A stretch of DNA of 64,000 nucleotides from an uncultured Massilia sp. (GTDB taxonomy: Bacteria; Pseudomonadota; Gammaproteobacteria; Burkholderiales; Burkholderiaceae): positions 1 to 64,000 of the forward strand of contig CAMLMV010000003.1 in assembly GCA_946481275.1 (NCBI GenBank). Direction: 5' to 3'. The position numbers and the translations under genes were made by a program. Of this stretch, positions 1 through 64,000 are shown in pieces. The first letter of the stretch is position 1. Each line of letters begins with the position of its first letter. The notes under the pieces were generated by a model, which was not told the DNA's origin, ran no database searches, and saw only the letters and a list, made by a program, of their open reading frames with translations.

Positions 1-24
1 GCCCTTGCCGCTTAACCTCTACTT

Positions 25-510
25 TTAGCGCGCTCTAAAAACGGGGGGATTACCACGCGACATGCCTCCATAAATTTTTTCGTCCGTGACGAAACCCGCG
101 CCGCTGTCCTTGACAAGATAATGGAACCCGCGATACGTCTCGTCGCGCGTTTCGCGGGAATGGTATTCGATCATGACGTAGTCCCGCCCCTTCAGCCGGA
201 ACGCGGTCATCGACGGCATGCCCACGCATGCGGGGAAATCGGCGTGCGGCTCCGGCCCGACGATTTCGATATAGCGTGGCTTGCCGCCATGCGGCGGGGC
301 GATCAGCACACCGCAGCTCGGCGCCGAGTTGTCTTTTTCGTAGAGCGAAACAGGGATGATCGCCGGGTTGGGCGAGCGGGCGATCAGCTTTAGCCCGGCA
401 TCTTCCGCTTCGCGCTCTTTCAGGAAGGTCGCGATATACGTTGGTTGCGCAGCGGCTGCGACGGCAATCGAAGCGAGGGCCAGGGTGACGAGCAGCGGGA
501 CAACGTTCAT
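25..510 (-). CDS. Secreted protein of unknown function
   Basis: I do not recognise the family. Starting at the ATG at 510 gives a clean signal peptide (MNVVPLLVTLALASIAVAAAA) followed by a mature domain of about 140 residues, so it is probably periplasmic. An ATG at 537 would add nine residues before the signal peptide and is less convincing. The mature part has two cysteines (one in SCGVL, one in PACVG) that could form a disulphide, and is rich in short hydrophilic strands. It is the last gene of a minus-strand series that includes a PoNi-like immunity gene and T6SS accessory genes, so an immunity or envelope role is possible, but nothing in the sequence shows it. Confidence 0.6.
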   Translation of the reverse strand: MNVVPLLVTLALASIAVAAAAQPTYIATFLKEREAEDAGLKLIARSPNPAIIPVSLYEKDNSAPSCGVLIAPPHGGKPRYIEIVGPEPHADFPACVGMPSMTAFRLKGRDYVMIEYHSRETRDETYRGFHYLVKDSGAGFVTDEKIYGGMSRGNPPVFRAR

Positions 511-865
511 AGTGTGGCATGGCCTTGTTGTGGACATGCAGTCATTTGTCAGCGGACGAAGGATTCCTGGTTGAGTGCGTCGCCCCCGTCCAGGTACCGG
601 GCCTTTGACCGTCGCTTGCTATCGCTGTTGAACAATGGGATCTCTTCGTTCTCATTGAACCGAAGGGCCTCGACACCGGACGGGGTCTTGCACGCGTCGC
701 GCGTCACGGCGGCAGGTGCGGTGTTTGTTGCCGGGACTGCAAACAAATGTTCCCCTCCACCGCCCGGGTATGGACGCCGGCACAGAACCAAGCAGCAAAG
801 ATGGGCGGCGAGACGTTACGCAATACCTGCGTGTTCTTTTCCATGATCAGGATAAAAACGCTCAA
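511..865. other. Sparse region with one doubtful ORF (549-791, minus)
   Basis: No convincing gene. A minus-strand reading frame of 80 codons at 549-791 has an unlikely glycine/proline-rich start but a more protein-like second half ending in DGGDALNQESFVR. It could be the tail of a decayed gene of the same island. It has no ribosome binding site and no family that I recognise. Confidence 0.3.
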
Positions 866-1876
866 CTACGCTTCAGCCAGAAAGCGCCAGACAGTCAATC
901 CATAGGGCGACTTCAGATCCTGCATGGTCGCCCCCTTTGTATAGACCGCATCGTGGACGGGCACTCCGATCGATTGCCAGCGTCCGCCGACAGGACAAGT
1001 GTCGCCAGCCTTCGCGCGAATTTCGGCGGTTTCCGTAGGCGAGCCTTGTGTCGCACTTGCTGCCGTCGAGTTCCTGCGATGTTCAACGAGGTCGCGTGGG
1101 TAGAAAGGCAGGTCTCGATACGATTGGTCGTCGACACTCAAAGCAATCGTGATTGCCGCCGCTTCCCATGCCCAATAACCCATGAACGATGGGGCGCCGG
1201 TGTGAGCGTCGTAGTAGGGTTCGCGACGGCTCGCTTCGTACCAGTCCAGCAGATACGCCTTGATCAGTCCGGGGCGGTCGGATGGTTGCGCGTCGAAGAT
1301 CGGCAACGCCTTGTAGTATGGTAAATGACGCGTGCATTCATCGGGTAAAGGCGAGGGACGCCTGCTGTAACACGATGCAATTCGCTCGAGCAGACCGTCG
1401 CGCACCGGATTGTTATAGTCGAGAATTGCCATGATCCGGGGGATCAATTTCGTATGCCCGAGCAAAACGGAAAAGCAGAGCAGCCGGTTTGCTATCTGAA
1501 ATTCGACATCCTGCAGATGGATGACAGGTGAGTTGAGTCGCATTCCTTCGGCAGTTCGATTGAATGCCTGGATATATAAAGCGAACTCCTCGAAATACTC
1601 GACGACGTGCGGGAAAAATCCCTGTAACTCCGTTATGGGCGCGCCAGCCGAATAGCTGAGCGTCAACAGGTCGATCGCGTAGTCGCAACGTCCCTCGGTA
1701 AGGCGCACCAACGCAGCCTCGTCCTTGCCCGAGAGCCAGTCTGGATCGCTCAGTTTTTTTTGGGCATTGGGAATGCGCCTGGAGATGTCTTCGGCCTCAT
1801 CGCTGTATGCGGCGTAGTCGAGTAAAGGCTCTCGCTTTGCGTGTTTGAATTCAGATTTCGCTAAGATAGGGATCAT
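866..1876 (-). CDS. PoNi-like immunity protein (DUF1910/DUF1911)
   Basis: A cytoplasmic 336-residue protein. Residues about 10-130 are helical like DUF1910. Residues about 190-270 carry the DUF1911 signature, with FMGYWAWEAAAITIAL followed by DLPFYPRDLVEH. The last 55 residues hold a small extra domain (GDTCPVGGRW, then SPYGLTVWRF) seen C-terminal to some proteins of this family. Known members (PoNi) neutralise PoNe DNase effectors of T6SS and other systems. No PoNe toxin gene lies beside it. Upstream, after 70 bp, comes a 30-codon vgrG stump, so the toxin was probably deleted and the immunity gene kept. Start: ATG at 1876; an in-frame stop lies 21 bp upstream. There is no clear Shine-Dalgarno. 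The family call is firm; the partner is inferred. Confidence 0.75.
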   Translation of the reverse strand: MIPILAKSEFKHAKREPLLDYAAYSDEAEDISRRIPNAQKKLSDPDWLSGKDEAALVRLTEGRCDYAIDLLTLSYSAGAPITELQGFFPHVVEYFEEFALYIQAFNRTAEGMRLNSPVIHLQDVEFQIANRLLCFSVLLGHTKLIPRIMAILDYNNPVRDGLLERIASCYSRRPSPLPDECTRHLPYYKALPIFDAQPSDRPGLIKAYLLDWYEASRREPYYDAHTGAPSFMGYWAWEAAAITIALSVDDQSYRDLPFYPRDLVEHRRNSTAASATQGSPTETAEIRAKAGDTCPVGGRWQSIGVPVHDAVYTKGATMQDLKSPYGLTVWRFLAEA

Positions 1877-1947
1877 GATTTTTCGTAGATTGTTTCAGCG
1901 ATCGGGTACGTCATCGTGCCGTCTCATCCGCGGCTGTTGTCAGCGGA

Positions 1948-2040
1948 TCAAAACAGGCGCAGCACGCGGCTCGACTGGCTGAAGCGCGCCACGAGTGCCT
2001 GGATCGCCTGGGCCGTCAGTGGAAGAGAAGGTGTCAGCAC
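1948..2040 (-). pseudogene. Truncated vgrG 5-prime end (about 30 codons)
   Basis: From a GTG at 2040 the frame reads LTPSLPLTAQAIQALVARF then SQSSRVLRLF and stops. The SQSSRVLRL stretch resembles the extreme N-terminus of VgrG proteins, where a helix and FxQxSRxLRL lead into the first domain. Everything after residue 30 is missing. It sits between tagF and the PoNi-like gene, where a vgrG-toxin-immunity module would be expected. Interpretation as a deletion scar is inference; a chance similarity over 30 residues cannot be excluded. Confidence 0.45.
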
Positions 2041-2066
2041 ATGCGGGGTTCTCGTTGTCGCATGGT

Positions 2067-3053
2067 TCAGGTGCCGATGAATGCCGCGCATAACGTATCC
2101 AGCGCGGACTTGAGCGAGACGTCGGACCGCTTCAGGTGCCTGGACACCTTGTGGACGGCATAGTCGGACTCCACCTGGTCTTCGACCCAATCCAGGTCAT
2201 CGAACGCGATGTGGCGCTCGTTGGCGGCTTGCGGATCCATGATCGCCTGCAGCGTGTGCGCCGACGCGCCGCCGAAACCGAGCACGAGGCGCGGCCGCGC
2301 GCCGATGCGCGTGACGAACAGCGCGAGCTCGAAATCGGCGCGCGCGAGGAACGGCGCGATGGCATGCATCCAGTAGGCGCCCACGAGGCCGCGGTACAGC
2401 GGATCGGCCGGCAGCGGCAGGACGAGGCTTTTCTCCAGCCGGCTCGTGCTGCTGGCCAGGACCGGCTGCAGCAGCATGCCGAGCGCCAGCAGCACCCGGC
2501 GCACCGAGCCCGCGTAGCCGGCCTGCGCCAGCAGCGCCTGCAACGTGTCGAGCGACTGCAGTTCGATGAAGTCGGTGAACGCCGCCGCGTGGGCATCCGC
2601 ACGCAGGTCGAGTTCGACGACCTGGCCGGCCGCCGCACGGAGCGGCGCGTCGGCGTCGACGGCCGTCACCAGTCCCTTGCTGAGCGCCTCCAGGCGGTTC
2701 CACAAGAGGCCCAGCATCAGCGGCGCGGACGGGACGAACGCGACCGGCTCGGCCACGTCGAGCATGCCCATCATGAGGAACGGGAAGCGGCGTCCCGACT
2801 CGTCGCTGCTCGCCACGATGTGGCCGGCGATCGCCTGCCGGCGGCGCGGACCCGTGATCACGAAGTGCAGCGGGGCGACCGCGTCGTAATTCGCTTTCCA
2901 TTGCGCGTCCGCCGCCATGAGGTCCATGGCGCGCGCGAGCCAGTCGTCCAGCAGCTTGACGAGCGCCGGGTTGTCGGACCCCTTGACGAAGTCGCCGCGG
3001 CTCGGGATCTTGCCGAAGTACCCTATCGACACGTGGGTGGACGCGAGACTCAT
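2067..3053 (-). CDS. tagF: TagF (ImpM family) T6SS-associated regulator
   Basis: TagF proteins are cytoplasmic and repress or tune T6SS firing after translation, acting on the Fha/Hcp pathway. The 328-residue product shows the diagnostic N-terminal motif GYFGKIPSRGDFVK at residues 11-24, then ESGRRFPFLMMG near 95 and a longer C-terminal half ending near the island break. It is the last complete gene of the PAAR - membrane protein - tagF series. Its ATG overlaps the stop of the preceding gene as TGATG (3051-3055), so translation is probably coupled. The PpkA/PppA kinase-phosphatase partners are not in the window. Confidence 0.9.
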   Translation of the reverse strand: MSLASTHVSIGYFGKIPSRGDFVKGSDNPALVKLLDDWLARAMDLMAADAQWKANYDAVAPLHFVITGPRRRQAIAGHIVASSDESGRRFPFLMMGMLDVAEPVAFVPSAPLMLGLLWNRLEALSKGLVTAVDADAPLRAAAGQVVELDLRADAHAAAFTDFIELQSLDTLQALLAQAGYAGSVRRVLLALGMLLQPVLASSTSRLEKSLVLPLPADPLYRGLVGAYWMHAIAPFLARADFELALFVTRIGARPRLVLGFGGASAHTLQAIMDPQAANERHIAFDDLDWVEDQVESDYAVHKVSRHLKRSDVSLKSALDTLCAAFIGT

Positions 3054-4390
3054 CAGGCGGCGGAAGCGGTGGCACCGGCCGGGCGGACCACGGCGATACT
3101 ACGATGGACCGGATCGGCATTCCCTACGCACAGGACGGCGCCGGCGCCCTCCAGCGCCTGGCGGCGGGCCAGCGCGAGCGCGGCCAGGAAAGCCACGGCG
3201 CCGGACTGGCCGCAGGCCGGCCCGGTGGTCCTCACGTCGATGCCGGCATCGAGGTGCGGCAGGTCGTCGTGGGCAAGTGCCATTGCCTCGAGGACGCGGT
3301 TGCTGCGGTGGTCCGCATCCGCGAACAGCGCGGACACGGCAGTTGCGTCGACGGCCGTTTCGGCCAGCACCCGCTCCGCCAGCCGGCGCAGGTCCGCGGC
3401 GTCGATGCGCGGCGTGGCGTCGGCCGATGTGCCGCGCGTGGTGCTTGCCGCCTGCAGTGTCGGTGCCGCGTACGCGGTATCGGCCAGCAGGAGTCCGGCG
3501 GCGCCTTCGCCCGGCACCAGTCCCTGCGGATGGGCGGCGGAGAACAGGGTGCCGTCGGCCGCCATCCGGTCGACGGCCGCCTGGTCGATGCGCGAATCGA
3601 AGGTGAGCAGAAGGGTCAATGCCGTATCGTCGTTCGCCTGGCCGGCGAGCACCGACAGCAGGGCGCTGGCGGCCGCCGCGGGTTCGCCCGGCGGGGCGGG
3701 GGTGACCGCGACCTTGTCCGCGGCCCAGCCGGCCTGCGCGGCGACGCGGACGAACCACGCGCCGGCCGCCGTGCGCTGGGCGGCGGTCCAGTCGCCAGGC
3801 GCCAGGGGCACGATGCGCAGCAACGGGTCGCCGACGGCGGCCAGTGCCGCGGCGTCGGCAAGTTCGCTCACGACGGCGCTGGCCAGTTCGAGGGCGCGCC
3901 AGTGCGCTTCACCGAAGCGGACGTCCGATTGGCCCTGTGCGGCGAGCCACGGCTCGGCCTCGGCCCGCCACATGGCGTCGCCGGCCGACGGCACGCGCAC
4001 GGTCATCACGGGATAGCCGGCGTCGTCGACGAGGTCGGGGTCGAGGTCGGGACGGGCGCGCTGCGCATCGATGACGGCGGCCAGTTCATCGACCGAATCG
4101 CTGTGGCGCGTGCGCACGGCCGCATCGACCAGCGCCAGCGCGGGCAGGCGCGCCGCCGCGGCGGGAACCGGGGCAGCCGGGGCGGCAGCAACGGGCGCCG
4201 GTTCCGCGCGCGCGAGGCGGCGGACCAGCAGCACGCCGGCCAGCACGGCGAGCGGCAGCGCGACCAGGTACGTGACCAGGTCGGACGTGGAGGGCGCGCG
4301 GTCCGAGCCGCGCCAGGTGAAGATGGCGCCACCCCAGAAGGCGCCGAACGTCAGCATCGTCAGGATGCCGCCGCGGATCCATGTGCCCAT
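3053..4390 (-). CDS. T6SS-associated membrane protein with thiolase-like C-terminus
   Basis: A 445-residue protein often labelled virulence factor when it sits in T6SS clusters; its function is unknown. Two hydrophobic segments at about residues 7-25 and 38-57 anchor it in the inner membrane with a short loop between them, leaving a soluble domain of nearly 400 residues. The last 80 residues (TGPACGQSGAVAFLAALALA, then GAVLCVGNADP and SIAVVRP) resemble the C-terminal half of ketosynthase/thiolase folds. The N-terminal catalytic half is not recognisable, so enzymatic activity is doubtful. It lies 36 bp after the PAAR gene and is translationally coupled to tagF, which ties it to the secretion system. 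Confidence 0.7.
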   Translation of the reverse strand: MGTWIRGGILTMLTFGAFWGGAIFTWRGSDRAPSTSDLVTYLVALPLAVLAGVLLVRRLARAEPAPVAAAPAAPVPAAAARLPALALVDAAVRTRHSDSVDELAAVIDAQRARPDLDPDLVDDAGYPVMTVRVPSAGDAMWRAEAEPWLAAQGQSDVRFGEAHWRALELASAVVSELADAAALAAVGDPLLRIVPLAPGDWTAAQRTAAGAWFVRVAAQAGWAADKVAVTPAPPGEPAAAASALLSVLAGQANDDTALTLLLTFDSRIDQAAVDRMAADGTLFSAAHPQGLVPGEGAAGLLLADTAYAAPTLQAASTTRGTSADATPRIDAADLRRLAERVLAETAVDATAVSALFADADHRSNRVLEAMALAHDDLPHLDAGIDVRTTGPACGQSGAVAFLAALALARRQALEGAGAVLCVGNADPVHRSIAVVRPAGATASAA

Positions 4391-4426
4391 CAGGTCCGTC
4401 TCCGCATGCGGCTGCGGTGGCGCGGG

Positions 4427-4690
4427 TTACACATGATCGACCGTCGCCTGCTGGCCGGCGATCAGCGTGGCGCCGCAACCGGCCTTGTCGCCATGGCGGG
4501 CCGCGGCCTTGCCGTCGACGATGAAGGTGGTGTCGCCGCTGACGATGGGCGACCGGCCGTGGCGGGGACACACGGTCATGTCGCCCACGCGCGCGATGCC
4601 CTTGCCGTCGCAATCGCTCAGCGTCGACGCTTCGATGACGCTGCCGCCGTGCGATGTCCTGTCACCCAATACGATCAATGGTCCTGCCAT
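4427..4690 (-). CDS. PAAR-domain spike-tip protein
   Basis: PAAR proteins cap the VgrG trimer, sharpen the T6SS spike and can carry effectors. The 87-residue product is a bare PAAR domain with no effector extension. It shows GDRTSHGG near the N-terminus, a central VGDMTVCPRHG, and VDGKAAARHGDKAGCGATL, which supply the histidines and cysteines expected to bind zinc at the tip. It is the first gene of the minus-strand operon and is divergent from vgrG across a 200-bp palindrome-rich intergenic region, so the tip and spike genes probably share control. Confidence 0.93.
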   Translation of the reverse strand: MAGPLIVLGDRTSHGGSVIEASTLSDCDGKGIARVGDMTVCPRHGRSPIVSGDTTFIVDGKAAARHGDKAGCGATLIAGQQATVDHV

Positions 4691-4721
4691 GCTTTTCTTC
4701 CGTCACCGTTACAAATGTTCG

Positions 4722-4739
4722 GCATGTAATGTTACATGC
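4722..4739. promoter_or_regulatory. Palindrome between PAAR and vgrG, site 1
   Basis: GCATGTAATGTTACATGC has perfect 8-bp arms around a 2-bp centre. It lies 32 bp upstream of the PAAR ATG in an AT-rich spacer between divergent T6SS genes. A dimeric regulator operator is the simplest reading; the regulator is unknown. Confidence 0.5.
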
Positions 4740-4771
4740 AGACAATATTTTTGTCGCATTATAGCTGGGCA

Positions 4772-4795
4772 AAACCGTGTTCTTAATCACGGTTT
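4772..4795. promoter_or_regulatory. Inverted repeat between PAAR and vgrG, site 2
   Basis: AAACCGTG and CACGGTTT form perfect 8-bp arms separated by 8 bp (TTCTTAAT). There is no T-run on either side, so this is not a good intrinsic terminator. An operator or an RNA hairpin in a vgrG leader are both possible. Confidence 0.45.
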
Positions 4796-4890
4796 GTAAC
4801 AGTTATGCAGTTTCTTTCAGGCTATAGCGCAGCGCTCGCGATTAGCGTAAAGTTAAGTTTGTTAAGTATGGATGAGTTGGAGAGTGTGTC

Positions 4891-7728
4891 TTGCAGCAAT
4901 CGATGACCCAGGCGCTGGAAGCGCTGGCCGCCCTTGCCGGATTCGACAGTGTCACGCGCTTGTACGCCTTGCGGATCGGGGACGGCGATACGGATCTGCC
5001 GGGCGGTGAACTGCTGGTCGAGGCGTTCGTCGCCGACGATGCGGTGCAGGGGCTCGGCGTACGCGACGTGGTCGCGCTGTCGACCAGCGCCGCGCTCGAT
5101 CCATCCTCATTGCTGGGCCGCCCGGCCGCCCTCGAAGTCACCCTGGCGGACGGCACGCGTGCGGACTTCGCCGGCGAGATCTGCGCGGCCGCGCAGCTGG
5201 GCAGCGACGGCGGCCTGGCGCGCTACCGCGTGCGCATCGCGCATTGGGTGTGGCGCCTGGCCCATGTGCGCAACAGCCGCGTGTGGCAAGACAAGTCCGT
5301 CACCGATATCGTCGACGACGTCTTTTCCGCCTACGCGCCCGCGGCGCGCTGGCGCTGGAGCGACGAGGTCGGCCCCTGCATGGACGCCGCCCATCCGCGC
5401 AGCTACTGCTGCCAGTACCGCGAATCCGATCTCGCTTTCGTCGAGCGCCTGCTCGCGGAGGAAGGCCTGGCGTGGCGCTTCGAACAGGCCGACGATGGCC
5501 CGCGCATGGTGCTGTTCGCGGACAGCCGCGATGCATCTGCCGTGGCCGACGACCCGAGCATCGCCGCAGGCGGCGCGCGCTTCCACGAGGCGCACGCGCG
5601 CGAAAAAAGCGACAGCGTGCAGGCCTTGGCGGCGCTGCGCAGCGTCGGCGCGTCCGCCGTCACGCTGCTCAGTTACGACTACAAGAGCAAACAGGCCGTG
5701 GCCGCGAACTCGCCGTCGCGGCTGTCGAACGGCAGCCTGCCGTGGCTGGAATCGTTCGACACGCCCGGCCAGTACGCGTATGCCGACAGCGCCGACGCCC
5801 GCCGCTACGCCGACCTGCAGATGGAAGCGCGCGAGGCGCGCAGCCAGATGTGGCGCGGCCGCTCGACGCTGCGCACGCTGCGCGCGGGCACGCGCCTGAC
5901 GGTGACGGGCGCCCCGATCGGCGCGCTCGGCGCGGCGGCACCGTTCACGATCCTGCGCGTGACGAGCGTCGGCGTGAACAACCTGCCGACGCGGGCACAG
6001 GATGCGCTGGCCGAGTTGTTCGGCCCGATCCCCGAACTGCTGGAAGAAACCCTGCGCGACGACTTGCCGGAAGATTTCGGCCTGGCGCTCGCGCAGGCGC
6101 GCGCGGCCGGCTACGCGAACTGCTTCGAGGCCGTCGCCGCCGACGTCGTGTGGCGTCCGCAGTTGGACGGCAGCGACGGCCGCACGCACCCGCGCCCGAC
6201 GGCGGCCGGCGCCCAGAGCGCGATCGTCGTCGGCGCCGATGGTAGCGACATGCCGCGCGGTGCCGACGAACTGTATTGCGACCGCCTGGGCCGCGTGCGC
6301 ATCCGCTTCCACTGGCAGGACGGCGGCGACGCCACGTGCTGGGTGCGCGTGGCGCAGCGCCTGGCGGGCGGCGGGATCGGCAGCCAGTTCCTGCCGCGGA
6401 TCGGGCAGGAAGTCATCGTCCAGTTCATCGAAAACGACATCGACCGCCCGATCATCGTGGGCGCCCTGTACAACGGCCAGGGCGAAGGCGGCGTGACGCC
6501 GACCCCGGGCGGCGAGCAACGCGACGCCGGCATCGATCCGTTCGACGCCGCGCACGATCACGCAACGTCCGGCCAGGGCAATCTCGCGGGCGGCAACAGC
6601 CCCGTGTGGCACGGCGCCTCGGCCGCGCTGGCCGGGCACCGCAATGCCGCGGCCCAGTGGGGCGTGCGCACGAAGGAATTCGGCGGCGCCGGCTACAACC
6701 AGCTGCTGTTCGACGACACCGATTCGCAGGGCCGCGTCCAGCTGCGCACGACGCACGCGGCGACGGAACTGAACCTGGGCCACCTGATCCACGGCGCGGA
6801 CAACTTCCGCGGCAGCCTGCGCGGGCAGGGGGCCGAACTGCGCACGGATGCCTATGGCGCGCTACGCGCGGGCGCAGGCCTGCTGGTGTCGAGCTATGGT
6901 ATCGACCATGACGCGCCGTCGCGCGAGCCGGCGGGCGACAACGTGGCCGGGATTGCGCTGCTGAAACAGGCCGTCAAATTGGGCGAGACGTTCAGCGAAG
7001 CCGCCGTGACGCACAAGACCGTGGGGCTGGCTGCGCACCTGGGCGCGACCAAGGCCGGTGCCAGCGCGCTGGATGAGAAGGCGGCGCCGTTGCAGGCCAT
7101 GCTGGATGCGGTGGCCGGCACCGTGGCGCTGGATGGCGCTGCATCGGGCGACGACAAGCTGCCGCACGTCGCGGCTCCCGTAATCGCTGTGTCGGCGAAG
7201 GCCGGACTGGGCGTGACGGCGGCGGATGCCGTGCAGCTGTCGAACGGCGAGACGGTCAGCCTGATGAGCGGGCAGGATACGCAGTTCGTCACGGGCGGCG
7301 CCCTGCGCCAGCACACAGGGCAGGCGATCGGCGTGCTGGCCGGCGCCGTGAAGGCAGGCGAGGGCGGTGTCGGGCTGCAGATGATCGCGGCGCAGGATGC
7401 GGTCGACGTGCAGGCGCAGGCCGGGACGCTCGACGTGCAGGCGCGCGATGACGTGCATGTCGTCAGCGCGAATGCGCATGTGGACTGGGCGGCGGCGAAG
7501 CGGATCAGTTTGTCGACGGCGGATGGGGCGAATATCACCATCGAGGGTGGGAATATTACGGTGCAGTGTCCGGGGAAAATTGCGGTGCATGCACTCAAAA
7601 AGAATTTCACGAGCGGAGCACGCCTCGACTACGAGCTGCCGAGGCTGCCCTCAAGTGCGCCGGTGTGTATTGAATGTCTCATAAAGGCCGCAAACCAGGG
7701 CTCTCCCCTCGCGATGGTGGTCTCATGA
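4891..7728 (+). CDS. vgrG: VgrG / TssI spike protein with C-terminal DUF2345
   Basis: Forms the trimeric puncturing spike of the T6SS. In 945 residues the order is: gp27-like base domains (about 20-380, including YCCQYRESDLAFVERLLAEE); a gp5-like OB domain from about 465 (RVRIRFHWQDGGDATCWVRV) through IVGALYNGQGEGG; a DUF2345 needle region (about 650-870); and a short C-terminal tail of about 70 residues with no enzyme signature. The start is probably the TTG at 4891, preceded at a short distance by GGAGAG; an ATG at 4903 is the alternative. The stop overlaps the next start (ATGA), so the DUF4123 adaptor is translationally coupled. The cargo it loads is most likely the Tle1 lipase encoded three genes downstream. 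Confidence 0.93.
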   Translation: MQQSMTQALEALAALAGFDSVTRLYALRIGDGDTDLPGGELLVEAFVADDAVQGLGVRDVVALSTSAALDPSSLLGRPAALEVTLADGTRADFAGEICAAAQLGSDGGLARYRVRIAHWVWRLAHVRNSRVWQDKSVTDIVDDVFSAYAPAARWRWSDEVGPCMDAAHPRSYCCQYRESDLAFVERLLAEEGLAWRFEQADDGPRMVLFADSRDASAVADDPSIAAGGARFHEAHAREKSDSVQALAALRSVGASAVTLLSYDYKSKQAVAANSPSRLSNGSLPWLESFDTPGQYAYADSADARRYADLQMEAREARSQMWRGRSTLRTLRAGTRLTVTGAPIGALGAAAPFTILRVTSVGVNNLPTRAQDALAELFGPIPELLEETLRDDLPEDFGLALAQARAAGYANCFEAVAADVVWRPQLDGSDGRTHPRPTAAGAQSAIVVGADGSDMPRGADELYCDRLGRVRIRFHWQDGGDATCWVRVAQRLAGGGIGSQFLPRIGQEVIVQFIENDIDRPIIVGALYNGQGEGGVTPTPGGEQRDAGIDPFDAAHDHATSGQGNLAGGNSPVWHGASAALAGHRNAAAQWGVRTKEFGGAGYNQLLFDDTDSQGRVQLRTTHAATELNLGHLIHGADNFRGSLRGQGAELRTDAYGALRAGAGLLVSSYGIDHDAPSREPAGDNVAGIALLKQAVKLGETFSEAAVTHKTVGLAAHLGATKAGASALDEKAAPLQAMLDAVAGTVALDGAASGDDKLPHVAAPVIAVSAKAGLGVTAADAVQLSNGETVSLMSGQDTQFVTGGALRQHTGQAIGVLAGAVKAGEGGVGLQMIAAQDAVDVQAQAGTLDVQARDDVHVVSANAHVDWAAAKRISLSTADGANITIEGGNITVQCPGKIAVHALKKNFTSGARLDYELPRLPSSAPVCIECLIKAANQGSPLAMVVS

Positions 7729-8609
7729 GGAATGCGCGTCGCTTGTCGCAAGACGAAACGCACGTGGTCGAAGTGGCCAACCATCTTTCTACCCTTATTC
7801 GCAATCGTCCCGAATTTGAATGGTATGCGCTTGTTGATACTGTATTCGACTACCCAGATGGCAAGTTTGTTAATGAATGGATTGACGCGATCAACTGCTA
7901 TACGGGTGACTCGCGATTGGATGCACTTGCCCCTGCTGCGCCGTGTCTGGTCCGACTACACGATAATGAAGGTTTGGCGTATCGCTTGATGTCTCTGCTA
8001 AAACATTGTTCCGCCCGACCCATGTTAAGTTTTATTGCCAGCTCAGCAGGCTGCGCAACACTGATTGAGCATTGGCGAGCATTTCATGTGGTTCAATCAG
8101 ATGACGGGCAGGACATGCTGTTGCGATTTGCGGATACTCGTGTGCTCCCAAATATCCAGCATGTTCTCACCAATGATCAGTGGGGAGCGTTCTGTTGGGG
8201 CATTAGGCATTGGTATTATATTGGTCGAAATGGGGAAATAGTGGAGTACGTAGTTTCAAACCACTTGGATCGCGCCTTTGGTCAATTGCAGTTGTCAAAT
8301 CACCAGGTGGACATGCTGATAAAGCTAAGTTATCCGGACATTCTGATGATGCGAATTGTGGAATCGATGCCTGAAGCGATCCCGCCATCAATCGGCTTCT
8401 CGTCCCTTTATGAACTGACTGCTGCTGCATATCGTTTGGCTCAAGACTATTTTGTAGAGAATGAGGCTGACGTATTTTCATTGGTCGTCGCAGCGTGCCT
8501 TACCAACGGAAAAAGTAACGAAGACGTGGAACTTTATCGATTATTGGAACGTAAGGCCTGGAGCTCCGGCAATTTGGGTGATGAAATGTTTGAGGCGGGA
8601 GTCGTATGA
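7725..8609 (+). CDS. DUF4123 T6SS adaptor (Tap/TEC chaperone)
   Basis: DUF4123 proteins bind the C-terminus of a VgrG and load a specific effector; they stay in the cytoplasm. The start is the ATG at 7725, which overlaps the vgrG stop as ATGA and gives 294 residues. The DUF4123 core covers about residues 20-140, including EWYALVDTVFDYPDGKF and the ACAAPCLV-type turn (APAAPCLVRL). The remaining residues are a helical effector-specificity part. Base composition drops sharply in GC from this gene onward, unlike vgrG, so adaptor and effector look like one imported block. It overlaps the next gene by ATGA. Confidence 0.85.
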   Translation: MRNARRLSQDETHVVEVANHLSTLIRNRPEFEWYALVDTVFDYPDGKFVNEWIDAINCYTGDSRLDALAPAAPCLVRLHDNEGLAYRLMSLLKHCSARPMLSFIASSAGCATLIEHWRAFHVVQSDDGQDMLLRFADTRVLPNIQHVLTNDQWGAFCWGIRHWYYIGRNGEIVEYVVSNHLDRAFGQLQLSNHQVDMLIKLSYPDILMMRIVESMPEAIPPSIGFSSLYELTAAAYRLAQDYFVENEADVFSLVVAACLTNGKSNEDVELYRLLERKAWSSGNLGDEMFEAGVV

Positions 8610-9136
8610 GATTTGATTTTTTGGGATTGCGAAGCAAATTCAGGTATTCGGCTTCGCTCATTATTGGGTGCTTTTCTGCTGCCGCGTCTCTGCAGGCGTG
8701 CGGTGACGAGGGTACCGCGGTGAGCCTGACCGCGTACAATCATGCGCGAACTCATGATATCGACTATTTTAGCGTCAACGGGCCAGGTGGCGTAGGTCTA
8801 AAGCATGGCAGTTCGAGTGGGGAGACGTGTTGCATTGTCATCCCGAATAAATGGCGCCCGGGCCTGAAGACTTCGGTAACGTGGCGTTATATTTCACCAA
8901 ACGATAATGGGGCTGATGTAATGCCGGTATTAACTCGACAGGTGGAGTTACCGAAATATCCTCATCCTGATGCCATTCAGGTGCACTTCTATGAAAACGA
9001 CAAGGTGAAGATTGTGGTGTCAAAGTGTTCGCCCGAACACCCGTTCTATCCTCTTTCTCTCGAAGACCTCCTTCCATGGAAGCCTGTATCATCGAAGAGC
9101 GAATATCGCAAGAGCGGAGGCCCGATTGACTGTTGA
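8606..9136 (+). CDS. DUF3304 lipoprotein, candidate Tle1 immunity
   Basis: A 176-residue secreted protein with a hydrophobic N-terminus and the lipobox-like SLQAC, which would lipidate Cys32. The mature part matches DUF3304: an early AYNHARTHDIDYFSVNG and a central TCCIVIPNKWRPG. Proteins of this type are typically found beside Tle1 phospholipases, and known Tle1 immunity proteins are periplasmic lipoproteins, so an immunity role is a reasonable inference. It is translationally coupled at both ends: its ATG overlaps the adaptor stop and its last codons overlap the lipase start. The -2 residue of the lipobox is Gln, which is less usual, so lipidation is likely but not certain. Confidence 0.75.
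   Translation: MRFDFLGLRSKFRYSASLIIGCFSAAASLQACGDEGTAVSLTAYNHARTHDIDYFSVNGPGGVGLKHGSSSGETCCIVIPNKWRPGLKTSVTWRYISPNDNGADVMPVLTRQVELPKYPHPDAIQVHFYENDKVKIVVSKCSPEHPFYPLSLEDLLPWKPVSSKSEYRKSGGPIDC
9116..9120 (+). promoter_or_regulatory. Ribosome binding site that sets the Tle1 start
   Basis: GGAGG ends 5 bp before the TTG at 9126. No ATG in the lipase frame has a comparable site: the only upstream ATG, at 9012, lies deep inside the DUF3304 gene. This fixes an 11-bp overlap between the two genes. Confidence 0.7.
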
Positions 9137-11126
9137 AGTTCAGTTCGCGCACAATCCCGAAATTAATAATACCCGATCGCTTGTTCGGCCGTTATCTCCT
9201 CGCGAAATCATGCAGCAAGCTAAGGCGGTCTCTGCACAGTTTTCTGAGAAGTCAGTGTTAAAATGTTGTGGTCAGATTTTTGTTGGACTTTTCTTCGATG
9301 GAACGGGTAATAATGAAGAAATTGATTATACATCCGTATCGGGAGCGCCGGAAAAGTATAAACATAGTAACGTTGTAAGGCTTTTCCACGCGTTCAAGAC
9401 CAAAGAGCCAGGCTCTACTACTGGTTATTATCCGTTCTATATTCCTGGTGTAGGAACTCCCTTCCCTAAAATTGATGACACCGGTGGAATTTTAGGAACT
9501 GCGGCATCTTGGAATGGGGAACCTCGACTGATTTGGGGACTTACGAGAGTCTTTAATGCGGTTAGTCTTTATCTGACGCAAAGTCAGTTGATATCGGACT
9601 CCGAGGCCCGCAACATGGCTAACGCATTGGGTGGGCTCGGTTCTTTAGAGGCGCAAAGAAACTTTGTGTTTGGCCGCACATGGATGGGCCGGTTGACTGA
9701 GTTGATCAAAAAACAGCCGAAAAATCGTCCTTCCATTGAACAGATCAACCTTTCGGTTTTCGGATTCTCTCGAGGAGCCGCTGAAGCCCGAGCATTCGTG
9801 AACTGGCTATATAAGATTTGTGTGCAGGGCTCCGAAGGCTATACTTTTGCAGGCATCCCGATAAGGGTGCAGTTTTTGGGGATATTTGATACCGTGGCGT
9901 CCGTTGGCATTGCTGGGGGATTTTCTTCAGGAATCCTGGGAGTTGAGGGGCACCAGTCCTGGGCAAATAAGAACATGCAGGTTCACCCGGGGGTCGAAAG
10001 CTGTCTACATATCGTTGCAGCGCATGAGGTTCGCGCGACATTTCCACTTGACTCGGTACGAATTGACGAAAAATACCCTCCGAACGTTAAGGAATATGTT
10101 TATCCAGGAGCTCACTCGGACGTTGGCGGCGGCTACGATCGCCAGTCGCAAGGCAAAACAGATGCGCTCGCGAGAATACCCGGTTTTGAAATGTACTGTG
10201 CGGCCCGCGCGGCAGGTGTTCCGTTATTATCTCTCGACAATATGCTAAGGCCGGTGAAAGAATGCTTAGTGCCGACCGACGAAGCCTTGGAGGCATTCAA
10301 GAAATATATGCAGGCAGCGCAGATTCCCCCGGGGCCGGTAGAGGAAATGATGCGCGCGCATATGACCAAATACTTTTCCTATAGATATCAAGGGATAGCA
10401 AATGTAACTGGACAATCGGGAGCGCAAGAATATTTTTTCCGCGACTTCTTCAGAAAGGCAACCCAGGACCGCGAGTATTTAATGGATACACAGCAATATT
10501 TTATTGCCATTATTGGCGCACTCGTCGAAAAGCTTGAGTATCGAATGAGCCACGACGCGTTCACATATAGCCTTCGGCATGATGAGTTCGGTGAAAGTTA
10601 CGTAAAACAGCCTTTTCAAGAGCTTGATTTCAAGGCGCTTAATCAAATCTTGAGCGCAGGTCGGCTTCTGAGTAGGCGTATTCATGCGCTGCTTGATGCT
10701 ACGGACGGTAAAGCCAGTGAAAACGCAGCCGCGCGTTTGCACCAGACGTTGGAGAAATGGTATAAATGGCTTGCCGACAATAATTTGCCCAGACTTGTCG
10801 ATTCAAGCGCTCCGGAACGCGATGCTTTAACTGTGGTATCAACTATAGCGAAGGCGCCGCAATCCCAGGAAATACAGAAGTTTTTTGATAACTGGGTGCA
10901 CGATTCGATGGCTGGGTTGGCGAAAGATCGAGTGAACGAGTTCTTGCTTAATGGGATCGGTCTGTTCAAATTTCGTCGTGTTTATTTCGGTAATCGTTCC
11001 GATGAAATGATCCACCGACGCGTGATCGAAGCTAATGAACGTGAGATAGCAACGTCCCGATGGAAGCAAAAACAACGGAAACAATGGGACTTGGAGGCAG
11101 CCGAGTTCAGACGAGTGTCGCCATAA
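9126..11126 (+). CDS. Tle1-type T6SS phospholipase effector (DUF2235)
   Basis: Antibacterial lipase delivered by the T6SS. Starting at the TTG at 9126 gives 666 residues and no signal peptide, as expected for a T6SS substrate. The DUF2235 alpha/beta-hydrolase begins with GLFFDGTGNN (about residue 54). The nucleophile is Ser215 in GFSRG, the acid is probably Asp255 in FDTVAS, and the catalytic His330 lies in GAHSDVGGGYD. These are the GxSxG and PGxHxDVGGGY hallmarks of the Tle1 family. The C-terminal 300 residues are helical and may dock on VgrG or membranes. Expected activity is phospholipase A on periplasmic-side membranes of target cells. It is strongly AT-rich compared with vgrG, pointing to acquisition with the adaptor. 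Confidence 0.88.
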   Translation: MTVEVQFAHNPEINNTRSLVRPLSPREIMQQAKAVSAQFSEKSVLKCCGQIFVGLFFDGTGNNEEIDYTSVSGAPEKYKHSNVVRLFHAFKTKEPGSTTGYYPFYIPGVGTPFPKIDDTGGILGTAASWNGEPRLIWGLTRVFNAVSLYLTQSQLISDSEARNMANALGGLGSLEAQRNFVFGRTWMGRLTELIKKQPKNRPSIEQINLSVFGFSRGAAEARAFVNWLYKICVQGSEGYTFAGIPIRVQFLGIFDTVASVGIAGGFSSGILGVEGHQSWANKNMQVHPGVESCLHIVAAHEVRATFPLDSVRIDEKYPPNVKEYVYPGAHSDVGGGYDRQSQGKTDALARIPGFEMYCAARAAGVPLLSLDNMLRPVKECLVPTDEALEAFKKYMQAAQIPPGPVEEMMRAHMTKYFSYRYQGIANVTGQSGAQEYFFRDFFRKATQDREYLMDTQQYFIAIIGALVEKLEYRMSHDAFTYSLRHDEFGESYVKQPFQELDFKALNQILSAGRLLSRRIHALLDATDGKASENAAARLHQTLEKWYKWLADNNLPRLVDSSAPERDALTVVSTIAKAPQSQEIQKFFDNWVHDSMAGLAKDRVNEFLLNGIGLFKFRRVYFGNRSDEMIHRRVIEANEREIATSRWKQKQRKQWDLEAAEFRRVSP

Positions 11127-11984
11127 CGTGGAGGTTTACGTAGAGAGCGGAGATCTCGCCACAATGGCTCCGATCCGGATCTTTTTTTCGACGGACATCA
11201 TTGCTGACACGAGCCCCGGTTCTCGCCAGTGCGCGGCCGTCGTCGATGGACCTTGTCTGGCTGAGGAGACATTAAGCTCAAGCATGTGATATTCCTGTCT
11301 GCCACCACCGTGGTAGCCCACGCCGGATGGGCTAACGACGCGCCGACCGTCTGGGACAGTCGCCGGCCGGACAGTGGATCCGCAACTATAAAGCACCGAA
11401 GCGCACGGCGGACTATTCGATAGCGGTACAAAGGGGCTAGCAGGGCGACGTACGTAACAATCGTTACCTGTGGGTATGGGGGCCGAGGCCGGCAAAAAAT
11501 CCTTCGCGACAACTCGTCCGCATCGGTCTTGACAAGACCGGGGGGGGGGGCAATTCTGTCCATGCCGTTTTCGGAGGTTCATGATCTCGGGTTGGTGGAG
11601 AACGGGGCGTTGCAGGAGAGCGTGACGTCAACGTTGGCCGCGGTGACCGACGACGCGGGCGCATATTGTATGGAACATGTCTAGCTGTTCGATCGGCGCA
11701 GGGGCACATATGGAAAGATGCCGTCCTGTTGTCGGGTCAGGGGTAGCATGCTAAACCTCGAGCGAAAGAAAAGTCTCTAAAGAACATACAAAGTTTCATT
11801 GTCGCGTTGCCATTATCTTGGACAGAAGAAGAAAATAATCTCTCGGGAATGAATCCTACAATTTTCGCAAAGACAGATGCGGACATCGTTCCTCAGCAGA
11901 CAGTCGCAAGTACGACTCCATCGGCGGAAGCTGAAGTACACGGTTAACTGCTCGATATATGTAGAGTTTTTCGGAATTGCACAG
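11127..11984. other. Gene-poor 0.86-kb stretch inside the T6SS cargo
   Basis: I see no supportable gene. A G10 tract lies near 11541-11550. After it, a plus-strand frame of about 40 codons ends at the TAG at 11681 (MPFSEVHDLGLVENGALQES onward, ending CMEHV); it reads like the tail of a real protein but has no upstream continuation across the G-tract, so it may be a decayed fragment. The remainder has stops in all frames. Mixed base composition and lack of coding suggest a recombination scar between effector cassettes. Confidence 0.4.
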
Positions 11985-12372
11985 ATGTTTCGCGATGACT
12001 TCTTATTCCCTGAATTAAGAGTTATTTCCCGCCTTGTGGCTGCGTTGCTATTATTGGGGTGTTCTAATTATTCACACGCCGCGAAACAGCTTCAAGGCTT
12101 TAAATGAGGGGCGACGACTCGGTTATCCCGCGCGCTCGAAGAAGGACAATAGCCGTGACTTCACCAAGCCGCCAGTTCTGCAACCTGCATATATGCAAAA
12201 CGGGGAGCATAACGTTAAAAAAGCAATTGAGTATCTGCGTGCGGCAATAAGAGGATTTTGGGTAGAGATGCCGTTGGAATGGGGCAGTGGACAGGGAACA
12301 TCTCCAGATGCGCCAGTTAAACTTCCAGAAATGATCGCCACGAATCAAGACGATAATTTGGAGGTTGTATGA
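11985..12372 (+). pseudogene. Frame-broken lipoprotein gene, candidate immunity remnant
   Basis: The first 40 codons from the ATG at 11985 give a classical lipoprotein signal peptide with lipobox LLGC (Cys26), then stop at 12107. The next frame (+1) is open through the same point and continues with protein-like sequence (RDFTKPPVLQPAYMQNG, then VKKAIEYLRAAIRGFWVEM) to a TGA at 12372, which overlaps the start of the following gene as ATGA. Joining the two frames would give one lipoprotein of about 130 residues. Either a one-base frameshift has inactivated it, or there is programmed slippage or a sequencing error near 12060-12107. Position after a Tle1 gene fits an immunity lipoprotein. Confidence 0.5.
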
Positions 12373-12713
12373 GTTTTGACGGCTACTGGGGCGTCATGCG
12401 TGCAGTTTTTCTTGAGAATTTTCCAATCACAAGCGCCATCTGTTTGCTTGCGCTGGCGGTGCTCATCAATCAGAGATTCTTTCGTCCTATTTTGCCACGT
12501 GCATTAGCGCTGGCATGTTGGTCGTTTTTGGTGGTTGCAGCAGGTATTGACGTGACGGCACTGGTTTGGACGTACGTTGAATATAACGAAGGAACCACTC
12601 GGTTGGCGCTTGTTCCATATGTCCTATGCACCAGTCCGCTCATACTTTGCGGACTGCTTGCCATTCCGCTATTCCCAGTCTTCAAGAAAAGGCCGATTCG
12701 GAAATCGTCTTAA
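12369..12713 (+). CDS. Small three-helix membrane protein
   Basis: A 114-residue integral membrane protein with hydrophobic segments at about 15-35, 43-67 and 80-103 and a basic C-terminus (KKRPIRKSS). I do not recognise a family. Its ATG overlaps the stop of the preceding frame (ATGA), the same coupling used throughout the vgrG operon, so it belongs to the effector cargo. A role as accessory immunity or as an anchor for the upstream lipoprotein is possible but unproven. Confidence 0.55.
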   Translation: MSFDGYWGVMRAVFLENFPITSAICLLALAVLINQRFFRPILPRALALACWSFLVVAAGIDVTALVWTYVEYNEGTTRLALVPYVLCTSPLILCGLLAIPLFPVFKKRPIRKSS

Positions 12714-13117
12714 ACAGGTAATCGCTAGCACGACCGGGTTGGCTGAAACTGAAGCGAGGGATTAGTCGCTCCTCATAATCAAAGATGTCTTGGGATTGTA
12801 CACGTGTCTGTTACCGAATTTTTCGCCGCTAAAGTGAGAAGCGTTTGTTGCCTAGTAGTCGCGTGACCATCGTTGAAGGCGTTCGCGATGTGCTTCATGC
12901 AGCGCGGTGGTAGGGCGAGCACTCAGAAATTATGACGGCCCGGCTGAGCTCTTTCTTCATTTCTTCCCGGAAGAAAGGTGTATGTTGTGGTGAAAACGTG
13001 GGTTGATGCAAGTCCAAATCACCCGACCGCCCCGCCTCCAGGTACGAAGATGTACGGTTCCGAATAGGTTAAGTCAGGCGATGATGCGGATGTATTGAGT
13101 TGCCGCGTTGGCAGTCG
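12714..13117. other. Intergenic boundary of the T6SS cargo
   Basis: About 400 bp with no gene that I can support. A perfect 7-bp palindrome around one base (TTCTTCCCGGAAGAA) lies at 12961-12975, nested in a longer CTTTCTTC/GAAGAAAG repeat at 12951-12977. No T-run follows, so it is a weak terminator at best. Base composition returns to the high-GC norm to its right. Confidence 0.4.
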
Positions 13118-14329
13118 TCATGGTGCAGTTTCGCTACAGTCTTCTTCAGGACGCCCACCCAGCACTTTGTGCTCGATGCGTCCATTTGCAAAGTACGGGA
13201 TTACCGGACAATAACGGTGGCCTGACCGTGTGTCGATCTGTTTCCACGCTAGGCTCTCCTTGCGCACGACCTTGAGTTCCCCCGCTGCGTCACGTTTCCA
13301 TATCGCGATGTCGAGCGATGCAGTGGACAATGCCTGCGACTCGCAGCCGCTGAAGTCATCGAACGTCAACGTCAGGCGGTCGCCGACCTGTTCCACCCGA
13401 TCGGGAAATTCGATACGCCCATCCCGATACTCGGGAATCGTGTAGCAATACAGGATCTTGTGGCCGACGAGCACCGGCAATTGAACGCTCGACGCAGTGG
13501 CGACTTCCTTGAGCTGCTTGCCATCCCAACGATACGTCGTCACGCCATGTTCGCAGCACCCGTTACGCCATTGCGAAACAATGGTTTTGAACTTCTTGTC
13601 GAACTCGGGCGAGGTAATCCCCTGCAGCGTTTCCGGCGCATCGACGAAGCGCTGCGTGCGTGGATCGAACAGCCAGGTCTGCTGCGGAATATTCGGTCCA
13701 GCCGGTAAGCTGAGCGCAATCGTCAGATCGGCAAATCCATCGAAATTCGCGTCGACGAGCGACGGAATGAAGACGCGGCCCGGACCCTGGGAATCGGTCG
13801 GCAGTTCCTGCGCGAGCCGTCCGTTTCGATAAATCCTGATGGCCGATACGTAAGGCGCTTCGTCGCTGTTATCCGTTTCTTTCGGCATCGCGTCGGCAAC
13901 GAGGTGAAGCTCGAACGGCACCGGCTGCGTATCGCGCAGGTGCACCGGAAACGTTTTCCTGCCATCGGGCGATGTCCAGTTCCCCGAGGCGTTGTCTCCG
14001 TCCAGGTTAATGGCCCAGCGGCCGGTCGCAATATTCTTCGCAGACTGCGAATCGCGCTCGGTCAGCTTGAGCGTGTCGGTTTTCACCGTGCCGGTCAGTT
14101 GAAGCCGTTGTCGGGTCTTCTCGGAGCACGGCTCATAGCAATACCAGCCCGACACATTCGCGGCGACGCGGGTCAGCGTCACGTTGATCGGCTTCGTGCC
14201 GAGCGTGCCGGACAGCACACGTTCCCAGACAGGAAATTCAACGCGAGGCTGCTTCGCCTCCTGGTCAACAGACTGTCCATGAGCGGACAGCAACGAACAA
14301 GCCATGACGAATACAAAGATGTTGCGCAT
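13118..14329 (-). CDS. XAC2610-like secreted protein with calcium-type loop
   Basis: A 403-residue protein with signal peptide (MRNIFVFVMACSLLSAHGQS). The central part resembles the XAC2610 family: SLVDANFDGFADLTIAL is an acidic DxNxDG loop typical of VCBS-like or calcium-binding repeats, followed by WLFDPRTQRF and TSPEFDKKFKT. XAC2610 itself is a periplasmic lysozyme inhibitor in Xanthomonas, so inhibition of an envelope hydrolase is a possible role here, without direct evidence. Several cysteines (CYEPC, NGCCEHG) suggest disulphides. It stands alone, divergent from the acyl-CoA dehydrogenase-like gene. Confidence 0.65.
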   Translation of the reverse strand: MRNIFVFVMACSLLSAHGQSVDQEAKQPRVEFPVWERVLSGTLGTKPINVTLTRVAANVSGWYCYEPCSEKTRQRLQLTGTVKTDTLKLTERDSQSAKNIATGRWAINLDGDNASGNWTSPDGRKTFPVHLRDTQPVPFELHLVADAMPKETDNSDEAPYVSAIRIYRNGRLAQELPTDSQGPGRVFIPSLVDANFDGFADLTIALSLPAGPNIPQQTWLFDPRTQRFVDAPETLQGITSPEFDKKFKTIVSQWRNGCCEHGVTTYRWDGKQLKEVATASSVQLPVLVGHKILYCYTIPEYRDGRIEFPDRVEQVGDRLTLTFDDFSGCESQALSTASLDIAIWKRDAAGELKVVRKESLAWKQIDTRSGHRYCPVIPYFANGRIEHKVLGGRPEEDCSETAP

Positions 14330-14456
14330 TTTGCTAGCTGTGATTGATCCGGCCGAAGTCTACATGGAAACCCGAAACAGCAAAATCGCTATTTATTTGT
14401 ATGGATCTTGATTTCGCCTAGCATCGCTACAACGCTTTTTCACACAGGACGAATCG

Positions 14457-15518
14457 ATGGTACGAATGGATGAATCGCTGGTCGCATGGCTCGACGGGCA
14501 CGCGGACAACCTGGACGCGGACACGCTGCATGCGGATGCGCTGCCGGCCCGTCTGGCCCAGGCCGGCCTGTTCGCGGTGGGGGGGCCTGAAAGCGAGGGC
14601 GGGGACGGACGCGCCTTGAGTGCGGCCGTCGATGTCGTCGCGGGACTCGCCGAACACTCGCTCAGCGCCGCCTTCGTGTACTGGGCGCAGCGCGCCGTCA
14701 TCGCCTGCCTGCTGGCGAGCCCGAACCGGGACCTCGTGCATCGGCTCGTGCCGGACTTGTTGCGCGGCCGGCTGGCCGGTGCGCCCGGGTTGTCGAATGC
14801 GATGAAATTCCTGGGCGGCCTGGATCGGTTACGCATCTCGGGCGTTGCCGGCCCGGACGGCGTGCGCCTGAACGGTACGGTGGCCTGGGCGACGAATTTG
14901 CGCAGGCAGGGATTCGTCGCCGCGATCGCCGTCGGCGACGAACACGGCGACAATCCGTCCGTGTACGCGCTGCCTTACGACGTGCGTGGCGTGACGCGCG
15001 AACCCGATCTCGATCTGCTGGCGCTGCGCGGCACCAACACGGCCGCCCTAAGGCTGGACGACGTCGCGCTCGATGCGTCATGGCAGATCCACCCGCAGGC
15101 GCGGGTATTCCTGCCCTCGATCCGTCCCGCTTTCGTCGGTTTGCAATGCGGTCTCGGGATCGGGCTTGCGCGCGCATCGCTGCGAGCGGCGCGCGCGGCC
15201 CTCGACGGCAGGCCGTCGATCCTGTCGGGCCAAATCGATGCACTCGATGCGCACATCGCCGCCTGCCGGCAAACACTGTGCGCCGGCCTAGATGACGGCA
15301 GCCTGCGCGAACGGCCGCGCGATCTGCTGACGCTGCGCCTGCGGATGGTCGACATGGCGGCGGCTGCCGTCGCGCTGGAATTGCAGGCGTTGGGGGGACG
15401 TGCCTTGCTGCGCGCGGAAGACGGCGGTCATGCCCGCCGTGCGCGCGAAGCGGCGTTCCTCGCGGTCGTCACGCCGACGGTTGCGCAGCTCAAGGGCGAT
15501 CTCGCCAGGCCGGCCTAG
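14457..15518 (+). CDS. Acyl-CoA dehydrogenase family protein
   Basis: A 353-residue flavoprotein of the acyl-CoA dehydrogenase fold. Visible parts are the helical N-terminal domain (about 1-110), the beta-domain (LSNAMKFLGGLDRLRI, then VRLNGTVAWATNLRRQGFVA) and a C-terminal helical bundle. It is short for the family (usually about 380-400), mainly in the C-terminal domain, and no clear catalytic glutamate is obvious, so substrate and activity are uncertain. It could belong to the group that includes SfnB/DszC-like flavin monooxygenases. Start is the ATG at 14457 with AGGA 7 bp upstream. There are no functional neighbours. Confidence 0.65.
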   Translation: MVRMDESLVAWLDGHADNLDADTLHADALPARLAQAGLFAVGGPESEGGDGRALSAAVDVVAGLAEHSLSAAFVYWAQRAVIACLLASPNRDLVHRLVPDLLRGRLAGAPGLSNAMKFLGGLDRLRISGVAGPDGVRLNGTVAWATNLRRQGFVAAIAVGDEHGDNPSVYALPYDVRGVTREPDLDLLALRGTNTAALRLDDVALDASWQIHPQARVFLPSIRPAFVGLQCGLGIGLARASLRAARAALDGRPSILSGQIDALDAHIAACRQTLCAGLDDGSLRERPRDLLTLRLRMVDMAAAAVALELQALGGRALLRAEDGGHARRAREAAFLAVVTPTVAQLKGDLARPA

Positions 15519-15653
15519 GACCGTCACATTTCACTCCATCCACCAATGTTGTCTATACGAAATTATTTTCTTGCCAGAATGAGTAAATACCAGATAACAT
15601 TTGCCTTAAGTCAACCTTAACGAGCCGGCCGACGGCTTCCGCGTGGAGTGAAG

Positions 15654-17258
15654 ATGCTGAGCCGCTTGCCCGTGATGTGGAAAGTCCTGTTGGCCCCGGC
15701 CATCGCGATGCTGTGCATGGCGGCTTACCTGACCTTCACGGCCATCGTCTTCAAGCAGAACAACGTGCGCCTGGCTGACGTGCGCGACGTGCAGTACCCG
15801 GTGCTCGATGCGATGACGGAGAATACGGGCGCCCTGGACAAGATCATCGACGTGCTCAATTCGGCCGCCGCCGCGGGCGAACCCGAGCAGATCGCCGCCG
15901 CCGACACGCTCGCCGCGAAAGTGGCCGATAACTACCGCCGCCTGCGCACGCTCGATACGGCACACGCGGCCGACCTGGGCCGGCTGGCGACCGAGTTCGA
16001 TGCCTACTACAAGACGGCCCGCGCGATTTCCGACGCGATGGCGAGCCACAACGGCATGCCGGCCAGGGACAGGCTGGAGGCGATGGCCGCGGCGCTGGCG
16101 ACCTATCGCAAGGACGTGGCGGCGTTCCGTACGGCCGCGCGCGACCGCTTCACCGGCACCGTGGCCGCGGCGACCGACGCGTCGAACCGGGCCGTGCTCG
16201 GCGGCGCCGTCACCGGTGCGCTGGGCCTCGTCGTCACGCTGGCGTTCGCGCTGCTCGTGGCGCGCATGCTGGTGCGCCAGCTGAACGAGGCGGTGCGGGT
16301 CGCGGAGACCGTCGCCGCGGGCGACCTGACCAGCATGATCTCCGTGGATGCCCAGGACGAGACGGGCAAGCTGCTGCAGGCGCTGCGGCACATGAACGGC
16401 AGCCTGGTGCGGATCGTCAGCGAAGCGCGCAACGCCACCGACAGCATCTCGGCCACCTCGGTCCAGATCGCACAGGGCAATGGCGACCTGGCCGGGCGCA
16501 CGGAACACCAGGCGCAGGCCCTCGTGCAGACGTCGTCGTCGATGGGTGCGCTCACCGGCACCGCGAAGGAAAACGCCGCGAATGCCGCGCAGGCCAACGA
16601 ACTGGCCGGATTCGCCGCCAATGTCGCCACGCAGGGCGGTGCCGTCGTCGGGCAGGTGATCGCCACGATGGAGGCGATCCATGCGTCGTCGCGCGAAATT
16701 GCGGACATCGTCGGCGTCATCGAGGGCATTGCGTTCCAGACCAACCTGCTCGCGCTGAATGCGGCCGTCGAAGCGGCGCGCGCCGGCGAACACGGGCGCG
16801 GCTTCGCGGTCGTCGCGAACGAAGTGCGCAGCCTGGCGCAGCGTTCGGCCGCCGCGGCCAAGGACATCACGGCCCTGATCGGGCGCTCGGTCACGCAGGT
16901 CGAACTGGGAACGAACCTGGCAGACCAGACCGGCCGCACGATGGACGAGATCGTGACCAGTGTCCGCCGCGTCACCGACATCATGGCCGCGATCGCAGAG
17001 GCGAGCAACGCGCAGACCGCCGGCATCGAGCATATCAACGATGCCATCGCCCAGATGGACGAGGACACCCAAAGCAACGCTGGTCTCGTCGACGAGACCG
17101 CGGGCCTGGCCGCCGCCCTGCGCGAGCAGGCCGCCAGCCTGGCCGCCGTCGTCAGCGTGTTTACGCTGGCGCGCCAGGATGGCTTGCCGCAGCAGGTCGC
17201 GCGCGACATGCTCGCGCTGCCGGCATCGAACAGTCCCGTCGCGCGGCGTCGCGCCTGA
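15654..17258 (+). CDS. Methyl-accepting chemotaxis protein
   Basis: Inner-membrane chemoreceptor. TM1 spans about residues 10-29, a periplasmic four-helix-type sensor about 30-185, TM2 about 188-210 and HAMP about 210-262. The signalling domain has the conserved tip [20 protein letters not shown]. The ATG at 15654 is favoured over the GTG at 15648 because GGAG at 15645-15648 then sits 5 bp upstream of it. The PstS-like gene follows after 30 bp and a porin gene 12 bp after that, on the same strand, so ligand capture and chemotaxis may be linked. No CheR-binding pentapeptide ends the protein. Confidence 0.9.
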
Positions 17259-17288
17259 CCGCATCCTTTTCAACACCACACCATCATC

Positions 17289-17699
17289 ATGAAGAGAGTC
17301 CTTCCCGCTGCGGCATCCGCCGTGGCGTTCGCGGCGTGCGCCGTGGCGCCCGCGCACGCCGAGATCAGCATCATCGTGTCCGCCCACTCGTCGCTGGCGC
17401 CGCCCGTAACGCAGGTATGCCAGGCGTTCCTCGGCAAGATCAAGTCGCCGACCCCGATCAACCTCACGGAAAAGAACCCGTTGCGCGACGAGTTCTACGC
17501 CAGGGCCTGCAAGAAGGACCCGGTCCAGGTCCAGGCCATGTGGGGCAAGCTGATTTTCACGGGCACCGGCACGCCGCCGGCCGAGGTGGATTCGGGCGCG
17601 GCCATGCGCAAGGCCGTCGCGGCCGATCCGAACGCCGTCGGCTACATCGACAGGAAGGACGTTGACGCCACCGTCAAGGTCATCGCCACCGCCAACTAA
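17289..17699 (+). CDS. Small periplasmic PstS-like binding protein
   Basis: A 136-residue protein with signal peptide cleaved after about residue 24 (APAHA). It resembles the short phosphate ABC transporter substrate-binding proteins that cover only one lobe of PstS: ISIIVSAHSSLAP near the N-terminus, FLGKIKSPTPINL in the middle, and AVAADPNAVGYIDRKDV at the end, where full PstS proteins have their AIGY turn. At about 110 mature residues it cannot form a normal two-lobe clamp, and no permease genes are near. It lies between a chemoreceptor and a porin gene. Role in phosphate or oxyanion sensing is inference. Confidence 0.7.
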   Translation: MKRVLPAAASAVAFAACAVAPAHAEISIIVSAHSSLAPPVTQVCQAFLGKIKSPTPINLTEKNPLRDEFYARACKKDPVQVQAMWGKLIFTGTGTPPAEVDSGAAMRKAVAADPNAVGYIDRKDVDATVKVIATAN

Positions 17700-17711
17700 C
17701 CAGATAAAAGC

Positions 17712-18806
17712 ATGAAGAAACTGATGATCGCCGCGCTGTTGTCCAGCGCCGGCATGGCACAGGCCAGCGACTTGAGCATTTCGGGATTTGCCACCGTCAC
17801 CGCGGGCAAGGCCTACGGCGGTTCGGACGGTGAATTCATGGGACAGCCGTGTCCCTGCTTCATCGGCAATTACGAGCACGGCGCCGTCTACCACGGCAAT
17901 GAATGGAGCCTCGCGCGCGAATCGCTCGTGGGCCTGCAGGCCAGCTACCGCTTTACGGACAAGCTGTCCGGCACCGTCCAGGCGGTATCGCGCGCGTCGG
18001 AACACGGCAAGCCCGAAGTCGACTGGGCCTATCTGTCGTACGACGTGGCGCCCGATACGACGGTCCAGGTGGGCCGCCGGCGCCTGCCGATCTACGCGTA
18101 CTCGGACAGCGTCTACATCGGCTACACGCTGCCGTGGGCGCGCGTGCCGCAGGATATCTATGGCTGGGAGGTCGGCGCCTACAACGGCGTGAACGTGCGC
18201 CACTCGCGCAGCTTCGGCGACTGGGCCGTCACCGGTACCGTCTTCGCCGGCCAGGAGACCACCGAGAACAACACCGAACAGCGCAAGATCTACTACGGCT
18301 ACCGCGTCGACGACGACTGGAAGCACATCCTGGGCGGCTACCTCGACGTGTCCAACGAGGTGTTCGGCGCGCGCCTGATCTACATGCAGAACTCGATCGA
18401 CCTGTCGATGTATCCGCCGGGAGAAGCGCCGGAGTTCGCGAAAGGCACGCGCCAGCGCATTATCGGCCTGTCCGGCAGCTTCGACTACGGCAACTGGATG
18501 GTGCGCGCGGAAGCCAACCGCTTCATGCGTCCCGCGCAGGACTACAAGTCGTCCAGCTGGACGGCGACGGTCGGCTATCGTATGGGCCGGTTCATGCCGA
18601 TGGCCGGCTTTTCGTCGTACAAGGAAAAGCAGACCGCGACCTATACGGAAACGCAGAACGACAACACGCGCTTCGTCGGCGTGCGCTGGGACTTCCGCAA
18701 GAACATGGACCTGAAGGTGCAGTGGGACTCGGTGAAGGATTCGAGCGCGTACGACTTCACCAAGAACGCGAAGATGGTCACCGTGACCTGGGACGTGCTG
18801 TTCTGA
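17712..18806 (+). CDS. Outer-membrane porin-like protein
   Basis: A 364-residue beta-barrel protein with a signal peptide (cleavage after AQAS) and a C-terminal VTVTWDVLF, ending in the aromatic residue typical of outer-membrane proteins. Alternating strands such as YLSYDVAPDTTVQVGRRRLP resemble the phosphate- or sulfate-selective and general porins of betaproteobacteria. It starts 12 bp after the PstS-like gene, so the two are almost certainly co-transcribed and the pair could handle the same solute. Substrate cannot be read from sequence. Confidence 0.8.
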   Translation: MKKLMIAALLSSAGMAQASDLSISGFATVTAGKAYGGSDGEFMGQPCPCFIGNYEHGAVYHGNEWSLARESLVGLQASYRFTDKLSGTVQAVSRASEHGKPEVDWAYLSYDVAPDTTVQVGRRRLPIYAYSDSVYIGYTLPWARVPQDIYGWEVGAYNGVNVRHSRSFGDWAVTGTVFAGQETTENNTEQRKIYYGYRVDDDWKHILGGYLDVSNEVFGARLIYMQNSIDLSMYPPGEAPEFAKGTRQRIIGLSGSFDYGNWMVRAEANRFMRPAQDYKSSSWTATVGYRMGRFMPMAGFSSYKEKQTATYTETQNDNTRFVGVRWDFRKNMDLKVQWDSVKDSSAYDFTKNAKMVTVTWDVLF

Positions 18807-18887
18807 TCCGTTCGGTTCCGTGCGACATCGGTCGCGAGTATTCGTTATATTTAGTTTAACAATACGCAGACCGCTGTCGAGAGGAAC

Positions 18888-20267
18888 ATGGGGGAATCGG
18901 GGAACGCATGTCCGTTGCGCCGCTGCGCCTGCGCGGTGCTGCTGGCGCTGGCCGCCGGCGCCGTCCACGCGGACGACGGCCGTCCATACAAGAGTTATGG
19001 TGCGGCGGCGCTGGAGATCGCGGCCTTCCAGTTCCTGCTGAACCGCGTGGATCACGCGTTCGTCCGCCCGGACGACTATGGCGTCAGCGTCGGCTCCATC
19101 CGCCGCAACCTGCACAGCAGCTGGGTGGTCGACCGCGATCCGTTCGAAATCAACCAGCTGGGCCACCCGTACCAGGGGTCCGTCTACTTCGGCCTCGCGC
19201 GCAGCAACGGCCTGTCGTTCTGGGAATCGCTGGGCTTCGCGTTCGCGGGCAGCGCCGTGTGGGAAGTGGCGGGCGAAACGACGGCGCCATCGCGCAACGA
19301 CCAGATCACGACGAGCTTCGGCGGCAGCTTCCTCGGCGAATCGCTGTACCGCATGGCGAATCTCGTGCTGGAGCAGGGTTATGGCTTGTCGCCGCGATGG
19401 CGCGAGGTTGCCGCGGCCGCGGTGTCGCCGCCGCTCGGATTCAACCGCTACGTGCGTCCGGGGCGCGGGCCCGGAATCTGGCAAAGCAACAGCCCGGAGG
19501 TCTACGCGCGGCTGCAACTGGGCGCGGGCGGGGTCTCGCACAGGAACGTCGGGCCGTCGCAGGCGCCGCACCGCAACGAGGTTTCGGCCGATTTCGCACT
19601 CGACTACGGCCTGCCCGGCAAACCGGGCTACACGTACCGCAGGCCTTTCGATTACTTCCTGTTCCGCCTGCGGCTGTCGAACATCCAGGGCATCGAAAAC
19701 CTCGCCTCGCGCGGCCTGCTGTGGGGTGCGCCGTATGCGCCGGGACGCAACGTGCGCGGCATCGCGGGCGTCTACGGCAGCTACGATTACCTGGCGCCGC
19801 AACTGTTCCGCGTGGCCAGCACCGGCCTGTCTCTGGGCACCAATGCGCAGTGGTGGGTGGCCGAGGGCCTCGCGCTGCAGGGGCATGCGTCGGCCGGCGT
19901 CGGCTACACGTCGACGGGGACCGTGCGCCCCAGCACGAGCGGGCAGTACAACTACGGCTTCGCGCCGCAGGCCATGCTGATGCTGCGCGTGATCGGCGGC
20001 GAGAAGGTCGCGCTCGACCTCGCGGCGCGCGAATTCTTCAATGGCAAACTGGCCAGTCCCGAAACCGGCGGCACGGATCGCGTGTTCCGGGGCGACGCGA
20101 CGCTGACATACCGTTTAAGCGGCCGCCACGCCGTCTCGCTCAAGTACATCACGTCGCGCCGGACGTTCGCGTTCGCCAACGTGCCGGAGCGGCAGCAGCG
20201 GCGCGACACGGTCGGTCTCTACTACACCTGGCAGCCGTTTCGCGGCTTCGGCGCCGTCGAGTGGTGA
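18888..20267 (+). CDS. DUF3943 outer-membrane protein
   Basis: A 459-residue protein with a cleavable signal (alanine-rich to residue 26, AVHADDG). The DUF3943 region covers about residues 60-180, with NPYQGS-like HPYQGSVYFGLARSNGLSFW and a helical segment. The remainder is beta-rich and ends in the aromatic VEW, consistent with a barrel. Function of the family is unknown. A GAGGA sequence sits just before the ATG. It stands between the porin gene (81 bp away) and the GH3 gene (40 bp away), all in the same direction. Confidence 0.75.
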   Translation: MGESGNACPLRRCACAVLLALAAGAVHADDGRPYKSYGAAALEIAAFQFLLNRVDHAFVRPDDYGVSVGSIRRNLHSSWVVDRDPFEINQLGHPYQGSVYFGLARSNGLSFWESLGFAFAGSAVWEVAGETTAPSRNDQITTSFGGSFLGESLYRMANLVLEQGYGLSPRWREVAAAAVSPPLGFNRYVRPGRGPGIWQSNSPEVYARLQLGAGGVSHRNVGPSQAPHRNEVSADFALDYGLPGKPGYTYRRPFDYFLFRLRLSNIQGIENLASRGLLWGAPYAPGRNVRGIAGVYGSYDYLAPQLFRVASTGLSLGTNAQWWVAEGLALQGHASAGVGYTSTGTVRPSTSGQYNYGFAPQAMLMLRVIGGEKVALDLAAREFFNGKLASPETGGTDRVFRGDATLTYRLSGRHAVSLKYITSRRTFAFANVPERQQRRDTVGLYYTWQPFRGFGAVEW

Positions 20268-20307
20268 GCCGGGTTATATTGCACCGCATAACCTCGGTGG
20301 AGACCAA

Positions 20308-22539
20308 ATGGAGAAGAGACGATATGCGCGTACGGCCATCGCCTGTGCGCTGATGGCGCTCGCGGGCGCGGCGCAGGCCGATGTGAGCCAGCGGGTGGAA
20401 GCGCTGTTGCGGCAGATGACGCTGGAGGAAAAAGTCGGCCAGCTGAACCAGCTGTCCGGCAAGGACTTCAGCACGGGACCGGGCACCGACAAGGTGCGCG
20501 ACATCGAACGCGATATCCGCGAAGGCAGGATCGGCTCCATGCTGAACATCCGCGGCGCGGCCGAGACGCGCCGGGTGCAGGCGCTGGCGCTGCAATCGCG
20601 CCTGCACATTCCGCTGCTGTTCGGGCTCGACGTCATCCACGGTTACCGCACCGTGTTCCCCGTGCCGCTGGGCGAGGCGGCGTCGTGGGACCTCGACGCG
20701 ATCGAGGAATCGGCCCGCATCGCCGCGCGCGAAGCCTCCGCGGCCGGCGTCCACTGGACGTTCGCGCCGATGGTCGACATCGGCCGCGATCCGCGCTGGG
20801 GCAGGGTGATGGAAGGCGCGGGCGAAGATACGTACCTCGGCTCGCGCATCGCCGCCGCCCGCGTGCGCGGCTTCCAGGGCACGAAGCTGGGCGGACTGGA
20901 GTCCGTGATGGCGACCGCGAAGCATTTTGCAGGCTATGGCGCCGCGATCGCCGGCCGCGATTACAACGCCGTCGACATGAGCGAGCACCAGCTCCATGAA
21001 ACCTATCTGCCGCCGTTCAAGGCCGCGGCGGATGCGGGCGTGGCCACGTTCATGAACTCGTTCAACACGCTGAACGGGATCCCGGCCACCGGCAATGCGA
21101 TGCTGCAGCGGGACATCCTCAAGGGCCGCTGGGGTTTCAAGGGTTTCGTCGTCAGCGACTGGGGCTCGGTGCGCGAGATGGTCGTCCACGGTTATGCGAA
21201 CGACCTGCCGGATGCGGCCGCGAAGGCCATCACCGCGGGCAGCGACATGGATATGGAAAGCAGCGCCTACGCGTCGTCGCTCGCGGATCTCGTGCGCAGC
21301 GGGCGGGTCGACGTGGCGCTCGTCGACGATGCCGTGCGGCGCGTGCTGGCGAAGAAGTTCGAGCTGGGCCTGTTCGACGATCCGTACCGCTTCTCCGATC
21401 CCGCGCGCGAGAAGGCGGCGCTGGCGGATCCGCGTCACCGCGCCGCCGCGCGCCGGATCGCGGCGGAATCGATGGTCCTGCTGAAGAACGACGGCGGCGC
21501 ACTGCCGTTGCGTAAAAGCGCGCGCTCGATTGCCGTGATCGGCCCGCTCGCCGACGCCCGGCGCGACCTCGAAGGCGGCTGGATCGTGGATTCCAATGCG
21601 GCCACGATGGCGAGCCTCGTGGACGCCGTACGCACGCATGCGGGACCTGGCACGCGCGTCGCGTACGCCGCCGGCTGCGACGTCGCCTGCCGCTCCGCCG
21701 CGGGTTTCGCGGCCGCCCTCGGCCTCGCGCGCACATCGGACGTCGTCGTGCTTGCCGTCGGCGAAAGCTGGGACATGTCGGGCGAGGCGAAATCGCGTGC
21801 GCACCTGGACTTGCCGGGCCGGCAGGCGGCACTCTTCGACGCGCTGAAGGCGATCGGCAAGACGCCCGTCGTCGTGATCATGGCGGGGCGCCCGCTGATC
21901 TTCGAGAACGTGGCGGAAGGGGCGAACGCGATCCTGTACGCGTGGCACCCCGGCAGCGAAGGGGGCAATGCGATCGCGGACGTGCTGTTCGGGGACGTGA
22001 ACCCGTCGGCGAGACTCCCGATGACCTTCCCCCGCAACCTGGGGCAGATCCCGATCGGCTACCAGCAATACCAGACGGGCCGCCCCGTGCCGGACAACGG
22101 CAACAGCGTCTACCGCTCCGCCTACATCGATTCGCCGAACACGCCGCGCTACGCGTTCGGGCATGGCCTGAGCTATACGACGTTCGCGTACGCCGACCTG
22201 CGTGTGTCCAGCACGCGCATGGCGCCGGACGGGAAGATCACGCTGTCCTTCACGTTGGCCAACAGCGGCCGCGTGGCCGGCGCCGAGGTCGTGCAGTTCT
22301 ACCTGCGCGACCCCGTGGCGTCCGTCGTGCGGCCCGTGAAGGAATTGAAGGGCTTCCAGCGCGTCGTCCTGAAACCGGGCGAGCGCCGCACCGTCAGCTT
22401 CACGATCGACCGCGAGACCTTGTCGTTCTTCGACCGCAAGCTGGCGTGGGGCGCCGAACCGGGGACGTTCGAGCTGATGGTCGGCAGCGCGTCGGACGAC
22501 ATCCGGCTGCGCCAGACCATCGAGCTGACGGGGCCTTGA
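20308..22539 (+). CDS. bglX: Periplasmic beta-glucosidase, GH family 3
   Basis: Hydrolyses beta-linked glucosides from the non-reducing end in the periplasm. The 743-residue precursor has a signal peptide ending GAAQA and the full BglX order: GH3 N-terminal barrel (about 45-330), GH3 C-terminal sandwich (about 375-590) and a fibronectin-III-like domain (about 650-730). The nucleophile is the Asp of FVVSDWGSV, and the conserved KHFAGYG and GRDPRWGR motifs are present. GGAG lies 5 bp before the ATG. Length is typical for BglX. It appears to be a housekeeping sugar-scavenging gene unrelated to the respiratory cluster that follows. Confidence 0.92.
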   Translation: MEKRRYARTAIACALMALAGAAQADVSQRVEALLRQMTLEEKVGQLNQLSGKDFSTGPGTDKVRDIERDIREGRIGSMLNIRGAAETRRVQALALQSRLHIPLLFGLDVIHGYRTVFPVPLGEAASWDLDAIEESARIAAREASAAGVHWTFAPMVDIGRDPRWGRVMEGAGEDTYLGSRIAAARVRGFQGTKLGGLESVMATAKHFAGYGAAIAGRDYNAVDMSEHQLHETYLPPFKAAADAGVATFMNSFNTLNGIPATGNAMLQRDILKGRWGFKGFVVSDWGSVREMVVHGYANDLPDAAAKAITAGSDMDMESSAYASSLADLVRSGRVDVALVDDAVRRVLAKKFELGLFDDPYRFSDPAREKAALADPRHRAAARRIAAESMVLLKNDGGALPLRKSARSIAVIGPLADARRDLEGGWIVDSNAATMASLVDAVRTHAGPGTRVAYAAGCDVACRSAAGFAAALGLARTSDVVVLAVGESWDMSGEAKSRAHLDLPGRQAALFDALKAIGKTPVVVIMAGRPLIFENVAEGANAILYAWHPGSEGGNAIADVLFGDVNPSARLPMTFPRNLGQIPIGYQQYQTGRPVPDNGNSVYRSAYIDSPNTPRYAFGHGLSYTTFAYADLRVSSTRMAPDGKITLSFTLANSGRVAGAEVVQFYLRDPVASVVRPVKELKGFQRVVLKPGERRTVSFTIDRETLSFFDRKLAWGAEPGTFELMVGSASDDIRLRQTIELTGP

Positions 22540-22573
22540 AGTCCCCGGAGCGCCTGTCCGTCGCGCGGCAGAC

Positions 22574-22594
22574 AATGTGACGGCGGGTCACATT
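22574..22594. repeat. Perfect 8-bp inverted repeat after bglX
   Basis: AATGTGAC and GTCACATT flank GGCGG, followed by CCTTGTTG. The stem could end bglX transcription, but the T-content after it is low. The TGTGA/TCACA ends resemble a Crp site, but the spacing is 7 rather than 6 bp. It is most likely a terminator-like hairpin. Confidence 0.45.
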
Positions 22595-22692
22595 CCTTGT
22601 TGCGTGGGTACATAAGCTGCTGATCTTGACGGAGCTGCTCAACCGGCGCTATTACGAACAGGCGTGGGCGCAACCGTACCGCCACCTGACCC

Positions 22693-22698
22693 TATAAT
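22693..22698 (+). promoter_or_regulatory. Consensus -10 element directly before the nitroreductase
   Basis: TATAAT matches the sigma-70 -10 consensus exactly and ends 7 bp before the ATG at 22706. Transcription starting about 7 bp later would give a nearly leaderless mRNA. The -35 region is weak. Confidence 0.45.
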
Positions 22699-22705
22699 GG
22701 GACCC

Positions 22706-23272
22706 ATGAACCCGGATTTGTGGAACACGCTGGCGGCACGCCGCCATGTGGCCTTGCGCCGCCTGCTGGCGCCGGGGCCCGACGATGCCGCGCTCGCGCG
22801 GATGATGGACGCGGCCGCGCAGGCGCCCGATCACGGCTGCCTGCTGCCGTGGCGCTTCGTGCTGATCCCCTCCAGGCGGCGCGACGATCTCGGCGCGGTG
22901 TTCGAGGAAGCGCTCGTGCAGCGCGATCCCGCGGCCAGCGATGCAGCGCGGGCGTCCGCGCGCGAAAAGGCGTTTCATGCGCCATGCCTGCTCGTGGCGA
23001 TCCTCGTCGACGCGCCCGGCACCGCCATCCCGGTCGAGGAAAAACTGGTGTCCCTGGGCTGCGCGCTGCAGAACGTGCTGCTCGCGGCGCAGGCGCTGGG
23101 CTTCGCCAGCGGTCTCGCGAGCGGCGGGGCGGTCGAGTCGCCGGCCATGCGCCGCCTGTTGGCCCTCGAGCCGTACGAGCGCGCCGTCTGCTTCATCGGC
23201 ATCGGCACGGGAGAGGCAAAAAAAGCGCCCCGGGTGCGTCCGCAGCCGGGGCAGTTCTTCACAAGCTTGTGA
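22706..23272 (+). CDS. Nitroreductase family flavoprotein (YdjA-like)
   Basis: FMN-dependent NAD(P)H oxidoreductase fold of 188 residues. It shows the N-terminal RRHVALRRL, the AQAPDHGCLLPWRF segment that binds FMN phosphate, and a C-terminal GIGTGEAKKAPRV close to the GxPxxxP turn of YdjA-type nitroreductases. Start is taken as the ATG at 22706, giving MNPDLWNTL; an ATG at 22697 lies inside the TATAAT box. It is convergent with the nar operon, 3 bp from ppiC, and its 3-prime end carries the terminator hairpin of that operon. Substrate is unknown. Confidence 0.82.
   Translation: MNPDLWNTLAARRHVALRRLLAPGPDDAALARMMDAAAQAPDHGCLLPWRFVLIPSRRRDDLGAVFEEALVQRDPAASDAARASAREKAFHAPCLLVAILVDAPGTAIPVEEKLVSLGCALQNVLLAAQALGFASGLASGGAVESPAMRRLLALEPYERAVCFIGIGTGEAKKAPRVRPQPGQFFTSL
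23218..23252 (-). terminator. Intrinsic terminator of the nar operon, inside the nitroreductase gene
   Basis: On the minus strand GCCCCGG and CCGGGGC (23227-23252) form a 7-bp all-GC stem with a 12-base loop, followed after two bases by seven T residues (23224-23218). It lies 24 bp past the ppiC stop, entirely within the coding sequence of the convergent gene. The plus-strand direction lacks a T-run, so it should act mainly on nar transcripts. Confidence 0.75.
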
Positions 23273-23275
23273 TAC

Positions 23276-24022
23276 CTACTGCACGAGCGGCGTCGCGCTC
23301 CCTTCCAGCGTGATGCCCTCGATGCGCGCGCGGCCCACGAGGATCTGCAGGTACTGGTGGATGCCCCGCTGCAGCGCCGCCGTCGCGAGCCAGGCGGCGA
23401 TCTGCGACTTCACCGTCCCGAACGGCAGCAGCGCACCGTCGATGCGGCGTAGCACCTGCACGATGTGCAGGCCAAAGCGCGTCTCGATGGGGCGCGCGGC
23501 CAGCTCGTTCTCGCCGAGGCGGAACAGCACGTCGTCGAATTCCGGCACGCAGTCGCCGCGGCTCAGCTGGCCGAGGCTGCCGCCCACGGCGCCGGACGGG
23601 CAGTTCGAATACTGCGCCGCCAGTTCGCCGAAGCGTTCCGGCGCGGCCTGCAGCGCCGCGAGGATGTCTTCCGCCGTCTCGCGTACGAGGTCCAGCGGCA
23701 CGGTCGGCGTCACCTGGAACAGGATGTGGCGCGCTTCGACCATCGCGCCGCGGGTGAACCTGTCCGGGTGGTTCCGGTAGTACGTCAGGCACGCCGCCTC
23801 GTCGGCCTGCGGCACGCTGACTTCCTGCGTCAGCAGCGCCTCGACGCGCGCGTCGTCGTCCGCGCCGGCAATCCCGAGGCGGTCCGCTTCCTGCAGCAGC
23901 ACGGTGCGCAGCACGACTTCGTGTACCGACTGTTTCAGCGGGTTGGCGGCGCCCCTGTGGTGCGGCAGTTCCTGTTCGATCTGGTGGTCGTCGATCTCGA
24001 CGCCGTTGACGGAGATACCCAT
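23276..24022 (-). CDS. Parvulin-type peptidyl-prolyl isomerase of the nar operon
   Basis: A 248-residue PpiC/NifM-like protein. The parvulin domain spans about 120-215 with EARHILFQV, FGELAAQYSNCPSG, GGSLGQLSRG and FGLHIVQVLRR; the N-terminal 110 residues are a helical chaperone-like part. There is no signal peptide, so it acts in the cytoplasm, probably on folding of nitrate reductase subunits. Start is the ATG at 24022, with AAGGAG 6 bp upstream; it is 10 bp after the narI stop. A PPIase gene as the last gene of a narGHJI operon is a recurrent arrangement in betaproteobacteria. Confidence 0.88.
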   Translation of the reverse strand: MGISVNGVEIDDHQIEQELPHHRGAANPLKQSVHEVVLRTVLLQEADRLGIAGADDDARVEALLTQEVSVPQADEAACLTYYRNHPDRFTRGAMVEARHILFQVTPTVPLDLVRETAEDILAALQAAPERFGELAAQYSNCPSGAVGGSLGQLSRGDCVPEFDDVLFRLGENELAARPIETRFGLHIVQVLRRIDGALLPFGTVKSQIAAWLATAALQRGIHQYLQILVGRARIEGITLEGSATPLVQ

Positions 24023-24032
24023 GTCAGACTCC

Positions 24033-24716
24033 TTAGCGCGGACGGACCAGCTGGAAGGCACGGCCCAGGTAAGTCACCGCGCCGAAACCGCTCCAGATGT
24101 GGACGAGGCGGGTGAACGGGAAGATGACGAACAGCGACATCCCCATGAACAGGTGCAGCTTGAACACGAGCGGCGCATCGATGACGAAGCCGGCGGCGTC
24201 GCCGCGGAACGTCACGATGTGCTGGGCCCAGGTCATCAGGAGGACCATCATGTGCCCGTCCATATGACCCGCCGACACGACGATCGACGACAGGCCGAGG
24301 AGCAGCGTACCGAGGATCCACAGCAGCACGATCTTGTCCTTGAACGTGGTGGCGGCGCGGAGGCGCTCGTTGCCGAGGCGGCGGGCGAGCAGCAGCAGGA
24401 TGCCGACCAGGCACAGGGTGCCCATCACGCCGCCCGCAGCCATCGCGAACAGCTGCTTGGCGCCGTGCGTGACGCCGAGCGTGTCCCACACCCAGACGGG
24501 CGTCAGCAGGCCGACGGCGTGGCCGCCCAGCAGGCCGATGATCCCGATGTGGAACAGGATGCTGCCCAGGCGCAGCTGGCCCGTGTGCAGAACCTGCGTG
24601 GATTCCGAGCGCCACGTGTATTGCTCGCGGTCGAAGCGGATCAGGCTCCCGAGCAGGAAGATCGCCAGCGCGATGTACGGGTAGATCCCGAACAGGAATT
24701 GATTTATATAGTTCAT
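24033..24716 (-). CDS. narI: Respiratory nitrate reductase gamma subunit (cytochrome b)
   Basis: Membrane anchor that takes electrons from quinol and passes them to NarH. The 227-residue protein has five hydrophobic helices. Heme-ligand histidines lie in SILFHIGIIGLLGGHAVG and in the C-terminal KLHLFMGM and TRLVHIW segments, as in E. coli NarI. It overlaps narJ by ATGA (24713-24716), so translation is coupled. Confidence 0.96.
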   Translation of the reverse strand: MNYINQFLFGIYPYIALAIFLLGSLIRFDREQYTWRSESTQVLHTGQLRLGSILFHIGIIGLLGGHAVGLLTPVWVWDTLGVTHGAKQLFAMAAGGVMGTLCLVGILLLLARRLGNERLRAATTFKDKIVLLWILGTLLLGLSSIVVSAGHMDGHMMVLLMTWAQHIVTFRGDAAGFVIDAPLVFKLHLFMGMSLFVIFPFTRLVHIWSGFGAVTYLGRAFQLVRPR

Positions 24717-25372
24717 GCTACCTCCTCCTGATGCGCGGCAGGACGCGTGCCGCGCGGGTAAAAATTGATCGGTTGCGGGCCGGACGCTTGCGGCTTGAGC
24801 AGGGGCTCGACGCCGTCGGCGCCGGGGCCGAAGGTTTCCAGCGCCTCGTCCATGTCCTTGATCGGCGGCTCGGACAGTTCTTCGGCCGCCACCGGCGACA
24901 AGCCTTCCAGCACGTCGAACACGCCGGCATACGGGCTGCCGTTCGCGGCCAGCTTGCGGCCGATGAACGCCAGCACGTGGACGGCGTCGCCCAGCAGGCG
25001 GCCGGCTTCCTCTTCGTCCAGCTGCGACAGGAATTCGAGGAACAGCGGCACGAAGTCCGGCAGCTCGTCGCCCTGCATGTCCAGGCCGTGCTTCTTGTAC
25101 TCTTCCATCAGGTCGACCATGGCCTGGCCGCGGTCGCGCGATTCGCCGTGGATGTGCTCGAACAGGTGCAGCGAGTGCGACGGCGTGCGGTCGAACGTCT
25201 GCACGTATTCCTGCTGCAGCGTGATCATGTCGTTCTCGGCCAGGTGCGCCAGCAGCGGCGCCACCCGGGCGCGCATCGAGACGGCGAGGCCGTCTTCCAG
25301 CTCGGGCAGGGCGGCGACGAGGTCGCCCTCCGGATACAGCAGCAGCGCGGACAGGATGCGGTAGTGGTTCAT
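24713..25372 (-). CDS. narJ: Nitrate reductase assembly chaperone
   Basis: Cytoplasmic TorD-family chaperone that binds the NarG N-terminus and lets the molybdenum cofactor and FS0 cluster go in before membrane attachment; it is not part of the final enzyme. The 219 residues show the helical YPEGDLVAALPELEDGL start and the VPLFLEFLSQLDEEEAGRLL segment typical of NarJ. The C-terminal 30 residues are proline-rich. One base separates it from narH and it overlaps narI. Confidence 0.94.
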   Translation of the reverse strand: MNHYRILSALLLYPEGDLVAALPELEDGLAVSMRARVAPLLAHLAENDMITLQQEYVQTFDRTPSHSLHLFEHIHGESRDRGQAMVDLMEEYKKHGLDMQGDELPDFVPLFLEFLSQLDEEEAGRLLGDAVHVLAFIGRKLAANGSPYAGVFDVLEGLSPVAAEELSEPPIKDMDEALETFGPGADGVEPLLKPQASGPQPINFYPRGTRPAAHQEEVA

Positions 25373-25373
25373 G

Positions 25374-26930
25374 TCAGGCTCCTTCCGTTTCTTTCTTCTT
25401 GCGCGATTTCGGCATCGACACGAAGATCGTCGATCCCTGTTTCTTCTTGCCGAACAGGGAAGCGTCGCTGGTGCCGTCCGAGCAGCCGTTACCGAACGAG
25501 AAGCCGCACGAGCCTTTTTCGTTGAAGCTGTCCTCGGCCATCTCCTTGTGGCTGCTCGGGATCACGAAGCGGTCGTCATAGTTCGCGATCGCCATGATGT
25601 GGTACATGTCTTCCACGACCGCCTGCGACAGGCCCACCTGGCGCAGCACGTCGAGGTTCTCGACCTTGTCGACGGACTTCGAACGCATGTAGGCACGCAT
25701 CGCCAGCATGCGGTCCAGCGCATGCACGACCGGCGCTTCCTTGCCCGCGGTGAGCAGGTTGGCGAGGTAGCGCACGGGGATGCGCAGGCTCTTCGTGTCC
25801 GGCAGGATGCCGTTCATTCCCATCTTGCCGCTTTCGGCGGCGGCCTGGATCGGCGACAGCGGCGGGATGTACCACACCATCGGGAGCGTCCGGTATTCCG
25901 GATGCAGCGGGAATGCGATCTTCCATTCGACGGCCATCTTGTAGACGGGTGAACGCTTGGCGGATTCCAGCCAGGAGTCCGGGATGCCCTGGCGGCGCGC
26001 TTCCGCGATCACGTCCGGGTCGTGCGGATCGAGGAACAGGCCGAGCTGCGCTTCGTACAGGTCCTGCTCGTCGGCGACGGAGGCGGCGGCTTCGATCTTG
26101 TCCGCGTCGTACAGCAGCACGCCCAGGTAGCGGATGCGGCCCACGCAGGTTTCCGAGCACACGGTCGGCTGGCCCGCTTCGATGCGCGGGTAGCAGAACG
26201 TGCACTTCTCGGCCTTGCCGGACGACCAGTTGTAGTAGATCTTCTTGTACGGGCAGCCCGAGATGCACATGCGCCAGCCGCGGCACTTGTCCTGGTCGAT
26301 CAGCACGATGCCGTCGTCCTCGCGCTTGTACACGGAACCGGACGGGCACGATGCCACGCAGGCCGGGTTCAGGCAGTGCTCGCACAGGCGCGGCAGGTAC
26401 ATCATGAAGGTGTTCTCGAACGTCGAGTACATCTCCTTCTGCACGTTGTCGAACAGTTTATCCTTGCTGCGCTTGGCGAATTCGCCGCCCAGGTCATCTT
26501 CCCAGTTCGGACCCCATTCGATCTTGTCCATCTTCTTGCCGGTGAGGACGGAGATCGGACGGGCGGTCGGCGGCGTCTCGGACAGCGGCGCGTTCTGCAG
26601 GCGCTCGTAGTCGTACGTGAACGGCTCGTAGTACTCGTCGATCTGCGGCAGGTTCGGGTTGGCGAAGATGTTCGCCAGGATTTTCAGGCGGCTGCCCTGG
26701 CGCGGTTCGATCTTGCCGGACGCGGTGCGTTTCCAGCCGCCGTTCCACTTGTCCTGGTTTTCCCATTCCTTCGGGTAGCCGATGCCGGGCTTCGTCTCGA
26801 CGTTGTTGAACCAGGCGTATTCCACGCCGTCGCGGCTCGTCCAGACGTTCTTGCAGGTCACCGAGCAGGTGTGGCAGCCGATGCATTTGTCCAGGTTCAG
26901 CACCATGCCGATTTGTGCTCTGATCTTCAT
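25374..26930 (-). CDS. narH: Respiratory nitrate reductase beta subunit (Fe-S)
   Basis: Carries four iron-sulfur clusters that wire NarI to NarG on the cytoplasmic side. The 518 residues contain the N-terminal CIGCHTCSVTCKNVW, a central CEHCLNPACVASCP and CRGWRMCISGCPYKK, and CTFCYPRIEAGQPTVCSETC. CRGWRMC includes the tryptophan that replaces a cysteine and marks the [3Fe-4S] site in NarH. Length is near the usual 510. It starts 12 bp after the narG stop. Confidence 0.97.
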   Translation of the reverse strand: MKIRAQIGMVLNLDKCIGCHTCSVTCKNVWTSRDGVEYAWFNNVETKPGIGYPKEWENQDKWNGGWKRTASGKIEPRQGSRLKILANIFANPNLPQIDEYYEPFTYDYERLQNAPLSETPPTARPISVLTGKKMDKIEWGPNWEDDLGGEFAKRSKDKLFDNVQKEMYSTFENTFMMYLPRLCEHCLNPACVASCPSGSVYKREDDGIVLIDQDKCRGWRMCISGCPYKKIYYNWSSGKAEKCTFCYPRIEAGQPTVCSETCVGRIRYLGVLLYDADKIEAAASVADEQDLYEAQLGLFLDPHDPDVIAEARRQGIPDSWLESAKRSPVYKMAVEWKIAFPLHPEYRTLPMVWYIPPLSPIQAAAESGKMGMNGILPDTKSLRIPVRYLANLLTAGKEAPVVHALDRMLAMRAYMRSKSVDKVENLDVLRQVGLSQAVVEDMYHIMAIANYDDRFVIPSSHKEMAEDSFNEKGSCGFSFGNGCSDGTSDASLFGKKKQGSTIFVSMPKSRKKKETEGA

Positions 26931-26942
26931 ATCTTTACCTCG

Positions 26943-29900
26943 TTATCTGTTCAAGCACCCTTCGGGCTGGCGACACGTGCCAGCGCGGGTTCGCGTTCTT
27001 CCGTCTCGCGTTTCGGTGCGCCCGCCGGTTTCGTCGGGGCCGGGGCGCGCCGGCTGCTGGTCGCCGTTCGGACGCGATTCGTCGCGCGCGCCTTCCATCC
27101 AGTTCACGTCGCGCATCTTGCGGACCACCACGAATTCGTCGCGGTTCGAGCCTACCGTGCCGTAGTAGTTGAAGCCGTACGACAGCTGGGCGTAGCCGCC
27201 GATCATGTGGGTCGGCTTGGTCACCGTGCGCGTCACCGAGTTGTGGATGCCGCCGCGCTTCTTCGACGTTTCCGCACCCGGCACGTTCACGATCTTTTCC
27301 TGGGCGTGGTACATGATCGTCATGCCTTCCGGGACGCGCTGGCTGACCACCGCGCGGGCCGTCAGGGTGCCGTTCACGTTGAACACCTCGATCCAGTCGT
27401 TGTCCACGATGCCCGCCGCTTTCGCGTCGGTCTCGGACAGCCACACGTGCGGGCCGCCGCGCGACAGCGTGAGCATGCGCAGGTTGTCGGAGTAGGTCGA
27501 GTGGATGCCCCATTTCTGGTGCGGCGTGATCCAGTTCAGCGCCAGCTCCTTGTTCCCGTTCGGACGGCGGTTCATGATCGCCTCCGTCGTCTTGGTGTTG
27601 ATCGCGGCCTTGTACACGCACAGTCCCTCGCCGAAGTCGCGCATCCAGACGTGGTCCTGGTAGAACTGCTGGCGGCCCGTCAGCGTGCGCCAGGGGATCA
27701 GTTCGTGCACGTTCGTGTAGCCGGCGTTGTAGCTGACTTCCTCGCTTTCCAGGCCCGACCAAGTCGGCGACGAGATGATCTTTCTCGGCTGCGCCTGCAC
27801 GTCGCGGAAGCGGATGCTGTCATGCTCGCGCGGGATGGCGAGATGCGTGTGGTCGCGGCCCGTGATCTTCGACAGCGCGTCCCACGCCTTCACCGCCACG
27901 TGGCCGTTCGTTTCCGGCGCCAGGGTGAGGATCATCTCGGCGGCGTCGATCGCCGTGTCCAGGCGCGGCTGGCCTTTCGAGACGCCTTCTTCCAGCACGG
28001 TGCGGTTCAGGCCGCGCAGCACGTCCACTTCGTGCGCCGTCTTCCAGTCGATGCCCTTGCCGCCGTTGCCCACTTTTTCCAGCAGGGGACCGATCGACGT
28101 GAACTTCTTGTGGATGTCGCGGTAGTTGCGTTCCACGACCGTCATCGACGGCATCGTCTTGCCCGGGATCGGCTCGCACTCGCCGAGGCGCCAGTCCTTC
28201 GGGTCGAACGGCTGGCCGAGTTCGCCCGGCGTGTCGTGCAGCAGCGGCGTGAGGATCAGGTCCTTGCGGGTGCCCAGGTGGGCGCCGCCGATCTCCGACA
28301 GCTTGGCCGCGATGCCCTTGTAGATTTCCCAGTCCGACTTCGCTTCCCACAGCGGCTGCACGGCTTCGGACAGCGGGTGGATGAACGGGTGCATGTCGGA
28401 CGTGTTCAGGTCGTCCTTCTCGTACCAGGTGGCCGTCGGCAGCACGATGTCGCCGTACAGGCACGTCGTCGACATGCGGAAGTCCAGCACCACGAGCAGG
28501 TCCAGCTTGCCCTCGGCGGCGGGGCGCACCTTGACGTCGCGCGGCTTGACGCAGGCCTCTTCGTCGCTCATCAGCGCGTTCTGGGTGCCCAGCAGGTATT
28601 TCAGGAAGTACTCGTGGCCCTTGCCCGAACTGCCCAGGATGTTGGAGCGCCACACGAACATATTGCGCGGGAAGTTCTTGGGATTGTCCGGGTCGTCGCA
28701 CGAGAAATTCAGCTTGCCGGCCCTGATCTGCTCGACCGCGTACTGCGCCGGGTCCTGGCCGGCGGCTTCGGCGGCGCGCACCACGTCCAGCGGGTTCGTC
28801 TCCAGTTGCGGCGCCGACGGCAGCCAGCCCATGCGCTCGGCCTTGGCGTTGAAGTCGATCAGCGCCATCTCTTCCAGCTTGCCGTCGGCCGTCGGGCACA
28901 GGATCTCCGACGTGTGCAGCTTTTCGTGGCGCCACTGGCTCGTGTGGGCATAGAAGAACGACGTGCCGTTCATCTGGCGCATCGGGCGGTTCCAGTCCAG
29001 CGCGAAGGCGAGCGGGGTCCAGCCGGTCTGCGGGCGCAGCTTTTCCTGGCCCACGTAGTGCGCCCAGCCGCCGCCGCTCTGGCCGACGCAGCCGCACATC
29101 ATGAGGATGTTGATGATGCCGCGGTACGTCATGTCCATGTGGTACCAGTGGTTCAGCGCCGCGCCGACGATCACCATCGACTTGCCGCGGGTGCGGTCGG
29201 CGTTGTCCGCGAATTCGCGCGCCACCGTGACCACGTCTTCCGCTTTCACGCCGGTGTGTTTCACCTGCCATGCCGGGGTGTACGGCACGTCGTCGCCGTA
29301 GTTCTTCGCGGCGTTCGGGCAGATGCCGCGGTCGACGCCGTAGTTCGCCATCGAGAGGTCGTACACGGTGGTGACGAGGGCGGTGGTGCCGTCGGCCAGC
29401 GTGATCGACTTCACGGGGACGTTGCGCAACAGGAGGTCGTCGGCATCCTTGCCGCCGAAGTAGGGGAAGCCCACCGGCACGATGCGGTCATGGTCGTCCA
29501 GCAGCGACAGCTGCGGATCGATCGGGTTACGGGTGGCGCCTTCCTTCTGTTCGAGGTTCCACTTGCCCGACTCGCCCCAGCGGAAGCCGATCGAGCCGCT
29601 CGGCGCGACGATCTTGCCGGTGGCCTGGTCGATGACGAGCGTCTTCCATTCCGGGTTGTTGGTCTCGTCGAGGTTGTTCGCGAGGTGCGAGGCGCGCAGG
29701 AAGTAGTCGGGGACCAGCGTGCCGTCGCGTTCCTTCAGCATGACGAGCATCGGGAAGTCGGTGTACTGCTTGGCGTAGTCGCGGAAGTACGTCGATTTGC
29801 CGGTCGCGTGGAATTCCTTCAGGATCACGTGGCCCATGGCCATCGCCAGCGCGGCGTCCGTGCCCTGCTTGGGCGCGAGCCAGATGTCGCCGAACTTGGC

Positions 29901-30761
29901 CATCTCGCCGAAGTCGGACGACACGGCGACGGTCTTCGTGCCCTTGTAGCGCACTTCCGTGTAGAAGTGGGCGTCGGGGGTGCGGGTCATCGGGACGTTC
30001 GAACCCCACACCATCAGGTACGTCGAGTTGTACCAGTCGGCCGATTCCGGCACGTCCGTCTGCTCGCCCCACACCTGGGGGCTCGACGGCGGCAGGTCGC
30101 AGTACCAGTCGTAGAAGCTCATGGCGACGCCGCCGATGAGGCTCAGGTAGCGGGTGCCGGCGGCATAGCTGACCATCGACATGGCGGGGATCGGCGAGAA
30201 GCCGATAATGCGGTCCGGGCCGTATTTGCCGATGGTGTAGGCGTTCGCGGCGGCGATGATCTCGTTGACCTCGTCCCACTTGGCGCGCACGAAGCCGCCC
30301 TGGCCGCGCACGGTCTTGTAGCTCGCGGCTTTCTGCGGATCGTTGGTGATGTAGTCCCAGGCGGCGACCGGGTCGCGGGTGGCGCGCGCTTCGCGCCACA
30401 GCTGCATCAGGCGGCCGCGCACCATCGGGTGCTTGACGCGCTGCGCCGAGTAGACGTACCACGAGTAGCTGGCGCCGCGCGGGCAACCGCGCGGCTCATG
30501 GTTCGGCAGGTCCGGGCGGGTGCGCGGGTAGTCGGTCTGCTGGGTCTCCCAGGTGATCAAACCGTTCTTGACATAGACCTTCCAGCTGCACGAGCCCGTG
30601 CAGTTCACGCCGTGCGTCGAGCGCACGATCTTGTCGTGCTGCCAGCGCTGGCGGTAGGCCTTTTCCCAGGTGCGGTCTTCGCCCACGACGGCCCCGTGGC
30701 CATTCGAAAACGTCTCGCCCGTTTTGCCGAAAAATTTCAGGCGGTCCAAAAAGTGACTCAT
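26943..30761 (-). CDS. narG: Respiratory nitrate reductase alpha subunit (Mo-bis-MGD)
   Basis: Catalytic subunit that reduces nitrate to nitrite in the cytoplasm. From the ATG at 30761 (GGAG 5 bp upstream) it has 1272 residues. The N-terminus holds the FS0 motif HGVNCTGSCSW with its histidine and cysteines, and EPRGCPRGASYSWY. YNSTYLMVWGSNVPMTRTPDAHF carries the Asp ligand region for molybdenum. It lacks a Tat signal, as usual for NarG. The last 40 residues are arginine/threonine/glycine-rich and unlike normal NarG tails; the neighbouring frame reads a more typical Lys/Glu/Ala/Pro tail ending at 26951, so a small indel near 27000-27060 is suspected. It should not affect the core. Confidence 0.96.
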   Translation of the reverse strand: MSHFLDRLKFFGKTGETFSNGHGAVVGEDRTWEKAYRQRWQHDKIVRSTHGVNCTGSCSWKVYVKNGLITWETQQTDYPRTRPDLPNHEPRGCPRGASYSWYVYSAQRVKHPMVRGRLMQLWREARATRDPVAAWDYITNDPQKAASYKTVRGQGGFVRAKWDEVNEIIAAANAYTIGKYGPDRIIGFSPIPAMSMVSYAAGTRYLSLIGGVAMSFYDWYCDLPPSSPQVWGEQTDVPESADWYNSTYLMVWGSNVPMTRTPDAHFYTEVRYKGTKTVAVSSDFGEMAKFGDIWLAPKQGTDAALAMAMGHVILKEFHATGKSTYFRDYAKQYTDFPMLVMLKERDGTLVPDYFLRASHLANNLDETNNPEWKTLVIDQATGKIVAPSGSIGFRWGESGKWNLEQKEGATRNPIDPQLSLLDDHDRIVPVGFPYFGGKDADDLLLRNVPVKSITLADGTTALVTTVYDLSMANYGVDRGICPNAAKNYGDDVPYTPAWQVKHTGVKAEDVVTVAREFADNADRTRGKSMVIVGAALNHWYHMDMTYRGIINILMMCGCVGQSGGGWAHYVGQEKLRPQTGWTPLAFALDWNRPMRQMNGTSFFYAHTSQWRHEKLHTSEILCPTADGKLEEMALIDFNAKAERMGWLPSAPQLETNPLDVVRAAEAAGQDPAQYAVEQIRAGKLNFSCDDPDNPKNFPRNMFVWRSNILGSSGKGHEYFLKYLLGTQNALMSDEEACVKPRDVKVRPAAEGKLDLLVVLDFRMSTTCLYGDIVLPTATWYEKDDLNTSDMHPFIHPLSEAVQPLWEAKSDWEIYKGIAAKLSEIGGAHLGTRKDLILTPLLHDTPGELGQPFDPKDWRLGECEPIPGKTMPSMTVVERNYRDIHKKFTSIGPLLEKVGNGGKGIDWKTAHEVDVLRGLNRTVLEEGVSKGQPRLDTAIDAAEMILTLAPETNGHVAVKAWDALSKITGRDHTHLAIPREHDSIRFRDVQAQPRKIISSPTWSGLESEEVSYNAGYTNVHELIPWRTLTGRQQFYQDHVWMRDFGEGLCVYKAAINTKTTEAIMNRRPNGNKELALNWITPHQKWGIHSTYSDNLRMLTLSRGGPHVWLSETDAKAAGIVDNDWIEVFNVNGTLTARAVVSQRVPEGMTIMYHAQEKIVNVPGAETSKKRGGIHNSVTRTVTKPTHMIGGYAQLSYGFNYYGTVGSNRDEFVVVRKMRDVNWMEGARDESRPNGDQQPARPGPDETGGRTETRDGRTRTRAGTCRQPEGCLNR

Positions 30762-30881
30762 GGTTTCTCCATCGGCGCACCGTGGTGCGCTCTTCATATG
30801 CGGTGTGGTGCAGCTGTGTTCAGTCTACGGACCGGGCCGACTACGCGGTATTCGCAAGAAGTCGGTCCCGGCCCGGATTAG

Positions 30882-30900
30882 GGAGTAGGCCGTCTACTCC
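30882..30900 (-). promoter_or_regulatory. Palindrome upstream of narG (nar motif copy 1)
   Basis: On the minus strand GGAGTAGACGGCCTACTCC is a perfect 7-bp inverted repeat around 5 bp. The central TAGACGGCCTA occurs identically upstream of narK1. It lies about 125 bp before the narG ATG and just after the narK2 stop. A site for the NarL encoded nearby is the obvious candidate, though the layout differs from the enterobacterial 7-2-7 NarL site. Confidence 0.55.
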
Positions 30901-30907
30901 TTTATGA

Positions 30908-32272
30908 CTAGCAGGTGATCTCGGCACCCTTGCGGGCATAGAACCACCAGGTGACGGCGATGCAGGTGACGTAGAAGCCGATGAAGCACCACAGCGCGGC
31001 GTCGGCGCTGCCCGTCAGGGCGATCGAGGTGCCGTAGCTCTTCGGGATGAAGAAGGCGCCGTACGCCGCGATGGCCGACGTGAAGCCCAGCACGGCGGCC
31101 GCTTCCTTGTTGGCGCTGGCGATGGCCTGCGCCTGTGCGCCTTCCGACTGGCCCTTCGCGGCGCGTTGATGCAATGTCAGGAAGATCACGGGGATCATGC
31201 GGAACGTCGAGGCGTTACCGACGCCGGTGCAGGCGAACAGCACGAGGAACATGCCGAAGAAGCCGGCGAAGCTACCCGCGTGCAGGAAGTGCAACACGCC
31301 CAGCACGGCCAGGATCATGCAGACGAACGTCCACACGGTGACGCGGGCGCCGCCCAGCCTGTCGGCGATGAAGCCGCCGGCCACGCGGGCGAGGGCGCTG
31401 ACGAGGGGACCGACGAACGCGTACTGCAGCGGGTTCACTTGCGGGAACAGGGTGCTGGTCAGCAGCGGGAAGGCGGCCGAGTAACCGATGAACGAGCCGA
31501 AGGTGCCGACATACAGCCAGCACATGAGCCAGTTGTGCTTGCGCTTGAAGATCACGGCCTGCTCGGCGAACGACGCCTTGGCCGACGCGAGGTCGTTCAT
31601 GCCGAACCAGGCGGCCAGCGTGCTGACGATGATGAACGGTACCCACACGAAGCCGGCGTTCTGCAGCCACATCTGCTTGGCGGCGGCAGCCTTGGTCCAC
31701 GTTTGAGGCTCGCCGCCGAACAAAGCGAAGGTGATCACGAGCGGGACGACGAACTGCACGGCGGAGACGCCCAGGTTGCCGAGGCCCGCGTTCATGCCGA
31801 GGGCGTAGCCCTTCTGCGCTTTCGGGTAGAAGAAGCTGATGTTGGCCATCGACGAGGCGAAGTTGCCGCCGCCGAAGCCGCACAGCAGCGACAGCACGAG
31901 CATGGTCGGGTAGCTGGTGTTCGGATCCTGCACGGCGAAGCCGATGCCCAGCGCGGGGATCAGCAGGGACGCGGTGGAGATGGCGGTCCATTTGCGGCCG
32001 CCGAAGATCGGCACCATGAACGAGTAAAAGATGCGCAGGGTGGCGCCCGACAGGCCCGGCACGGCGGCGAGCCAGAACAGCTGGTTGGTGCTGTACTTGA
32101 AGCCGATGGCAGGCAGGTTGACGACGACGACGCTCCACACCATCCAGATCGCGAATGCCAGCATCAGCGCGGGGATCGAGATCCAGAGGTTGCGGTTGGC
32201 CGTGGGCTTGCCCCGGCTGTGCCAGAAGGCGGGAACCTCGGGTTCCCAGGTCGAGATGAGGTAACGACTCAC
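30908..32272 (-). CDS. narK2: Nitrate/nitrite MFS transporter, NarK2 type
   Basis: Twelve-helix major-facilitator protein of 454 residues, likely exchanging nitrate for nitrite. Nitrate-signature segments are visible: FGGGNFASSMANISFFYP in helix 5 and GVGNASTFRMIPVIFL in helix 10-11. The start is a GTG at 32272 with AGGAG 6-7 bp upstream, giving MSRYLISTWEPEVPAFW. It follows narK1 after 27 bp. The tandem K1-K2 pair corresponds to the fused NarK1-NarK2 protein of Paracoccus; here the two are separate genes. Confidence 0.92.
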   Translation of the reverse strand: MSRYLISTWEPEVPAFWHSRGKPTANRNLWISIPALMLAFAIWMVWSVVVVNLPAIGFKYSTNQLFWLAAVPGLSGATLRIFYSFMVPIFGGRKWTAISTASLLIPALGIGFAVQDPNTSYPTMLVLSLLCGFGGGNFASSMANISFFYPKAQKGYALGMNAGLGNLGVSAVQFVVPLVITFALFGGEPQTWTKAAAAKQMWLQNAGFVWVPFIIVSTLAAWFGMNDLASAKASFAEQAVIFKRKHNWLMCWLYVGTFGSFIGYSAAFPLLTSTLFPQVNPLQYAFVGPLVSALARVAGGFIADRLGGARVTVWTFVCMILAVLGVLHFLHAGSFAGFFGMFLVLFACTGVGNASTFRMIPVIFLTLHQRAAKGQSEGAQAQAIASANKEAAAVLGFTSAIAAYGAFFIPKSYGTSIALTGSADAALWCFIGFYVTCIAVTWWFYARKGAEITC

Positions 32273-32299
32273 GATGTTCTCCTGTGATTATTGAGTGAA

Positions 32300-33559
32300 T
32301 CAGGCGGCCTTGCGCAGCGGCGTGACCGGTGCGGCGACGGGCGCCCTGGTTTGCGGTTTGAACGAGAAATGCATCCAGACGAGCGAGACGCACACGGTCC
32401 CGTACAGCAGCATGAACGAGCTGGAACGGATGCCGGTGAGGTCGACGATGGCGCCGAACATGATCGGCAGGACGAAGCCACCGAGGCCGCCGGCCAGGCC
32501 GACGACACCCGAGACGGCGCCGATGTTGTCGCTGAAATCGTCGGCGATGAAGCGGAACACGGACGCCTTGCCGATCGCCATGGCGACGCCGACGACGAAC
32601 AGCAGCAGGGTGAAGGTCACGGGACCGAGGCCGATGTGCAGGTCCATCGCGCCGGTGACGGTCTTGACGCTCATGGTCGTCTGCGGATACGACAGGATGA
32701 AGAAGCACACCCAGCACACCCACATCACCCACCAGGTGACCTTGTAGGCGCCGAATTTGTCGGAGATCCAGCCGCCCAGCGCGCGCAGCACGCCGCCCGG
32801 CAGCGAGAAGCACGCGGCCAGCAGCGCGGCTTCCTTGAGGCCGAAGCCGTATTCGCCCACGTAGTATTTCGTCATCCACAGCGCCAGGGCCACGTAGCCG
32901 CCGAACACGACGGAGTAGTACTGGCAATAGCGCCACACGCGCGGGTCCTTCAGCACGCGCATCTGCGCGGCGAAGCTTTCGCCGGACGCGGATTTGTGCG
33001 ACGGGTCGGAACAGGTGCCGAACCAGAACAGCAGCGCGGTGGCGACCATCACGGCGGCGTACACCCTGGGCAGGGCCTGCCAGCCGAGGGCGGCGATGAT
33101 GGCTGGGGCCACGAACTTGGTCAGCGCGGAACCGGAATTGCCGGCGCCGAATACGCCCATCGCGAGGCCGCGGCGCTCCTTGCCGAACCAGCGCGCCACG
33201 TACGGCGTGCCGACCGAGAACGAGCCGCCCGCGAGACCGACGAAGAGGCCCAGCGCGAGGAAGTGCCAGTAGGCGGTGGCGTGGCTGATCAGGTAGATCG
33301 GCAGGGCGCAGGCCAGCATCAGCGTGAAGAACACGATGCGGCCGCCGTAACGGTCGGTCCAGATGCCGAGAGGAACGCGCACGAGGGCGCCGCTCAGCAC
33401 GGGCGTGGCGACGAGGAGGCCGAACTCCGTTTCGTTCAGGCCCAGCTTCGTCTTGATGGGGATGCCCAGCACCGCGAACATCATCCAGATCGCGAAGCAG
33501 ATCGTGAATGCGAACGTACTGCTGACCAGGACCGCGAGGGGCCGTCTGTCGGTGCCCAT
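32300..33559 (-). CDS. narK1: Nitrate/proton symporter, NarK1 type
   Basis: Major-facilitator nitrate transporter of 419 residues from the ATG at 33559, with GGGAG about 6 bp upstream. It has twelve hydrophobic helices, the VRVPLGIWTDRYGGR loop between helices 2 and 3, and the GLAGGSFSVGTPYVARWF nitrate signature in helix 5. NarK1-type proteins bring in nitrate with protons and start respiration before nitrite accumulates to drive exchange through NarK2. First gene of the minus-strand narK1-narK2-narGHJI-ppiC series; its promoter region carries the second copy of the nar motif. Confidence 0.93.
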   Translation of the reverse strand: MGTDRRPLAVLVSSTFAFTICFAIWMMFAVLGIPIKTKLGLNETEFGLLVATPVLSGALVRVPLGIWTDRYGGRIVFFTLMLACALPIYLISHATAYWHFLALGLFVGLAGGSFSVGTPYVARWFGKERRGLAMGVFGAGNSGSALTKFVAPAIIAALGWQALPRVYAAVMVATALLFWFGTCSDPSHKSASGESFAAQMRVLKDPRVWRYCQYYSVVFGGYVALALWMTKYYVGEYGFGLKEAALLAACFSLPGGVLRALGGWISDKFGAYKVTWWVMWVCWVCFFILSYPQTTMSVKTVTGAMDLHIGLGPVTFTLLLFVVGVAMAIGKASVFRFIADDFSDNIGAVSGVVGLAGGLGGFVLPIMFGAIVDLTGIRSSSFMLLYGTVCVSLVWMHFSFKPQTRAPVAAPVTPLRKAA

Positions 33560-33650
33560 GTTTTTCTCCCTTGTTGTGATGATGGAAGCGTACGTGGCGC
33601 GGGCCAGCCCAACCATTGGCCGGAGGGTTATGGTCGGCCGCGCAATGGAG

Positions 33651-33667
33651 CTAGACGGCCTAGTCAC
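33651..33667 (-). promoter_or_regulatory. Palindrome between narK1 and the hybrid kinase (nar motif copy 2)
   Basis: CTAG and CTAG flank ACGGC (33651-33663), continuing as TCAC. TAGACGGCCTA at 33652-33662 is identical, on the opposite strand, to the core of the narG site. It lies about 93 bp before narK1 and 70 bp before the divergent kinase, so it could serve either. Confidence 0.55.
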
Positions 33668-33734
33668 AAAGGCGTAGGTCCGTGTACGATGGCGCTTATT
33701 GCCCCTATCGCGACCCAGTCGCACGGAACCGCCC

Positions 33735-36050
33735 ATGCCGCACACACTCAGCCCCGAACAGCTCGGCAACATCATCGACATCGCCGAGAACGCCGTGATC
33801 TGCACGGACGAGCGGCAGAAGATCATCCTGTTCAACAAGGGTGCGGAACGGGTGTTCGGCTGGACCGCCGCGGAAGTGACGGGCCAGGACCTGGCGATGC
33901 TGATGCCGCCGCGCTTCCGGCCCGGCCACGCGGAACGGGTGGCCGGCTTCCAGCACGGCGGGCGCGCGGCCCGGCGCATGGGCGAGCGGGGCACCATCTA
34001 CGCCGTGCGCAAGGACGGCAGCGAATTCCCGGCCGAGGCGACGATCTCGAAGTCCGCTGCCGGCGGGCGCGTGATCCTCACGGCGATCCTGCAGGACATC
34101 TCGGAACGCAAGGCCTACGAACGCGAACTGGAACTGGCACGCGACCGTGCGGAAGCGGCGATGCAGGCCAAGAGCATGTTCCTCGCCAATATGAGCCACG
34201 AGATCCGCACGCCGCTGAATGCCGTCATCGGCATGACGAGCCTCCTGCTGCACACGGACATCGACGACGAGCAGCGCGACTACACGGAGACGATCCGCTC
34301 CAGCAGCGAGGCGCTGCTTTCGATCATCAACGACCTGCTCGACTATTCGAAGCTGGAAGTGGGCCGCCTCGATCTCGAGCGCCACGCGTTCGAGGTGCGC
34401 CGCTGCGTCGAGGAAGCGCTCGACCTGCTCGCGCCCGGCGCCAGCGACAAGAACCTGGACCTCGCGTACATGATCGAGCCGGGTGTGCCGGCCACGATCC
34501 TCGCGGATGCGACGCGCCTGCGCCAGATCCTCGTGAACCTGCTGTCGAATGCGATCAAGTTCACGCACCACGGCGAGGTCGTCGTCACCGTGTCGGGCGA
34601 GGCGCGCGCGGAAGGCGGCTATCGTCTCGTGTTCGCCGTGCGCGACACGGGCATCGGCATCCCGCCGCACCGCCTCGATGACATCTTCCACTCGTTCACC
34701 CAGGTCGACGCCTCGACCACGCGCAAATACGGCGGTACGGGCCTGGGCCTGACGATCAGCCGGCGCCTGGCCGAGATGATGGGCGGCGGCCTGACGGTGG
34801 AGAGCGAACCGGGACGCGGCTCGACGTTCAGCGCCGCGATCGTCGCCGACGCGTTCGACGACCAGCTGGCGGAACACGTGCTGCGCGACCGCGCGGCCAC
34901 GGTACGCGGGCGCCGCATCCTGATCGTCGACGACAACGCGACCAACCGCCGCATCCTGATGAAGCAGGCGCTGTTATGGGGAATGGCGCCGCTGGCCGCG
35001 GCATCGGCCGTGGAAGCGCTCGACCTCGTGCGCGATGGCCATCCGTTCGACGTCGCCGTGCTGGACATGCAGATGCCCGACATGGACGGCGCGCGCCTCG
35101 CGGCCGAGCTGCGCAAGCACCGCGACCGCGCCGCGCTGCCGCTCGTGCTGCTGACGTCCGTCGGCCAGCGCCACAACGGCGCGGAAGGCGAAGCCGTGCG
35201 CGAGTTTTCCGCGTGGCTGAGCAAGCCGATCAAGCCGGCCGCGCTGCTGGAAGCGCTGCAGCAGGTGCTGGGCGAACGCCAGGTCGCGGCGCGGCCGGCG
35301 CCGGTACCCGCCCGGGAGGAGACCGACCTCGCCATCCTCGTCGCCGAGGACAACACCATCAACCAGAAGGTGATCCGGCAACTGCTGCGCCACCTGGGCT
35401 ACCGCGCGGACGTCGTCGGCAACGGCCTCGAAGCCGTGGCGGCGCTGGAGCGCCAGGACTATCCCGTGATCCTGATGGACATGCAGATGCCGGAAATGGA
35501 CGGCCTGGAAGCGACGCGCCGCCTGCGCGAACGCTTCCGCGGCGCCAGCGCGCCCTACATCATCGCGATGACGGCGAACGCCATGCCGGGCGACCGCGAA
35601 CGCTGCCTGGACGCGGGCATGAACGACTACGTGCCGAAGCCGATCGAGATGGACGTGCTGGACAAGGCGCTGGCCGTCGCGCGCGACCACGTGGCGGCGC
35701 GCCGCGCCGGCGCTGCCGTGCTGGACCCGGCCCGCATCGCGCAGCTGCGCACGATCGACGACGATGCGTCATTGCTGGAGGACGTGGTGAGGGCGTTCGT
35801 GGGCGAGGTGCCGCAGCTGTTGAACAAGCTGGAACACGCCGTGCGCGAGCACGACGGGCAACTACTTGCGGCGACGGCCCATTACCTGTTGTCGAGCATC
35901 GATTTCGTGGGGGCGAACCGGATGCGGGTGCCGTGCACGAACCTCGAGCTGATGGGGAAGGCGGAGAACTTCGAGGATGCGGAGGAGCAGATGGCGCTGC
36001 TCACCGCCGCGTACGACGACGCGAAAGAAGCGCTGCTCGCGCTGCGCTGA
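33735..36050 (+). CDS. PAS-containing hybrid histidine kinase with two REC domains and HPt
   Basis: Multidomain phosphorelay protein of 771 residues with no membrane segment. Order: PAS (about 5-120, [19 protein letters not shown]), HisKA with His155 in SHEIRTPLN, HATPase (about 265-385, [18 protein letters not shown]), REC1 with Asp444 in [13 protein letters not shown]2 with Asp582 in [10 protein letters not shown], and a C-terminal HPt with His716 in [14 protein letters not shown]. The usual lysine after the HPt histidine is replaced, but the histidine is kept. The cytosolic PAS could sense redox or a ligand. It is divergent from narK1 and convergent with narL, the two stop codons abutting at 36050/36051. 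No separate output regulator is encoded beside it. Confidence 0.9.
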
Positions 36051-36737
36051 TCAACCCTGCCGGTCCGGCCCGCTGCCGAGCCCCTGCTCGACGGCGAACA
36101 CCGCCGCCTGCACGCGGCTGGACAGTCCGAGCTTCTTGAGGATGTTCTGCACGTGGATCTTGACCGTGCTCTCGGCCAGGTCCAGCACGCGCGCGATCAG
36201 CTTGTTGCTTTCGCCACGCGCGAGGCAGGCGAGGATTTCGCGTTCGCGCGGTGTCAGCTTGTCCAGTTCCGACGGCGGCGCGGCCGGCTTGGGTTCGCGC
36301 TGTTTCTGCAGCTGGGCCACGAGCTTGGCGGCCATCGATTCGGCCAGCACGGATTCCCCGGCGGCCGCGCGTTCGATGGCGCGCTGCAGGTAGTCGGCGT
36401 CGATGTTCTTGATCAGGTAGCCGCGCGCACCCGCGTGCAGGGCGGTGGCGAGATCTTCGCCTTCCTCGGACACGGTCAGCATGATGACGGCCGCCTCGGG
36501 CCAGCCCTGCAGGATCAGTTCGAGCGTTTCCACGCCGGTCATGCCGGGCATGTGCAGGTCGAGCAGGATCACGTCGGGCTTCAGCTGCATCGCCCGCTTC
36601 ACGCCGTCGATGCCGTCCGACGCTTCGCCGACGACGCTGAAGCGCGGATTGCGCTGCAACAGCGAACGTACGCCGCTGCGGAACAACGTGTGATCGTCGA
36701 CCAGCAGCACACTGATCGGCTCGCGGGGTTCTTCCAT
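36051..36737 (-). CDS. narL: Nitrate/nitrite response regulator
   Basis: Two-domain NarL/FixJ regulator: receiver at about 8-125 with the phosphorylated Asp in ILLDLHMPG, and a LuxR-type HTH at about 160-225 (LTPREREILACLARGESNKLIARVL, then STVKIHVQNIL). Start is taken as the ATG at 36737, which has GGAG 6 bp upstream and gives MEEPREPISVLLVDDH; an ATG at 36749 is possible. It is the last gene of the moaA-can-narX-narL operon, 17 bp after the narX stop. Expected to activate narK/narG under nitrate, plausibly through the palindromes at 30882 and 33651. Confidence 0.93.
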   Translation of the reverse strand: MEEPREPISVLLVDDHTLFRSGVRSLLQRNPRFSVVGEASDGIDGVKRAMQLKPDVILLDLHMPGMTGVETLELILQGWPEAAVIMLTVSEEGEDLATALHAGARGYLIKNIDADYLQRAIERAAAGESVLAESMAAKLVAQLQKQREPKPAAPPSELDKLTPREREILACLARGESNKLIARVLDLAESTVKIHVQNILKKLGLSSRVQAAVFAVEQGLGSGPDRQG

Positions 36738-36754
36738 ACTCAACTCCATTCGAT

Positions 36755-38707
36755 TCAAGCGGCCCGCCGGTGCGCGCTGGGGACGTGCAGGCGGACCGTG
36801 GTGCCGGCGCCGGTTCCGGACTCGATGGCCAGGTCGGCGTTGATATGGCGGGCCCGTTCGCGCATGATGTGCAGCCCCACGTGGCTGTCGCCGGACGCCG
36901 GCACGGCGGCGGAATCGAACCCGACGCCATTATCGCTGATCGATAGCGAAAAGTCTTGGCCGTCACGGACTTGTACGAGCACCTTGTCGGCATGCGCGTG
37001 TTTACGGATGTTCGACAGCGCTTCCTGCACGATGAACAGGAGTTGCAACTGTTCTTCGCGGGGGAAGGGCAGGCCGCCGCTGCCTTCGGCCCGGAAGCTG
37101 GCCTCCACGCCCGTCTGGTCGCGGAACTTGCGCACGGCCTTGCGCAGCGCGCTGTTGAGGTCATCCTCTTCCAGCCGGCTGCGGAAGTTCTGCAACAGTT
37201 CGCGTACGTCCTCGTAGCTTTCCTGCACGCCCGCGCGCAGCAGCGGCACGATGCCGGCCGCTTCCTGCTGCTCGCCGTCGCGCAGCGATTTTTCCAGCAT
37301 CTGCACCTGCAGGTTCAGGAAGTTCAGGCCCTGGGCGATGCTGTCGTGCAGGCCGCGCGCCACCATGTTGCGCTCTTCCGAGATGGCCATCTCGCGCTCG
37401 CGCGCGGCCAGGCGCATGTTTTCGATGGCGGTGCCCAGCAGCCGGCCCAGCGTCTCCAGCAGGGCGGTTTCATGTTCGTTAAAACTTTGCTCGGTGCGGA
37501 AATGCAGGCTGAACACGCCGAGGTGCTGGTCCTGGGCGAAAATCTGGAACACGGATACCGTCGCGAACCCGTCGCGCGCGCAGCGTGACGGCTCGGGATC
37601 GGGCAGGGTGCGCAACAGCCGCACGACGGGGTGTTTTCCCTGCGCCGCTTCGCCGCACAGACAGTCGCCGACCGGCATGCAGCGTTCGGCCCTGACCATC
37701 TCGTCGGACAGGCCGACCTGCACGATAAGGTGCACCTTGTCCGTGCTGGCGTCGACGAGCCGCACGGAGCCTCCATCCGCGCCGAAGTAGCGCACGATGC
37801 GTTCGACGAAGCCTTCGCACATCGGTTCCAGCGTCTGGCGCACCTGCAGGAAGGCGGCGCTGTCGTACAGCAGCGCCAGTTCGCGGTTCTGGCCTTCCAG
37901 CGCAGCGGTCTTCTCGCGCACCTTGTCTTCCAGGCTCGCATAGACTTGCTCCAGCCGGTCGGCCATCCGGTTGAAACCGGTCGCAAGCTGGCCGAATTCG
38001 TCCCGGCTCGCCACGTCCAGGCGGACGCCGAAATCCGTGTCGGCCATGCTGCGCATCCCCGCGTGCAGGCGCTCGACCGGGTCGACGATGAGGCTGAACA
38101 TCAGGTACACGAGGACGACGGTGCCGCCCATCGCCAGCGCCATCAGCGCGAGCTGCGAGCAGCGCAGCCAGAACGTGCGCACCTCGTTGTCGCGTTCGAT
38201 CAGGCCCACGATGGCGTCGATCTCGGCAACATAAGTATCGACCCGGCCGAGGAAGTCGCGCAGCGGCGGCAGGCGTCCGTCGCCCCGGGCCTGCAGGACC
38301 TGCAGCGCGAGCGGCCGCAGTTCACGCTGCCAGCGCAGCGTCGCCGTGGCAAAGCTGTCGCGGATGACGGCCGTCGGCGGCAGCCCCAGGGGACGCTGCG
38401 GGTCGCCGCGATCGATCAGCGCCAGGGTCGCATCGATGGACGCGATCTGCGCGCGCGCCGCGCGCGCGTAGCCGCCGCCGGGGGCGTGCACCTCGCGGCT
38501 GAGCAGCATCGCGAGCCGGTATTCCTGCTTGCGCACGCCGCCCGTCTCGTTGATGGCGGCGGCCGAGCCTTCCAGCTGCCACGACAGCCACAATGTCGTG
38601 CCGATGGCGGTCAGCGCCAGCAGCAGGAAGCCGATGAGTGCACCGGCGATGCGGGTCGACAGTCTGAGGTGTCCCGGGATCGGCGGATAATCCGGCGTAG
38701 CGCTCAT
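36755..38707 (-). CDS. narX: Nitrate/nitrite sensor histidine kinase
   Basis: Inner-membrane kinase of 650 residues. TM1 is about 19-41. A nitrate-binding P-box follows immediately, with GSAAAINETGGVRKQEYRLA at about 48-66 matching the NarX pattern and keeping its arginine. The rest of the periplasmic domain ends at TM2 (about 175-195). Then come HAMP, a GAF-like module with several cysteines (RCMPVGDCLCGEA), and a HisKA_3 domain with the phospho-His in ARGLHDSIAQGLNF, followed by an ATPase domain. Its ATG overlaps the carbonic anhydrase stop (ATGA). Confidence 0.93.
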   Translation of the reverse strand: MSATPDYPPIPGHLRLSTRIAGALIGFLLLALTAIGTTLWLSWQLEGSAAAINETGGVRKQEYRLAMLLSREVHAPGGGYARAARAQIASIDATLALIDRGDPQRPLGLPPTAVIRDSFATATLRWQRELRPLALQVLQARGDGRLPPLRDFLGRVDTYVAEIDAIVGLIERDNEVRTFWLRCSQLALMALAMGGTVVLVYLMFSLIVDPVERLHAGMRSMADTDFGVRLDVASRDEFGQLATGFNRMADRLEQVYASLEDKVREKTAALEGQNRELALLYDSAAFLQVRQTLEPMCEGFVERIVRYFGADGGSVRLVDASTDKVHLIVQVGLSDEMVRAERCMPVGDCLCGEAAQGKHPVVRLLRTLPDPEPSRCARDGFATVSVFQIFAQDQHLGVFSLHFRTEQSFNEHETALLETLGRLLGTAIENMRLAAREREMAISEERNMVARGLHDSIAQGLNFLNLQVQMLEKSLRDGEQQEAAGIVPLLRAGVQESYEDVRELLQNFRSRLEEDDLNSALRKAVRKFRDQTGVEASFRAEGSGGLPFPREEQLQLLFIVQEALSNIRKHAHADKVLVQVRDGQDFSLSISDNGVGFDSAAVPASGDSHVGLHIMRERARHINADLAIESGTGAGTTVRLHVPSAHRRAA

Positions 38708-39351
38708 GCCGCGGCGTCCAGCGGCTGCACGAGGTTCAGGAATTCCTGCTTGCGCGGGGAGTACGCGAGCAGCGAGCCGGTCTCGATGTCGAAGTACCAG
38801 CCGTGCAGCGCGACCTTGCCCGCTTCCACGCGCCGGCGCAGCCACGGGTAGGTCATCAGGTTGTCGAGCGAATGGAGGATGCTGGCCTGCTCGGCGGCGC
38901 GGCAGCGGGCGTCGTCGTGCTTGTGCGGCAGCGCGCGCAGCACTTCCTCGCGCACCGGTTCGGCGATGCGCATCCAGCGCGCGACGAAGTCCGTCTCGTC
39001 GGTCACGCGCTTGCCCGACATCAGCGCCCGGATGCCGCCGCAGCGCGCATGCCCGAGCACGACGACGCGCGCCACTTCCAGGCCGCATACGGCGAATTCG
39101 ATGGCGGAGCTGACGCCGGCCGACGCGTCCGCGGTGCAGGGCGGGACGAGGTTGGCGATGTTGCGGACTACGAAGAGGTCGCCCGGGGCGCAGCCCGTCA
39201 ACAGGGCCGGGTCGACGCGCGAATCGCAGCAGCCGATGACGAGCGTTGAAGGATGCTGTCCATCCCGTAGGGAGGCGCGTACCACCGGTTCGCTCATGAA
39301 GCGCTGCTGGAAGCGGGAAAAGCCGCGGATGAAGCGTTCGATGTCCTGCAT
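38704..39351 (-). CDS. can: Beta-class carbonic anhydrase
   Basis: Interconverts CO2 and bicarbonate in the cytoplasm. The 215 residues show the beta-class zinc site: Cys41, Asp43 and Arg45 in GCCDSRVDP, and His101 and Cys104 in LGHARCGG. The residue before Asp43 is Cys where Ser is usual (GCSDSR), a minor variation. It sits between moaA and narX, one base after moaA and overlapping narX by ATGA, so it is firmly inside the nitrate-sensing operon. A plausible link is bicarbonate or pH balance during anaerobic growth. Confidence 0.92.
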   Translation of the reverse strand: MQDIERFIRGFSRFQQRFMSEPVVRASLRDGQHPSTLVIGCCDSRVDPALLTGCAPGDLFVVRNIANLVPPCTADASAGVSSAIEFAVCGLEVARVVVLGHARCGGIRALMSGKRVTDETDFVARWMRIAEPVREEVLRALPHKHDDARCRAAEQASILHSLDNLMTYPWLRRRVEAGKVALHGWYFDIETGSLLAYSPRKQEFLNLVQPLDAAA

Positions 39352-39352
39352 G

Positions 39353-40327
39353 TCAGCCTCCCGTCTGCGACATGAAGCGTACGATCTTTTCCGGCCGCGC
39401 CGTGAAGTCGTGCTGGTGGGGTTTCAGTTCGATGGCGTGGAGGATTGCGGCTTCGAGCTCCGCGTCGCTGGCGCCGCCGCGCAGCAGTGGGCGGAATTCG
39501 AATTTCTCTTCCTGGCCCAGGCACAGGTACAGCGTGCCGTCCACCGACAGGCGCACGCGGTTGCAGGTCGCGCAAAAATGTTGCGACATTGGCGTGATGA
39601 AGCCGATGCTGCTCTTGCCGTCGCGCGTGGCGAGGTAGCGCGCGGGCCCGCCGCCCAGTTCCAGTGCCTGGGGCACGAGGTCGAACTTTTGCTGCAGGCG
39701 TTCGCGCACGGGCTGCAGGTCCATGTAGGCGGCGTTCTGGCCGGTTTCTCCCATCGGCATCACTTCGATCAGGCGCAGCACGAAGCCGTGGCCGATGCAG
39801 AACTCGGCCATGCGCTCGATCTCGCCGTCGTTCACGCCGCGCATCGCGACCATGTTGATCTTGATGGGGTCGAACCCGGCCTCCTTGCCGGCCATGATGC
39901 CGTCCAGGATGCGCGCATGGCTGTCGCGGCCCGTGATCGATTCCATGCAGGTGCGGTCCAGCGTGTCGAGGCTGACGTTGATGCGCGCGACGCCGGCATG
40001 GCGCAGTGCCTGCGCGTGGCGGCGCAGGGTCGTGGCATTGGTCGACAGCGACAAATCGTCGACGCCGGGAATGGCGGCAATGCGCCCCGCGAGATCCGTC
40101 ACGTGGCGGCGCAGCAACGGTTCGCCGCCCGTCAGGCGGATGCGCCGGGTGCCCAGGCGGGCGAACGCGCGCAGCAGGCGCTCGATTTCGTCGAACGTGA
40201 GCCAGTCCTCCGGCTCCTCGAACCCCTTGAAACCCGTCGGCATGCAATAGGTGCAGCGCAGGTCGCAGCGGTCCGTCACGGACAGGCGCAGGTATTCGAT
40301 CGTTCGGCCGTAGCGGTCACGCAACAT
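39353..40327 (-). CDS. moaA: GTP 3',8-cyclase, molybdenum cofactor synthesis
   Basis: Radical-SAM enzyme that starts molybdopterin synthesis from GTP. From the ATG at 40327 (GGAG 7 bp upstream) it has 324 residues. The radical-SAM cluster motif is CDLRCTYCMP. TGGEPLLRR marks the SAM site, and the C-terminal second [4Fe-4S] cluster uses CATCNRVRLS and the later CLGQ cysteine. The usual C-terminal GG dipeptide is present (SQTGG). It supplies cofactor for NarG, which explains its place at the head of the operon with narX-narL. Confidence 0.95.
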   Translation of the reverse strand: MLRDRYGRTIEYLRLSVTDRCDLRCTYCMPTGFKGFEEPEDWLTFDEIERLLRAFARLGTRRIRLTGGEPLLRRHVTDLAGRIAAIPGVDDLSLSTNATTLRRHAQALRHAGVARINVSLDTLDRTCMESITGRDSHARILDGIMAGKEAGFDPIKINMVAMRGVNDGEIERMAEFCIGHGFVLRLIEVMPMGETGQNAAYMDLQPVRERLQQKFDLVPQALELGGGPARYLATRDGKSSIGFITPMSQHFCATCNRVRLSVDGTLYLCLGQEEKFEFRPLLRGGASDAELEAAILHAIELKPHQHDFTARPEKIVRFMSQTGG

Positions 40328-40356
40328 TGCGGTTCTCCAAAGGGGTGATGCTAGAG

Positions 40357-40362
40357 ATTGTA
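40357..40362 (-). promoter_or_regulatory. Candidate -10 of the moaA-can-narX-narL operon
   Basis: TACAAT on the minus strand lies 29 bp before the moaA ATG. The -35 region is poor (CAGCCA), and I see no Fnr-type box or nar motif in the 170-bp spacer to the divergent chemoreceptor, so basal expression is suggested. Confidence 0.35.
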
Positions 40363-40497
40363 GAGACGGCGCGCCCCTCTGGCTGTCGGCATGTCGGATG
40401 ACGGCGGGTAGTTCTTTCGGCGTATGTCGGCGCGCGCCGCACTTGGCTAGACTCGGTTTCCTCGCGGAAATAAGGTGTCGCAACAAAAGGATTGCAT

Positions 40498-42048
40498 ATG
40501 AAAATGTCAAACTTCAGGATCGGCGCCCGTCTTGCCGGCGGATTCGGCCTCGTGCTGTTGCTGCTTGCCCTCGTGGTCGCGGTCGGCCTGCAGCGCTTCC
40601 ACGACGTCGGCCTCGCGACGACGACCCTCATCGACGACGACTGGGCCAAGGCGGAAGCGGCCGCCGTTATCGACACGATGACGCGGGCCAACGCGCGCCG
40701 CACGCTGGAACTGTTCATCGCGCCGGACGACGGCTACCGCGCCCGGGTGCGCGAGAAGATCGCGTCGAACCGGCACGAAATCGACGGCGCGCTTGCCACG
40801 TTGCGCCGCCTGGTCGCCAGCGAAGAAGGCAAGGGCGCGCTGGCCCGGGTGACCGAACGGCGCGAGGCGTACGTGGCCTCGTTCACGCAGGTGAACGCGC
40901 TTGTCGAAGCGGGCAAGCGCGACGAGGCGCAGCAACTGGTGCTGGCGGAGACCCTGCCGCGCCTGGACGTCCTGCAGCAGGCTGTCCACGAGTTGAACGT
41001 CCTGCAGAAAGGCCGCGCCGTCGACGCGGGCAAGGCCGTGCAGGACCGCATCGCCTCTGGCCGCGTGCTGATGCTGGCGCTGGGCGCCGCGGCGCTGGCC
41101 GTCGGCCTCGTGTTCGCCATCCGCCTCGCGCGTTCGATCGTGCTGCCGCTGCGCAGCGCCGTCGCGGTGGCGCAGCGCGTGGCCGGCGGGGACCTCACCA
41201 GCAAAATCGAAGCACGGACGAAAGACGAAGTGGGCGAGCTGCTCGCCGCGCTGGCGACGATGAACGCGAGCCTCGGCACGATGGTCGGAGAAGTCCGGCG
41301 CGGCACGGAGACGATCGCGACGGCCTCCACGCAGATCGCGAGCGGCAATTTCGACCTCGCGGCGCGCACGGAGATGCAGGCGAGCGCCTTGCAGCAAAGC
41401 GCCTCGTCGATGGAAGAACTGACGGGCACCGTGCAGCAGAACGCGGACAATGCGCGCGCAGCGAACGCGCTGGCCGCGGCCACGGCGACGATCACGGCCG
41501 AGGGCAGCGAGGCCGTGGCACGCGTCGCGGCCACGATGGACGAGATCAGCGACGGCGCGCGCCGCATCGCCGACATCACCGGGATCATCGACGGCATCGC
41601 GTTCCAGACCAATATCCTCGCGCTCAACGCCGCGGTGGAAGCGGCCCGCGCGGGCGAACAGGGCAAGGGATTCGCTGTCGTCGCCACGGAGGTGCGCAAC
41701 CTCGCGCAGCGCTCGGCCGCCGCGGCCCGCGAGATCCGGCACCTGATCGACGATTCGACCGCCAAGATCGCGGGCGGCACGGAACTGACCGGCCGCGCGG
41801 CCGACACGATGCAGCGCGTGCTGGCCAGCGTGCGTCAGGTGACGGAGATCATGGCCGACATCACGGCGGCCAGCGACGAGCAGCGCATCGGCATCGAACA
41901 GGTCAACCAGGCCGTGGGCCAGATGGACAGCGTCACGCAGCAGAACGCGGCCCTCGTAGAGCAGGCGGCCGGTGCGGCGCAGGCCCTGCAGGAGCAGGCG
42001 CAGACGCTGAACGAGACGATCCGCATGTTCCGGCTGGAGCCCGCTTAG
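40498..42048 (+). CDS. Methyl-accepting chemotaxis protein
   Basis: Inner-membrane chemoreceptor of 516 residues, starting at the ATG at 40498 with AAGGA 6 bp upstream. TM1 is about 11-30, a periplasmic four-helix-bundle sensor about 31-185, TM2 about 186-208, then HAMP and a signalling domain with tip [20 protein letters not shown]. It is a paralogue of the receptor at 15654 with a different sensor domain. Divergent from moaA; a role in nitrate or redox taxis is suggested only by its position. Confidence 0.9.
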
Positions 42049-42178
42049 AACGCCTGACAAAACTGTCTAGTTGCTCTGCAGGCAACAGCCGGCTACACTG
42101 AGCCGTGCTGACCGTCCGCAATCGGCCAATACCAGGCACTCGAACGGAAGCTACCACGGATATTAATCAGGCCTCGAT

Positions 42179-42550
42179 ATGAACGAAAATACCGATCTCG
42201 CTATACCGATACTTCCTTGCCGTTCCGTTAGCGCGACAACGGAATTCTATCGGCGGCTGGGCTTCGAAGGGGGCGCGCACGGGTTCGACCAGGACTATGC
42301 AATTTTCAAACGCGGCACCATCGAACTTCACTTCTTCGCCCACGCAGAACTAGATCCAGACGCGTCTTGGGCGGGCTGTTACATTCGCGTGAGTGACGTT
42401 CAAAGCTTGTACGAAGCGAGCTTGGCTAGCGGTTTGCCCACCTTTGGCAGACCGCGTATACATCCGTTAGAAGACAAACCTTGGGGCCTCAAAGAATTTG
42501 CGGTTGTCGATCTGGACGGCAATCTTCTTCGTATTGGCGAGGTCATCTAG
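42179..42550 (+). CDS. VOC-family protein, bleomycin-resistance type
   Basis: A 123-residue glyoxalase/bleomycin-resistance fold with paired beta-alpha-beta-beta-beta units: IPILPCRSVSATTEFYRRLGF at the N-terminus, ELHFFAHAELDPDASWAGCYI in the middle and PWGLKEFAVVDLDGNLLRIGE at the end. Proteins of this group bind and sequester bleomycin-type glycopeptides, but many members have other roles. No metal-ligand set is complete enough to predict an enzyme. It stands alone between the chemoreceptor and a small hypothetical gene. Confidence 0.8.
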   Translation: MNENTDLAIPILPCRSVSATTEFYRRLGFEGGAHGFDQDYAIFKRGTIELHFFAHAELDPDASWAGCYIRVSDVQSLYEASLASGLPTFGRPRIHPLEDKPWGLKEFAVVDLDGNLLRIGEVI

Positions 42551-42573
42551 CAAAAAGCAGAATACATTTGGGC

Positions 42574-42589
42574 GACCGCTTTGGGTCGA
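42574..42589 (+). repeat. Short direct repeat, copy 1
   Basis: GACCGCTTTGGGTCGA recurs with one mismatch at 42940-42955; the following 40 bases are also loosely similar. Both copies flank the 67-codon ORF at 42697-42900. Confidence 0.5.
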
Positions 42590-42624
42590 CTGCCGCCGTA
42601 CAATGAACGGCCGAGTTCGGCCAG

Positions 42625-42640
42625 GAGCAGACTTCTGCTC
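42625..42640. repeat. Palindrome upstream of the 67-codon ORF
   Basis: GAGCAGACTTCTGCTC has perfect 7-bp arms and a 2-bp centre, 57 bp before the ATG at 42697. It could be part of the repeated element or an operator. Confidence 0.4.
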
Positions 42641-42696
42641 TCATCAATGACGTAACCTTTCACGAATCATTTTCAAATTCACTCATTGGAGAAGGC

Positions 42697-42900
42697 ATGA
42701 GCACCAGTCTGGTCATCGAACGCAACGATGGCACCAGCCGCACGGACATCGCTCTTGCCGAATGGCAGAACATTGTTGCGGCGGATTCGGAAGAGATGGA
42801 GTCGCCGCAAAATCCGCTTCGAATCAAGATTGCTGACCTGTCGCAGAAATTGCATGGGACTGTCTTTGTGGACGTGCAGGATGAACCTCTCACGTGGTGA
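42697..42900 (+). CDS. Small hypothetical protein
   Basis: A 67-residue frame whose start is well supported: GGAG lies 5 bp upstream of the ATG (GGAGAAGGCATG). The product is soluble and moderately acidic (MSTSLVIERNDGTSRTDI at the start) with no family that I recognise. The opposite strand is also open here, but its frames lack a good start. Flanking repeats suggest that it may belong to a small mobile or repeated unit. Confidence 0.45.
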   Translation: MSTSLVIERNDGTSRTDIALAEWQNIVAADSEEMESPQNPLRIKIADLSQKLHGTVFVDVQDEPLTW

Positions 42901-43214
42901 ACTGAGTGCGAGCGTGGGAGCCAATTGAACTCACCGGATGACCGCTCTGGGTCGATAGCGGACGTACACAAGCTCGGTCCGGGCACTAACATAGCGTCCG
43001 TGTTTGTAAACGGACTGATATCAAGCGCCACGGCGTGGGGGCGCGCGAAAGGCTTGTACGCTGGCGTTGGGTCGTCGAGTGGACCCTGGGTTGGCTACAC
43101 CGCTTCCGCAGATTGCGCATTCGGCATGAGCTGCGAGCAGACATGCACCGCGTTCCTGCACTTGCCTGTTCGCTCATCTGTTGGCGGTATGTCGAGAGGT
43201 TTTGTTAGGTGCTT
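42901..43214. other. Intergenic stretch with second repeat copy
   Basis: No supportable gene. GACCGCTCTGGGTCGA at 42940-42955 is the second copy of the short repeat. A plus-strand frame from a TTG at 42925 stays open for 97 codons, but it has no binding site and a poor composition, so I leave it out. Confidence 0.45.
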
Positions 43215-43415
43215 TTAATCGTGCTCGCGGCGCAGCAGCGCATCGATACCGGCCACGGTGCCGGCCATCGCCAGCGCCGCGACGCCCGCGCCGGCCCAGG
43301 TGGCGATGCGGTCGCCGTGAGCCCACTCCTGCCACGCCAGCACGGCGGGCATCAGCATCATCGGCGCCGTCATCGCGGCGGCGAGCCAGGCGTGGCGGCG
43401 TACGCTGTCAGCCAC
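43215..43415 (-). CDS. Small two-helix membrane protein
   Basis: A 66-residue protein starting at a GTG (43415) that overlaps the end of the upstream metal-binding-like gene by 8 bp, so translation is coupled. Two hydrophobic helices (about 10-28 and 38-58) with charged termini (RREHD) place it in the inner membrane. I do not recognise the family. It must work with its upstream partner, and both lie behind the shared anaerobic box at 43720. Confidence 0.55.
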   Translation of the reverse strand: MADSVRRHAWLAAAMTAPMMLMPAVLAWQEWAHGDRIATWAGAGVAALAMAGTVAGIDALLRREHD

Positions 43416-43656
43416 CGCAGCACCCGCCGCAGCAGCCGCCGCTCTTTTCCTTGCGCGCCTCGCCGTAGCCGGCGCCCAGCAGCGCGGCGGTGATGTCCTG
43501 CGTCGACGTGGCTTCCTCGTCGAACTCCACGTGCATCTGCCTGCCGCCCGGCTCGAGGTCGACGCCGCGCACGCCGGGCAGGGTGCAGAGGGCGCTCGTG
43601 AGACGTTCGACGTCGGCGAAGGCGAGGGGGGCCGAGAACTGGAAATCGTGTTGCAT
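43408..43656 (-). CDS. HMA-like ferredoxin-fold protein with cysteine-rich tail
   Basis: An 82-residue protein with the beta-alpha-beta-beta-alpha-beta pattern of heavy-metal-associated domains (LPGVRGVDLEPGGRQMHVEF, then DITAALLGAGYG). It lacks the normal CxxC of the first loop; only Cys24 is there. Instead the C-terminus ends GGCCGGCCGG, a four-cysteine tail that could bind metal. First gene of a two-gene operon preceded by the TTGAACCRGTTTAA-type box and a -10 at the -41.5 spacing, so it is probably induced with nrdJ, ubiUVT and norB. Metal delivery under anaerobiosis is a guess. Confidence 0.7.
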   Translation of the reverse strand: MQHDFQFSAPLAFADVERLTSALCTLPGVRGVDLEPGGRQMHVEFDEEATSTQDITAALLGAGYGEARKEKSGGCCGGCCGG

Positions 43657-43691
43657 GATGCTCCTTTGCGATGGGTCGTTGGTATGCCGTT

Positions 43692-43733
43692 AGCGTAGGA
43701 CCGGAGGCCGGCCCTGTCCTTGAACCGGTTTCA
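43692..43733 (-). promoter_or_regulatory. Dnr/Fnr-like box and -10 of the HMA-like operon
   Basis: TTGAACCGGTTTCA on the plus strand at 43720-43733 (near-palindrome, so TGAAACCGGTTCAA on the minus strand). On the minus strand, 22 bp further on, lies TACGCT (43697-43692). This puts the box centre at -41.5 from a start near 43685, 29 bp before the ATG. Confidence 0.6.
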
Positions 43734-43744
43734 GGTTTTACGAA

Positions 43745-46186
43745 TCAGGCGCAGCCGCCCAGGTAGTGGCACGACGTGCAGCGCGTGCAGCCGTCGACCT
43801 TGCGCAGCGCGCGGGCGCCGCATTCCGGGCATTTCGCGCCCGTCTCTTCGACCGCGGCCACCTCGGGTGCCGATGCTTCCGCCGGCGTGCCGCGGCCCGC
43901 AAGCAGGCGGTCCAGCGCGTCGGCGGGCACCTGGTTGCCGTACGCGTCGAGGAAGCCGCGCCGGATCAGGATCCGCTGCAGCATGAACGCGATCGCCGCC
44001 ACTTCCGAATCGTGGTACACGGGCACCTGCACGCCATCGGCGCGCGTCAGGTGGCCGCAGCGCACGGGTCCCTTTTCCCACACGACGGCGCGCATGTCGG
44101 CGAGCGCCTTCGCGATGGAGCTGCCTGCACGCGCGGCCAGCGACAGCAGGCGCATCGTGGACGTGATCCACTGGTGGCCGTCGCTGCGCTGGTTGGCGGG
44201 CATGAAGAATTCGAACGGACGCTCGATGGTCAACGCGCGCCCGTTCAGCCTTCCTTCCACGCGCATGAAGCTGATGGTGAGGTACACCGTCTTCTTGCCT
44301 TCCTGCGTCGTGTACTCGACCTTCGAGGTGACCGATTCGAGTTCGCCGGCCGGACGGCTCTCGAAGCGCCGGCGCAGCGGATCGACATCGTCTGCGGACG
44401 GTGGCGGCGCGACGCTCAGCACGCTCCCCGTGACGGCATTCGGCCGGTACGTCGCGAGGCCCTTCAGGCCGGCGCGCCACGCGTCCGTGTATAAATCCTT
44501 GAAATCGTCGAACGGGTAGTCGGCAGGCACGTTGACGGTCTTCGAGATCGCGCCGTCCACGTATGGCTGCACGGCCGCCATCATGCCGAGGTGATCCTGC
44601 GCCGACATCTCCAGCGCGGTCACGAATTGCGGCGGCAGTTCGGCCACGTCGTGCCCGAGGTGGCGGTACAGGCGCCAGGCGTGGTCGGCCACCTCGTAGA
44701 TGCGCGTGCTGGCGTCCGGCATGCGCTTCTTGCGCTGGTACACCCACGAGAACGCGGGCTCGATGCCGTTCGACGCGTTGTCCGCGAACGCGAGCGCGAT
44801 GGTGCCGGTGGGCGCGATCGACATCAGGTGCGAATTGCGGATGCCGTGGCGGGCGATCGCCTCGCGCAGGTCGTCCGGCAGCCGCCGCGCGAATGCGCCG
44901 TCCAGGTAGCGCTCCGCGTCGAACAGCGGAAACGCGCCTTTTTCGCGCGCCAGCTCCACGGATGCGGCGTAGGCGGCGTCGCGCAGCGCGCGCGTGACGT
45001 CGGCGGCGAAGGCGCGGCCCTCGTCGGCGTCGTAGCGCAGGCCCAGCATGACGAGCGCGCTGCCCAGCCCCAGGAAGCCGATGCCGATGCGGCGCTTGTT
45101 GCGGCCTTCCGCCGCCTGCTGCGGCAGGGGCCATTCGGTGGCGTCGAGCGCGAGGTCGAGCATGCGCACGCCGACGGCCGTCACTTCGCTGAACGTGTCG
45201 ACGTCGAAGAACGCGTCCGGTGTGAACGGGTGGCGCACGAACTTCGTGAGGTCGAGCGAGCCGAGGTCGCAGCAGCCGTACGGTGGCAGCGGCTGTTCGC
45301 CGCACGGGTTGGTGGCGGCCAGCGTCTCCGCGTAGTACAGGTTGTTTTCGCCGTTGATGCGGTCCAGGAACAGCACGCCCGGCTCCGCATGGTCGTAGGT
45401 CGAGCGGATCACCTTGTCCCACAGGTCGCGCGCACGCACGGTGCGGTAGACCCAGCGGCCGTCCGGGCGCAGATACGCGCCATTGGCCTGGTCGTCCGGC
45501 CCCGGTTCGGCCGCGTGCGTCAGCGCGACGGCGTCGTCGTCGATCACGGCGCGCATGAACGCGTCCGTGACGCCGACGGACAAATTGAAATTGCTGAACG
45601 CACCGCCGTCCTTGGCCGCGACGAACGCTTCGATGTCGGGATGGTCGATGCGCAGCACGCCCATCTGGGCGCCGCGGCGGGCACCGGCCGATTCGACGGT
45701 GCGGCACGACGCGTCGAACACGGCCATGTACGACACGGGGCCCGACGCGCGCGACTGCGTGCCTTTGACCAGGCTGCCGGCGGGCCGGATGGCGGAAAAA
45801 TCGTAGCCGACGCCGCCGCCACGGCGCATCGTTTCCGCGCTTTCCGCGACGGCGCCGTAGATGCCGGGGATGGCGCCGTCGCGGCCGCTGATCGCGTCGC
45901 CGACGGGCTGCACGAAGCAGTTCATCAGGGTGGCCTTCAGGCCGACGCCGGCGGCCGAGTTGATGCGGCCGGCGGGCACGAAGCCGTGGTCCTGCGCCCA
46001 CAGGAAGCGCTGCTCCATCTCCAGGCGCAGCGGCTCGGGTTCGTGCGCGGCCAGCGCGCGGGCCACGCGCGCGCGCACTTCCGCGACGGTCGTCTCGTCG
46101 CCTTTCGCGTATTTTTCGCGCAGTACGTCAACCGACACGTCCTGCGTCGGCATGGTTGCGGCAAAGAGGGATTCGTTGGCGTTCAT
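43745..46186 (-). CDS. nrdJ: Adenosylcobalamin-dependent (class II) ribonucleotide reductase
   Basis: Makes deoxyribonucleotides with a B12 radical, so it works with or without oxygen. Start is the ATG at 46186, preceded by GAGGA at 4 bp, giving 813 residues. Visible class II parts are the substrate-site Cys in [47 protein letters not shown] and the C-terminal zinc-type [12 protein letters not shown] then [15 protein letters not shown], whose cysteines pass electrons to the active site. No nrdAB or nrdD is nearby. It is preceded by the anaerobic box, and that box overlaps the stop of the DGC gene. Confidence 0.94.
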
Positions 46187-46213
46187 GTCTTCCTCGGTGA
46201 TAGTCAGGCGTCC

Positions 46214-46255
46214 ACTATCCCCGAGGCGCGCCGGCCCCGCCTTAAACTGGTTGAA
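46214..46255 (-). promoter_or_regulatory. Dnr/Fnr-like box and -10 of nrdJ
   Basis: On the minus strand TTCAACCAGTTTAA (46255-46242), then 22 bp, then GATAGT (46219-46214). Predicted start is near 46207 with a 21-base leader. The box contains the TAA stop codon of the upstream DGC gene. Confidence 0.6.
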
Positions 46256-46640
46256 GCAATCGGCGTTCCGCCGCCAGCAGGGCCACGTCGTCCGCCACCT
46301 CGCGCGCGACGGCGGCCGCTTCGGCCGCGTCGAACTGCATGTGGTAGCGCTTGCGCACGCCGTGTTCGGCCAGCTGGACATGCAGGTCCGGCGTCACGCC
46401 GTGGCGCGTGAGGCAGTGGCGCACGCATTCGAGCGGGCAGCCGTCGACGGCGACGACGGGCCGTCCCGACTTCGCCAGCCTGACGAGCGACGGCACGTCG
46501 CCGCCCACGCCGGCGATGCACGACATCTCGGCGACCTCGGCGCGGTCGAGTTCCAGCGCGATGTGGTTGGCCATCTGCGCCGCGCTGGAACAGCCGGAAC
46601 AGGAATAGACGAGGGGGAAAACGGTGCGGTCACGGCCCAT
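46242..46640 (-). CDS. DGC-domain putative zinc-binding protein
   Basis: A 132-residue cytoplasmic protein of the DGC family. The cysteine sets are [18 protein letters not shown] near the N-terminus, SCIAGVGGD, and the name-giving [12 protein letters not shown]. Function is unknown. It is the last gene of the ubiU-ubiV-ubiT operon: its ATG lies 12 bp after the ubiT stop, with AAGGAG 6 bp upstream. Frequent placement with anaerobic ubiquinone genes would fit a metal or Fe-S service to UbiU/UbiV, but this is inference. Confidence 0.78.
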
Positions 46641-46652
46641 GAGGTTCTCCTT

Positions 46653-47054
46653 TCAACGGTCGATGGCGTCCAGCGTATTCTTGATGAGCAGCCCCAGCTC
46701 CGTGTCGCCTTCCATCACGAGACGGCGGCTGAAGAACAGCGTGTCCGGGTCTTCGCGGCGCGTGGCCAGCAGGCCCAGGTCGTACAGGGTCGCGCCGATG
46801 ACGACGTCCGGATCCGTTTTCGACGTCACGGCCGCGAATGACCGTCCGTTCCACGCGACGTCGAAGGCGACGCCCGCGTCCAGCACGGCCAGGCGCAGCC
46901 GCTTGCGCAGGAGCTGCGCGCGCACGTCCGCGTCCAGGTGGGGCTTCAGGCCCGCGTTCAGGCCCGCCGCGAACAGCCACGCGCCGGGCCGGCCGGGCAA
47001 CCGGGACAGGACGTGGCGGACGGGCGCCGGCAGGCGGTAGGGAGACGCGTTCAT
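46653..47054 (-). CDS. ubiT: SCP2-domain accessory protein of anaerobic ubiquinone synthesis
   Basis: UbiT binds ubiquinone precursors through its SCP2 lipid-binding pocket and is required for oxygen-independent ubiquinone synthesis. The 133-residue protein starts at the ATG at 47054, overlapping the ubiV stop (ATGA). The SCP2 core runs from about residue 25 to the end, including FDVAWNGRSFAAV, DPDVVIGATLYDLGLLATRREDPDTLFFSR and GDTELGLLIKNTLDAI. Same order and coupling as known ubiUVT sets. Confidence 0.9.
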   Translation of the reverse strand: MNASPYRLPAPVRHVLSRLPGRPGAWLFAAGLNAGLKPHLDADVRAQLLRKRLRLAVLDAGVAFDVAWNGRSFAAVTSKTDPDVVIGATLYDLGLLATRREDPDTLFFSRRLVMEGDTELGLLIKNTLDAIDR

Positions 47055-47938
47055 GCGGCGACCTCCTCGAGGCCGGGGCGTCCGTGCCAGAAGCCGTTGC
47101 AGGGGGCGGCCGGCATCCACGCGCCCATGCGTTCGCGCGCGGCGGCCCCGGTCAGGGCGCCCGTCAGCACGCCGTGCACGCTGGCGACGATGTCGGCCAT
47201 GTGCGCCGACTGCGGGCTGAGACGCACGACGCCCACACCCAGCGCGCGCATGGCGGGCAGCACGTCCACGAGGTTGCAGACCTTGGCCGACTGGGTCTGG
47301 ATGCCGTTCAGGACGAGGAACGGCTTGCCTTCCTGCGTGTTCAGCACGAGGCCGTCCGGATGTTCGAGACAGCTGAAGCGGCAATCGTCCTTGGGCAGGT
47401 TGCGGTGGCGCGCCGTGAAGCAGCGCGCGGAAAAGGCGAGCGGCATGCGGCCGTATGCGAAGACCTCGGTCTCCACGCCGGCGGGAAGGCCGGACTGCAT
47501 CGCCGCAAGGCTTGTCGAGGGCATCTCCAGCGGCGCGACCCAGCGCACCGCGCCGGCGCGGGCGAGCAGGGCGAGCGTGGCCGGGTTGTAGATGTTGAGG
47601 TGCGGTCCGGCGACGAACGGGCGGCCGTCGACGCAGTGGACGGCGCCCATGTCGTTGGCCTCCACCAGGAACTGTCCGTTGCCGGCCACGCGGCGCACGA
47701 TGGACAGGTCGGACGGCGATTCGATCAGGACTTGGGTCGACAGCACGACCTCCTTGCCGGCGGCGGCCAGGCGGTCCGCCAGCGTGAGCCAATCGGAGGG
47801 GCGCAGCTCGTGCCGGCGCGAGCACACGGTGTCGCCGAGGTAGACGACGTCGACGGGCGTCTCCGCCATGGCATCGTAGAACGCGAACACGGTGTCGCGC
47901 GGCCAGTAGTATTGCAGGGGCCCGAGGGCAATCTTCAT
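47051..47938 (-). CDS. ubiV: Anaerobic ubiquinone hydroxylation protein UbiV (U32 family)
   Basis: Works as a heterodimer with UbiU to hydroxylate the ubiquinone ring without O2. From the ATG at 47938 it has 295 residues and starts MKIALGPLQYYWP. The four [4Fe-4S] ligands correspond to Cys39, Cys173, Cys186 and Cys190, the last three in ARCFTARHRNLPKDDCRFSC. Their spacing equals that of E. coli UbiV. It begins 19 bp after ubiU and overlaps ubiT. Confidence 0.93.
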   Translation of the reverse strand: MKIALGPLQYYWPRDTVFAFYDAMAETPVDVVYLGDTVCSRRHELRPSDWLTLADRLAAAGKEVVLSTQVLIESPSDLSIVRRVAGNGQFLVEANDMGAVHCVDGRPFVAGPHLNIYNPATLALLARAGAVRWVAPLEMPSTSLAAMQSGLPAGVETEVFAYGRMPLAFSARCFTARHRNLPKDDCRFSCLEHPDGLVLNTQEGKPFLVLNGIQTQSAKVCNLVDVLPAMRALGVGVVRLSPQSAHMADIVASVHGVLTGALTGAAARERMGAWMPAAPCNGFWHGRPGLEEVAA

Positions 47939-47957
47939 GATGGTCTTCCGATACGTG

Positions 47958-48968
47958 TCATTTCCAGGGGCGGTGGTAGGCCCCGAGCGTGTGCTGGCTG
48001 CCTTCGGCGACGTTGTCCAGGCTCGCCATCCACTCGCGCCGGACCGAGTAGCGGCCATGCCCGGCGAGGCAGGCGTCGATGGCCGTGCGCCACACCTTCG
48101 TGACCTGGGCGACGTACGCGGGGCTGCGCTGGCGGCCTTCGATCTTGACGGCGCGCGCGCCCGCGGCGGCCAGCTTCGGCAGGATCTCGAGCGTGTTCAG
48201 GCTCGCGGGTTCCTCGATCGCGTAATAGGTCTCGCCGTCCACGTCGAAGCGGCCCTTGCACAGCGTGGGATAGCCGGCCTGCTCCCCGTCGCCGTAGCGG
48301 TCGATGAGGACGTCGTACAGGCGTGCCTCCAGCGCGCGCGGCGTCCGCGTCCAGCGCACCGCCTTCGCAGGCGAGCACACGCCGTGCGTGTTGGGCGACT
48401 CGCCGGTGGCGTACGAGGACAGCTGGCAGCGGCCTTCCGCCATCACGCACAGGCTGCCGAAGCCGAACACCTCGATCTCGACGGGTGAATGCTCGATGAC
48501 TTTTTCCGCCTGGGCCAGCGACAGCACGCGCGGCAGCACGGCGCGCGCGATGCCGAAGTGGCGGTGGTAGAAGGCGATGGCGTCGATGTTCGTCGCCGAA
48601 CCCTGCACGGACAGGTGCAGCCGCAGCTGCGGGTGCACGCGCGCCGCATAGTCCATCAGGCCGGGGTCGGCGAGGATCACGGCGTCGATGCCGTGCGTGG
48701 CGGCGCGGTCGAGGGCGCGCCGCCACGGGCCGTCGCCGCCCGGCTGCGGGTAGGTGTTCAGCGCGAGGAAGACCTTGCGGTTGCGGTCGTGGGCATAGCG
48801 GATGCCTTCGACGATGGCGTCTTCGGAGAAGTTCAGGCCGGCGAAATTGCGCGCATTGGTCGCGTCGCGAAAGCCGAGGTAGACGCAGTCGGCGCCGTGG
48901 TCGATGGCGGCCTTGAGGGCCGGCAGGCTGCCGGCGGGACAAACGAGTTCGAGGGAGGAAGAGGTCAT
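47958..48968 (-). CDS. ubiU: Anaerobic ubiquinone hydroxylation protein UbiU (U32 family)
   Basis: Peptidase-U32-like Fe-S protein, partner of UbiV. The ATG at 48968 gives 336 residues (LELVCPAGSLPALKAAIDHG near the start). Cys174, Cys181, Cys198 and Cys237 have exactly the spacing of the E. coli UbiU cluster ligands (offset by five). First gene of ubiU-ubiV-ubiT-DGC. The anaerobic box at 49024 and a TATGCT at 48996 form its promoter, leaving a 21-base leader. With nitrate as acceptor and NarI using quinol, this operon keeps ubiquinone available without oxygen. Confidence 0.93.
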   Translation of the reverse strand: MTSSSLELVCPAGSLPALKAAIDHGADCVYLGFRDATNARNFAGLNFSEDAIVEGIRYAHDRNRKVFLALNTYPQPGGDGPWRRALDRAATHGIDAVILADPGLMDYAARVHPQLRLHLSVQGSATNIDAIAFYHRHFGIARAVLPRVLSLAQAEKVIEHSPVEIEVFGFGSLCVMAEGRCQLSSYATGESPNTHGVCSPAKAVRWTRTPRALEARLYDVLIDRYGDGEQAGYPTLCKGRFDVDGETYYAIEEPASLNTLEILPKLAAAGARAVKIEGRQRSPAYVAQVTKVWRTAIDACLAGHGRYSVRREWMASLDNVAEGSQHTLGAYHRPWK

Positions 48969-48995
48969 GGCGGGCGGGTGAACGGTAACGCAACG

Positions 48996-49037
48996 AGCAT
49001 AATGACGCGCCGCCTGCAGCGCCTTGAACGGGTTTAA
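48996..49037 (-). promoter_or_regulatory. Dnr/Fnr-like box and -10 of ubiUVT
   Basis: Plus-strand TTGAACGGGTTTAA (49024-49037), read on the minus strand as TTAAACCCGTTCAA, then 22 bp, then TATGCT (49001-48996). Same geometry as nrdJ and the HMA-like operon. The box contains the TAA stop of the upstream gene. Confidence 0.6.
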
Positions 49038-49426
49038 GCAAATCGCACGGCGTGTCCCTCCGGGTCGAACGCGAGGAAGCGTTCGATCGCGCCGCGGTAC
49101 ACGGCGTCGATCATCATCTTGAGGCCGCGGTCGATGCCGGCCGGTTGCTGTTCGCCGGCCAGCGCCGCGACGAAGACCATGTCCCACGGCTGGCCCGTCG
49201 CGCGCGATTCGTCGGCCAGCGCGGTAAAGTCCGCGAGCTCGTCGAGGCCCTTGTCCACGCACATCACGGGCGCCAGCGCGCCGCCGCGGCCTTCCTCGAA
49301 GCGGCGTGCCTGGCCCGGCGTGTGTGCCTGCGGCAGTTCGGCGACGGCGAACACGAACAGCAGGCGCTGCGCCTCGGGCTGGGCGCGCGCGGCGGCGAGG
49401 AAATCGGAAAAATTCGAGAGCTGCAT
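49034..49426 (-). CDS. Small protein often labelled ribonucleotide reductase subunit alpha
   Basis: A 130-residue soluble protein starting at the ATG at 49426 (MQLSNFSDFLAAARAQPEAQ). Relatives in Oxalobacteraceae carry the label ribonucleotide reductase subunit alpha, but I see none of the catalytic cysteines of such an enzyme; only Cys in VMCVDKG is present. True function is unknown. It is the gene before ubiU on the same strand, and its stop codon is part of the ubiU operator. It is divergent from the Dnr-like regulator. Confidence 0.7.
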   Translation of the reverse strand: MQLSNFSDFLAAARAQPEAQRLLFVFAVAELPQAHTPGQARRFEEGRGGALAPVMCVDKGLDELADFTALADESRATGQPWDMVFVAALAGEQQPAGIDRGLKMMIDAVYRGAIERFLAFDPEGHAVRFA

Positions 49427-49553
49427 GGGGAATCCGTGACAAAGAGGAGGATGGTCCGATTGTAGGCACGTTCCCCGCGCGTGAGAGTCGGCACGATGGA
49501 GGACGCCGCCTAGTTCTTCCGGACTATCCCGCGCGGCCATCGTACGCGCGAGA

Positions 49554-50258
49554 ATGGCGGTATCCCGACTATTTTCTCCCGCGACCGTGGCCACAATCGA
49601 TCCTTGCACCTTCCTGCGCCGCCTGCCGCTGTTTTCCGACCTCGGCGAGGACGAGCTGCGCGCCGTCGGCGCCGCCGCCACCGAGCAGCACGTCGACCGT
49701 GGCCGCACCATCGTCGAGCGGGGCGACCCGTGCGAGGGATTTCATTCGATCCTGTACGGCCAGGTCAAGCTGGCGTTCATCTCGCCGCAGGGCCAGGAAA
49801 AGGTCATCGAGATCCTCGGCCCGGGCAAGACGTTCGGCGAGGCCGTCATGTTCATGGACAAGCCGTACTTCGTGACGGCGACGGCGCTGGAGGACTGCCT
49901 GCTGCTGCACGTCCGCAAGGAAGCCATCTTCGCCGAGCTGGAACAGAGCCCCGCGTTCGCGCGGCGCATGCTGGCGGGGATGAGCCGGCGCCTGCACGGC
50001 CTCGTGGCGGACGTGGAGGCGTACACCTTGCACACGGGCGGCCAGCGCGTCGTCGGCTATCTGCTGAAGGATGCGCCCGAATCCGGCGCGACGGTGCGGC
50101 TGTCCGTCAGCAAGCGCCTCGTCGCGTCGCGCCTGAACATCACGCCCGAGTATTTTTCGCGCGTGCTGAACGACCTCACGCGGCGCGAACTCGTGCGCGT
50201 GGCCGGGCGCGACATCGCGATCCTCGACGCGGACGGGTTGCGCGCCTACGAGGGATAG
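49554..50258 (+). CDS. Crp/Fnr-family regulator, Dnr-like
   Basis: A 234-residue transcription factor with a cyclic-nucleotide-type sensor domain (about 18-130), a dimer helix (about 132-160) and a winged HTH whose recognition helix reads TPEYFSRVLNDL. The E-x-x-S-R pattern is the one that contacts TTGA half-sites. It has only Cys18, Cys60 and Cys115 and lacks the N-terminal cysteine cluster of Fnr, so it is more like the heme/NO-sensing Dnr group than an oxygen-sensing Fnr. It sits in the middle of the genes that carry the TTGAACCRGTTTAA box and is the best candidate to bind it. Its 3-prime end overlaps ackA by 13 bp, convergent. Confidence 0.85.
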   Translation: MAVSRLFSPATVATIDPCTFLRRLPLFSDLGEDELRAVGAAATEQHVDRGRTIVERGDPCEGFHSILYGQVKLAFISPQGQEKVIEILGPGKTFGEAVMFMDKPYFVTATALEDCLLLHVRKEAIFAELEQSPAFARRMLAGMSRRLHGLVADVEAYTLHTGGQRVVGYLLKDAPESGATVRLSVSKRLVASRLNITPEYFSRVLNDLTRRELVRVAGRDIAILDADGLRAYEG

Positions 50259-51361
50259 GCGTCCGCGACAGCTTTCGTCTCGCGCGCGATCACGGCTTCC
50301 TCGTCCGCCGGCAGCGTCCACACGGCGACGGCGCTGTCCGGCGTGTGCAGGCGCGGGCCGCCGGCGGCATTGGCGTCCGCATCGAGGCGCACGCCCAGCC
50401 ACGCCGCCTGTTCGCACACGCGGGCGCGGATGTCCGCCGCGTGTTCTCCGATGCCGCCCGTGAACACGAGCACGTCGAGGCCGCCCGCGGCGGCGGCGAG
50501 CGACCCGAGCTCGCGCGCGATCCGGTACACGAACACGTCGACCGCTTCGCGTGCGGCCGGGGCCGGGCTCGCGAGCAGGGTGCGCATGTCGCCGCTGATG
50601 CCGGAGAGGCCCACCAGGCCGCTGTCGCGGTACAGCAGGCGTTCCAGCGCGTCGGGCGTCATCCGTTTTACGCGCAGCAGGTGCAGCACGAGGCCGGGGT
50701 CGAGGGCGCCGCAGCGCGTGGCCATCGGCAGGCCGTCCAGTGCGGAAAAGCCCATCGACGTGGCGACGCTCCTGCCGTCGACCATGGCGCACATGCTGGC
50801 GCCGCTGCCCAGGTGGGCGACGACGACACGGCCACGGGCGCGCGGTTCGAACGCGGGCAAGATGTCGGCGATATGGGTGAACGACAGGCCGTGGAAGCCG
50901 TAGCGCAGCATGCCCTCGTCCGCAAGCGCGCGAGGGAGGCCGTACAGGCGCGCCACTCTCGGGTTCCCGAGGTGGAAGGCGGTGTCGAAGCAGGCGACCT
51001 GCGGCAGGCCCGGATGGAGGCGCGCCATCGCTTCCATGCCGGCCACGTTGTGCGGCTGGTGCAGCGGCGCGAGCGGGGCGAGGGCCTTCAGCTCGTCCAG
51101 CAGCGCGGGCGTGACGAGCGCCGGTCCGGCATGGGCATTCCCGCCGTGCACGACGCGGTGGCCGATGGCCGCCAGCCGGGCCGGCGCGAGGTGGTTCTCG
51201 ACCTGGCCGATGATGGTGCCCAGTTGCGCGGGGCCGTGACCTTCCACCTGGCCGTGCGCGGTCGCGACGACGTCCGCGCCCCGTTCCACGTAGACGGCGT
51301 ACTTGATGCTGGACGAGCCGGCATTGATGCAGGCGTAACCTTTAGTTGCGTTGTCCGTCAT
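50246..51361 (-). CDS. ackA: Acetate kinase
   Basis: Transfers phosphate between acetyl phosphate and ADP. The 371-residue protein begins near CINAGSSSIKYAV, the ATPase-fold phosphate loop, and continues with IGHRVVHGG, CFDTAFH, LRYGFHGLSFTHIADI and a C-terminal VFTGGIGEHAADIR. The ATG at 51361 overlaps the pta stop (ATGA), so pta and ackA are coupled and together make ATP from acetyl-CoA during anaerobic growth. Slightly shorter than E. coli AckA (400). Confidence 0.93.
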   Translation of the reverse strand: MTDNATKGYACINAGSSSIKYAVYVERGADVVATAHGQVEGHGPAQLGTIIGQVENHLAPARLAAIGHRVVHGGNAHAGPALVTPALLDELKALAPLAPLHQPHNVAGMEAMARLHPGLPQVACFDTAFHLGNPRVARLYGLPRALADEGMLRYGFHGLSFTHIADILPAFEPRARGRVVVAHLGSGASMCAMVDGRSVATSMGFSALDGLPMATRCGALDPGLVLHLLRVKRMTPDALERLLYRDSGLVGLSGISGDMRTLLASPAPAAREAVDVFVYRIARELGSLAAAAGGLDVLVFTGGIGEHAADIRARVCEQAAWLGVRLDADANAAGGPRLHTPDSAVAVWTLPADEEAVIARETKAVADAYPS

Positions 51362-52767
51362 GGCGATCCGATCACGGCGGGGGCTGCCGAATGGCGCACG
51401 AGCAGGGAGGCCAGTGCGCAGGAGGCGAGGCGGGCCAGCGGACCATCCGCGCGGCTCGTGAGCATGATGGGCACGCGCGCGCCGAGCACGATGCCGGCCA
51501 CCTGCGCTTCCGCCAGGTATTCGAGCTGCTTGGCCAGCATGTTGCCCGCTTCCAGGTCGGGCACGACGAGGATGTCGGCGCGCCCGGCGACCGGCGACAC
51601 GAACCCCTTCGTCCGTGCCGCTTCTTCCGACACGGCGAGGTCGAACGCCATCGGCCCGTCGAGGATCGCGCCCTCGATCTGGCCGCGGTCCGCCATCTTG
51701 CACAGGGCGGCCGCTTCGATCGTCGACGCGATCTTCGGATACACCGTCTCGAGCGCGGACAGGATCGCCACGCGCGGCGCCGCGATGCCCAGCGCGTGCG
51801 CCAGGTCGATCGCGTTGCGGACGATGTCGCGCTTGTCTTCCAGCGTCGGGTAGATGTTGATGGCGGCGTCCGTGAGGAACAGGGGACGCGGGTACGTGGG
51901 CACGTCCAGCGCGAACACGTGGCTGATGCGGCGGCCCGTGCGCAGGCCGGTGTCGCGGGCGACGACGGCGTGCAGCAATTCGTCCGTGTGCAGCGCGCCT
52001 TTCATGATGGCCCCGACCTCGCCCGTGCGCGCCAGCGCCACGGCGGCGTCGGCGGCCGCGTGGCTGTGCGGCGTCGGCACGATGCGGTACGGCGCGAGGT
52101 CGACGTTCGCCTGCGCGGCCGCCAGGCGGATCTTCGCTTCCGGGCCGACGAGCACCGGCGTGATGAGGCCTGCGCGCGCCGCTTCGACTGCGCCCAGCAG
52201 CGACACCGTGTCGACCGGATGGACGACGGCCGTGGGCAAGCGCGGCGCATCCTGCGCGGCCGCCAGCAGCGCGCGGTAACGGCCGCCGCGCTCGCGCAGG
52301 CGCACTTCCGGCAGCGCGATGCGGGGCCGCGCGACCTTTTCGGCCGGCGCGATGACCTCCGCCGTGCCGGTCGCCACCTGCAGGCCATCCTGGTTCGTCA
52401 CCGTGCAGTCGAGCGTGACGCGGTGTTGTTCGGCGTCGAGCCGGGCGACGGTGAGCAGGACCGTCACCGTATCGCCCAGGCCCACGGGCTTCAGGAAGCG
52501 CAGCGACTGGCCGAGGTAGACCGTGCCGGGACCGGGCAGCTGCGTGCCGAGTACCGTGGAGATCAGCGCGCCGCTCCACATCCCATGCGCGATCACTTCA
52601 TGGAAGGTGCTGCTCCGCGCATATTCCTCGTCCACGTGGGCGGGGTTGACGTCGCCCGACATGACCGCGAACAGTTCGATGTCCGCGCGGGTGAGGGTGC
52701 GCGCGAGGCTCGCGCTGTCGCCGACCTTCAGTTCGTCGAACGTGTGGTTGCTGATCGTATTGTCCAT
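51358..52767 (-). CDS. pta: MaoC-fused phosphate acetyltransferase
   Basis: A 469-residue bifunctional protein. Residues about 1-140 are a MaoC-type hot-dog domain (FAVMSGDVNPAHVDEEYA carries the hydratase Asp-His pair). Residues about 160-460 are a phosphotransacetylase domain (MKGALHTDELLHAVV, FLTDAAINIYPTLEDKRDIV, ADILVVPDLEAGNMLAKQL). Such fusions, annotated enoyl-CoA hydratase/phosphate acetyltransferase, pair with ackA and often fabI in betaproteobacteria. The upstream region holds a perfect Fnr box and a short FabI-like ORF. Confidence 0.92.
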   Translation of the reverse strand: MDNTISNHTFDELKVGDSASLARTLTRADIELFAVMSGDVNPAHVDEEYARSSTFHEVIAHGMWSGALISTVLGTQLPGPGTVYLGQSLRFLKPVGLGDTVTVLLTVARLDAEQHRVTLDCTVTNQDGLQVATGTAEVIAPAEKVARPRIALPEVRLRERGGRYRALLAAAQDAPRLPTAVVHPVDTVSLLGAVEAARAGLITPVLVGPEAKIRLAAAQANVDLAPYRIVPTPHSHAAADAAVALARTGEVGAIMKGALHTDELLHAVVARDTGLRTGRRISHVFALDVPTYPRPLFLTDAAINIYPTLEDKRDIVRNAIDLAHALGIAAPRVAILSALETVYPKIASTIEAAALCKMADRGQIEGAILDGPMAFDLAVSEEAARTKGFVSPVAGRADILVVPDLEAGNMLAKQLEYLAEAQVAGIVLGARVPIMLTSRADGPLARLASCALASLLVRHSAAPAVIGSP

Positions 52768-52770
52768 CGC

Positions 52771-52857
52771 TCACCACGTCACGAGGCGCGCGCCGCCGCT
52801 GGCGCTGCCGGGAATGAGCCCGCGCTTGCCGCGCAGGTCGATAAGAGCGTCAGGCAT
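52771..52857 (-). CDS. 28-codon ORF resembling a FabI N-terminus
   Basis: ATG at 52857 has GGAG 6 bp upstream and encodes a peptide beginning MPDALIDLRGKRGLI, close to the start of enoyl-ACP reductases (GKRGLIVG). It then diverges and stops at 52771, 3 bp before the pta start. It may be a fabI relic after an internal deletion, since fabI is a common partner of this pta-ackA pair, or a leader that couples translation to pta. It lies downstream of the Fnr boxes, so it is the first translated codon series of the operon. Confidence 0.5.
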   Translation of the reverse strand: MPDALIDLRGKRGLIPGSASGGARLVTW

Positions 52858-52903
52858 GTGATTCTCCGAAAAGGGAAGCGTTCCAGTGGCCCACCTTACC
52901 GGT

Positions 52904-52917
52904 TTGACCGATATCAG
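52904..52917 (-). promoter_or_regulatory. Second Fnr-like box of the pta operon
   Basis: TTGACCGATATCAG (plus strand) matches TTGAT-N4-ATCAA at 8 of 10 positions and lies 18 bp, centre to centre, from the perfect box at 52922. It overlaps the space where RNA polymerase would sit, so it may tune or repress. Confidence 0.45.
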
Positions 52918-52921
52918 ATCG

Positions 52922-52935
52922 TTGATCTAAATCAA
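52922..52935 (-). promoter_or_regulatory. Perfect Fnr box upstream of pta-ackA
   Basis: TTGATCTAAATCAA is an exact TTGAT-N4-ATCAA. On the minus strand TAAGGT follows at 23 bp, which puts the box near -42 of a promoter for the mini-ORF/pta/ackA operon. The centre is 71 bp before the first ATG (52857). Confidence 0.7.
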
Positions 52936-52982
52936 AACTTTGAAAAATTATAAAGATGAGCAAACTGGTCGCGAAACTTAAT

Positions 52983-53004
52983 CTGTCATCAACATTTCAT
53001 CATC
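52983..53004 (+). promoter_or_regulatory. Pho box upstream of phospholipase C
   Basis: CTGTCATCAAC followed directly by ATTTCATCATC: two 11-bp direct repeats, the first starting with the exact CTGTCAT half-site of PhoB. A TACGCT lies 6 bp downstream (53011). Phosphate control of secreted phospholipase C is established in other proteobacteria. Confidence 0.6.
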
Positions 53005-53063
53005 ATTGCCTACGCTAAAGACTCGCTGAGCATCAAATCCATCATTTCCGATAATCAACCTGG

Positions 53064-53120
53064 ATGAGTCAAATGCAACTTTCTGATCTCGCGTTTCCCG
53101 CCACGATGGTGCACGCATGA
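53064..53120 (+). other. 18-codon upstream ORF coupled to phospholipase C
   Basis: ATG at 53064 opens a frame (MSQMQLSDLAFPATMVHA) whose TGA overlaps the phospholipase ATG as ATGA at 53117-53120. It may deliver ribosomes to the start, since no good Shine-Dalgarno precedes the phospholipase gene itself. Confidence 0.4.
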
Positions 53121-55282
53121 GCCGCCGCGGCTTCCTTCGCACGCTGGCCCAGGCCGGCGGCGCCAGTGCCGTCCTCGCTTCCTTCCCGCCCGCCATCCAG
53201 AAGGCGCTGGCGCTGCCGGCCAACCAGCGCACCCGCAGCCTGCGGGACGTCGAGCACATCGTGGTGCTGACCCAGGAGAACCGCAGCTTCGACCATTATT
53301 TCGGCACGCTGGAAGGAGTGCGGGGATTCGGGGATCCCTTCCCGATTCCCGTGATGGACCGCCAGAATCTCTTCCACCGCAAGACGGTCTTCGTGCAGCA
53401 GACGGCCGGCGGCGCGCCGGTGCCGGGCCGGCCCAACTGGCCGCAGAGCCGCGCCATCGCGCCGTTCCGGCTGAATACCGCGCAGGATTTCCCGGTCATG
53501 CGCGTGGCCGGCACGCCGCACGCGTGGCTGGATGCGCAGCTGGCGTGGGACCACGGCCGCATGAACGACTGGTGCACGATCAAGCAGAACCATTCGCTGG
53601 GCTATTACGCGGAGGCCGACATACCGTTCCAGTTCGCGCTCGCCCGCGCCTTCACGATCTGCGACCACTATCATTGCGCCACGCAGACCGGGACCAACAC
53701 CAACCGGCTGTTCCTGTTCACCGGCCATAACGACCCGCTGGGCGCCGCGGGCGGCCCGTCGACCGACAACAGCCACGACGACTTCAATCCGGATCCGAAC
53801 ACCGACTACCGGTGGACCACGTATCCGGAGCGCCTGGAAGCGGCCGGCATCAGCTGGCAGGTCTACCAGAACATGGCGGACAACTTCACCGACAATTCGC
53901 TGGCCGGCTTCCGTTCGTTCCGCAACGCGTGGTACCAGCGCCCGGGCTATTCGCCGTCGCTGCGCAGCCGCGGCGTGAGCACGCGCGACCTCGACCTGCT
54001 CAAGGCGGATGTGCTGGCCAACCGGTTGCCGCAGGTGAGCTGGGTCGTCGCGACCGCCGAGGGGTCCGAGCACCCGGGGCCGTCGAGCCCCGCGTCCGGC
54101 GCCGACTACATTGCGCGCGTGCTCGACGCCCTCACGGCCAACCCGGAGAGCTGGAGCAGGACGGTCTTCATCATCAACTTCGACGAGAACGACGGCTTCT
54201 TCGACCACATGCCGCCGCCGGCCGTCCCGTCGTACACGACGTACAGTCCCGATCCGGCGCAGGCCCGGTTCGCCGGCGCGTCGACCGTCGACACGACCGG
54301 CGAATACCACCACATCCTCAATGGCGCGGATGCGCGCACCCTGCATCGCCCGTACGGCCTCGGGCCGCGCGTGCCGCTGTACGTGATCTCCCCGTGGACG
54401 AAGGGCGGCTGGGTGAATTCGCAGGTGTGCGATCACTCGTCGATCGTCCGCTTCATCGAGGCGCGTTTCGGCGTGCGCGAACCGCTCATCAGCCCATGGC
54501 GGCGTGCGGTGAGCGGCAACCTGCTGTCGTGCTTCGACTTCGCGAACCCGAACGACAGCGCGGTCACCTTGCCCGACACCGCGGCACGGCGCGCGCTGGC
54601 GCTGAGCCTGGGCAGCACGAGGGTCCCTGCGATCCCGACGACGCTGTCGGCCCCCGTGCAGGCGGCAGGCGTGCGGCCGGCGCGTGCGCTGCCGTACGAA
54701 CTGCAGGTGCAGGCGGCCGTCGCGGGCAGCGTGGTCGACCTCACGTTCGAGAACGCGGGCGAGGCGGGCGCGGTATTCCTCGTGTACGACCGCCTGGCGC
54801 TGGACCAGATCCCGCGCCGCTACACCGTCGAAGCGGGCAAGCAGTTGGCGGGACGCTGGACGACGGGCGCCGCCTACGACCTGTGGGTGCTGGGGCCCAA
54901 CGGCTTCCACCGCCATGTCGCGGGCGACGTGCGCCGCCCTCCTGACGCCGCGTTGCCGGAAGTGGTCGTGCGCGCCGACCGCCGGGCCGGAGAGCTCGTC
55001 GTCGACTTCGTGAACAACGGCGGCCAGCCGTGCAGCTTCCAGCTCGCCGCCAACAAGTACACGACGAACCGGATTCCCGACGTGCGCGTGCCGGCGCGCT
55101 CGAGAAGCACCCTGCGCCTGTCGCTGGCGCAGACCGCCAACTGGTACGACTTCAGCGCGCGCGTGAACGGCATGCCCGGCTGGCTGCGGCGCTTCGCGGG
55201 ACACCTGGAAAACGGCCTGCCGTCGATCAGCGATCCCGCGATGCAGGGCGCCGCGCAACTCGACCAGTACCGTATCGTTTGA
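53117..55282 (+). CDS. plcN: Tat-exported phosphocholine-specific phospholipase C
   Basis: Hydrolyses phosphatidylcholine to diacylglycerol and phosphocholine outside the cytoplasm. The 721-residue precursor has a twin-arginine signal (SRRGFLRTLAQAGGASAVL). The phosphoesterase domain (about 40-480) starts HIVVLTQENRSFDHYFG and includes QTGTNTNRLFLFTGHNDP, NFDENDGFFDHMPPP and the CDHSSIVRFIEARFG metal-site segment. Two C-terminal DUF756 beta domains (about 520-700) follow, as in PlcN/PlcH. A Pho box lies upstream. It is likely used to scavenge phosphate or choline. Confidence 0.92.
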   Translation: MSRRGFLRTLAQAGGASAVLASFPPAIQKALALPANQRTRSLRDVEHIVVLTQENRSFDHYFGTLEGVRGFGDPFPIPVMDRQNLFHRKTVFVQQTAGGAPVPGRPNWPQSRAIAPFRLNTAQDFPVMRVAGTPHAWLDAQLAWDHGRMNDWCTIKQNHSLGYYAEADIPFQFALARAFTICDHYHCATQTGTNTNRLFLFTGHNDPLGAAGGPSTDNSHDDFNPDPNTDYRWTTYPERLEAAGISWQVYQNMADNFTDNSLAGFRSFRNAWYQRPGYSPSLRSRGVSTRDLDLLKADVLANRLPQVSWVVATAEGSEHPGPSSPASGADYIARVLDALTANPESWSRTVFIINFDENDGFFDHMPPPAVPSYTTYSPDPAQARFAGASTVDTTGEYHHILNGADARTLHRPYGLGPRVPLYVISPWTKGGWVNSQVCDHSSIVRFIEARFGVREPLISPWRRAVSGNLLSCFDFANPNDSAVTLPDTAARRALALSLGSTRVPAIPTTLSAPVQAAGVRPARALPYELQVQAAVAGSVVDLTFENAGEAGAVFLVYDRLALDQIPRRYTVEAGKQLAGRWTTGAAYDLWVLGPNGFHRHVAGDVRRPPDAALPEVVVRADRRAGELVVDFVNNGGQPCSFQLAANKYTTNRIPDVRVPARSRSTLRLSLAQTANWYDFSARVNGMPGWLRRFAGHLENGLPSISDPAMQGAAQLDQYRIV

Positions 55283-55295
55283 CCAGGAGATTCCC

Positions 55296-56048
55296 ATGCA
55301 CATTCGATTCCTCATCGCGGCCGCGCTGCTCGCCGCGGCGTGCAACAGCCAGGCCGCCGTCGTCTACGGCAGCAACCTCGTCGTCAACGGCGACGCGGAA
55401 GCCGGTACCGCCGGCTGGACCGGCTACGCGGGCTACAACCCGTTCCAGTCCGTGGACTACGGCAGCAGCTGGGTACTGCCTACGCAACCGGGACCGCTTG
55501 ACCGCGGCAACAGGATGTTCGCCGGATTCGGCCAGTATGCGGTCGGTTACCAGACGCTCGACTTCGGCACGGCGACGACCCGGGACACGTCCTACGCGCT
55601 GACCGGCTGGCTCGGCGGCTGGCAAGACCAGGGCGACAACGCCCTGTTCTACGTGCAGTTCCTCGACGAATTCGACAACGAGATCGGGAGCTCGATGCTC
55701 GGCCCGGTGACGCCGCAGGACCGCAACGACGAGACCGGCCTGATGTACCGCGAGACCGACGGCTTCGTCCCGACCGGCACCCGCAAGCTGTCGTTCTGGC
55801 TGTCGATGGAGCGCCTCGTTTCGGACGACAACGATGGCTATGCGGACAACCTGTCCTTCGTCCTGCAGGCGCCGCCCGCCGGCGACGTGCCGGAGCCCGC
55901 CATGGCGGCGCTGTTCGCGCTGGGCCTCGGCACGCTGGGCTGGGCGCGGCGGTCAAAGCGCAAGGTTGGGGCGGTGGCGCAGCACGGGCGCCGCGAGGTC
56001 GATGCCGAGCCGCAGGCAGGCAACGGCCAGCAACAGGCCGGCGCCTGA
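55296..56048 (+). CDS. PEP-CTERM sorted exoprotein
   Basis: A 250-residue secreted protein with signal peptide (LLAAACNSQAAV) and a beta-rich body (NLVVNGDAEAGTAGWTGYAG). The C-terminus has the sorting signal VPEPAMAALFALGLGTLGWARRSKRK: PEP motif, hydrophobic helix and basic cluster, cut by an exosortase. A 24-residue hydrophilic extension follows the basic cluster, longer than normal. It lies 13 bp after plcN and is probably co-transcribed. Its last 96 bp overlap, antisense, the 3-prime end of the membrane protein gene at 55953. Confidence 0.82.
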   Translation: MHIRFLIAAALLAAACNSQAAVVYGSNLVVNGDAEAGTAGWTGYAGYNPFQSVDYGSSWVLPTQPGPLDRGNRMFAGFGQYAVGYQTLDFGTATTRDTSYALTGWLGGWQDQGDNALFYVQFLDEFDNEIGSSMLGPVTPQDRNDETGLMYRETDGFVPTGTRKLSFWLSMERLVSDDNDGYADNLSFVLQAPPAGDVPEPAMAALFALGLGTLGWARRSKRKVGAVAQHGRREVDAEPQAGNGQQQAGA

Positions 56049-57206
56049 CGCCAGCGGCGGCACCACGCACGCGGCGAGCAGCACGGCGACGGCCGCGGCG
56101 TGCCAGCGGCATTGCGTGCGCAGGCAGTCCGGCGGGATGAGTTCCGCGAATTTCGGCGCCGCCACGTCCGGCGGCAGGCGGGCGCGCAGGTGGTGCCACA
56201 CGAGGAACGGCACGATCCGGTAGAGCATGCCGTTCACGGCGGACATCGCGCAGCCCGCGAGGAAGCAGACGCCGACGAGTGGGGCCGATGCTTCGCCCGG
56301 CCACGCGAACAGCCAGGCGGCGCCGGCCAGCGCCGCGAGCGACAGCAGCCAGTAGCGCGTGCCGGCCGCGGTGCGCGTGCGTTCCCGCCGCAGGAGCAGG
56401 GCCGCGGCCAGGCCGGCGTAGGCGGTGACGACGGCCGCGCCGGCCAGCGCGGGCACGGCACGCCATGGTGCGTCCAGCCAGCGGCCCGCGATCCAGCCGG
56501 CCAATGCGATCAAGACGAGCGGCACGAGCACGCGCGCGGCGAGCGGCGGAAACGGGTCGGTCGCCTGGAACATCGGGATCACCTGGAACGACACGGCCAT
56601 CACGAGCGCCACGACCCAGCCGGCCAGGCCCAGCGCCGCGTGGGTATCGACGAGCGGCAGCACGGGGACGGCCGGGCCGCCCGCGAGCCAGCCCGCGAGG
56701 AGCAGGCCGGCCACGACGCACGCCAGCAGCGCCGCGACGGCCGCGCACATGCCGCCGGCGATGTGGACGACGGCGGCGGCGCGTGTTCGTTGCCATAGCG
56801 TGGGCAGCAGGCAGGCCAGCAACGCACCGAACGCCGCCAGCAGTACCGCCCCCGCCAGCGCGAACAGGCGCGCCTGCCCGGACAGGAACGCGGCCGCCAG
56901 CAGCGCGGCGCCCGCGCCCAGCAGCGGGCAGCTCCAGGCGGCGAGGCGGGACGTGCCGCGCAGCGCCAGCCCGGCCACGGCCGGCAGCATCTGCAGCAGC
57001 GAGCCCGCCATGGTCATCGTCAGGAAGCCCAGCGTGACGAGGTGCACGGCCGCCAGCGCCGGCGCGGTCCAGCGCGACGCGAAGACGGCCGCGCCATGCC
57101 ACGCGACGACGCCGCCCGCCGCCACGCCGAACCACGGCGCCGCGAGCAGGAACGCGAGCGGCACGGCGGGCGGCGGGAGGCGGGTGTAGTCGAGGGCGCG
57201 CCGCAT
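55953..57206 (-). CDS. Polytopic membrane protein of the norB operon
   Basis: A 417-residue protein with about twelve hydrophobic helices. Conserved-looking histidines occur in AVHLVTLGFLTMTMAGSLLQ, LPLVDTHAALGLAGW and PFLVWHHLRARL, reminiscent of heme- or copper-binding membrane proteins and of NnrS. I do not recognise an exact family. Its ATG at 57206 overlaps the DUF2249 gene stop (ATGA), making it the fourth gene of norB-nsrR-DUF2249-this. A role in NO tolerance or in assembly of NorB is suggested by context only. Confidence 0.7.
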   Translation of the reverse strand: MRRALDYTRLPPPAVPLAFLLAAPWFGVAAGGVVAWHGAAVFASRWTAPALAAVHLVTLGFLTMTMAGSLLQMLPAVAGLALRGTSRLAAWSCPLLGAGAALLAAAFLSGQARLFALAGAVLLAAFGALLACLLPTLWQRTRAAAVVHIAGGMCAAVAALLACVVAGLLLAGWLAGGPAVPVLPLVDTHAALGLAGWVVALVMAVSFQVIPMFQATDPFPPLAARVLVPLVLIALAGWIAGRWLDAPWRAVPALAGAAVVTAYAGLAAALLLRRERTRTAAGTRYWLLSLAALAGAAWLFAWPGEASAPLVGVCFLAGCAMSAVNGMLYRIVPFLVWHHLRARLPPDVAAPKFAELIPPDCLRTQCRWHAAAVAVLLAACVVPPLASGAGLLLAVACLRLGIDLAAPVLRHRPNLAL

Positions 57207-57421
57207 CAGGCGTCCCGCGCGATGGTCACGAGGCAGCCGTCGTCCCGCCACTCGGATTGCCAGCGGTAACCGCTGCGCGCGAGGATGCCGTACAGCGGGT
57301 GCGGTTCGCGTGCCAGCAGCACGCGCAGCCGCGCGCCGTCCGGGAGGCTGTCGAGCGCGGCCAGCACGCGCTCCATGGGTTCGGGGGCGGGCAGGGCCCG
57401 CAGGTCGAGAAGATCGTTCAT
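57206..57421 (-). CDS. DUF2249 small protein
   Basis: A 71-residue protein starting at the ATG at 57421, overlapping the nsrR stop by ATGA. The DUF2249 fold is TusA-like: LDLRALPAPEPMERVLAALD gives the N-terminal beta-alpha unit and GYRWQSEWRDDGCLVTIAR the C-terminal strands. The TusA catalytic cysteine is absent; the only cysteine is in DGCLV. DUF2249 proteins recur in denitrification and NO-response loci; the function is not known. Confidence 0.78.
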   Translation of the reverse strand: MNDLLDLRALPAPEPMERVLAALDSLPDGARLRVLLAREPHPLYGILARSGYRWQSEWRDDGCLVTIARDA

Positions 57422-57822
57422 GATGGTGCGATGAGGCTGGACAGCGCGATGCCGTCCAGCGACTCGAGAAAATAGGCCGTCGCGCGGCACAGCGCCCCTT
57501 TCAGCACGCACGCCGGCGCGAGCGGACACGCGCGGGCGCGGCCGTCCAGGCAGGCGACGAGGTGGAAATCGGGCTCCGTGTGGCGCACGACGTCGCCGAC
57601 GGTGATGTCCGCGGGCGCGCGGGCGAGGCGGATGCCGCCGCAGCGGCCCCGCACGGTCTCGATGAAGCCCGCGTGCCCCAGTTCGTTGACGATCTTCGTC
57701 AGGTGATGATGGGAGATCCCGTGCAGGGTCGCCACTTCGCCCGTCGTGGCGAGGCGGCCCCCGTTGGTCCCCAGGTACATCAGCACGCGCAGGGCGTAGT
57801 CGGTATGTTCGGTGAGACGCAT
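57418..57822 (-). CDS. nsrR: NO-sensing Rrf2 repressor
   Basis: Rrf2-family regulator of 134 residues whose Fe-S cluster reacts with NO and releases DNA. The HTH covers about 1-60 (LTEHTDYALRVLMYLG; GISHHHLTKIVNELGHAG). The cluster ligands are Cys91, Cys99 and Cys105 in ACLDGRARACPLAPACVLK; the first gap is 8 residues instead of the 5 of E. coli NsrR. It starts 22 bp after norB, so it is co-transcribed with its probable target. A matching palindrome covers the predicted norB -10. Confidence 0.9.
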   Translation of the reverse strand: MRLTEHTDYALRVLMYLGTNGGRLATTGEVATLHGISHHHLTKIVNELGHAGFIETVRGRCGGIRLARAPADITVGDVVRHTEPDFHLVACLDGRARACPLAPACVLKGALCRATAYFLESLDGIALSSLIAPS

Positions 57823-57844
57823 GTCCGCTCCGGCGCCCGTCGCA

Positions 57845-60151
57845 TCAGGCTTTGGTGGTGACGCGGGCGGCCCTGGCGGCGGGCCGGCCGGCGATCTCGA
57901 TGGGTACCTCGACCGGTCGTGCCGGACGGCGCACCGCCCGCAGCACGAACAGCGCGAGGAACACGGTGCCCACCGCGAACACGACGTCGCCCGGCACGCG
58001 CAGCCACACCATGTTCTCCATGAACGGGGAGTGGATCACTTCCGGCGAGCGCGCGAACCACATGCCCTTCGTGATGCTGGCCCAGGCCTGGTAGATGCCG
58101 GCCGGGACGAGCGCCATGAACACCATCATCGCGAGGCCGAGGTTCAGCAGCCAGAACATCGGCTTGAGGAGGGCGTCCGACCAGGCGAGGCGGTCCGTCA
58201 GGCCGCGCAGGCAGAACAGCATCAGGCCCACGCCGAGCATGCCGTACACGCCGAACAGGGCGGCATGGCCGTGCGCGGCCGTCATGTTCAGGCCCTGCAT
58301 GTAGTACAGCGCGATCGGGGTGTTGATCGAGAAGCCCAGCAGGCCCGCGCCCACCGTGTTCCAGAAGCCGACGGCGATGAAGCACAGGATCGCCCAGCGG
58401 TAGTTCGCGACCCACGGCGCGGCCTTCGTGCGCTGGTAGTTGCGCCAGGCTTCGATGCCGATCATCGACAGCGGCACGACCTCCAGTGCCGAGAACATGG
58501 CGCCGATCGCGATCACGGCCGTCGGGGTGCCCGTGAAGTAAAGGTGGTGCAGCGTGCCGAGGATGCCGCCGAACAGGAACACGATGGTCTCCAGCACGAT
58601 GGCGGCGTTGGCGCTGGCCGCGCGGATCAGGCCCAGGCGGGTGAACAGCAGGGCGATGACGGCCGTGGCGAACACTTCGAAGAAGCCTTCGACCCACAGG
58701 TGCACGAGCCACCACCTCCAGTACTCGACCATGGCGTAGTGCGTATGCTGGCCCCAGGTCAGCGACGTGGCGTAGAAGCCGCCGATGCAGACGGCCGCCA
58801 GGAACACCATGGCGATCAGGCCGCGGCTCTCGGAGGGTTTGCGCAGCGCGGGCCACAGGCCGCGGCCGAGCAGGAAGGCCCAGAACAGCAGGCCGGCGAA
58901 CAGCAGGTATTGCCACACGCGGCCCATGCTGGTGAATTCCAGGCCCTGGTTGCCGAGCCAGAAGCTGAAGTCGACGCCGCGGTGCTGCAGGGTGCCGAGC
59001 CAGCCGCACGCGGTGGAACCGGCGACGATGAACAGCAGCGCGTAGAACAGCACGTTGACGCCCAGCGCCTGGAACTTCGGCTCATGGCCGGAGATGGCGG
59101 GCGCGATGTACAGGCCCGTCGCGAGCCACGCGGTGGCGATCCACAGCACGGCGAATTGGGTGTGGATCGTGCGGCTGATCGTGAACGGCAGGATGTCGCC
59201 CAGCGGGATGCCGAAGAAGCTGTGGCCCTCGACGGAATAGTGCGCGGTGACGACGCCCATGCCCACCTGGGCGAGGATCAGCGCGACCACGACGGCGAAG
59301 TACTTGCGGGTGGCCTTCATCGACGGCGTCGCCTTCAGCTTGAACAGCGGGTCGTCCTTGGGCGGCTTCGGGTCCGCTTCTTCCGGCTGCGCGGAGTGGA
59401 ACAGCACCATGCCGGCGATGGCGCCGATCATGACGATGATGCTGGCGACCGACCAGATGCCGGCGCCGGCCGTCGGGGTGTTGCCGACGAGCGGTTCGTG
59501 GGGCCAGTTGCTCGTGTACGACAGGCCGGTCTCGCCCGGACGGTCGGTCGCGGCGGACCAGGACGACCAGAAGAAGAAGGCGGTCAGCGCCGTGCGGTCA
59601 TCGAGGGCGGGCAGGGAGCCGGCGCTCATCGCGTACTGTTCGCGCAGCTTGTCGAGTTTCGGATCGGTGCCGAACAGGCCTGCGTAATGGCTTGCGACGG
59701 CCGCGATGGCGGCGGTGCGCTCGGCGGACAGGCTCAAGGTGTCGGCGGCCGCATCGTACGTGTTGCGGCGCAGGGCGTCCTGCGCGAGCGCGTCGATACC
59801 GCCCCGTGCGACCGCGTCCAGCTGCGCGTACGGCTTCCCGTGGCTGCGCTCGGCCAGTCGGTCCTGCAGGGCGACGGCTTCGCGGTGCAGCCAGTCGGCG
59901 GACCAGTCGGGGGCGACGTAGCTGCCGTGGCCCCACACGGTGCCCAACTGCTGGCCGCCGGCGGCGAGCCAGGCCTGCTGGCCCCGTTTGATCTGTTCGC
60001 CGGTGTAGATGACGCGGCCCTGGTGGTCGAGGACTTGTCCCGAGATCGGCGGCGCCTTCAGGTAGATCTCCCGGCCCACGAACAGCAGCGTGCCGAAGGA
60101 GAGTACACAGATGATCGCCAGCCAGGTCCATAGTCTGCGTGTAGCGTGCAT
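57845..60151 (-). CDS. norB: Quinol-dependent nitric oxide reductase (qNOR)
   Basis: Single-subunit enzyme that reduces two NO to N2O with electrons from quinol. From the ATG at 60151 (AAGGA upstream) it has 768 residues. An N-terminal membrane helix and periplasmic domain (about 30-215, TGEQIKRGQQAWLAAGGQQLGTVWGHG) replace the cytochrome c subunit of cNOR. The catalytic part has at least twelve helices with heme/FeB histidines in WWLVHLWVEGFFEVF and LGTLHHLYFTGTP. Length is typical of qNOR. No norC is near. It detoxifies NO formed during nitrate respiration. Confidence 0.96.
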   Translation of the reverse strand: MHATRRLWTWLAIICVLSFGTLLFVGREIYLKAPPISGQVLDHQGRVIYTGEQIKRGQQAWLAAGGQQLGTVWGHGSYVAPDWSADWLHREAVALQDRLAERSHGKPYAQLDAVARGGIDALAQDALRRNTYDAAADTLSLSAERTAAIAAVASHYAGLFGTDPKLDKLREQYAMSAGSLPALDDRTALTAFFFWSSWSAATDRPGETGLSYTSNWPHEPLVGNTPTAGAGIWSVASIIVMIGAIAGMVLFHSAQPEEADPKPPKDDPLFKLKATPSMKATRKYFAVVVALILAQVGMGVVTAHYSVEGHSFFGIPLGDILPFTISRTIHTQFAVLWIATAWLATGLYIAPAISGHEPKFQALGVNVLFYALLFIVAGSTACGWLGTLQHRGVDFSFWLGNQGLEFTSMGRVWQYLLFAGLLFWAFLLGRGLWPALRKPSESRGLIAMVFLAAVCIGGFYATSLTWGQHTHYAMVEYWRWWLVHLWVEGFFEVFATAVIALLFTRLGLIRAASANAAIVLETIVFLFGGILGTLHHLYFTGTPTAVIAIGAMFSALEVVPLSMIGIEAWRNYQRTKAAPWVANYRWAILCFIAVGFWNTVGAGLLGFSINTPIALYYMQGLNMTAAHGHAALFGVYGMLGVGLMLFCLRGLTDRLAWSDALLKPMFWLLNLGLAMMVFMALVPAGIYQAWASITKGMWFARSPEVIHSPFMENMVWLRVPGDVVFAVGTVFLALFVLRAVRRPARPVEVPIEIAGRPAARAARVTTKA

Positions 60152-60213
60152 GGCTTTTTCCTTCACTGTGGTTGATCGATGCACCGCATTGTGCGACGAA
60201 ACCCGACAATAGT

Positions 60214-60228
60214 TGCATTGCAAATGCA
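60214..60228 (-). promoter_or_regulatory. NsrR-like operator over the norB -10
   Basis: TGCATTGCAAATGCA has perfect 5-bp arms (TGCAT/ATGCA) spaced by 5 and resembles the ATGCAT-type half-sites of NsrR. It covers the predicted -10 of norB (TGCAAT, 60222-60217), which fits repression of the norB-nsrR operon by its own product. Confidence 0.55.
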
Positions 60229-60244
60229 GCTTTATTTGAAATGC

Positions 60245-60258
60245 TTGACCCAGTTTAG
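60245..60258 (-). promoter_or_regulatory. Dnr/Fnr-like box between norB and nnrS
   Basis: TTGACCCAGTTTAG matches TTGAACCRGTTTAA at 12 of 14 positions. On the minus strand TGCAAT follows after 22 bp, the same spacing as at nrdJ, ubiU and the HMA-like gene, so it most likely activates norB. No such -10 is seen towards nnrS. Confidence 0.55.
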
Positions 60259-60266
60259 GAATGCGT

Positions 60267-60279
60267 ACGGACTAGTCAC
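60267..60279 (+). promoter_or_regulatory. nar motif copy 3 between norB and nnrS
   Basis: ACGGACTAGTCAC differs by one base from ACGGCCTAGTCAC at 33655-33667 upstream of narK1. It lies 73 bp before the nnrS ATG and suggests that the nitrate regulator also acts here. Confidence 0.45.
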
Positions 60280-60351
60280 TTTGGCCGATTGTCCGGCGCG
60301 GCGGCGGCTCATAACATGCAGTGGAGATACCACTTAAAAAAGGAGGCCGCC

Positions 60352-61539
60352 ATGGCCCTCATGACCATCGAAGAAGCCCGTCCCGCGCCGGTACCCGGCC
60401 ACGGCGCGCCGCTGTTCGCGCTCGGCTTCCGCCCGTTCTACCTGCTGGCCGCCGCGTTCGGCGCGCTCGCCGTGCCGCTGTGGATCGCGGCGCAGGCGGG
60501 CCTGCGCGTCCCGGCCCGCGTCGACATGCTGTGGCACATGCACGAGATGGTGTTCGGCTTCGCGCTGGCCGTCGTCGTCGGCTTCCTGTACACGGCCGGC
60601 TATAACTGGACGAAGCTGTGGACGCCGCGCGGCCGGCTGCTCGCCGCCATCGCCGGCGTGTGGGTGGCGGGGCGGATCGCCATGCTGGCCGCGCCGCCCG
60701 TCGCCGGCGCCATCGTGGACGCCGCGTTCCTCCCGATCGCCGCGTGGCCGCTGTTCCAGGTGCTGAAGCAGTCGGGGAACATGCGCAACATGTTCCTCGT
60801 CGGCCTGCTCGCGCTGCTCACGTTGACCAATGTGTGCTACCACGCGGCCGCCCTGGGCTGGATGCACGTCGATCCGCTGGCGCCCGTGCACGCCGCGATC
60901 CTGCTGATCGTCGTGATCGAGGTCGTGATCGGCGGCCGCGTGATCCCCATGTTTACCCGCAACGGCGCGCCGGGCACGCAGCCCGTGCAGGATGCGCGCC
61001 GCGAAAAATGGGCGCTGGCGCTGACCGTGCTGGCGGGCCTCGCGTGGACGTTCGGCCTGCCGGCGCCCGTCACGGCCAGCCTCGCGCTGTTCGCGGCCAT
61101 CGGCCAGGCCGTGCGCCTGCTCGGCTGGCAACCGTGGCGCACGTGGCGCAATCCGCTGCTGTGGATCCTGCACGTGTCGTACTTCTGGATCCCGTTCGGC
61201 TTCCTGCTGCTGGCGCTGGCCCAGTATGGCGTCGTGACGGGGAGTGCCGCGCTCCACGTGCTGACGGTCGGCGCGCTCGCCGGCCTGGTCATGGGCATGA
61301 TCACCCGCACGGCGTTGGGGCACACGGGCCGTCCGTTGAAGGCCGGCCGCGGCGAGACCGCGATGTTCGTGCTCGTGCAGGCGGCCGTCGTGCTGCGCTT
61401 CGCCGCCGGCATCGTACCGGCCTGGCGCGATGCGGGCCTGGTGCTCGCCACCGTGTGCTGGAGCGCCGCCTTCCTCGCCTACCTGGCCGTGTATGTGCCT
61501 TACCTGACTTCTGCCCGCATCGACGGCCGCGAAGGCTGA
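60352..61539 (+). CDS. nnrS: NnrS-family heme-copper membrane protein
   Basis: Twelve-helix protein of 395 residues; NnrS relieves cells from NO and nitrosative stress by an unsettled mechanism. Start is the ATG at 60352 with AGGAGG 5 bp upstream. Characteristic segments are LFALGFRPFYLLAAAFGAL at the N-terminus, LWHMHEMVFGFALAVVVGFL, GGRVIPMFTRNG and GMITRTALGHTGRPL. Histidines in HMHEM and GHTGR are probable heme ligands. Divergent from norB and 12 bp before hemN. Confidence 0.93.
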   Translation: MALMTIEEARPAPVPGHGAPLFALGFRPFYLLAAAFGALAVPLWIAAQAGLRVPARVDMLWHMHEMVFGFALAVVVGFLYTAGYNWTKLWTPRGRLLAAIAGVWVAGRIAMLAAPPVAGAIVDAAFLPIAAWPLFQVLKQSGNMRNMFLVGLLALLTLTNVCYHAAALGWMHVDPLAPVHAAILLIVVIEVVIGGRVIPMFTRNGAPGTQPVQDARREKWALALTVLAGLAWTFGLPAPVTASLALFAAIGQAVRLLGWQPWRTWRNPLLWILHVSYFWIPFGFLLLALAQYGVVTGSAALHVLTVGALAGLVMGMITRTALGHTGRPLKAGRGETAMFVLVQAAVVLRFAAGIVPAWRDAGLVLATVCWSAAFLAYLAVYVPYLTSARIDGREG

Positions 61540-61551
61540 ACCGGAGTGACC

Positions 61552-62937
61552 ATGCAACCCACCATCGAATTCGACGCGGACCTGATCGCCCGCATGACCC
61601 AGCGCGGCCCGCGCTACACGTCGTACCCCACCGCGGACCGGTTTACCCCGGCGTTCGGCGCCCGCGAGTTCGCCGCCGCGGCGCGGCCGGGCAAGCCGCT
61701 GTCGCTGTACGTGCACATCCCTTTCTGCGAATCGCTGTGCTACTACTGCGCGTGCAACAAGATCATCACGCACGACCGCGCGAAGGCCGCGACATACCTG
61801 GGCTACCTGCTGCGCGAGATCGACCTGCAGGCAAGCCTGTTCGCGGACGGCGCGCTCGTCGAGCAGCTGCATTTCGGCGGCGGCACGCCCACGTACCTGG
61901 ACGATGCCCAGATGGGCGACCTGCTGGGGCATCTCCGCAGCCGCTACGCGTTCGCGGCCGACGACGCGGGCGAGTTCTCGATCGAGATCGACCCGCGCAC
62001 GGTGGACGCGCGCCGCATCCGCACGTTGCGCCGCCAAGGCTTCAACCGGCTGTCGCTGGGCGTGCAGGACTTCGACGAGGACGTGCAGCGCGCCGTCAAC
62101 CGCATCCAGCCGGAAGCGCTGACGGTTGATGCCATCGCGGCGGCGCGCGAGGCGGGCTTTCGTTCCGTCAGCATCGACCTGATCTACGGCCTGCCGCTGC
62201 AGGACGTCGCCACGATGGCCGCGACGCTGGACAAGGTCGTCGCCGCGGCGCCGGACCGCATCTCCGTCTACAACTATGCGCACATGCCGCAGCTGTTCAA
62301 GTCGCAGAAGCTGATCCGCGACGAGGACCTGCCCGATGGCGCGACCAAGCTGGCGATGCTGGGCCTGTGCATCGAGCGGCTCGACGCCGCCGGCTACGTC
62401 TACATCGGCATGGACCATTTCGCAAGGCCCGACGACGAACTCGCGCGCGCGCAGCGCGACGGCACCCTGCACCGCAACTTCCAGGGTTATTCGACGCACG
62501 CGGACATCGACATGGTCGCCTGCGGCGTGTCGGCCATCAGCGCGGTCGCCGGCACCTATGCGCAGAACGAGAAATCGCTCGAGCCGTATTACGCGCGGCT
62601 CGACCGCGGCGAGCTCCCGGTCGCACGGGGGCTGGCGCTGTCTCCCGACGACCTGCTGCGGCGCGACGTGATCCAGAAGCTGATGTGCGATTTCGCGCTC
62701 GACCTGCGCGACCTCGCTGCGCGCCGGAACGTCGACGTGGCGGAACGCTTCGCGCCGGAACTGGCCCGGCTGGCGGAACTGGCAAAGGACGGGCTGCTGA
62801 CGCTGGCGCCGGACCGCATCGCCGTCACGCCGAAGGGCCGGCTGCTGGTGCGGAACATCTGCATGGTGTTCGATGATTATTTCGGCAAGCCGGCGGCCGT
62901 ACCGTTGCAAAGGATGCAGTACTCGCGTACCGTATAG
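61552..62937 (+). CDS. hemN: Oxygen-independent coproporphyrinogen III oxidase
   Basis: Radical-SAM enzyme for heme synthesis without O2, needed for NarI, NorB and NnrS hemes. The ATG at 61552 (GGAG 5 bp upstream) is preferred over the GTG at 61546. The 461 residues include the cluster motif CESLCYYCACNK (CxxxCxxC plus the extra HemN cysteine), HFGGGTPTYL, GVQDFDEDVQRAVNRIQ and the C-terminal HemN domain (YFGKPAAVPLQ). Follows nnrS after 12 bp, an operon that couples NO defence to anaerobic heme supply. Confidence 0.95.
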   Translation: MQPTIEFDADLIARMTQRGPRYTSYPTADRFTPAFGAREFAAAARPGKPLSLYVHIPFCESLCYYCACNKIITHDRAKAATYLGYLLREIDLQASLFADGALVEQLHFGGGTPTYLDDAQMGDLLGHLRSRYAFAADDAGEFSIEIDPRTVDARRIRTLRRQGFNRLSLGVQDFDEDVQRAVNRIQPEALTVDAIAAAREAGFRSVSIDLIYGLPLQDVATMAATLDKVVAAAPDRISVYNYAHMPQLFKSQKLIRDEDLPDGATKLAMLGLCIERLDAAGYVYIGMDHFARPDDELARAQRDGTLHRNFQGYSTHADIDMVACGVSAISAVAGTYAQNEKSLEPYYARLDRGELPVARGLALSPDDLLRRDVIQKLMCDFALDLRDLAARRNVDVAERFAPELARLAELAKDGLLTLAPDRIAVTPKGRLLVRNICMVFDDYFGKPAAVPLQRMQYSRTV

Positions 62938-63031
62938 CGTTGCCAGAGCGTCCAGACTGTATTCGCAGAGACACAGTTTCCACAAATATGTGAACATTCC
63001 CTACGGCAATGTTCTATATTCTCGACATAAG

Positions 63032-63049
63032 GCTTGATTTCTCTCAAGC
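63032..63049. promoter_or_regulatory. Fnr-type palindrome before the PAS-GGDEF gene
   Basis: GCTTGATTTCTCTCAAGC has 6-bp arms and matches TTGAT-N4-ATCAA at 9 of 10 positions. It is only 23 bp from the ATG at 63073, with a TATATT upstream at 63015, so if bound it would lie downstream of the promoter and more probably repress. Confidence 0.45.
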
Positions 63050-63072
63050 TCATCGAGTATTGCCAAACTGCC

Positions 63073-64000
63073 ATGAATGCAGCCACCCAACATCTTTCCG
63101 CGCCGAAGGCGGCATCCGCGCTGCCTTGCCCCGAGGGCCATGTCGCCCTCGAATGGCTCGAACGTGCTCCCGGCTTCGTCGCCTTCCTCGTCGGTCCCGA
63201 CCTCGTGTTCGCCAACGCGAACGACGCCTATAAACAGCTGGTGGGACGCGCCGACCTGATCGGCCTGCCGATGGAGATCGCCTTGCCGGAAGTGACGGAG
63301 CAGGGCGTCGTGACGCTGCTGAAATCGGCCCTGACCACGGGCGAACCGGTCGTGCAGCGCGCCTGGCCGGTGCGGCTGGCCGGTCCCGGCGGCGCGCTGC
63401 AACTGCGCTATGTCGACTTCGTGGCGCAACCCGTGCCGCACAGCGCGTCGGAGGGCGGCGCCGGTATCCTGATCCTGGGCAGCGACGTGACGATGGAGAC
63501 GGTGTCGCAGCGCGACCTGCAGTTCACGCTGACGCACGACGTGCTCACGGGCCTGCCGAACCACGCCCTGTTCCGCGACCGTCTCGAGCACGCGCTGCGC
63601 CGCGCCGCGCGCGCCCAGCGTCCGGTGCAGGTCGCGGCGCTGCAGCTCGACCTGTTCAAGCGCGTCCACGCGCTGGTCGGCCACAAGGCCGGCGAGCGCA
63701 TCCTGGTCGAGATCGCGCGCCGCATCGAGGGTGCCGTCGGGCCGGATGTGACGGTCGCGCGCGACGGCGGCGACAAGTTCCTGCTGCTGCTGGAAGGGAT
63801 GGAGCAACCGCAGGTATCGGCGCGCATCGGGGGGATCGCCCAGGCCGTGGCGGCGCCGTTCGAGCACGACGGGCACAGCGTGTACGTGACCTGCTGCGTG
63901 GGCGGCGCCGCGTTCCCGCTGAGCGGGGGCACGGCGGAAGACCTGCTGCTGGCCGCCGACCGCGCCCTCGCGTGCGCGCAGGAAGCGGGTGCGGGCACGC
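63073..64000 (+). CDS. PAS-GGDEF signalling protein with degenerate GGDEF (truncated by window end)
   Basis: At least 309 residues; the stop is outside the window. A PAS-like sensor covers about 25-145 (VALEWLERAPGFVAFLVG, then FANANDAYKQLVGR). A GGDEF-type domain starts near residue 155 (THDVLTGLPNHALFRDRL). Its active-site loop reads RDGGDKF, where Lys replaces the catalytic Glu of GGDEF, so cyclase activity is unlikely. Such domains often serve as GTP-binding or regulatory modules in front of an EAL phosphodiesterase, which may follow beyond the window edge. Confidence 0.85.
   Translation, partial: MNAATQHLSAPKAASALPCPEGHVALEWLERAPGFVAFLVGPDLVFANANDAYKQLVGRADLIGLPMEIALPEVTEQGVVTLLKSALTTGEPVVQRAWPVRLAGPGGALQLRYVDFVAQPVPHSASEGGAGILILGSDVTMETVSQRDLQFTLTHDVLTGLPNHALFRDRLEHALRRAARAQRPVQVAALQLDLFKRVHALVGHKAGERILVEIARRIEGAVGPDVTVARDGGDKFLLLLEGMEQPQVSARIGGIAQAVAAPFEHDGHSVYVTCCVGGAAFPLSGGTAEDLLLAADRALACAQEAGAGT

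Follow-up and report, generated by a model that had tools for sequence, protein, structure and literature searches.

The window analysed here, a 64,000-nucleotide stretch of DNA from an uncultured Massilia sp., appears to carry a real Dnr-type regulon of three operons. Each operon, namely ubiUVT, nrdJ and the gene for an HMA-like small protein, lies behind a variant operator box; the place of norB is uncertain. In the best explanation overall, which we regard as quite probable, the Dnr-type protein encoded at 49554 activates the three operons through the variant box and norB is probably controlled otherwise. Before ubiUVT, nrdJ and the HMA-like gene, a dimer of the protein would bind the palindrome TTRAACC-GGTTYAA, 14 bp long and with its centre at -41.5, and would activate all three in class II fashion, possibly with NO as the signal. 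The predicted outcome is O2-free synthesis of ubiquinone and deoxynucleotides during nitrogen oxide reduction. The regulon would be compact and anaerobic, with a B12-dependent route to deoxynucleotides beside an O2-independent route to ubiquinone.

The three units comprise the following genes, listed with the neighbouring DGC gene and the regulator; Pfam domains are clear for the DGC protein, as they are for NnrS and norB in the window.

43408..43656, minus strand: HMA-like small protein with a Cys-rich tail (Pfam HMA 21.4 bits, under the cut-off of 24.8)
43745..46186, minus strand: nrdJ, adenosylcobalamin-dependent ribonucleotide reductase (NCBIfam TIGR02504 573 bits, cut-off 400)
46242..46640, minus strand: DGC-domain protein (Pfam PF08859 119 bits, cut-off 27)
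46653..47054, minus strand: ubiT (NCBIfam NF047962 127 bits, cut-off 47)
47051..47938, minus strand: ubiV (NCBIfam NF047965 409 bits, cut-off 275)
47958..48968, minus strand: ubiU (NCBIfam NF047963 552 bits, cut-off 440)
49554..50258, plus strand: Dnr-type Crp/Fnr regulator (Pfam PF00027, cNMP_binding, 74.8 bits and PF13545, HTH_Crp_2, 49 bits, both above cut-off)

The sequence-only reading had placed four copies of a palindrome, each followed at a fixed distance by a -10-like hexamer, before the HMA-like gene, nrdJ, ubiU and norB. All four boxes lie where it had put them and read, on the plus strand, TTGAACCGGTTTCA at 43720, TTAAACTGGTTGAA at 46242, TTGAACGGGTTTAA at 49024 and TTGACCCAGTTTAG at 60245. 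The hexamers TACGCT, GATAGT, TATGCT and TGCAAT each start 22 bp past their box, as read from the sequence. The leaders of 29, 21, 21 and 59 bases and the box centres at -41.5 also hold, provided that transcription starts 7 bases past the -10. The half-site, given as TTGAA, is better written TTRAAC: A5 and C6 are conserved, and position 3 is G or A. The elements of the three operons are these.

43692..43697, minus strand: -10 hexamer TACGCT of the HMA-like gene, 22 bp from the box
43720..43733, minus strand: operator of the HMA-like gene, TGAAACCGGTTCAA in the direction of transcription, matrix rank 3
46214..46219, minus strand: -10 hexamer GATAGT of nrdJ, 22 bp from the box
46242..46255, minus strand: operator of nrdJ, TTCAACCAGTTTAA in the direction of transcription, overlapping the end of the DGC gene, matrix rank 1
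48996..49001, minus strand: -10 hexamer TATGCT of ubiU, 22 bp from the box
49024..49037, minus strand: operator of ubiUVT, TTAAACCCGTTCAA in the direction of transcription, containing the stop codon of gene 49034-49426, matrix rank 2

The boxes before nrdJ, ubiU and the HMA-like gene appear to be more than chance. With up to three mismatches, the box pattern has 9 strand-wise matches in the window against 1.5 expected, and 9 was reached in none of 100 shuffles. A matrix trained on 16 distinct ubiU and nrdJ boxes from 13 other Massilia genomes was used to rank the roughly 64,000 window positions. The nrdJ, ubiU and HMA-like boxes occupy the first, second and third ranks, and ranks 4 to 7 go to an Fnr box at 52922, two other sites (21052 and 8083) and the norB box. 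The control for these scores is the reversed window, in which the best score is 14.2. Background loci, scoring up to 21.0, are no control because they were fetched as box matches.

Two of the boxes overlap gene ends: that of nrdJ coincides with the final codons of the DGC gene, and that of ubiU includes the stop codon of gene 49034-49426. They could be by-products of coding. We consider this very improbable, given that the HMA-like box is intergenic, and that box and spacing survive the loss of the coding neighbour in G020, a genome without ubiUVT and DGC, where nrdJ still stands behind TTAAACCGGTTCAA and TATAGT.

The arrangement recurs in relatives. Dnr orthologs, taken at E below 1e-80 (the next best match has 4e-16), are present in 25 of 62 Massilia genomes, and ubiU orthologs in 21 of the 62, every one of them Dnr-positive. 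The nearest genome compared, G001, has 25% of the window's sampled 31-mers in common with it. At 42 of 51 promoters of relatives, which are not independent of each other through kinship, the distance from the best-scoring box to a TAtaGT/GATAGT-like -10 is exactly 22 bp. For this count the box was picked by its own score alone, without use of the -10, and the hexamer was taken as [TG]A...T, which is expected by chance at one position in near 1.5% of cases (our own arithmetic, with the base composition found here). For nrdJ in Dnr-positive genomes, the hexamer is at 22 in 18 of 21 promoters, at 23 in one, and lost in two. For ubiU, a TA...T hexamer is at 22 in 15 of 21 and at 23 in five, and one promoter has CATGCT at 23. 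HMA-like promoters with a box have TA...T at 22 in nine of nine; three further HMA-like loci are boxless and were excluded from the 51 promoters. A separate spacing profile is circular, because its boxes were chosen with the -10, and the count of 42 of 51 is relied on instead. The box was absent from nine nrdJ loci of Dnr-negative genomes that were examined.

The leaders of relatives vary from about 20 to 130 bases, while the distance from box to -10 stays 22 (23). At the HMA-like promoter, the spacer diverges among the window and its five relatives L016–L020 while the box and its flanks are invariant. The ubiU box keeps its form in the same set with its ends swapped; in L017 it is split by a 16-bp insertion, and in L020 the nrdJ spacer and -10 are missing. 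Many of the boxes end in ...TTYAAGG, with a C/G flank. These recurrences support class II activation of three operons from the predicted operator. The class II position and the single regulon, both proposed for four genes, appear to stand for nrdJ, ubiUVT and the HMA-like gene, with spacing of 22–23 bp in relatives, but not for norB, where the plan was found at none of 21 loci.

The strict pattern extends the comparison to all 62 Massilia genomes. Exact TTRAACNNGTTYAA has 43 matches, 31 in the 25 Dnr-positive genomes and 12 in the 37 Dnr-negative ones. Of the 31, 21 lie no more than 200 bp upstream of ubiU or nrdJ; of the 12, none does. The reversed pattern, used as control, has 10 matches in Dnr-positive and 13 in Dnr-negative genomes; with 31 against 10, the excess in Dnr-positive genomes therefore equals the target promoters. 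Counted by genome with all centres, 18 of 25 Dnr-positive and 11 of 37 Dnr-negative genomes have an exact match (p 0.002, with kinship ignored). All centres are taken in this main count because a split by CYRG centre (13/25 vs 2/37) was post hoc. A loose pattern, with at most two mismatches, is not enriched in G001 (104 matches vs 124 for the reversed control), and signal stands out from chance only when the strict pattern is applied to many genomes. As ubiU is confined to Dnr-positive genomes, the exact-site count ties together box, targets and Dnr, but alone it does not identify the binder.

The protein at 49554 is the likely activator, as the sequence-only reading had proposed, because the box accompanies Dnr both in presence and in the base at position 5. 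Its best PDB match is P. aeruginosa DNR (3dkw, E 4e-35), and no NCBIfam model scores above cut-off. It is 100% identical over all 234 residues to a protein of M. kyonggiensis. Its only cysteines are at 18, 60 and 115, so it is without the Fnr-type Cys cluster. We call it Dnr-type, not Dnr proper, because the box linked to it is variant in base 5. Relatives at E up to 1e-30 are found in 170 of 392 genomes of the family.

A different binder would be the ordinary O2-sensing Fnr, which might read the boxes as degenerate sites with Dnr incidental, or share them with Dnr in the manner of Anr and Dnr in P. aeruginosa. G001 does possess such an Fnr candidate, L038, with a Cys cluster and the helix TIESISR, besides a second Fnr-like protein with the helix TLETVSR. 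Fnr drives ubiUV in E. coli (PMC10470549), and, according to the covered parts of PMC5398030 and PMC4860495, Anr boxes cannot be told from Dnr boxes. We nevertheless judge Fnr control improbable. Exact TTGATN4ATCAA forms a separate set in G001, with 13 copies against one in the reversed control; as a pattern, the suggested distinction of the box from TTGAT is supported by these copies and the genome's own Cys-cluster Fnr. The exact TTRAAC sites upstream of ubiU or nrdJ are confined to Dnr-positive genomes, a restriction that ubiU itself shares, and A5 follows the type of Dnr helix, even within Massilia. The window holds one canonical box for contrast.

52922..52935, minus strand: canonical Fnr-type box TTGATTTAGATCAA, before another operon and outside the regulon, matrix rank 4

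One base per half-site appears to set the Dnr-linked boxes apart from Fnr boxes throughout the genus. The recognition helix of the 49554 protein is P198-E-Y-F-S-R203, in which Tyr200 lies beside the conserved Glu199. Among Massilia orthologs, the helix is PEYFSR in 24 of 25 and PEHFSR in G047. Helices were read in 59 proteins from 58 genomes, hand-picked to span genera: 36 are PEYFSR, 22 PEHFSR and one PETLSR. Positions 5 and 6 were left out of the scoring by which boxes were picked for the comparison, though a -10 at 22 or 23 was used. The comparison kept 79 of 91 promoters, 65 with PEYFSR and 14 with PEHFSR; the 12 dropped are three of nrdJ (PEYFSR) and nine of ubiU (PEHFSR genomes). A5 is present in 90/96 half-sites of Massilia PEYFSR promoters, 8/34 of other-genus PEYFSR promoters and 0/28 of PEHFSR promoters. 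With identical boxes counted once per gene, the figures are 49/54, 5/18 and 0/26. By Dnr type, 21/21 ubiU promoters vs 0/13 carry A5 in one half or both. With A5 in 90/96 Massilia half-sites, canonical TTGATN4ATCAA is not the box linked to 49554. The box of G047 is TTGACCTGGGTCAA, so base 5 shifts with the helix inside the genus.

The PEYFSR proteins form a single clade (support 95/86); its sister is the PEHFSR protein of G172, whose nrdJ box is TTAAGCGAAATTAA. The residue change is therefore a single event, and the half-site counts are not independent. Several other-genus PEHFSR ubiU promoters have a TTGAT-type box with a TAtAGT-like -10 at 22 or 23; the promoter plan therefore predates the base change. 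In the explanation favoured above, the Massilia box would have moved off the Fnr/Dnr consensus TTGAT, to A at base 5 and C at base 6 of the half-site, in a lineage whose Dnr has Tyr200 in place of His beside Glu199, and TTGAT boxes would stay with the separate Fnr.

Alternatively, base 5 simply drifted in this lineage, the boxes being ordinary Dnr boxes, Dnr indifferent to base 5 and Tyr200 a passenger. The single PEYFSR clade is consistent with drift, as is the mixture at position 5 in other-genus PEYFSR promoters (C 17, A 8, T 5 and G 4 of 34 half-sites), and TTAAC-N4-GTCAA functions as a Dnr/FnrL site in D. shibae (PMC5398030). In Massilia, however, A5 is conserved comparably to A4 (95/96 half-sites) and above position 3. 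Drift would not maintain it across the 27 distinct boxes of three operons, and we regard this alternative as unlikely. Separately, Tyr200 as the sole determinant of A5 is ruled out by the low A5 fraction of other-genus PEYFSR promoters. Only part of the PEYFSR clade shows a strong A5, and any causal role of Tyr200 is conjectural.

A further proposal, to which we give somewhat less than an even chance, is that Dnr and Fnr are orthogonal in Massilia: the change from His to Tyr would have been permissive, and base 5 would then have changed in concert at the ubiU, nrdJ and HMA-like promoters. The Tyr200 Dnr would then read TTRAAC boxes that Fnr ignores, and Fnr would read the TTGAT boxes, to which this Dnr responds poorly. 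The altered base in each half might prevent crossed wires between the two sister regulators. The boxes of Fnr, Anr and Dnr are described as indistinguishable or nearly so in the covered parts of PMC5398030, PMC4860495 and PMC2908626, which raises the question of how cross-talk is avoided within a cell. A one-base separation, a candidate residue and intermediate genera make the question testable with few proteins and boxes. If true, orthogonality would be a natural multi-promoter case of sister regulators one base per half-site apart.

The norB region departs from this plan and contains the following elements.

57845..60151, minus strand: norB, nitric oxide reductase with a fused cytochrome-c-like domain (Pfam)
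60214..60228 (to about one base), minus strand: NsrR-like palindrome TGCAT-N5-ATGCA, spanning the claimed norB -10 TGCAAT
60245..60258, minus strand: hybrid box before norB, CTAAACTGGGTCAA in the direction of transcription, a doubtful member, matrix rank 7

At 12.2 bits, the norB box scores lower than both the Fnr box at 52922 and the best position of the reversed window. A [TG]A...T hexamer lies 22 bp from the best box at 0/21 norB loci, at five of which the best box is too close to the start codon for such a hexamer. norB as a member with a -10 at 22 is rejected for this lack of conservation, and the claim of a fourth copy of the plan is not supported; the claimed -10 lies inside the NsrR-like palindrome. 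A box centre near -41.5 might yet agree with transcription from some other start. The palindrome, compared with the NsrR consensus of PMC1274295, is conserved between the window and 8 of the 19 genomes aligned (the norB genomes G014 and G029 left out). An Rrf2 protein at 57418-57822 resembles RirA and NsrR, below both cut-offs. The hybrid box and the palindrome over the claimed -10 make a promoter under a repressor more likely, and norB is probably controlled other than by the three-operon plan.

norB might still be a full member, activated by Dnr through the hybrid box and additionally repressed by NsrR, and this has close to an even chance of being right. The box is kept in close kin of the window at a steady distance from the palindrome, and DNR control of norB is predicted for beta-proteobacteria (PMC1274295). 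norB is found in 21 of the 62 Massilia genomes, 20 Dnr-positive and one Dnr-negative. Against membership stand the missing -10, a score within the reversed-window range, and the TTGAT- or TTGAC-like half-sites in other Massilia norB regions.

Several known systems resemble this regulon in part. The DNR regulons of beta-proteobacteria and Pseudomonas, in the covered part of PMC1274295, likewise have a Dnr-type activator, nitrogen-oxide genes nearby and an FNR-like palindrome with a C/G flank, CTTGATnnnnATCAAG, a flank common to the boxes here. They differ in having T at position 5, where Massilia has A, and the core targets here, ubiUVT, nrdJ and the HMA-like gene, are unlike theirs. In P. aeruginosa, the class II RNR gene nrdJ is likewise induced anaerobically via Dnr from an Anr/Dnr box, but this box, TTGA[T/C]NNNN[A/G]TCAA, is reported not to distinguish Anr from Dnr (PMC4860495), in difference from Massilia. 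A predicted alpha-proteobacterial DNR regulon has as targets a U32-family gene and a putative lipid carrier (PMC2908626), which look like ubiU/V and ubiT; in the covered part of that source, DNR, FNR and FixK sites are held to be very similar if not identical, unlike here. Given the control of nrdJ by Dnr (PMC4860495) and the predicted U32/lipid-carrier link (PMC2908626), the targets would be ordinary and the variant box new. E. coli ubiUV shares anaerobic activation and a site near -40, but through Fnr and a TTGAT half-site (PMC10470549). Herbaspirillum seropedicae also has two Fnr-family proteins per cell, whose motifs differ slightly: at positions 6 and 7, Fnr3 prefers C/G and C/T (PMC5934665). 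Both its proteins are Fnr orthologs, however, heterodimers are possible, and position 5 is not a difference reported in the covered part of that source. The FnrL/DnrD site TTAAC-N4-GTCAA of Dinoroseobacter shibae, at 39.5 and 41.5 from two starts, shares a non-TTGAT half-site and A at position 3; it differs in C at position 5 and in being common to FnrL (PMC5398030). No report of the box for Massilia was found in the one open library searched, where exact forms of the box matched a single, unrelated paper, and the words sought on the box are absent from the covered part of PMC3541799.

Exact matches also occur away from the targets, 22 of the 43 in Massilia, and ten such loci were read. The box lies within one conserved gene, by its sequence probably class II fumarase, at L067, L082 and L088, and L070 has that gene as neighbour. 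At L084, L322 and L318 (the last with a doubtful frame) it is inside a reading frame, at L321 at the very start of one, and at L319 and L320 outside reading frames. Against the favoured explanation, G060, G021 and G011 have a PEYFSR Dnr, and the exact box, ubiU and norB are absent from them; the two lost nrdJ -10 hexamers, the split ubiU box of L017 and the unenriched loose pattern in G001 count against it too. Family-wide, exact TTRAACYRGTTYAA is found in 66 of 392 genomes; in G106, the sole non-Massilia match inspected, it lies between the 3' ends of hemN and nrdJ.

Nature provides a test of the box, the 14-bp palindromic putative Dnr-type operator, in the ubiU promoter at locus L017 (Massilia sp. 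Root133), where this box is split by a 16-bp insertion. At L325, a locus of genome G020, ubiUVT and the gene for the DGC-domain protein are absent, and a ubiU-like box and −10 element directly precede nrdJ, an arrangement that looks like a shortened operon. The nrdJ promoter of the window contains an inverted repeat, GATAGT...ACTATC (46190-46219), one arm of which is the −10 hexamer GATAGT. The repeat is also present in close kin and is possibly recognized by a second regulator, such as NrdR.

Small proteins are encoded near ubiU and nrdJ:
43408-43656, gene for an HMA-like protein with a Cys- and Gly-rich C-terminal tail
49034-49426, gene for a 130-residue protein, a neighbour of ubiU or nrdJ in several Massilia genomes with a Dnr ortholog

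The HMA-like gene is located downstream of the B12-dependent nrdJ at most of the loci read, and we would guess that its product is a metal carrier. The 130-residue protein has no match in Pfam or NCBIfam.

Three genomes (G060, G021, and G011) retain a Dnr with the PEYFSR helix, but no ubiU ortholog, norB ortholog, or exact box was found in them. The norB matches at L192 (G014) and L201 (G015) are interrupted by one and two internal TGA stop codons, respectively. In G059, an exact TTGAACCGGTTCAA occurs at position 2045 of L319, about 120 bp upstream of a 613-codon open frame, which is a possible further target.

Upstream of dnr, a TTGATCCACATCA(A/T) box is present at L111-L115 (G036, G060, G006, G021, and G011), which suggests an Fnr-to-Dnr cascade in these genomes. 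Unlike these loci, the window's own dnr is not preceded by a box of this type. The window contains a canonical Fnr-type box elsewhere:
52922-52935, minus strand, Fnr-type box TTGATTTAGATCAA, preceding the operon that starts with gene 51358-52767

The hexamer TAAGGT starts 23 bp past this box, and the first gene of the operon appears by eye to be phosphate acetyltransferase-like.
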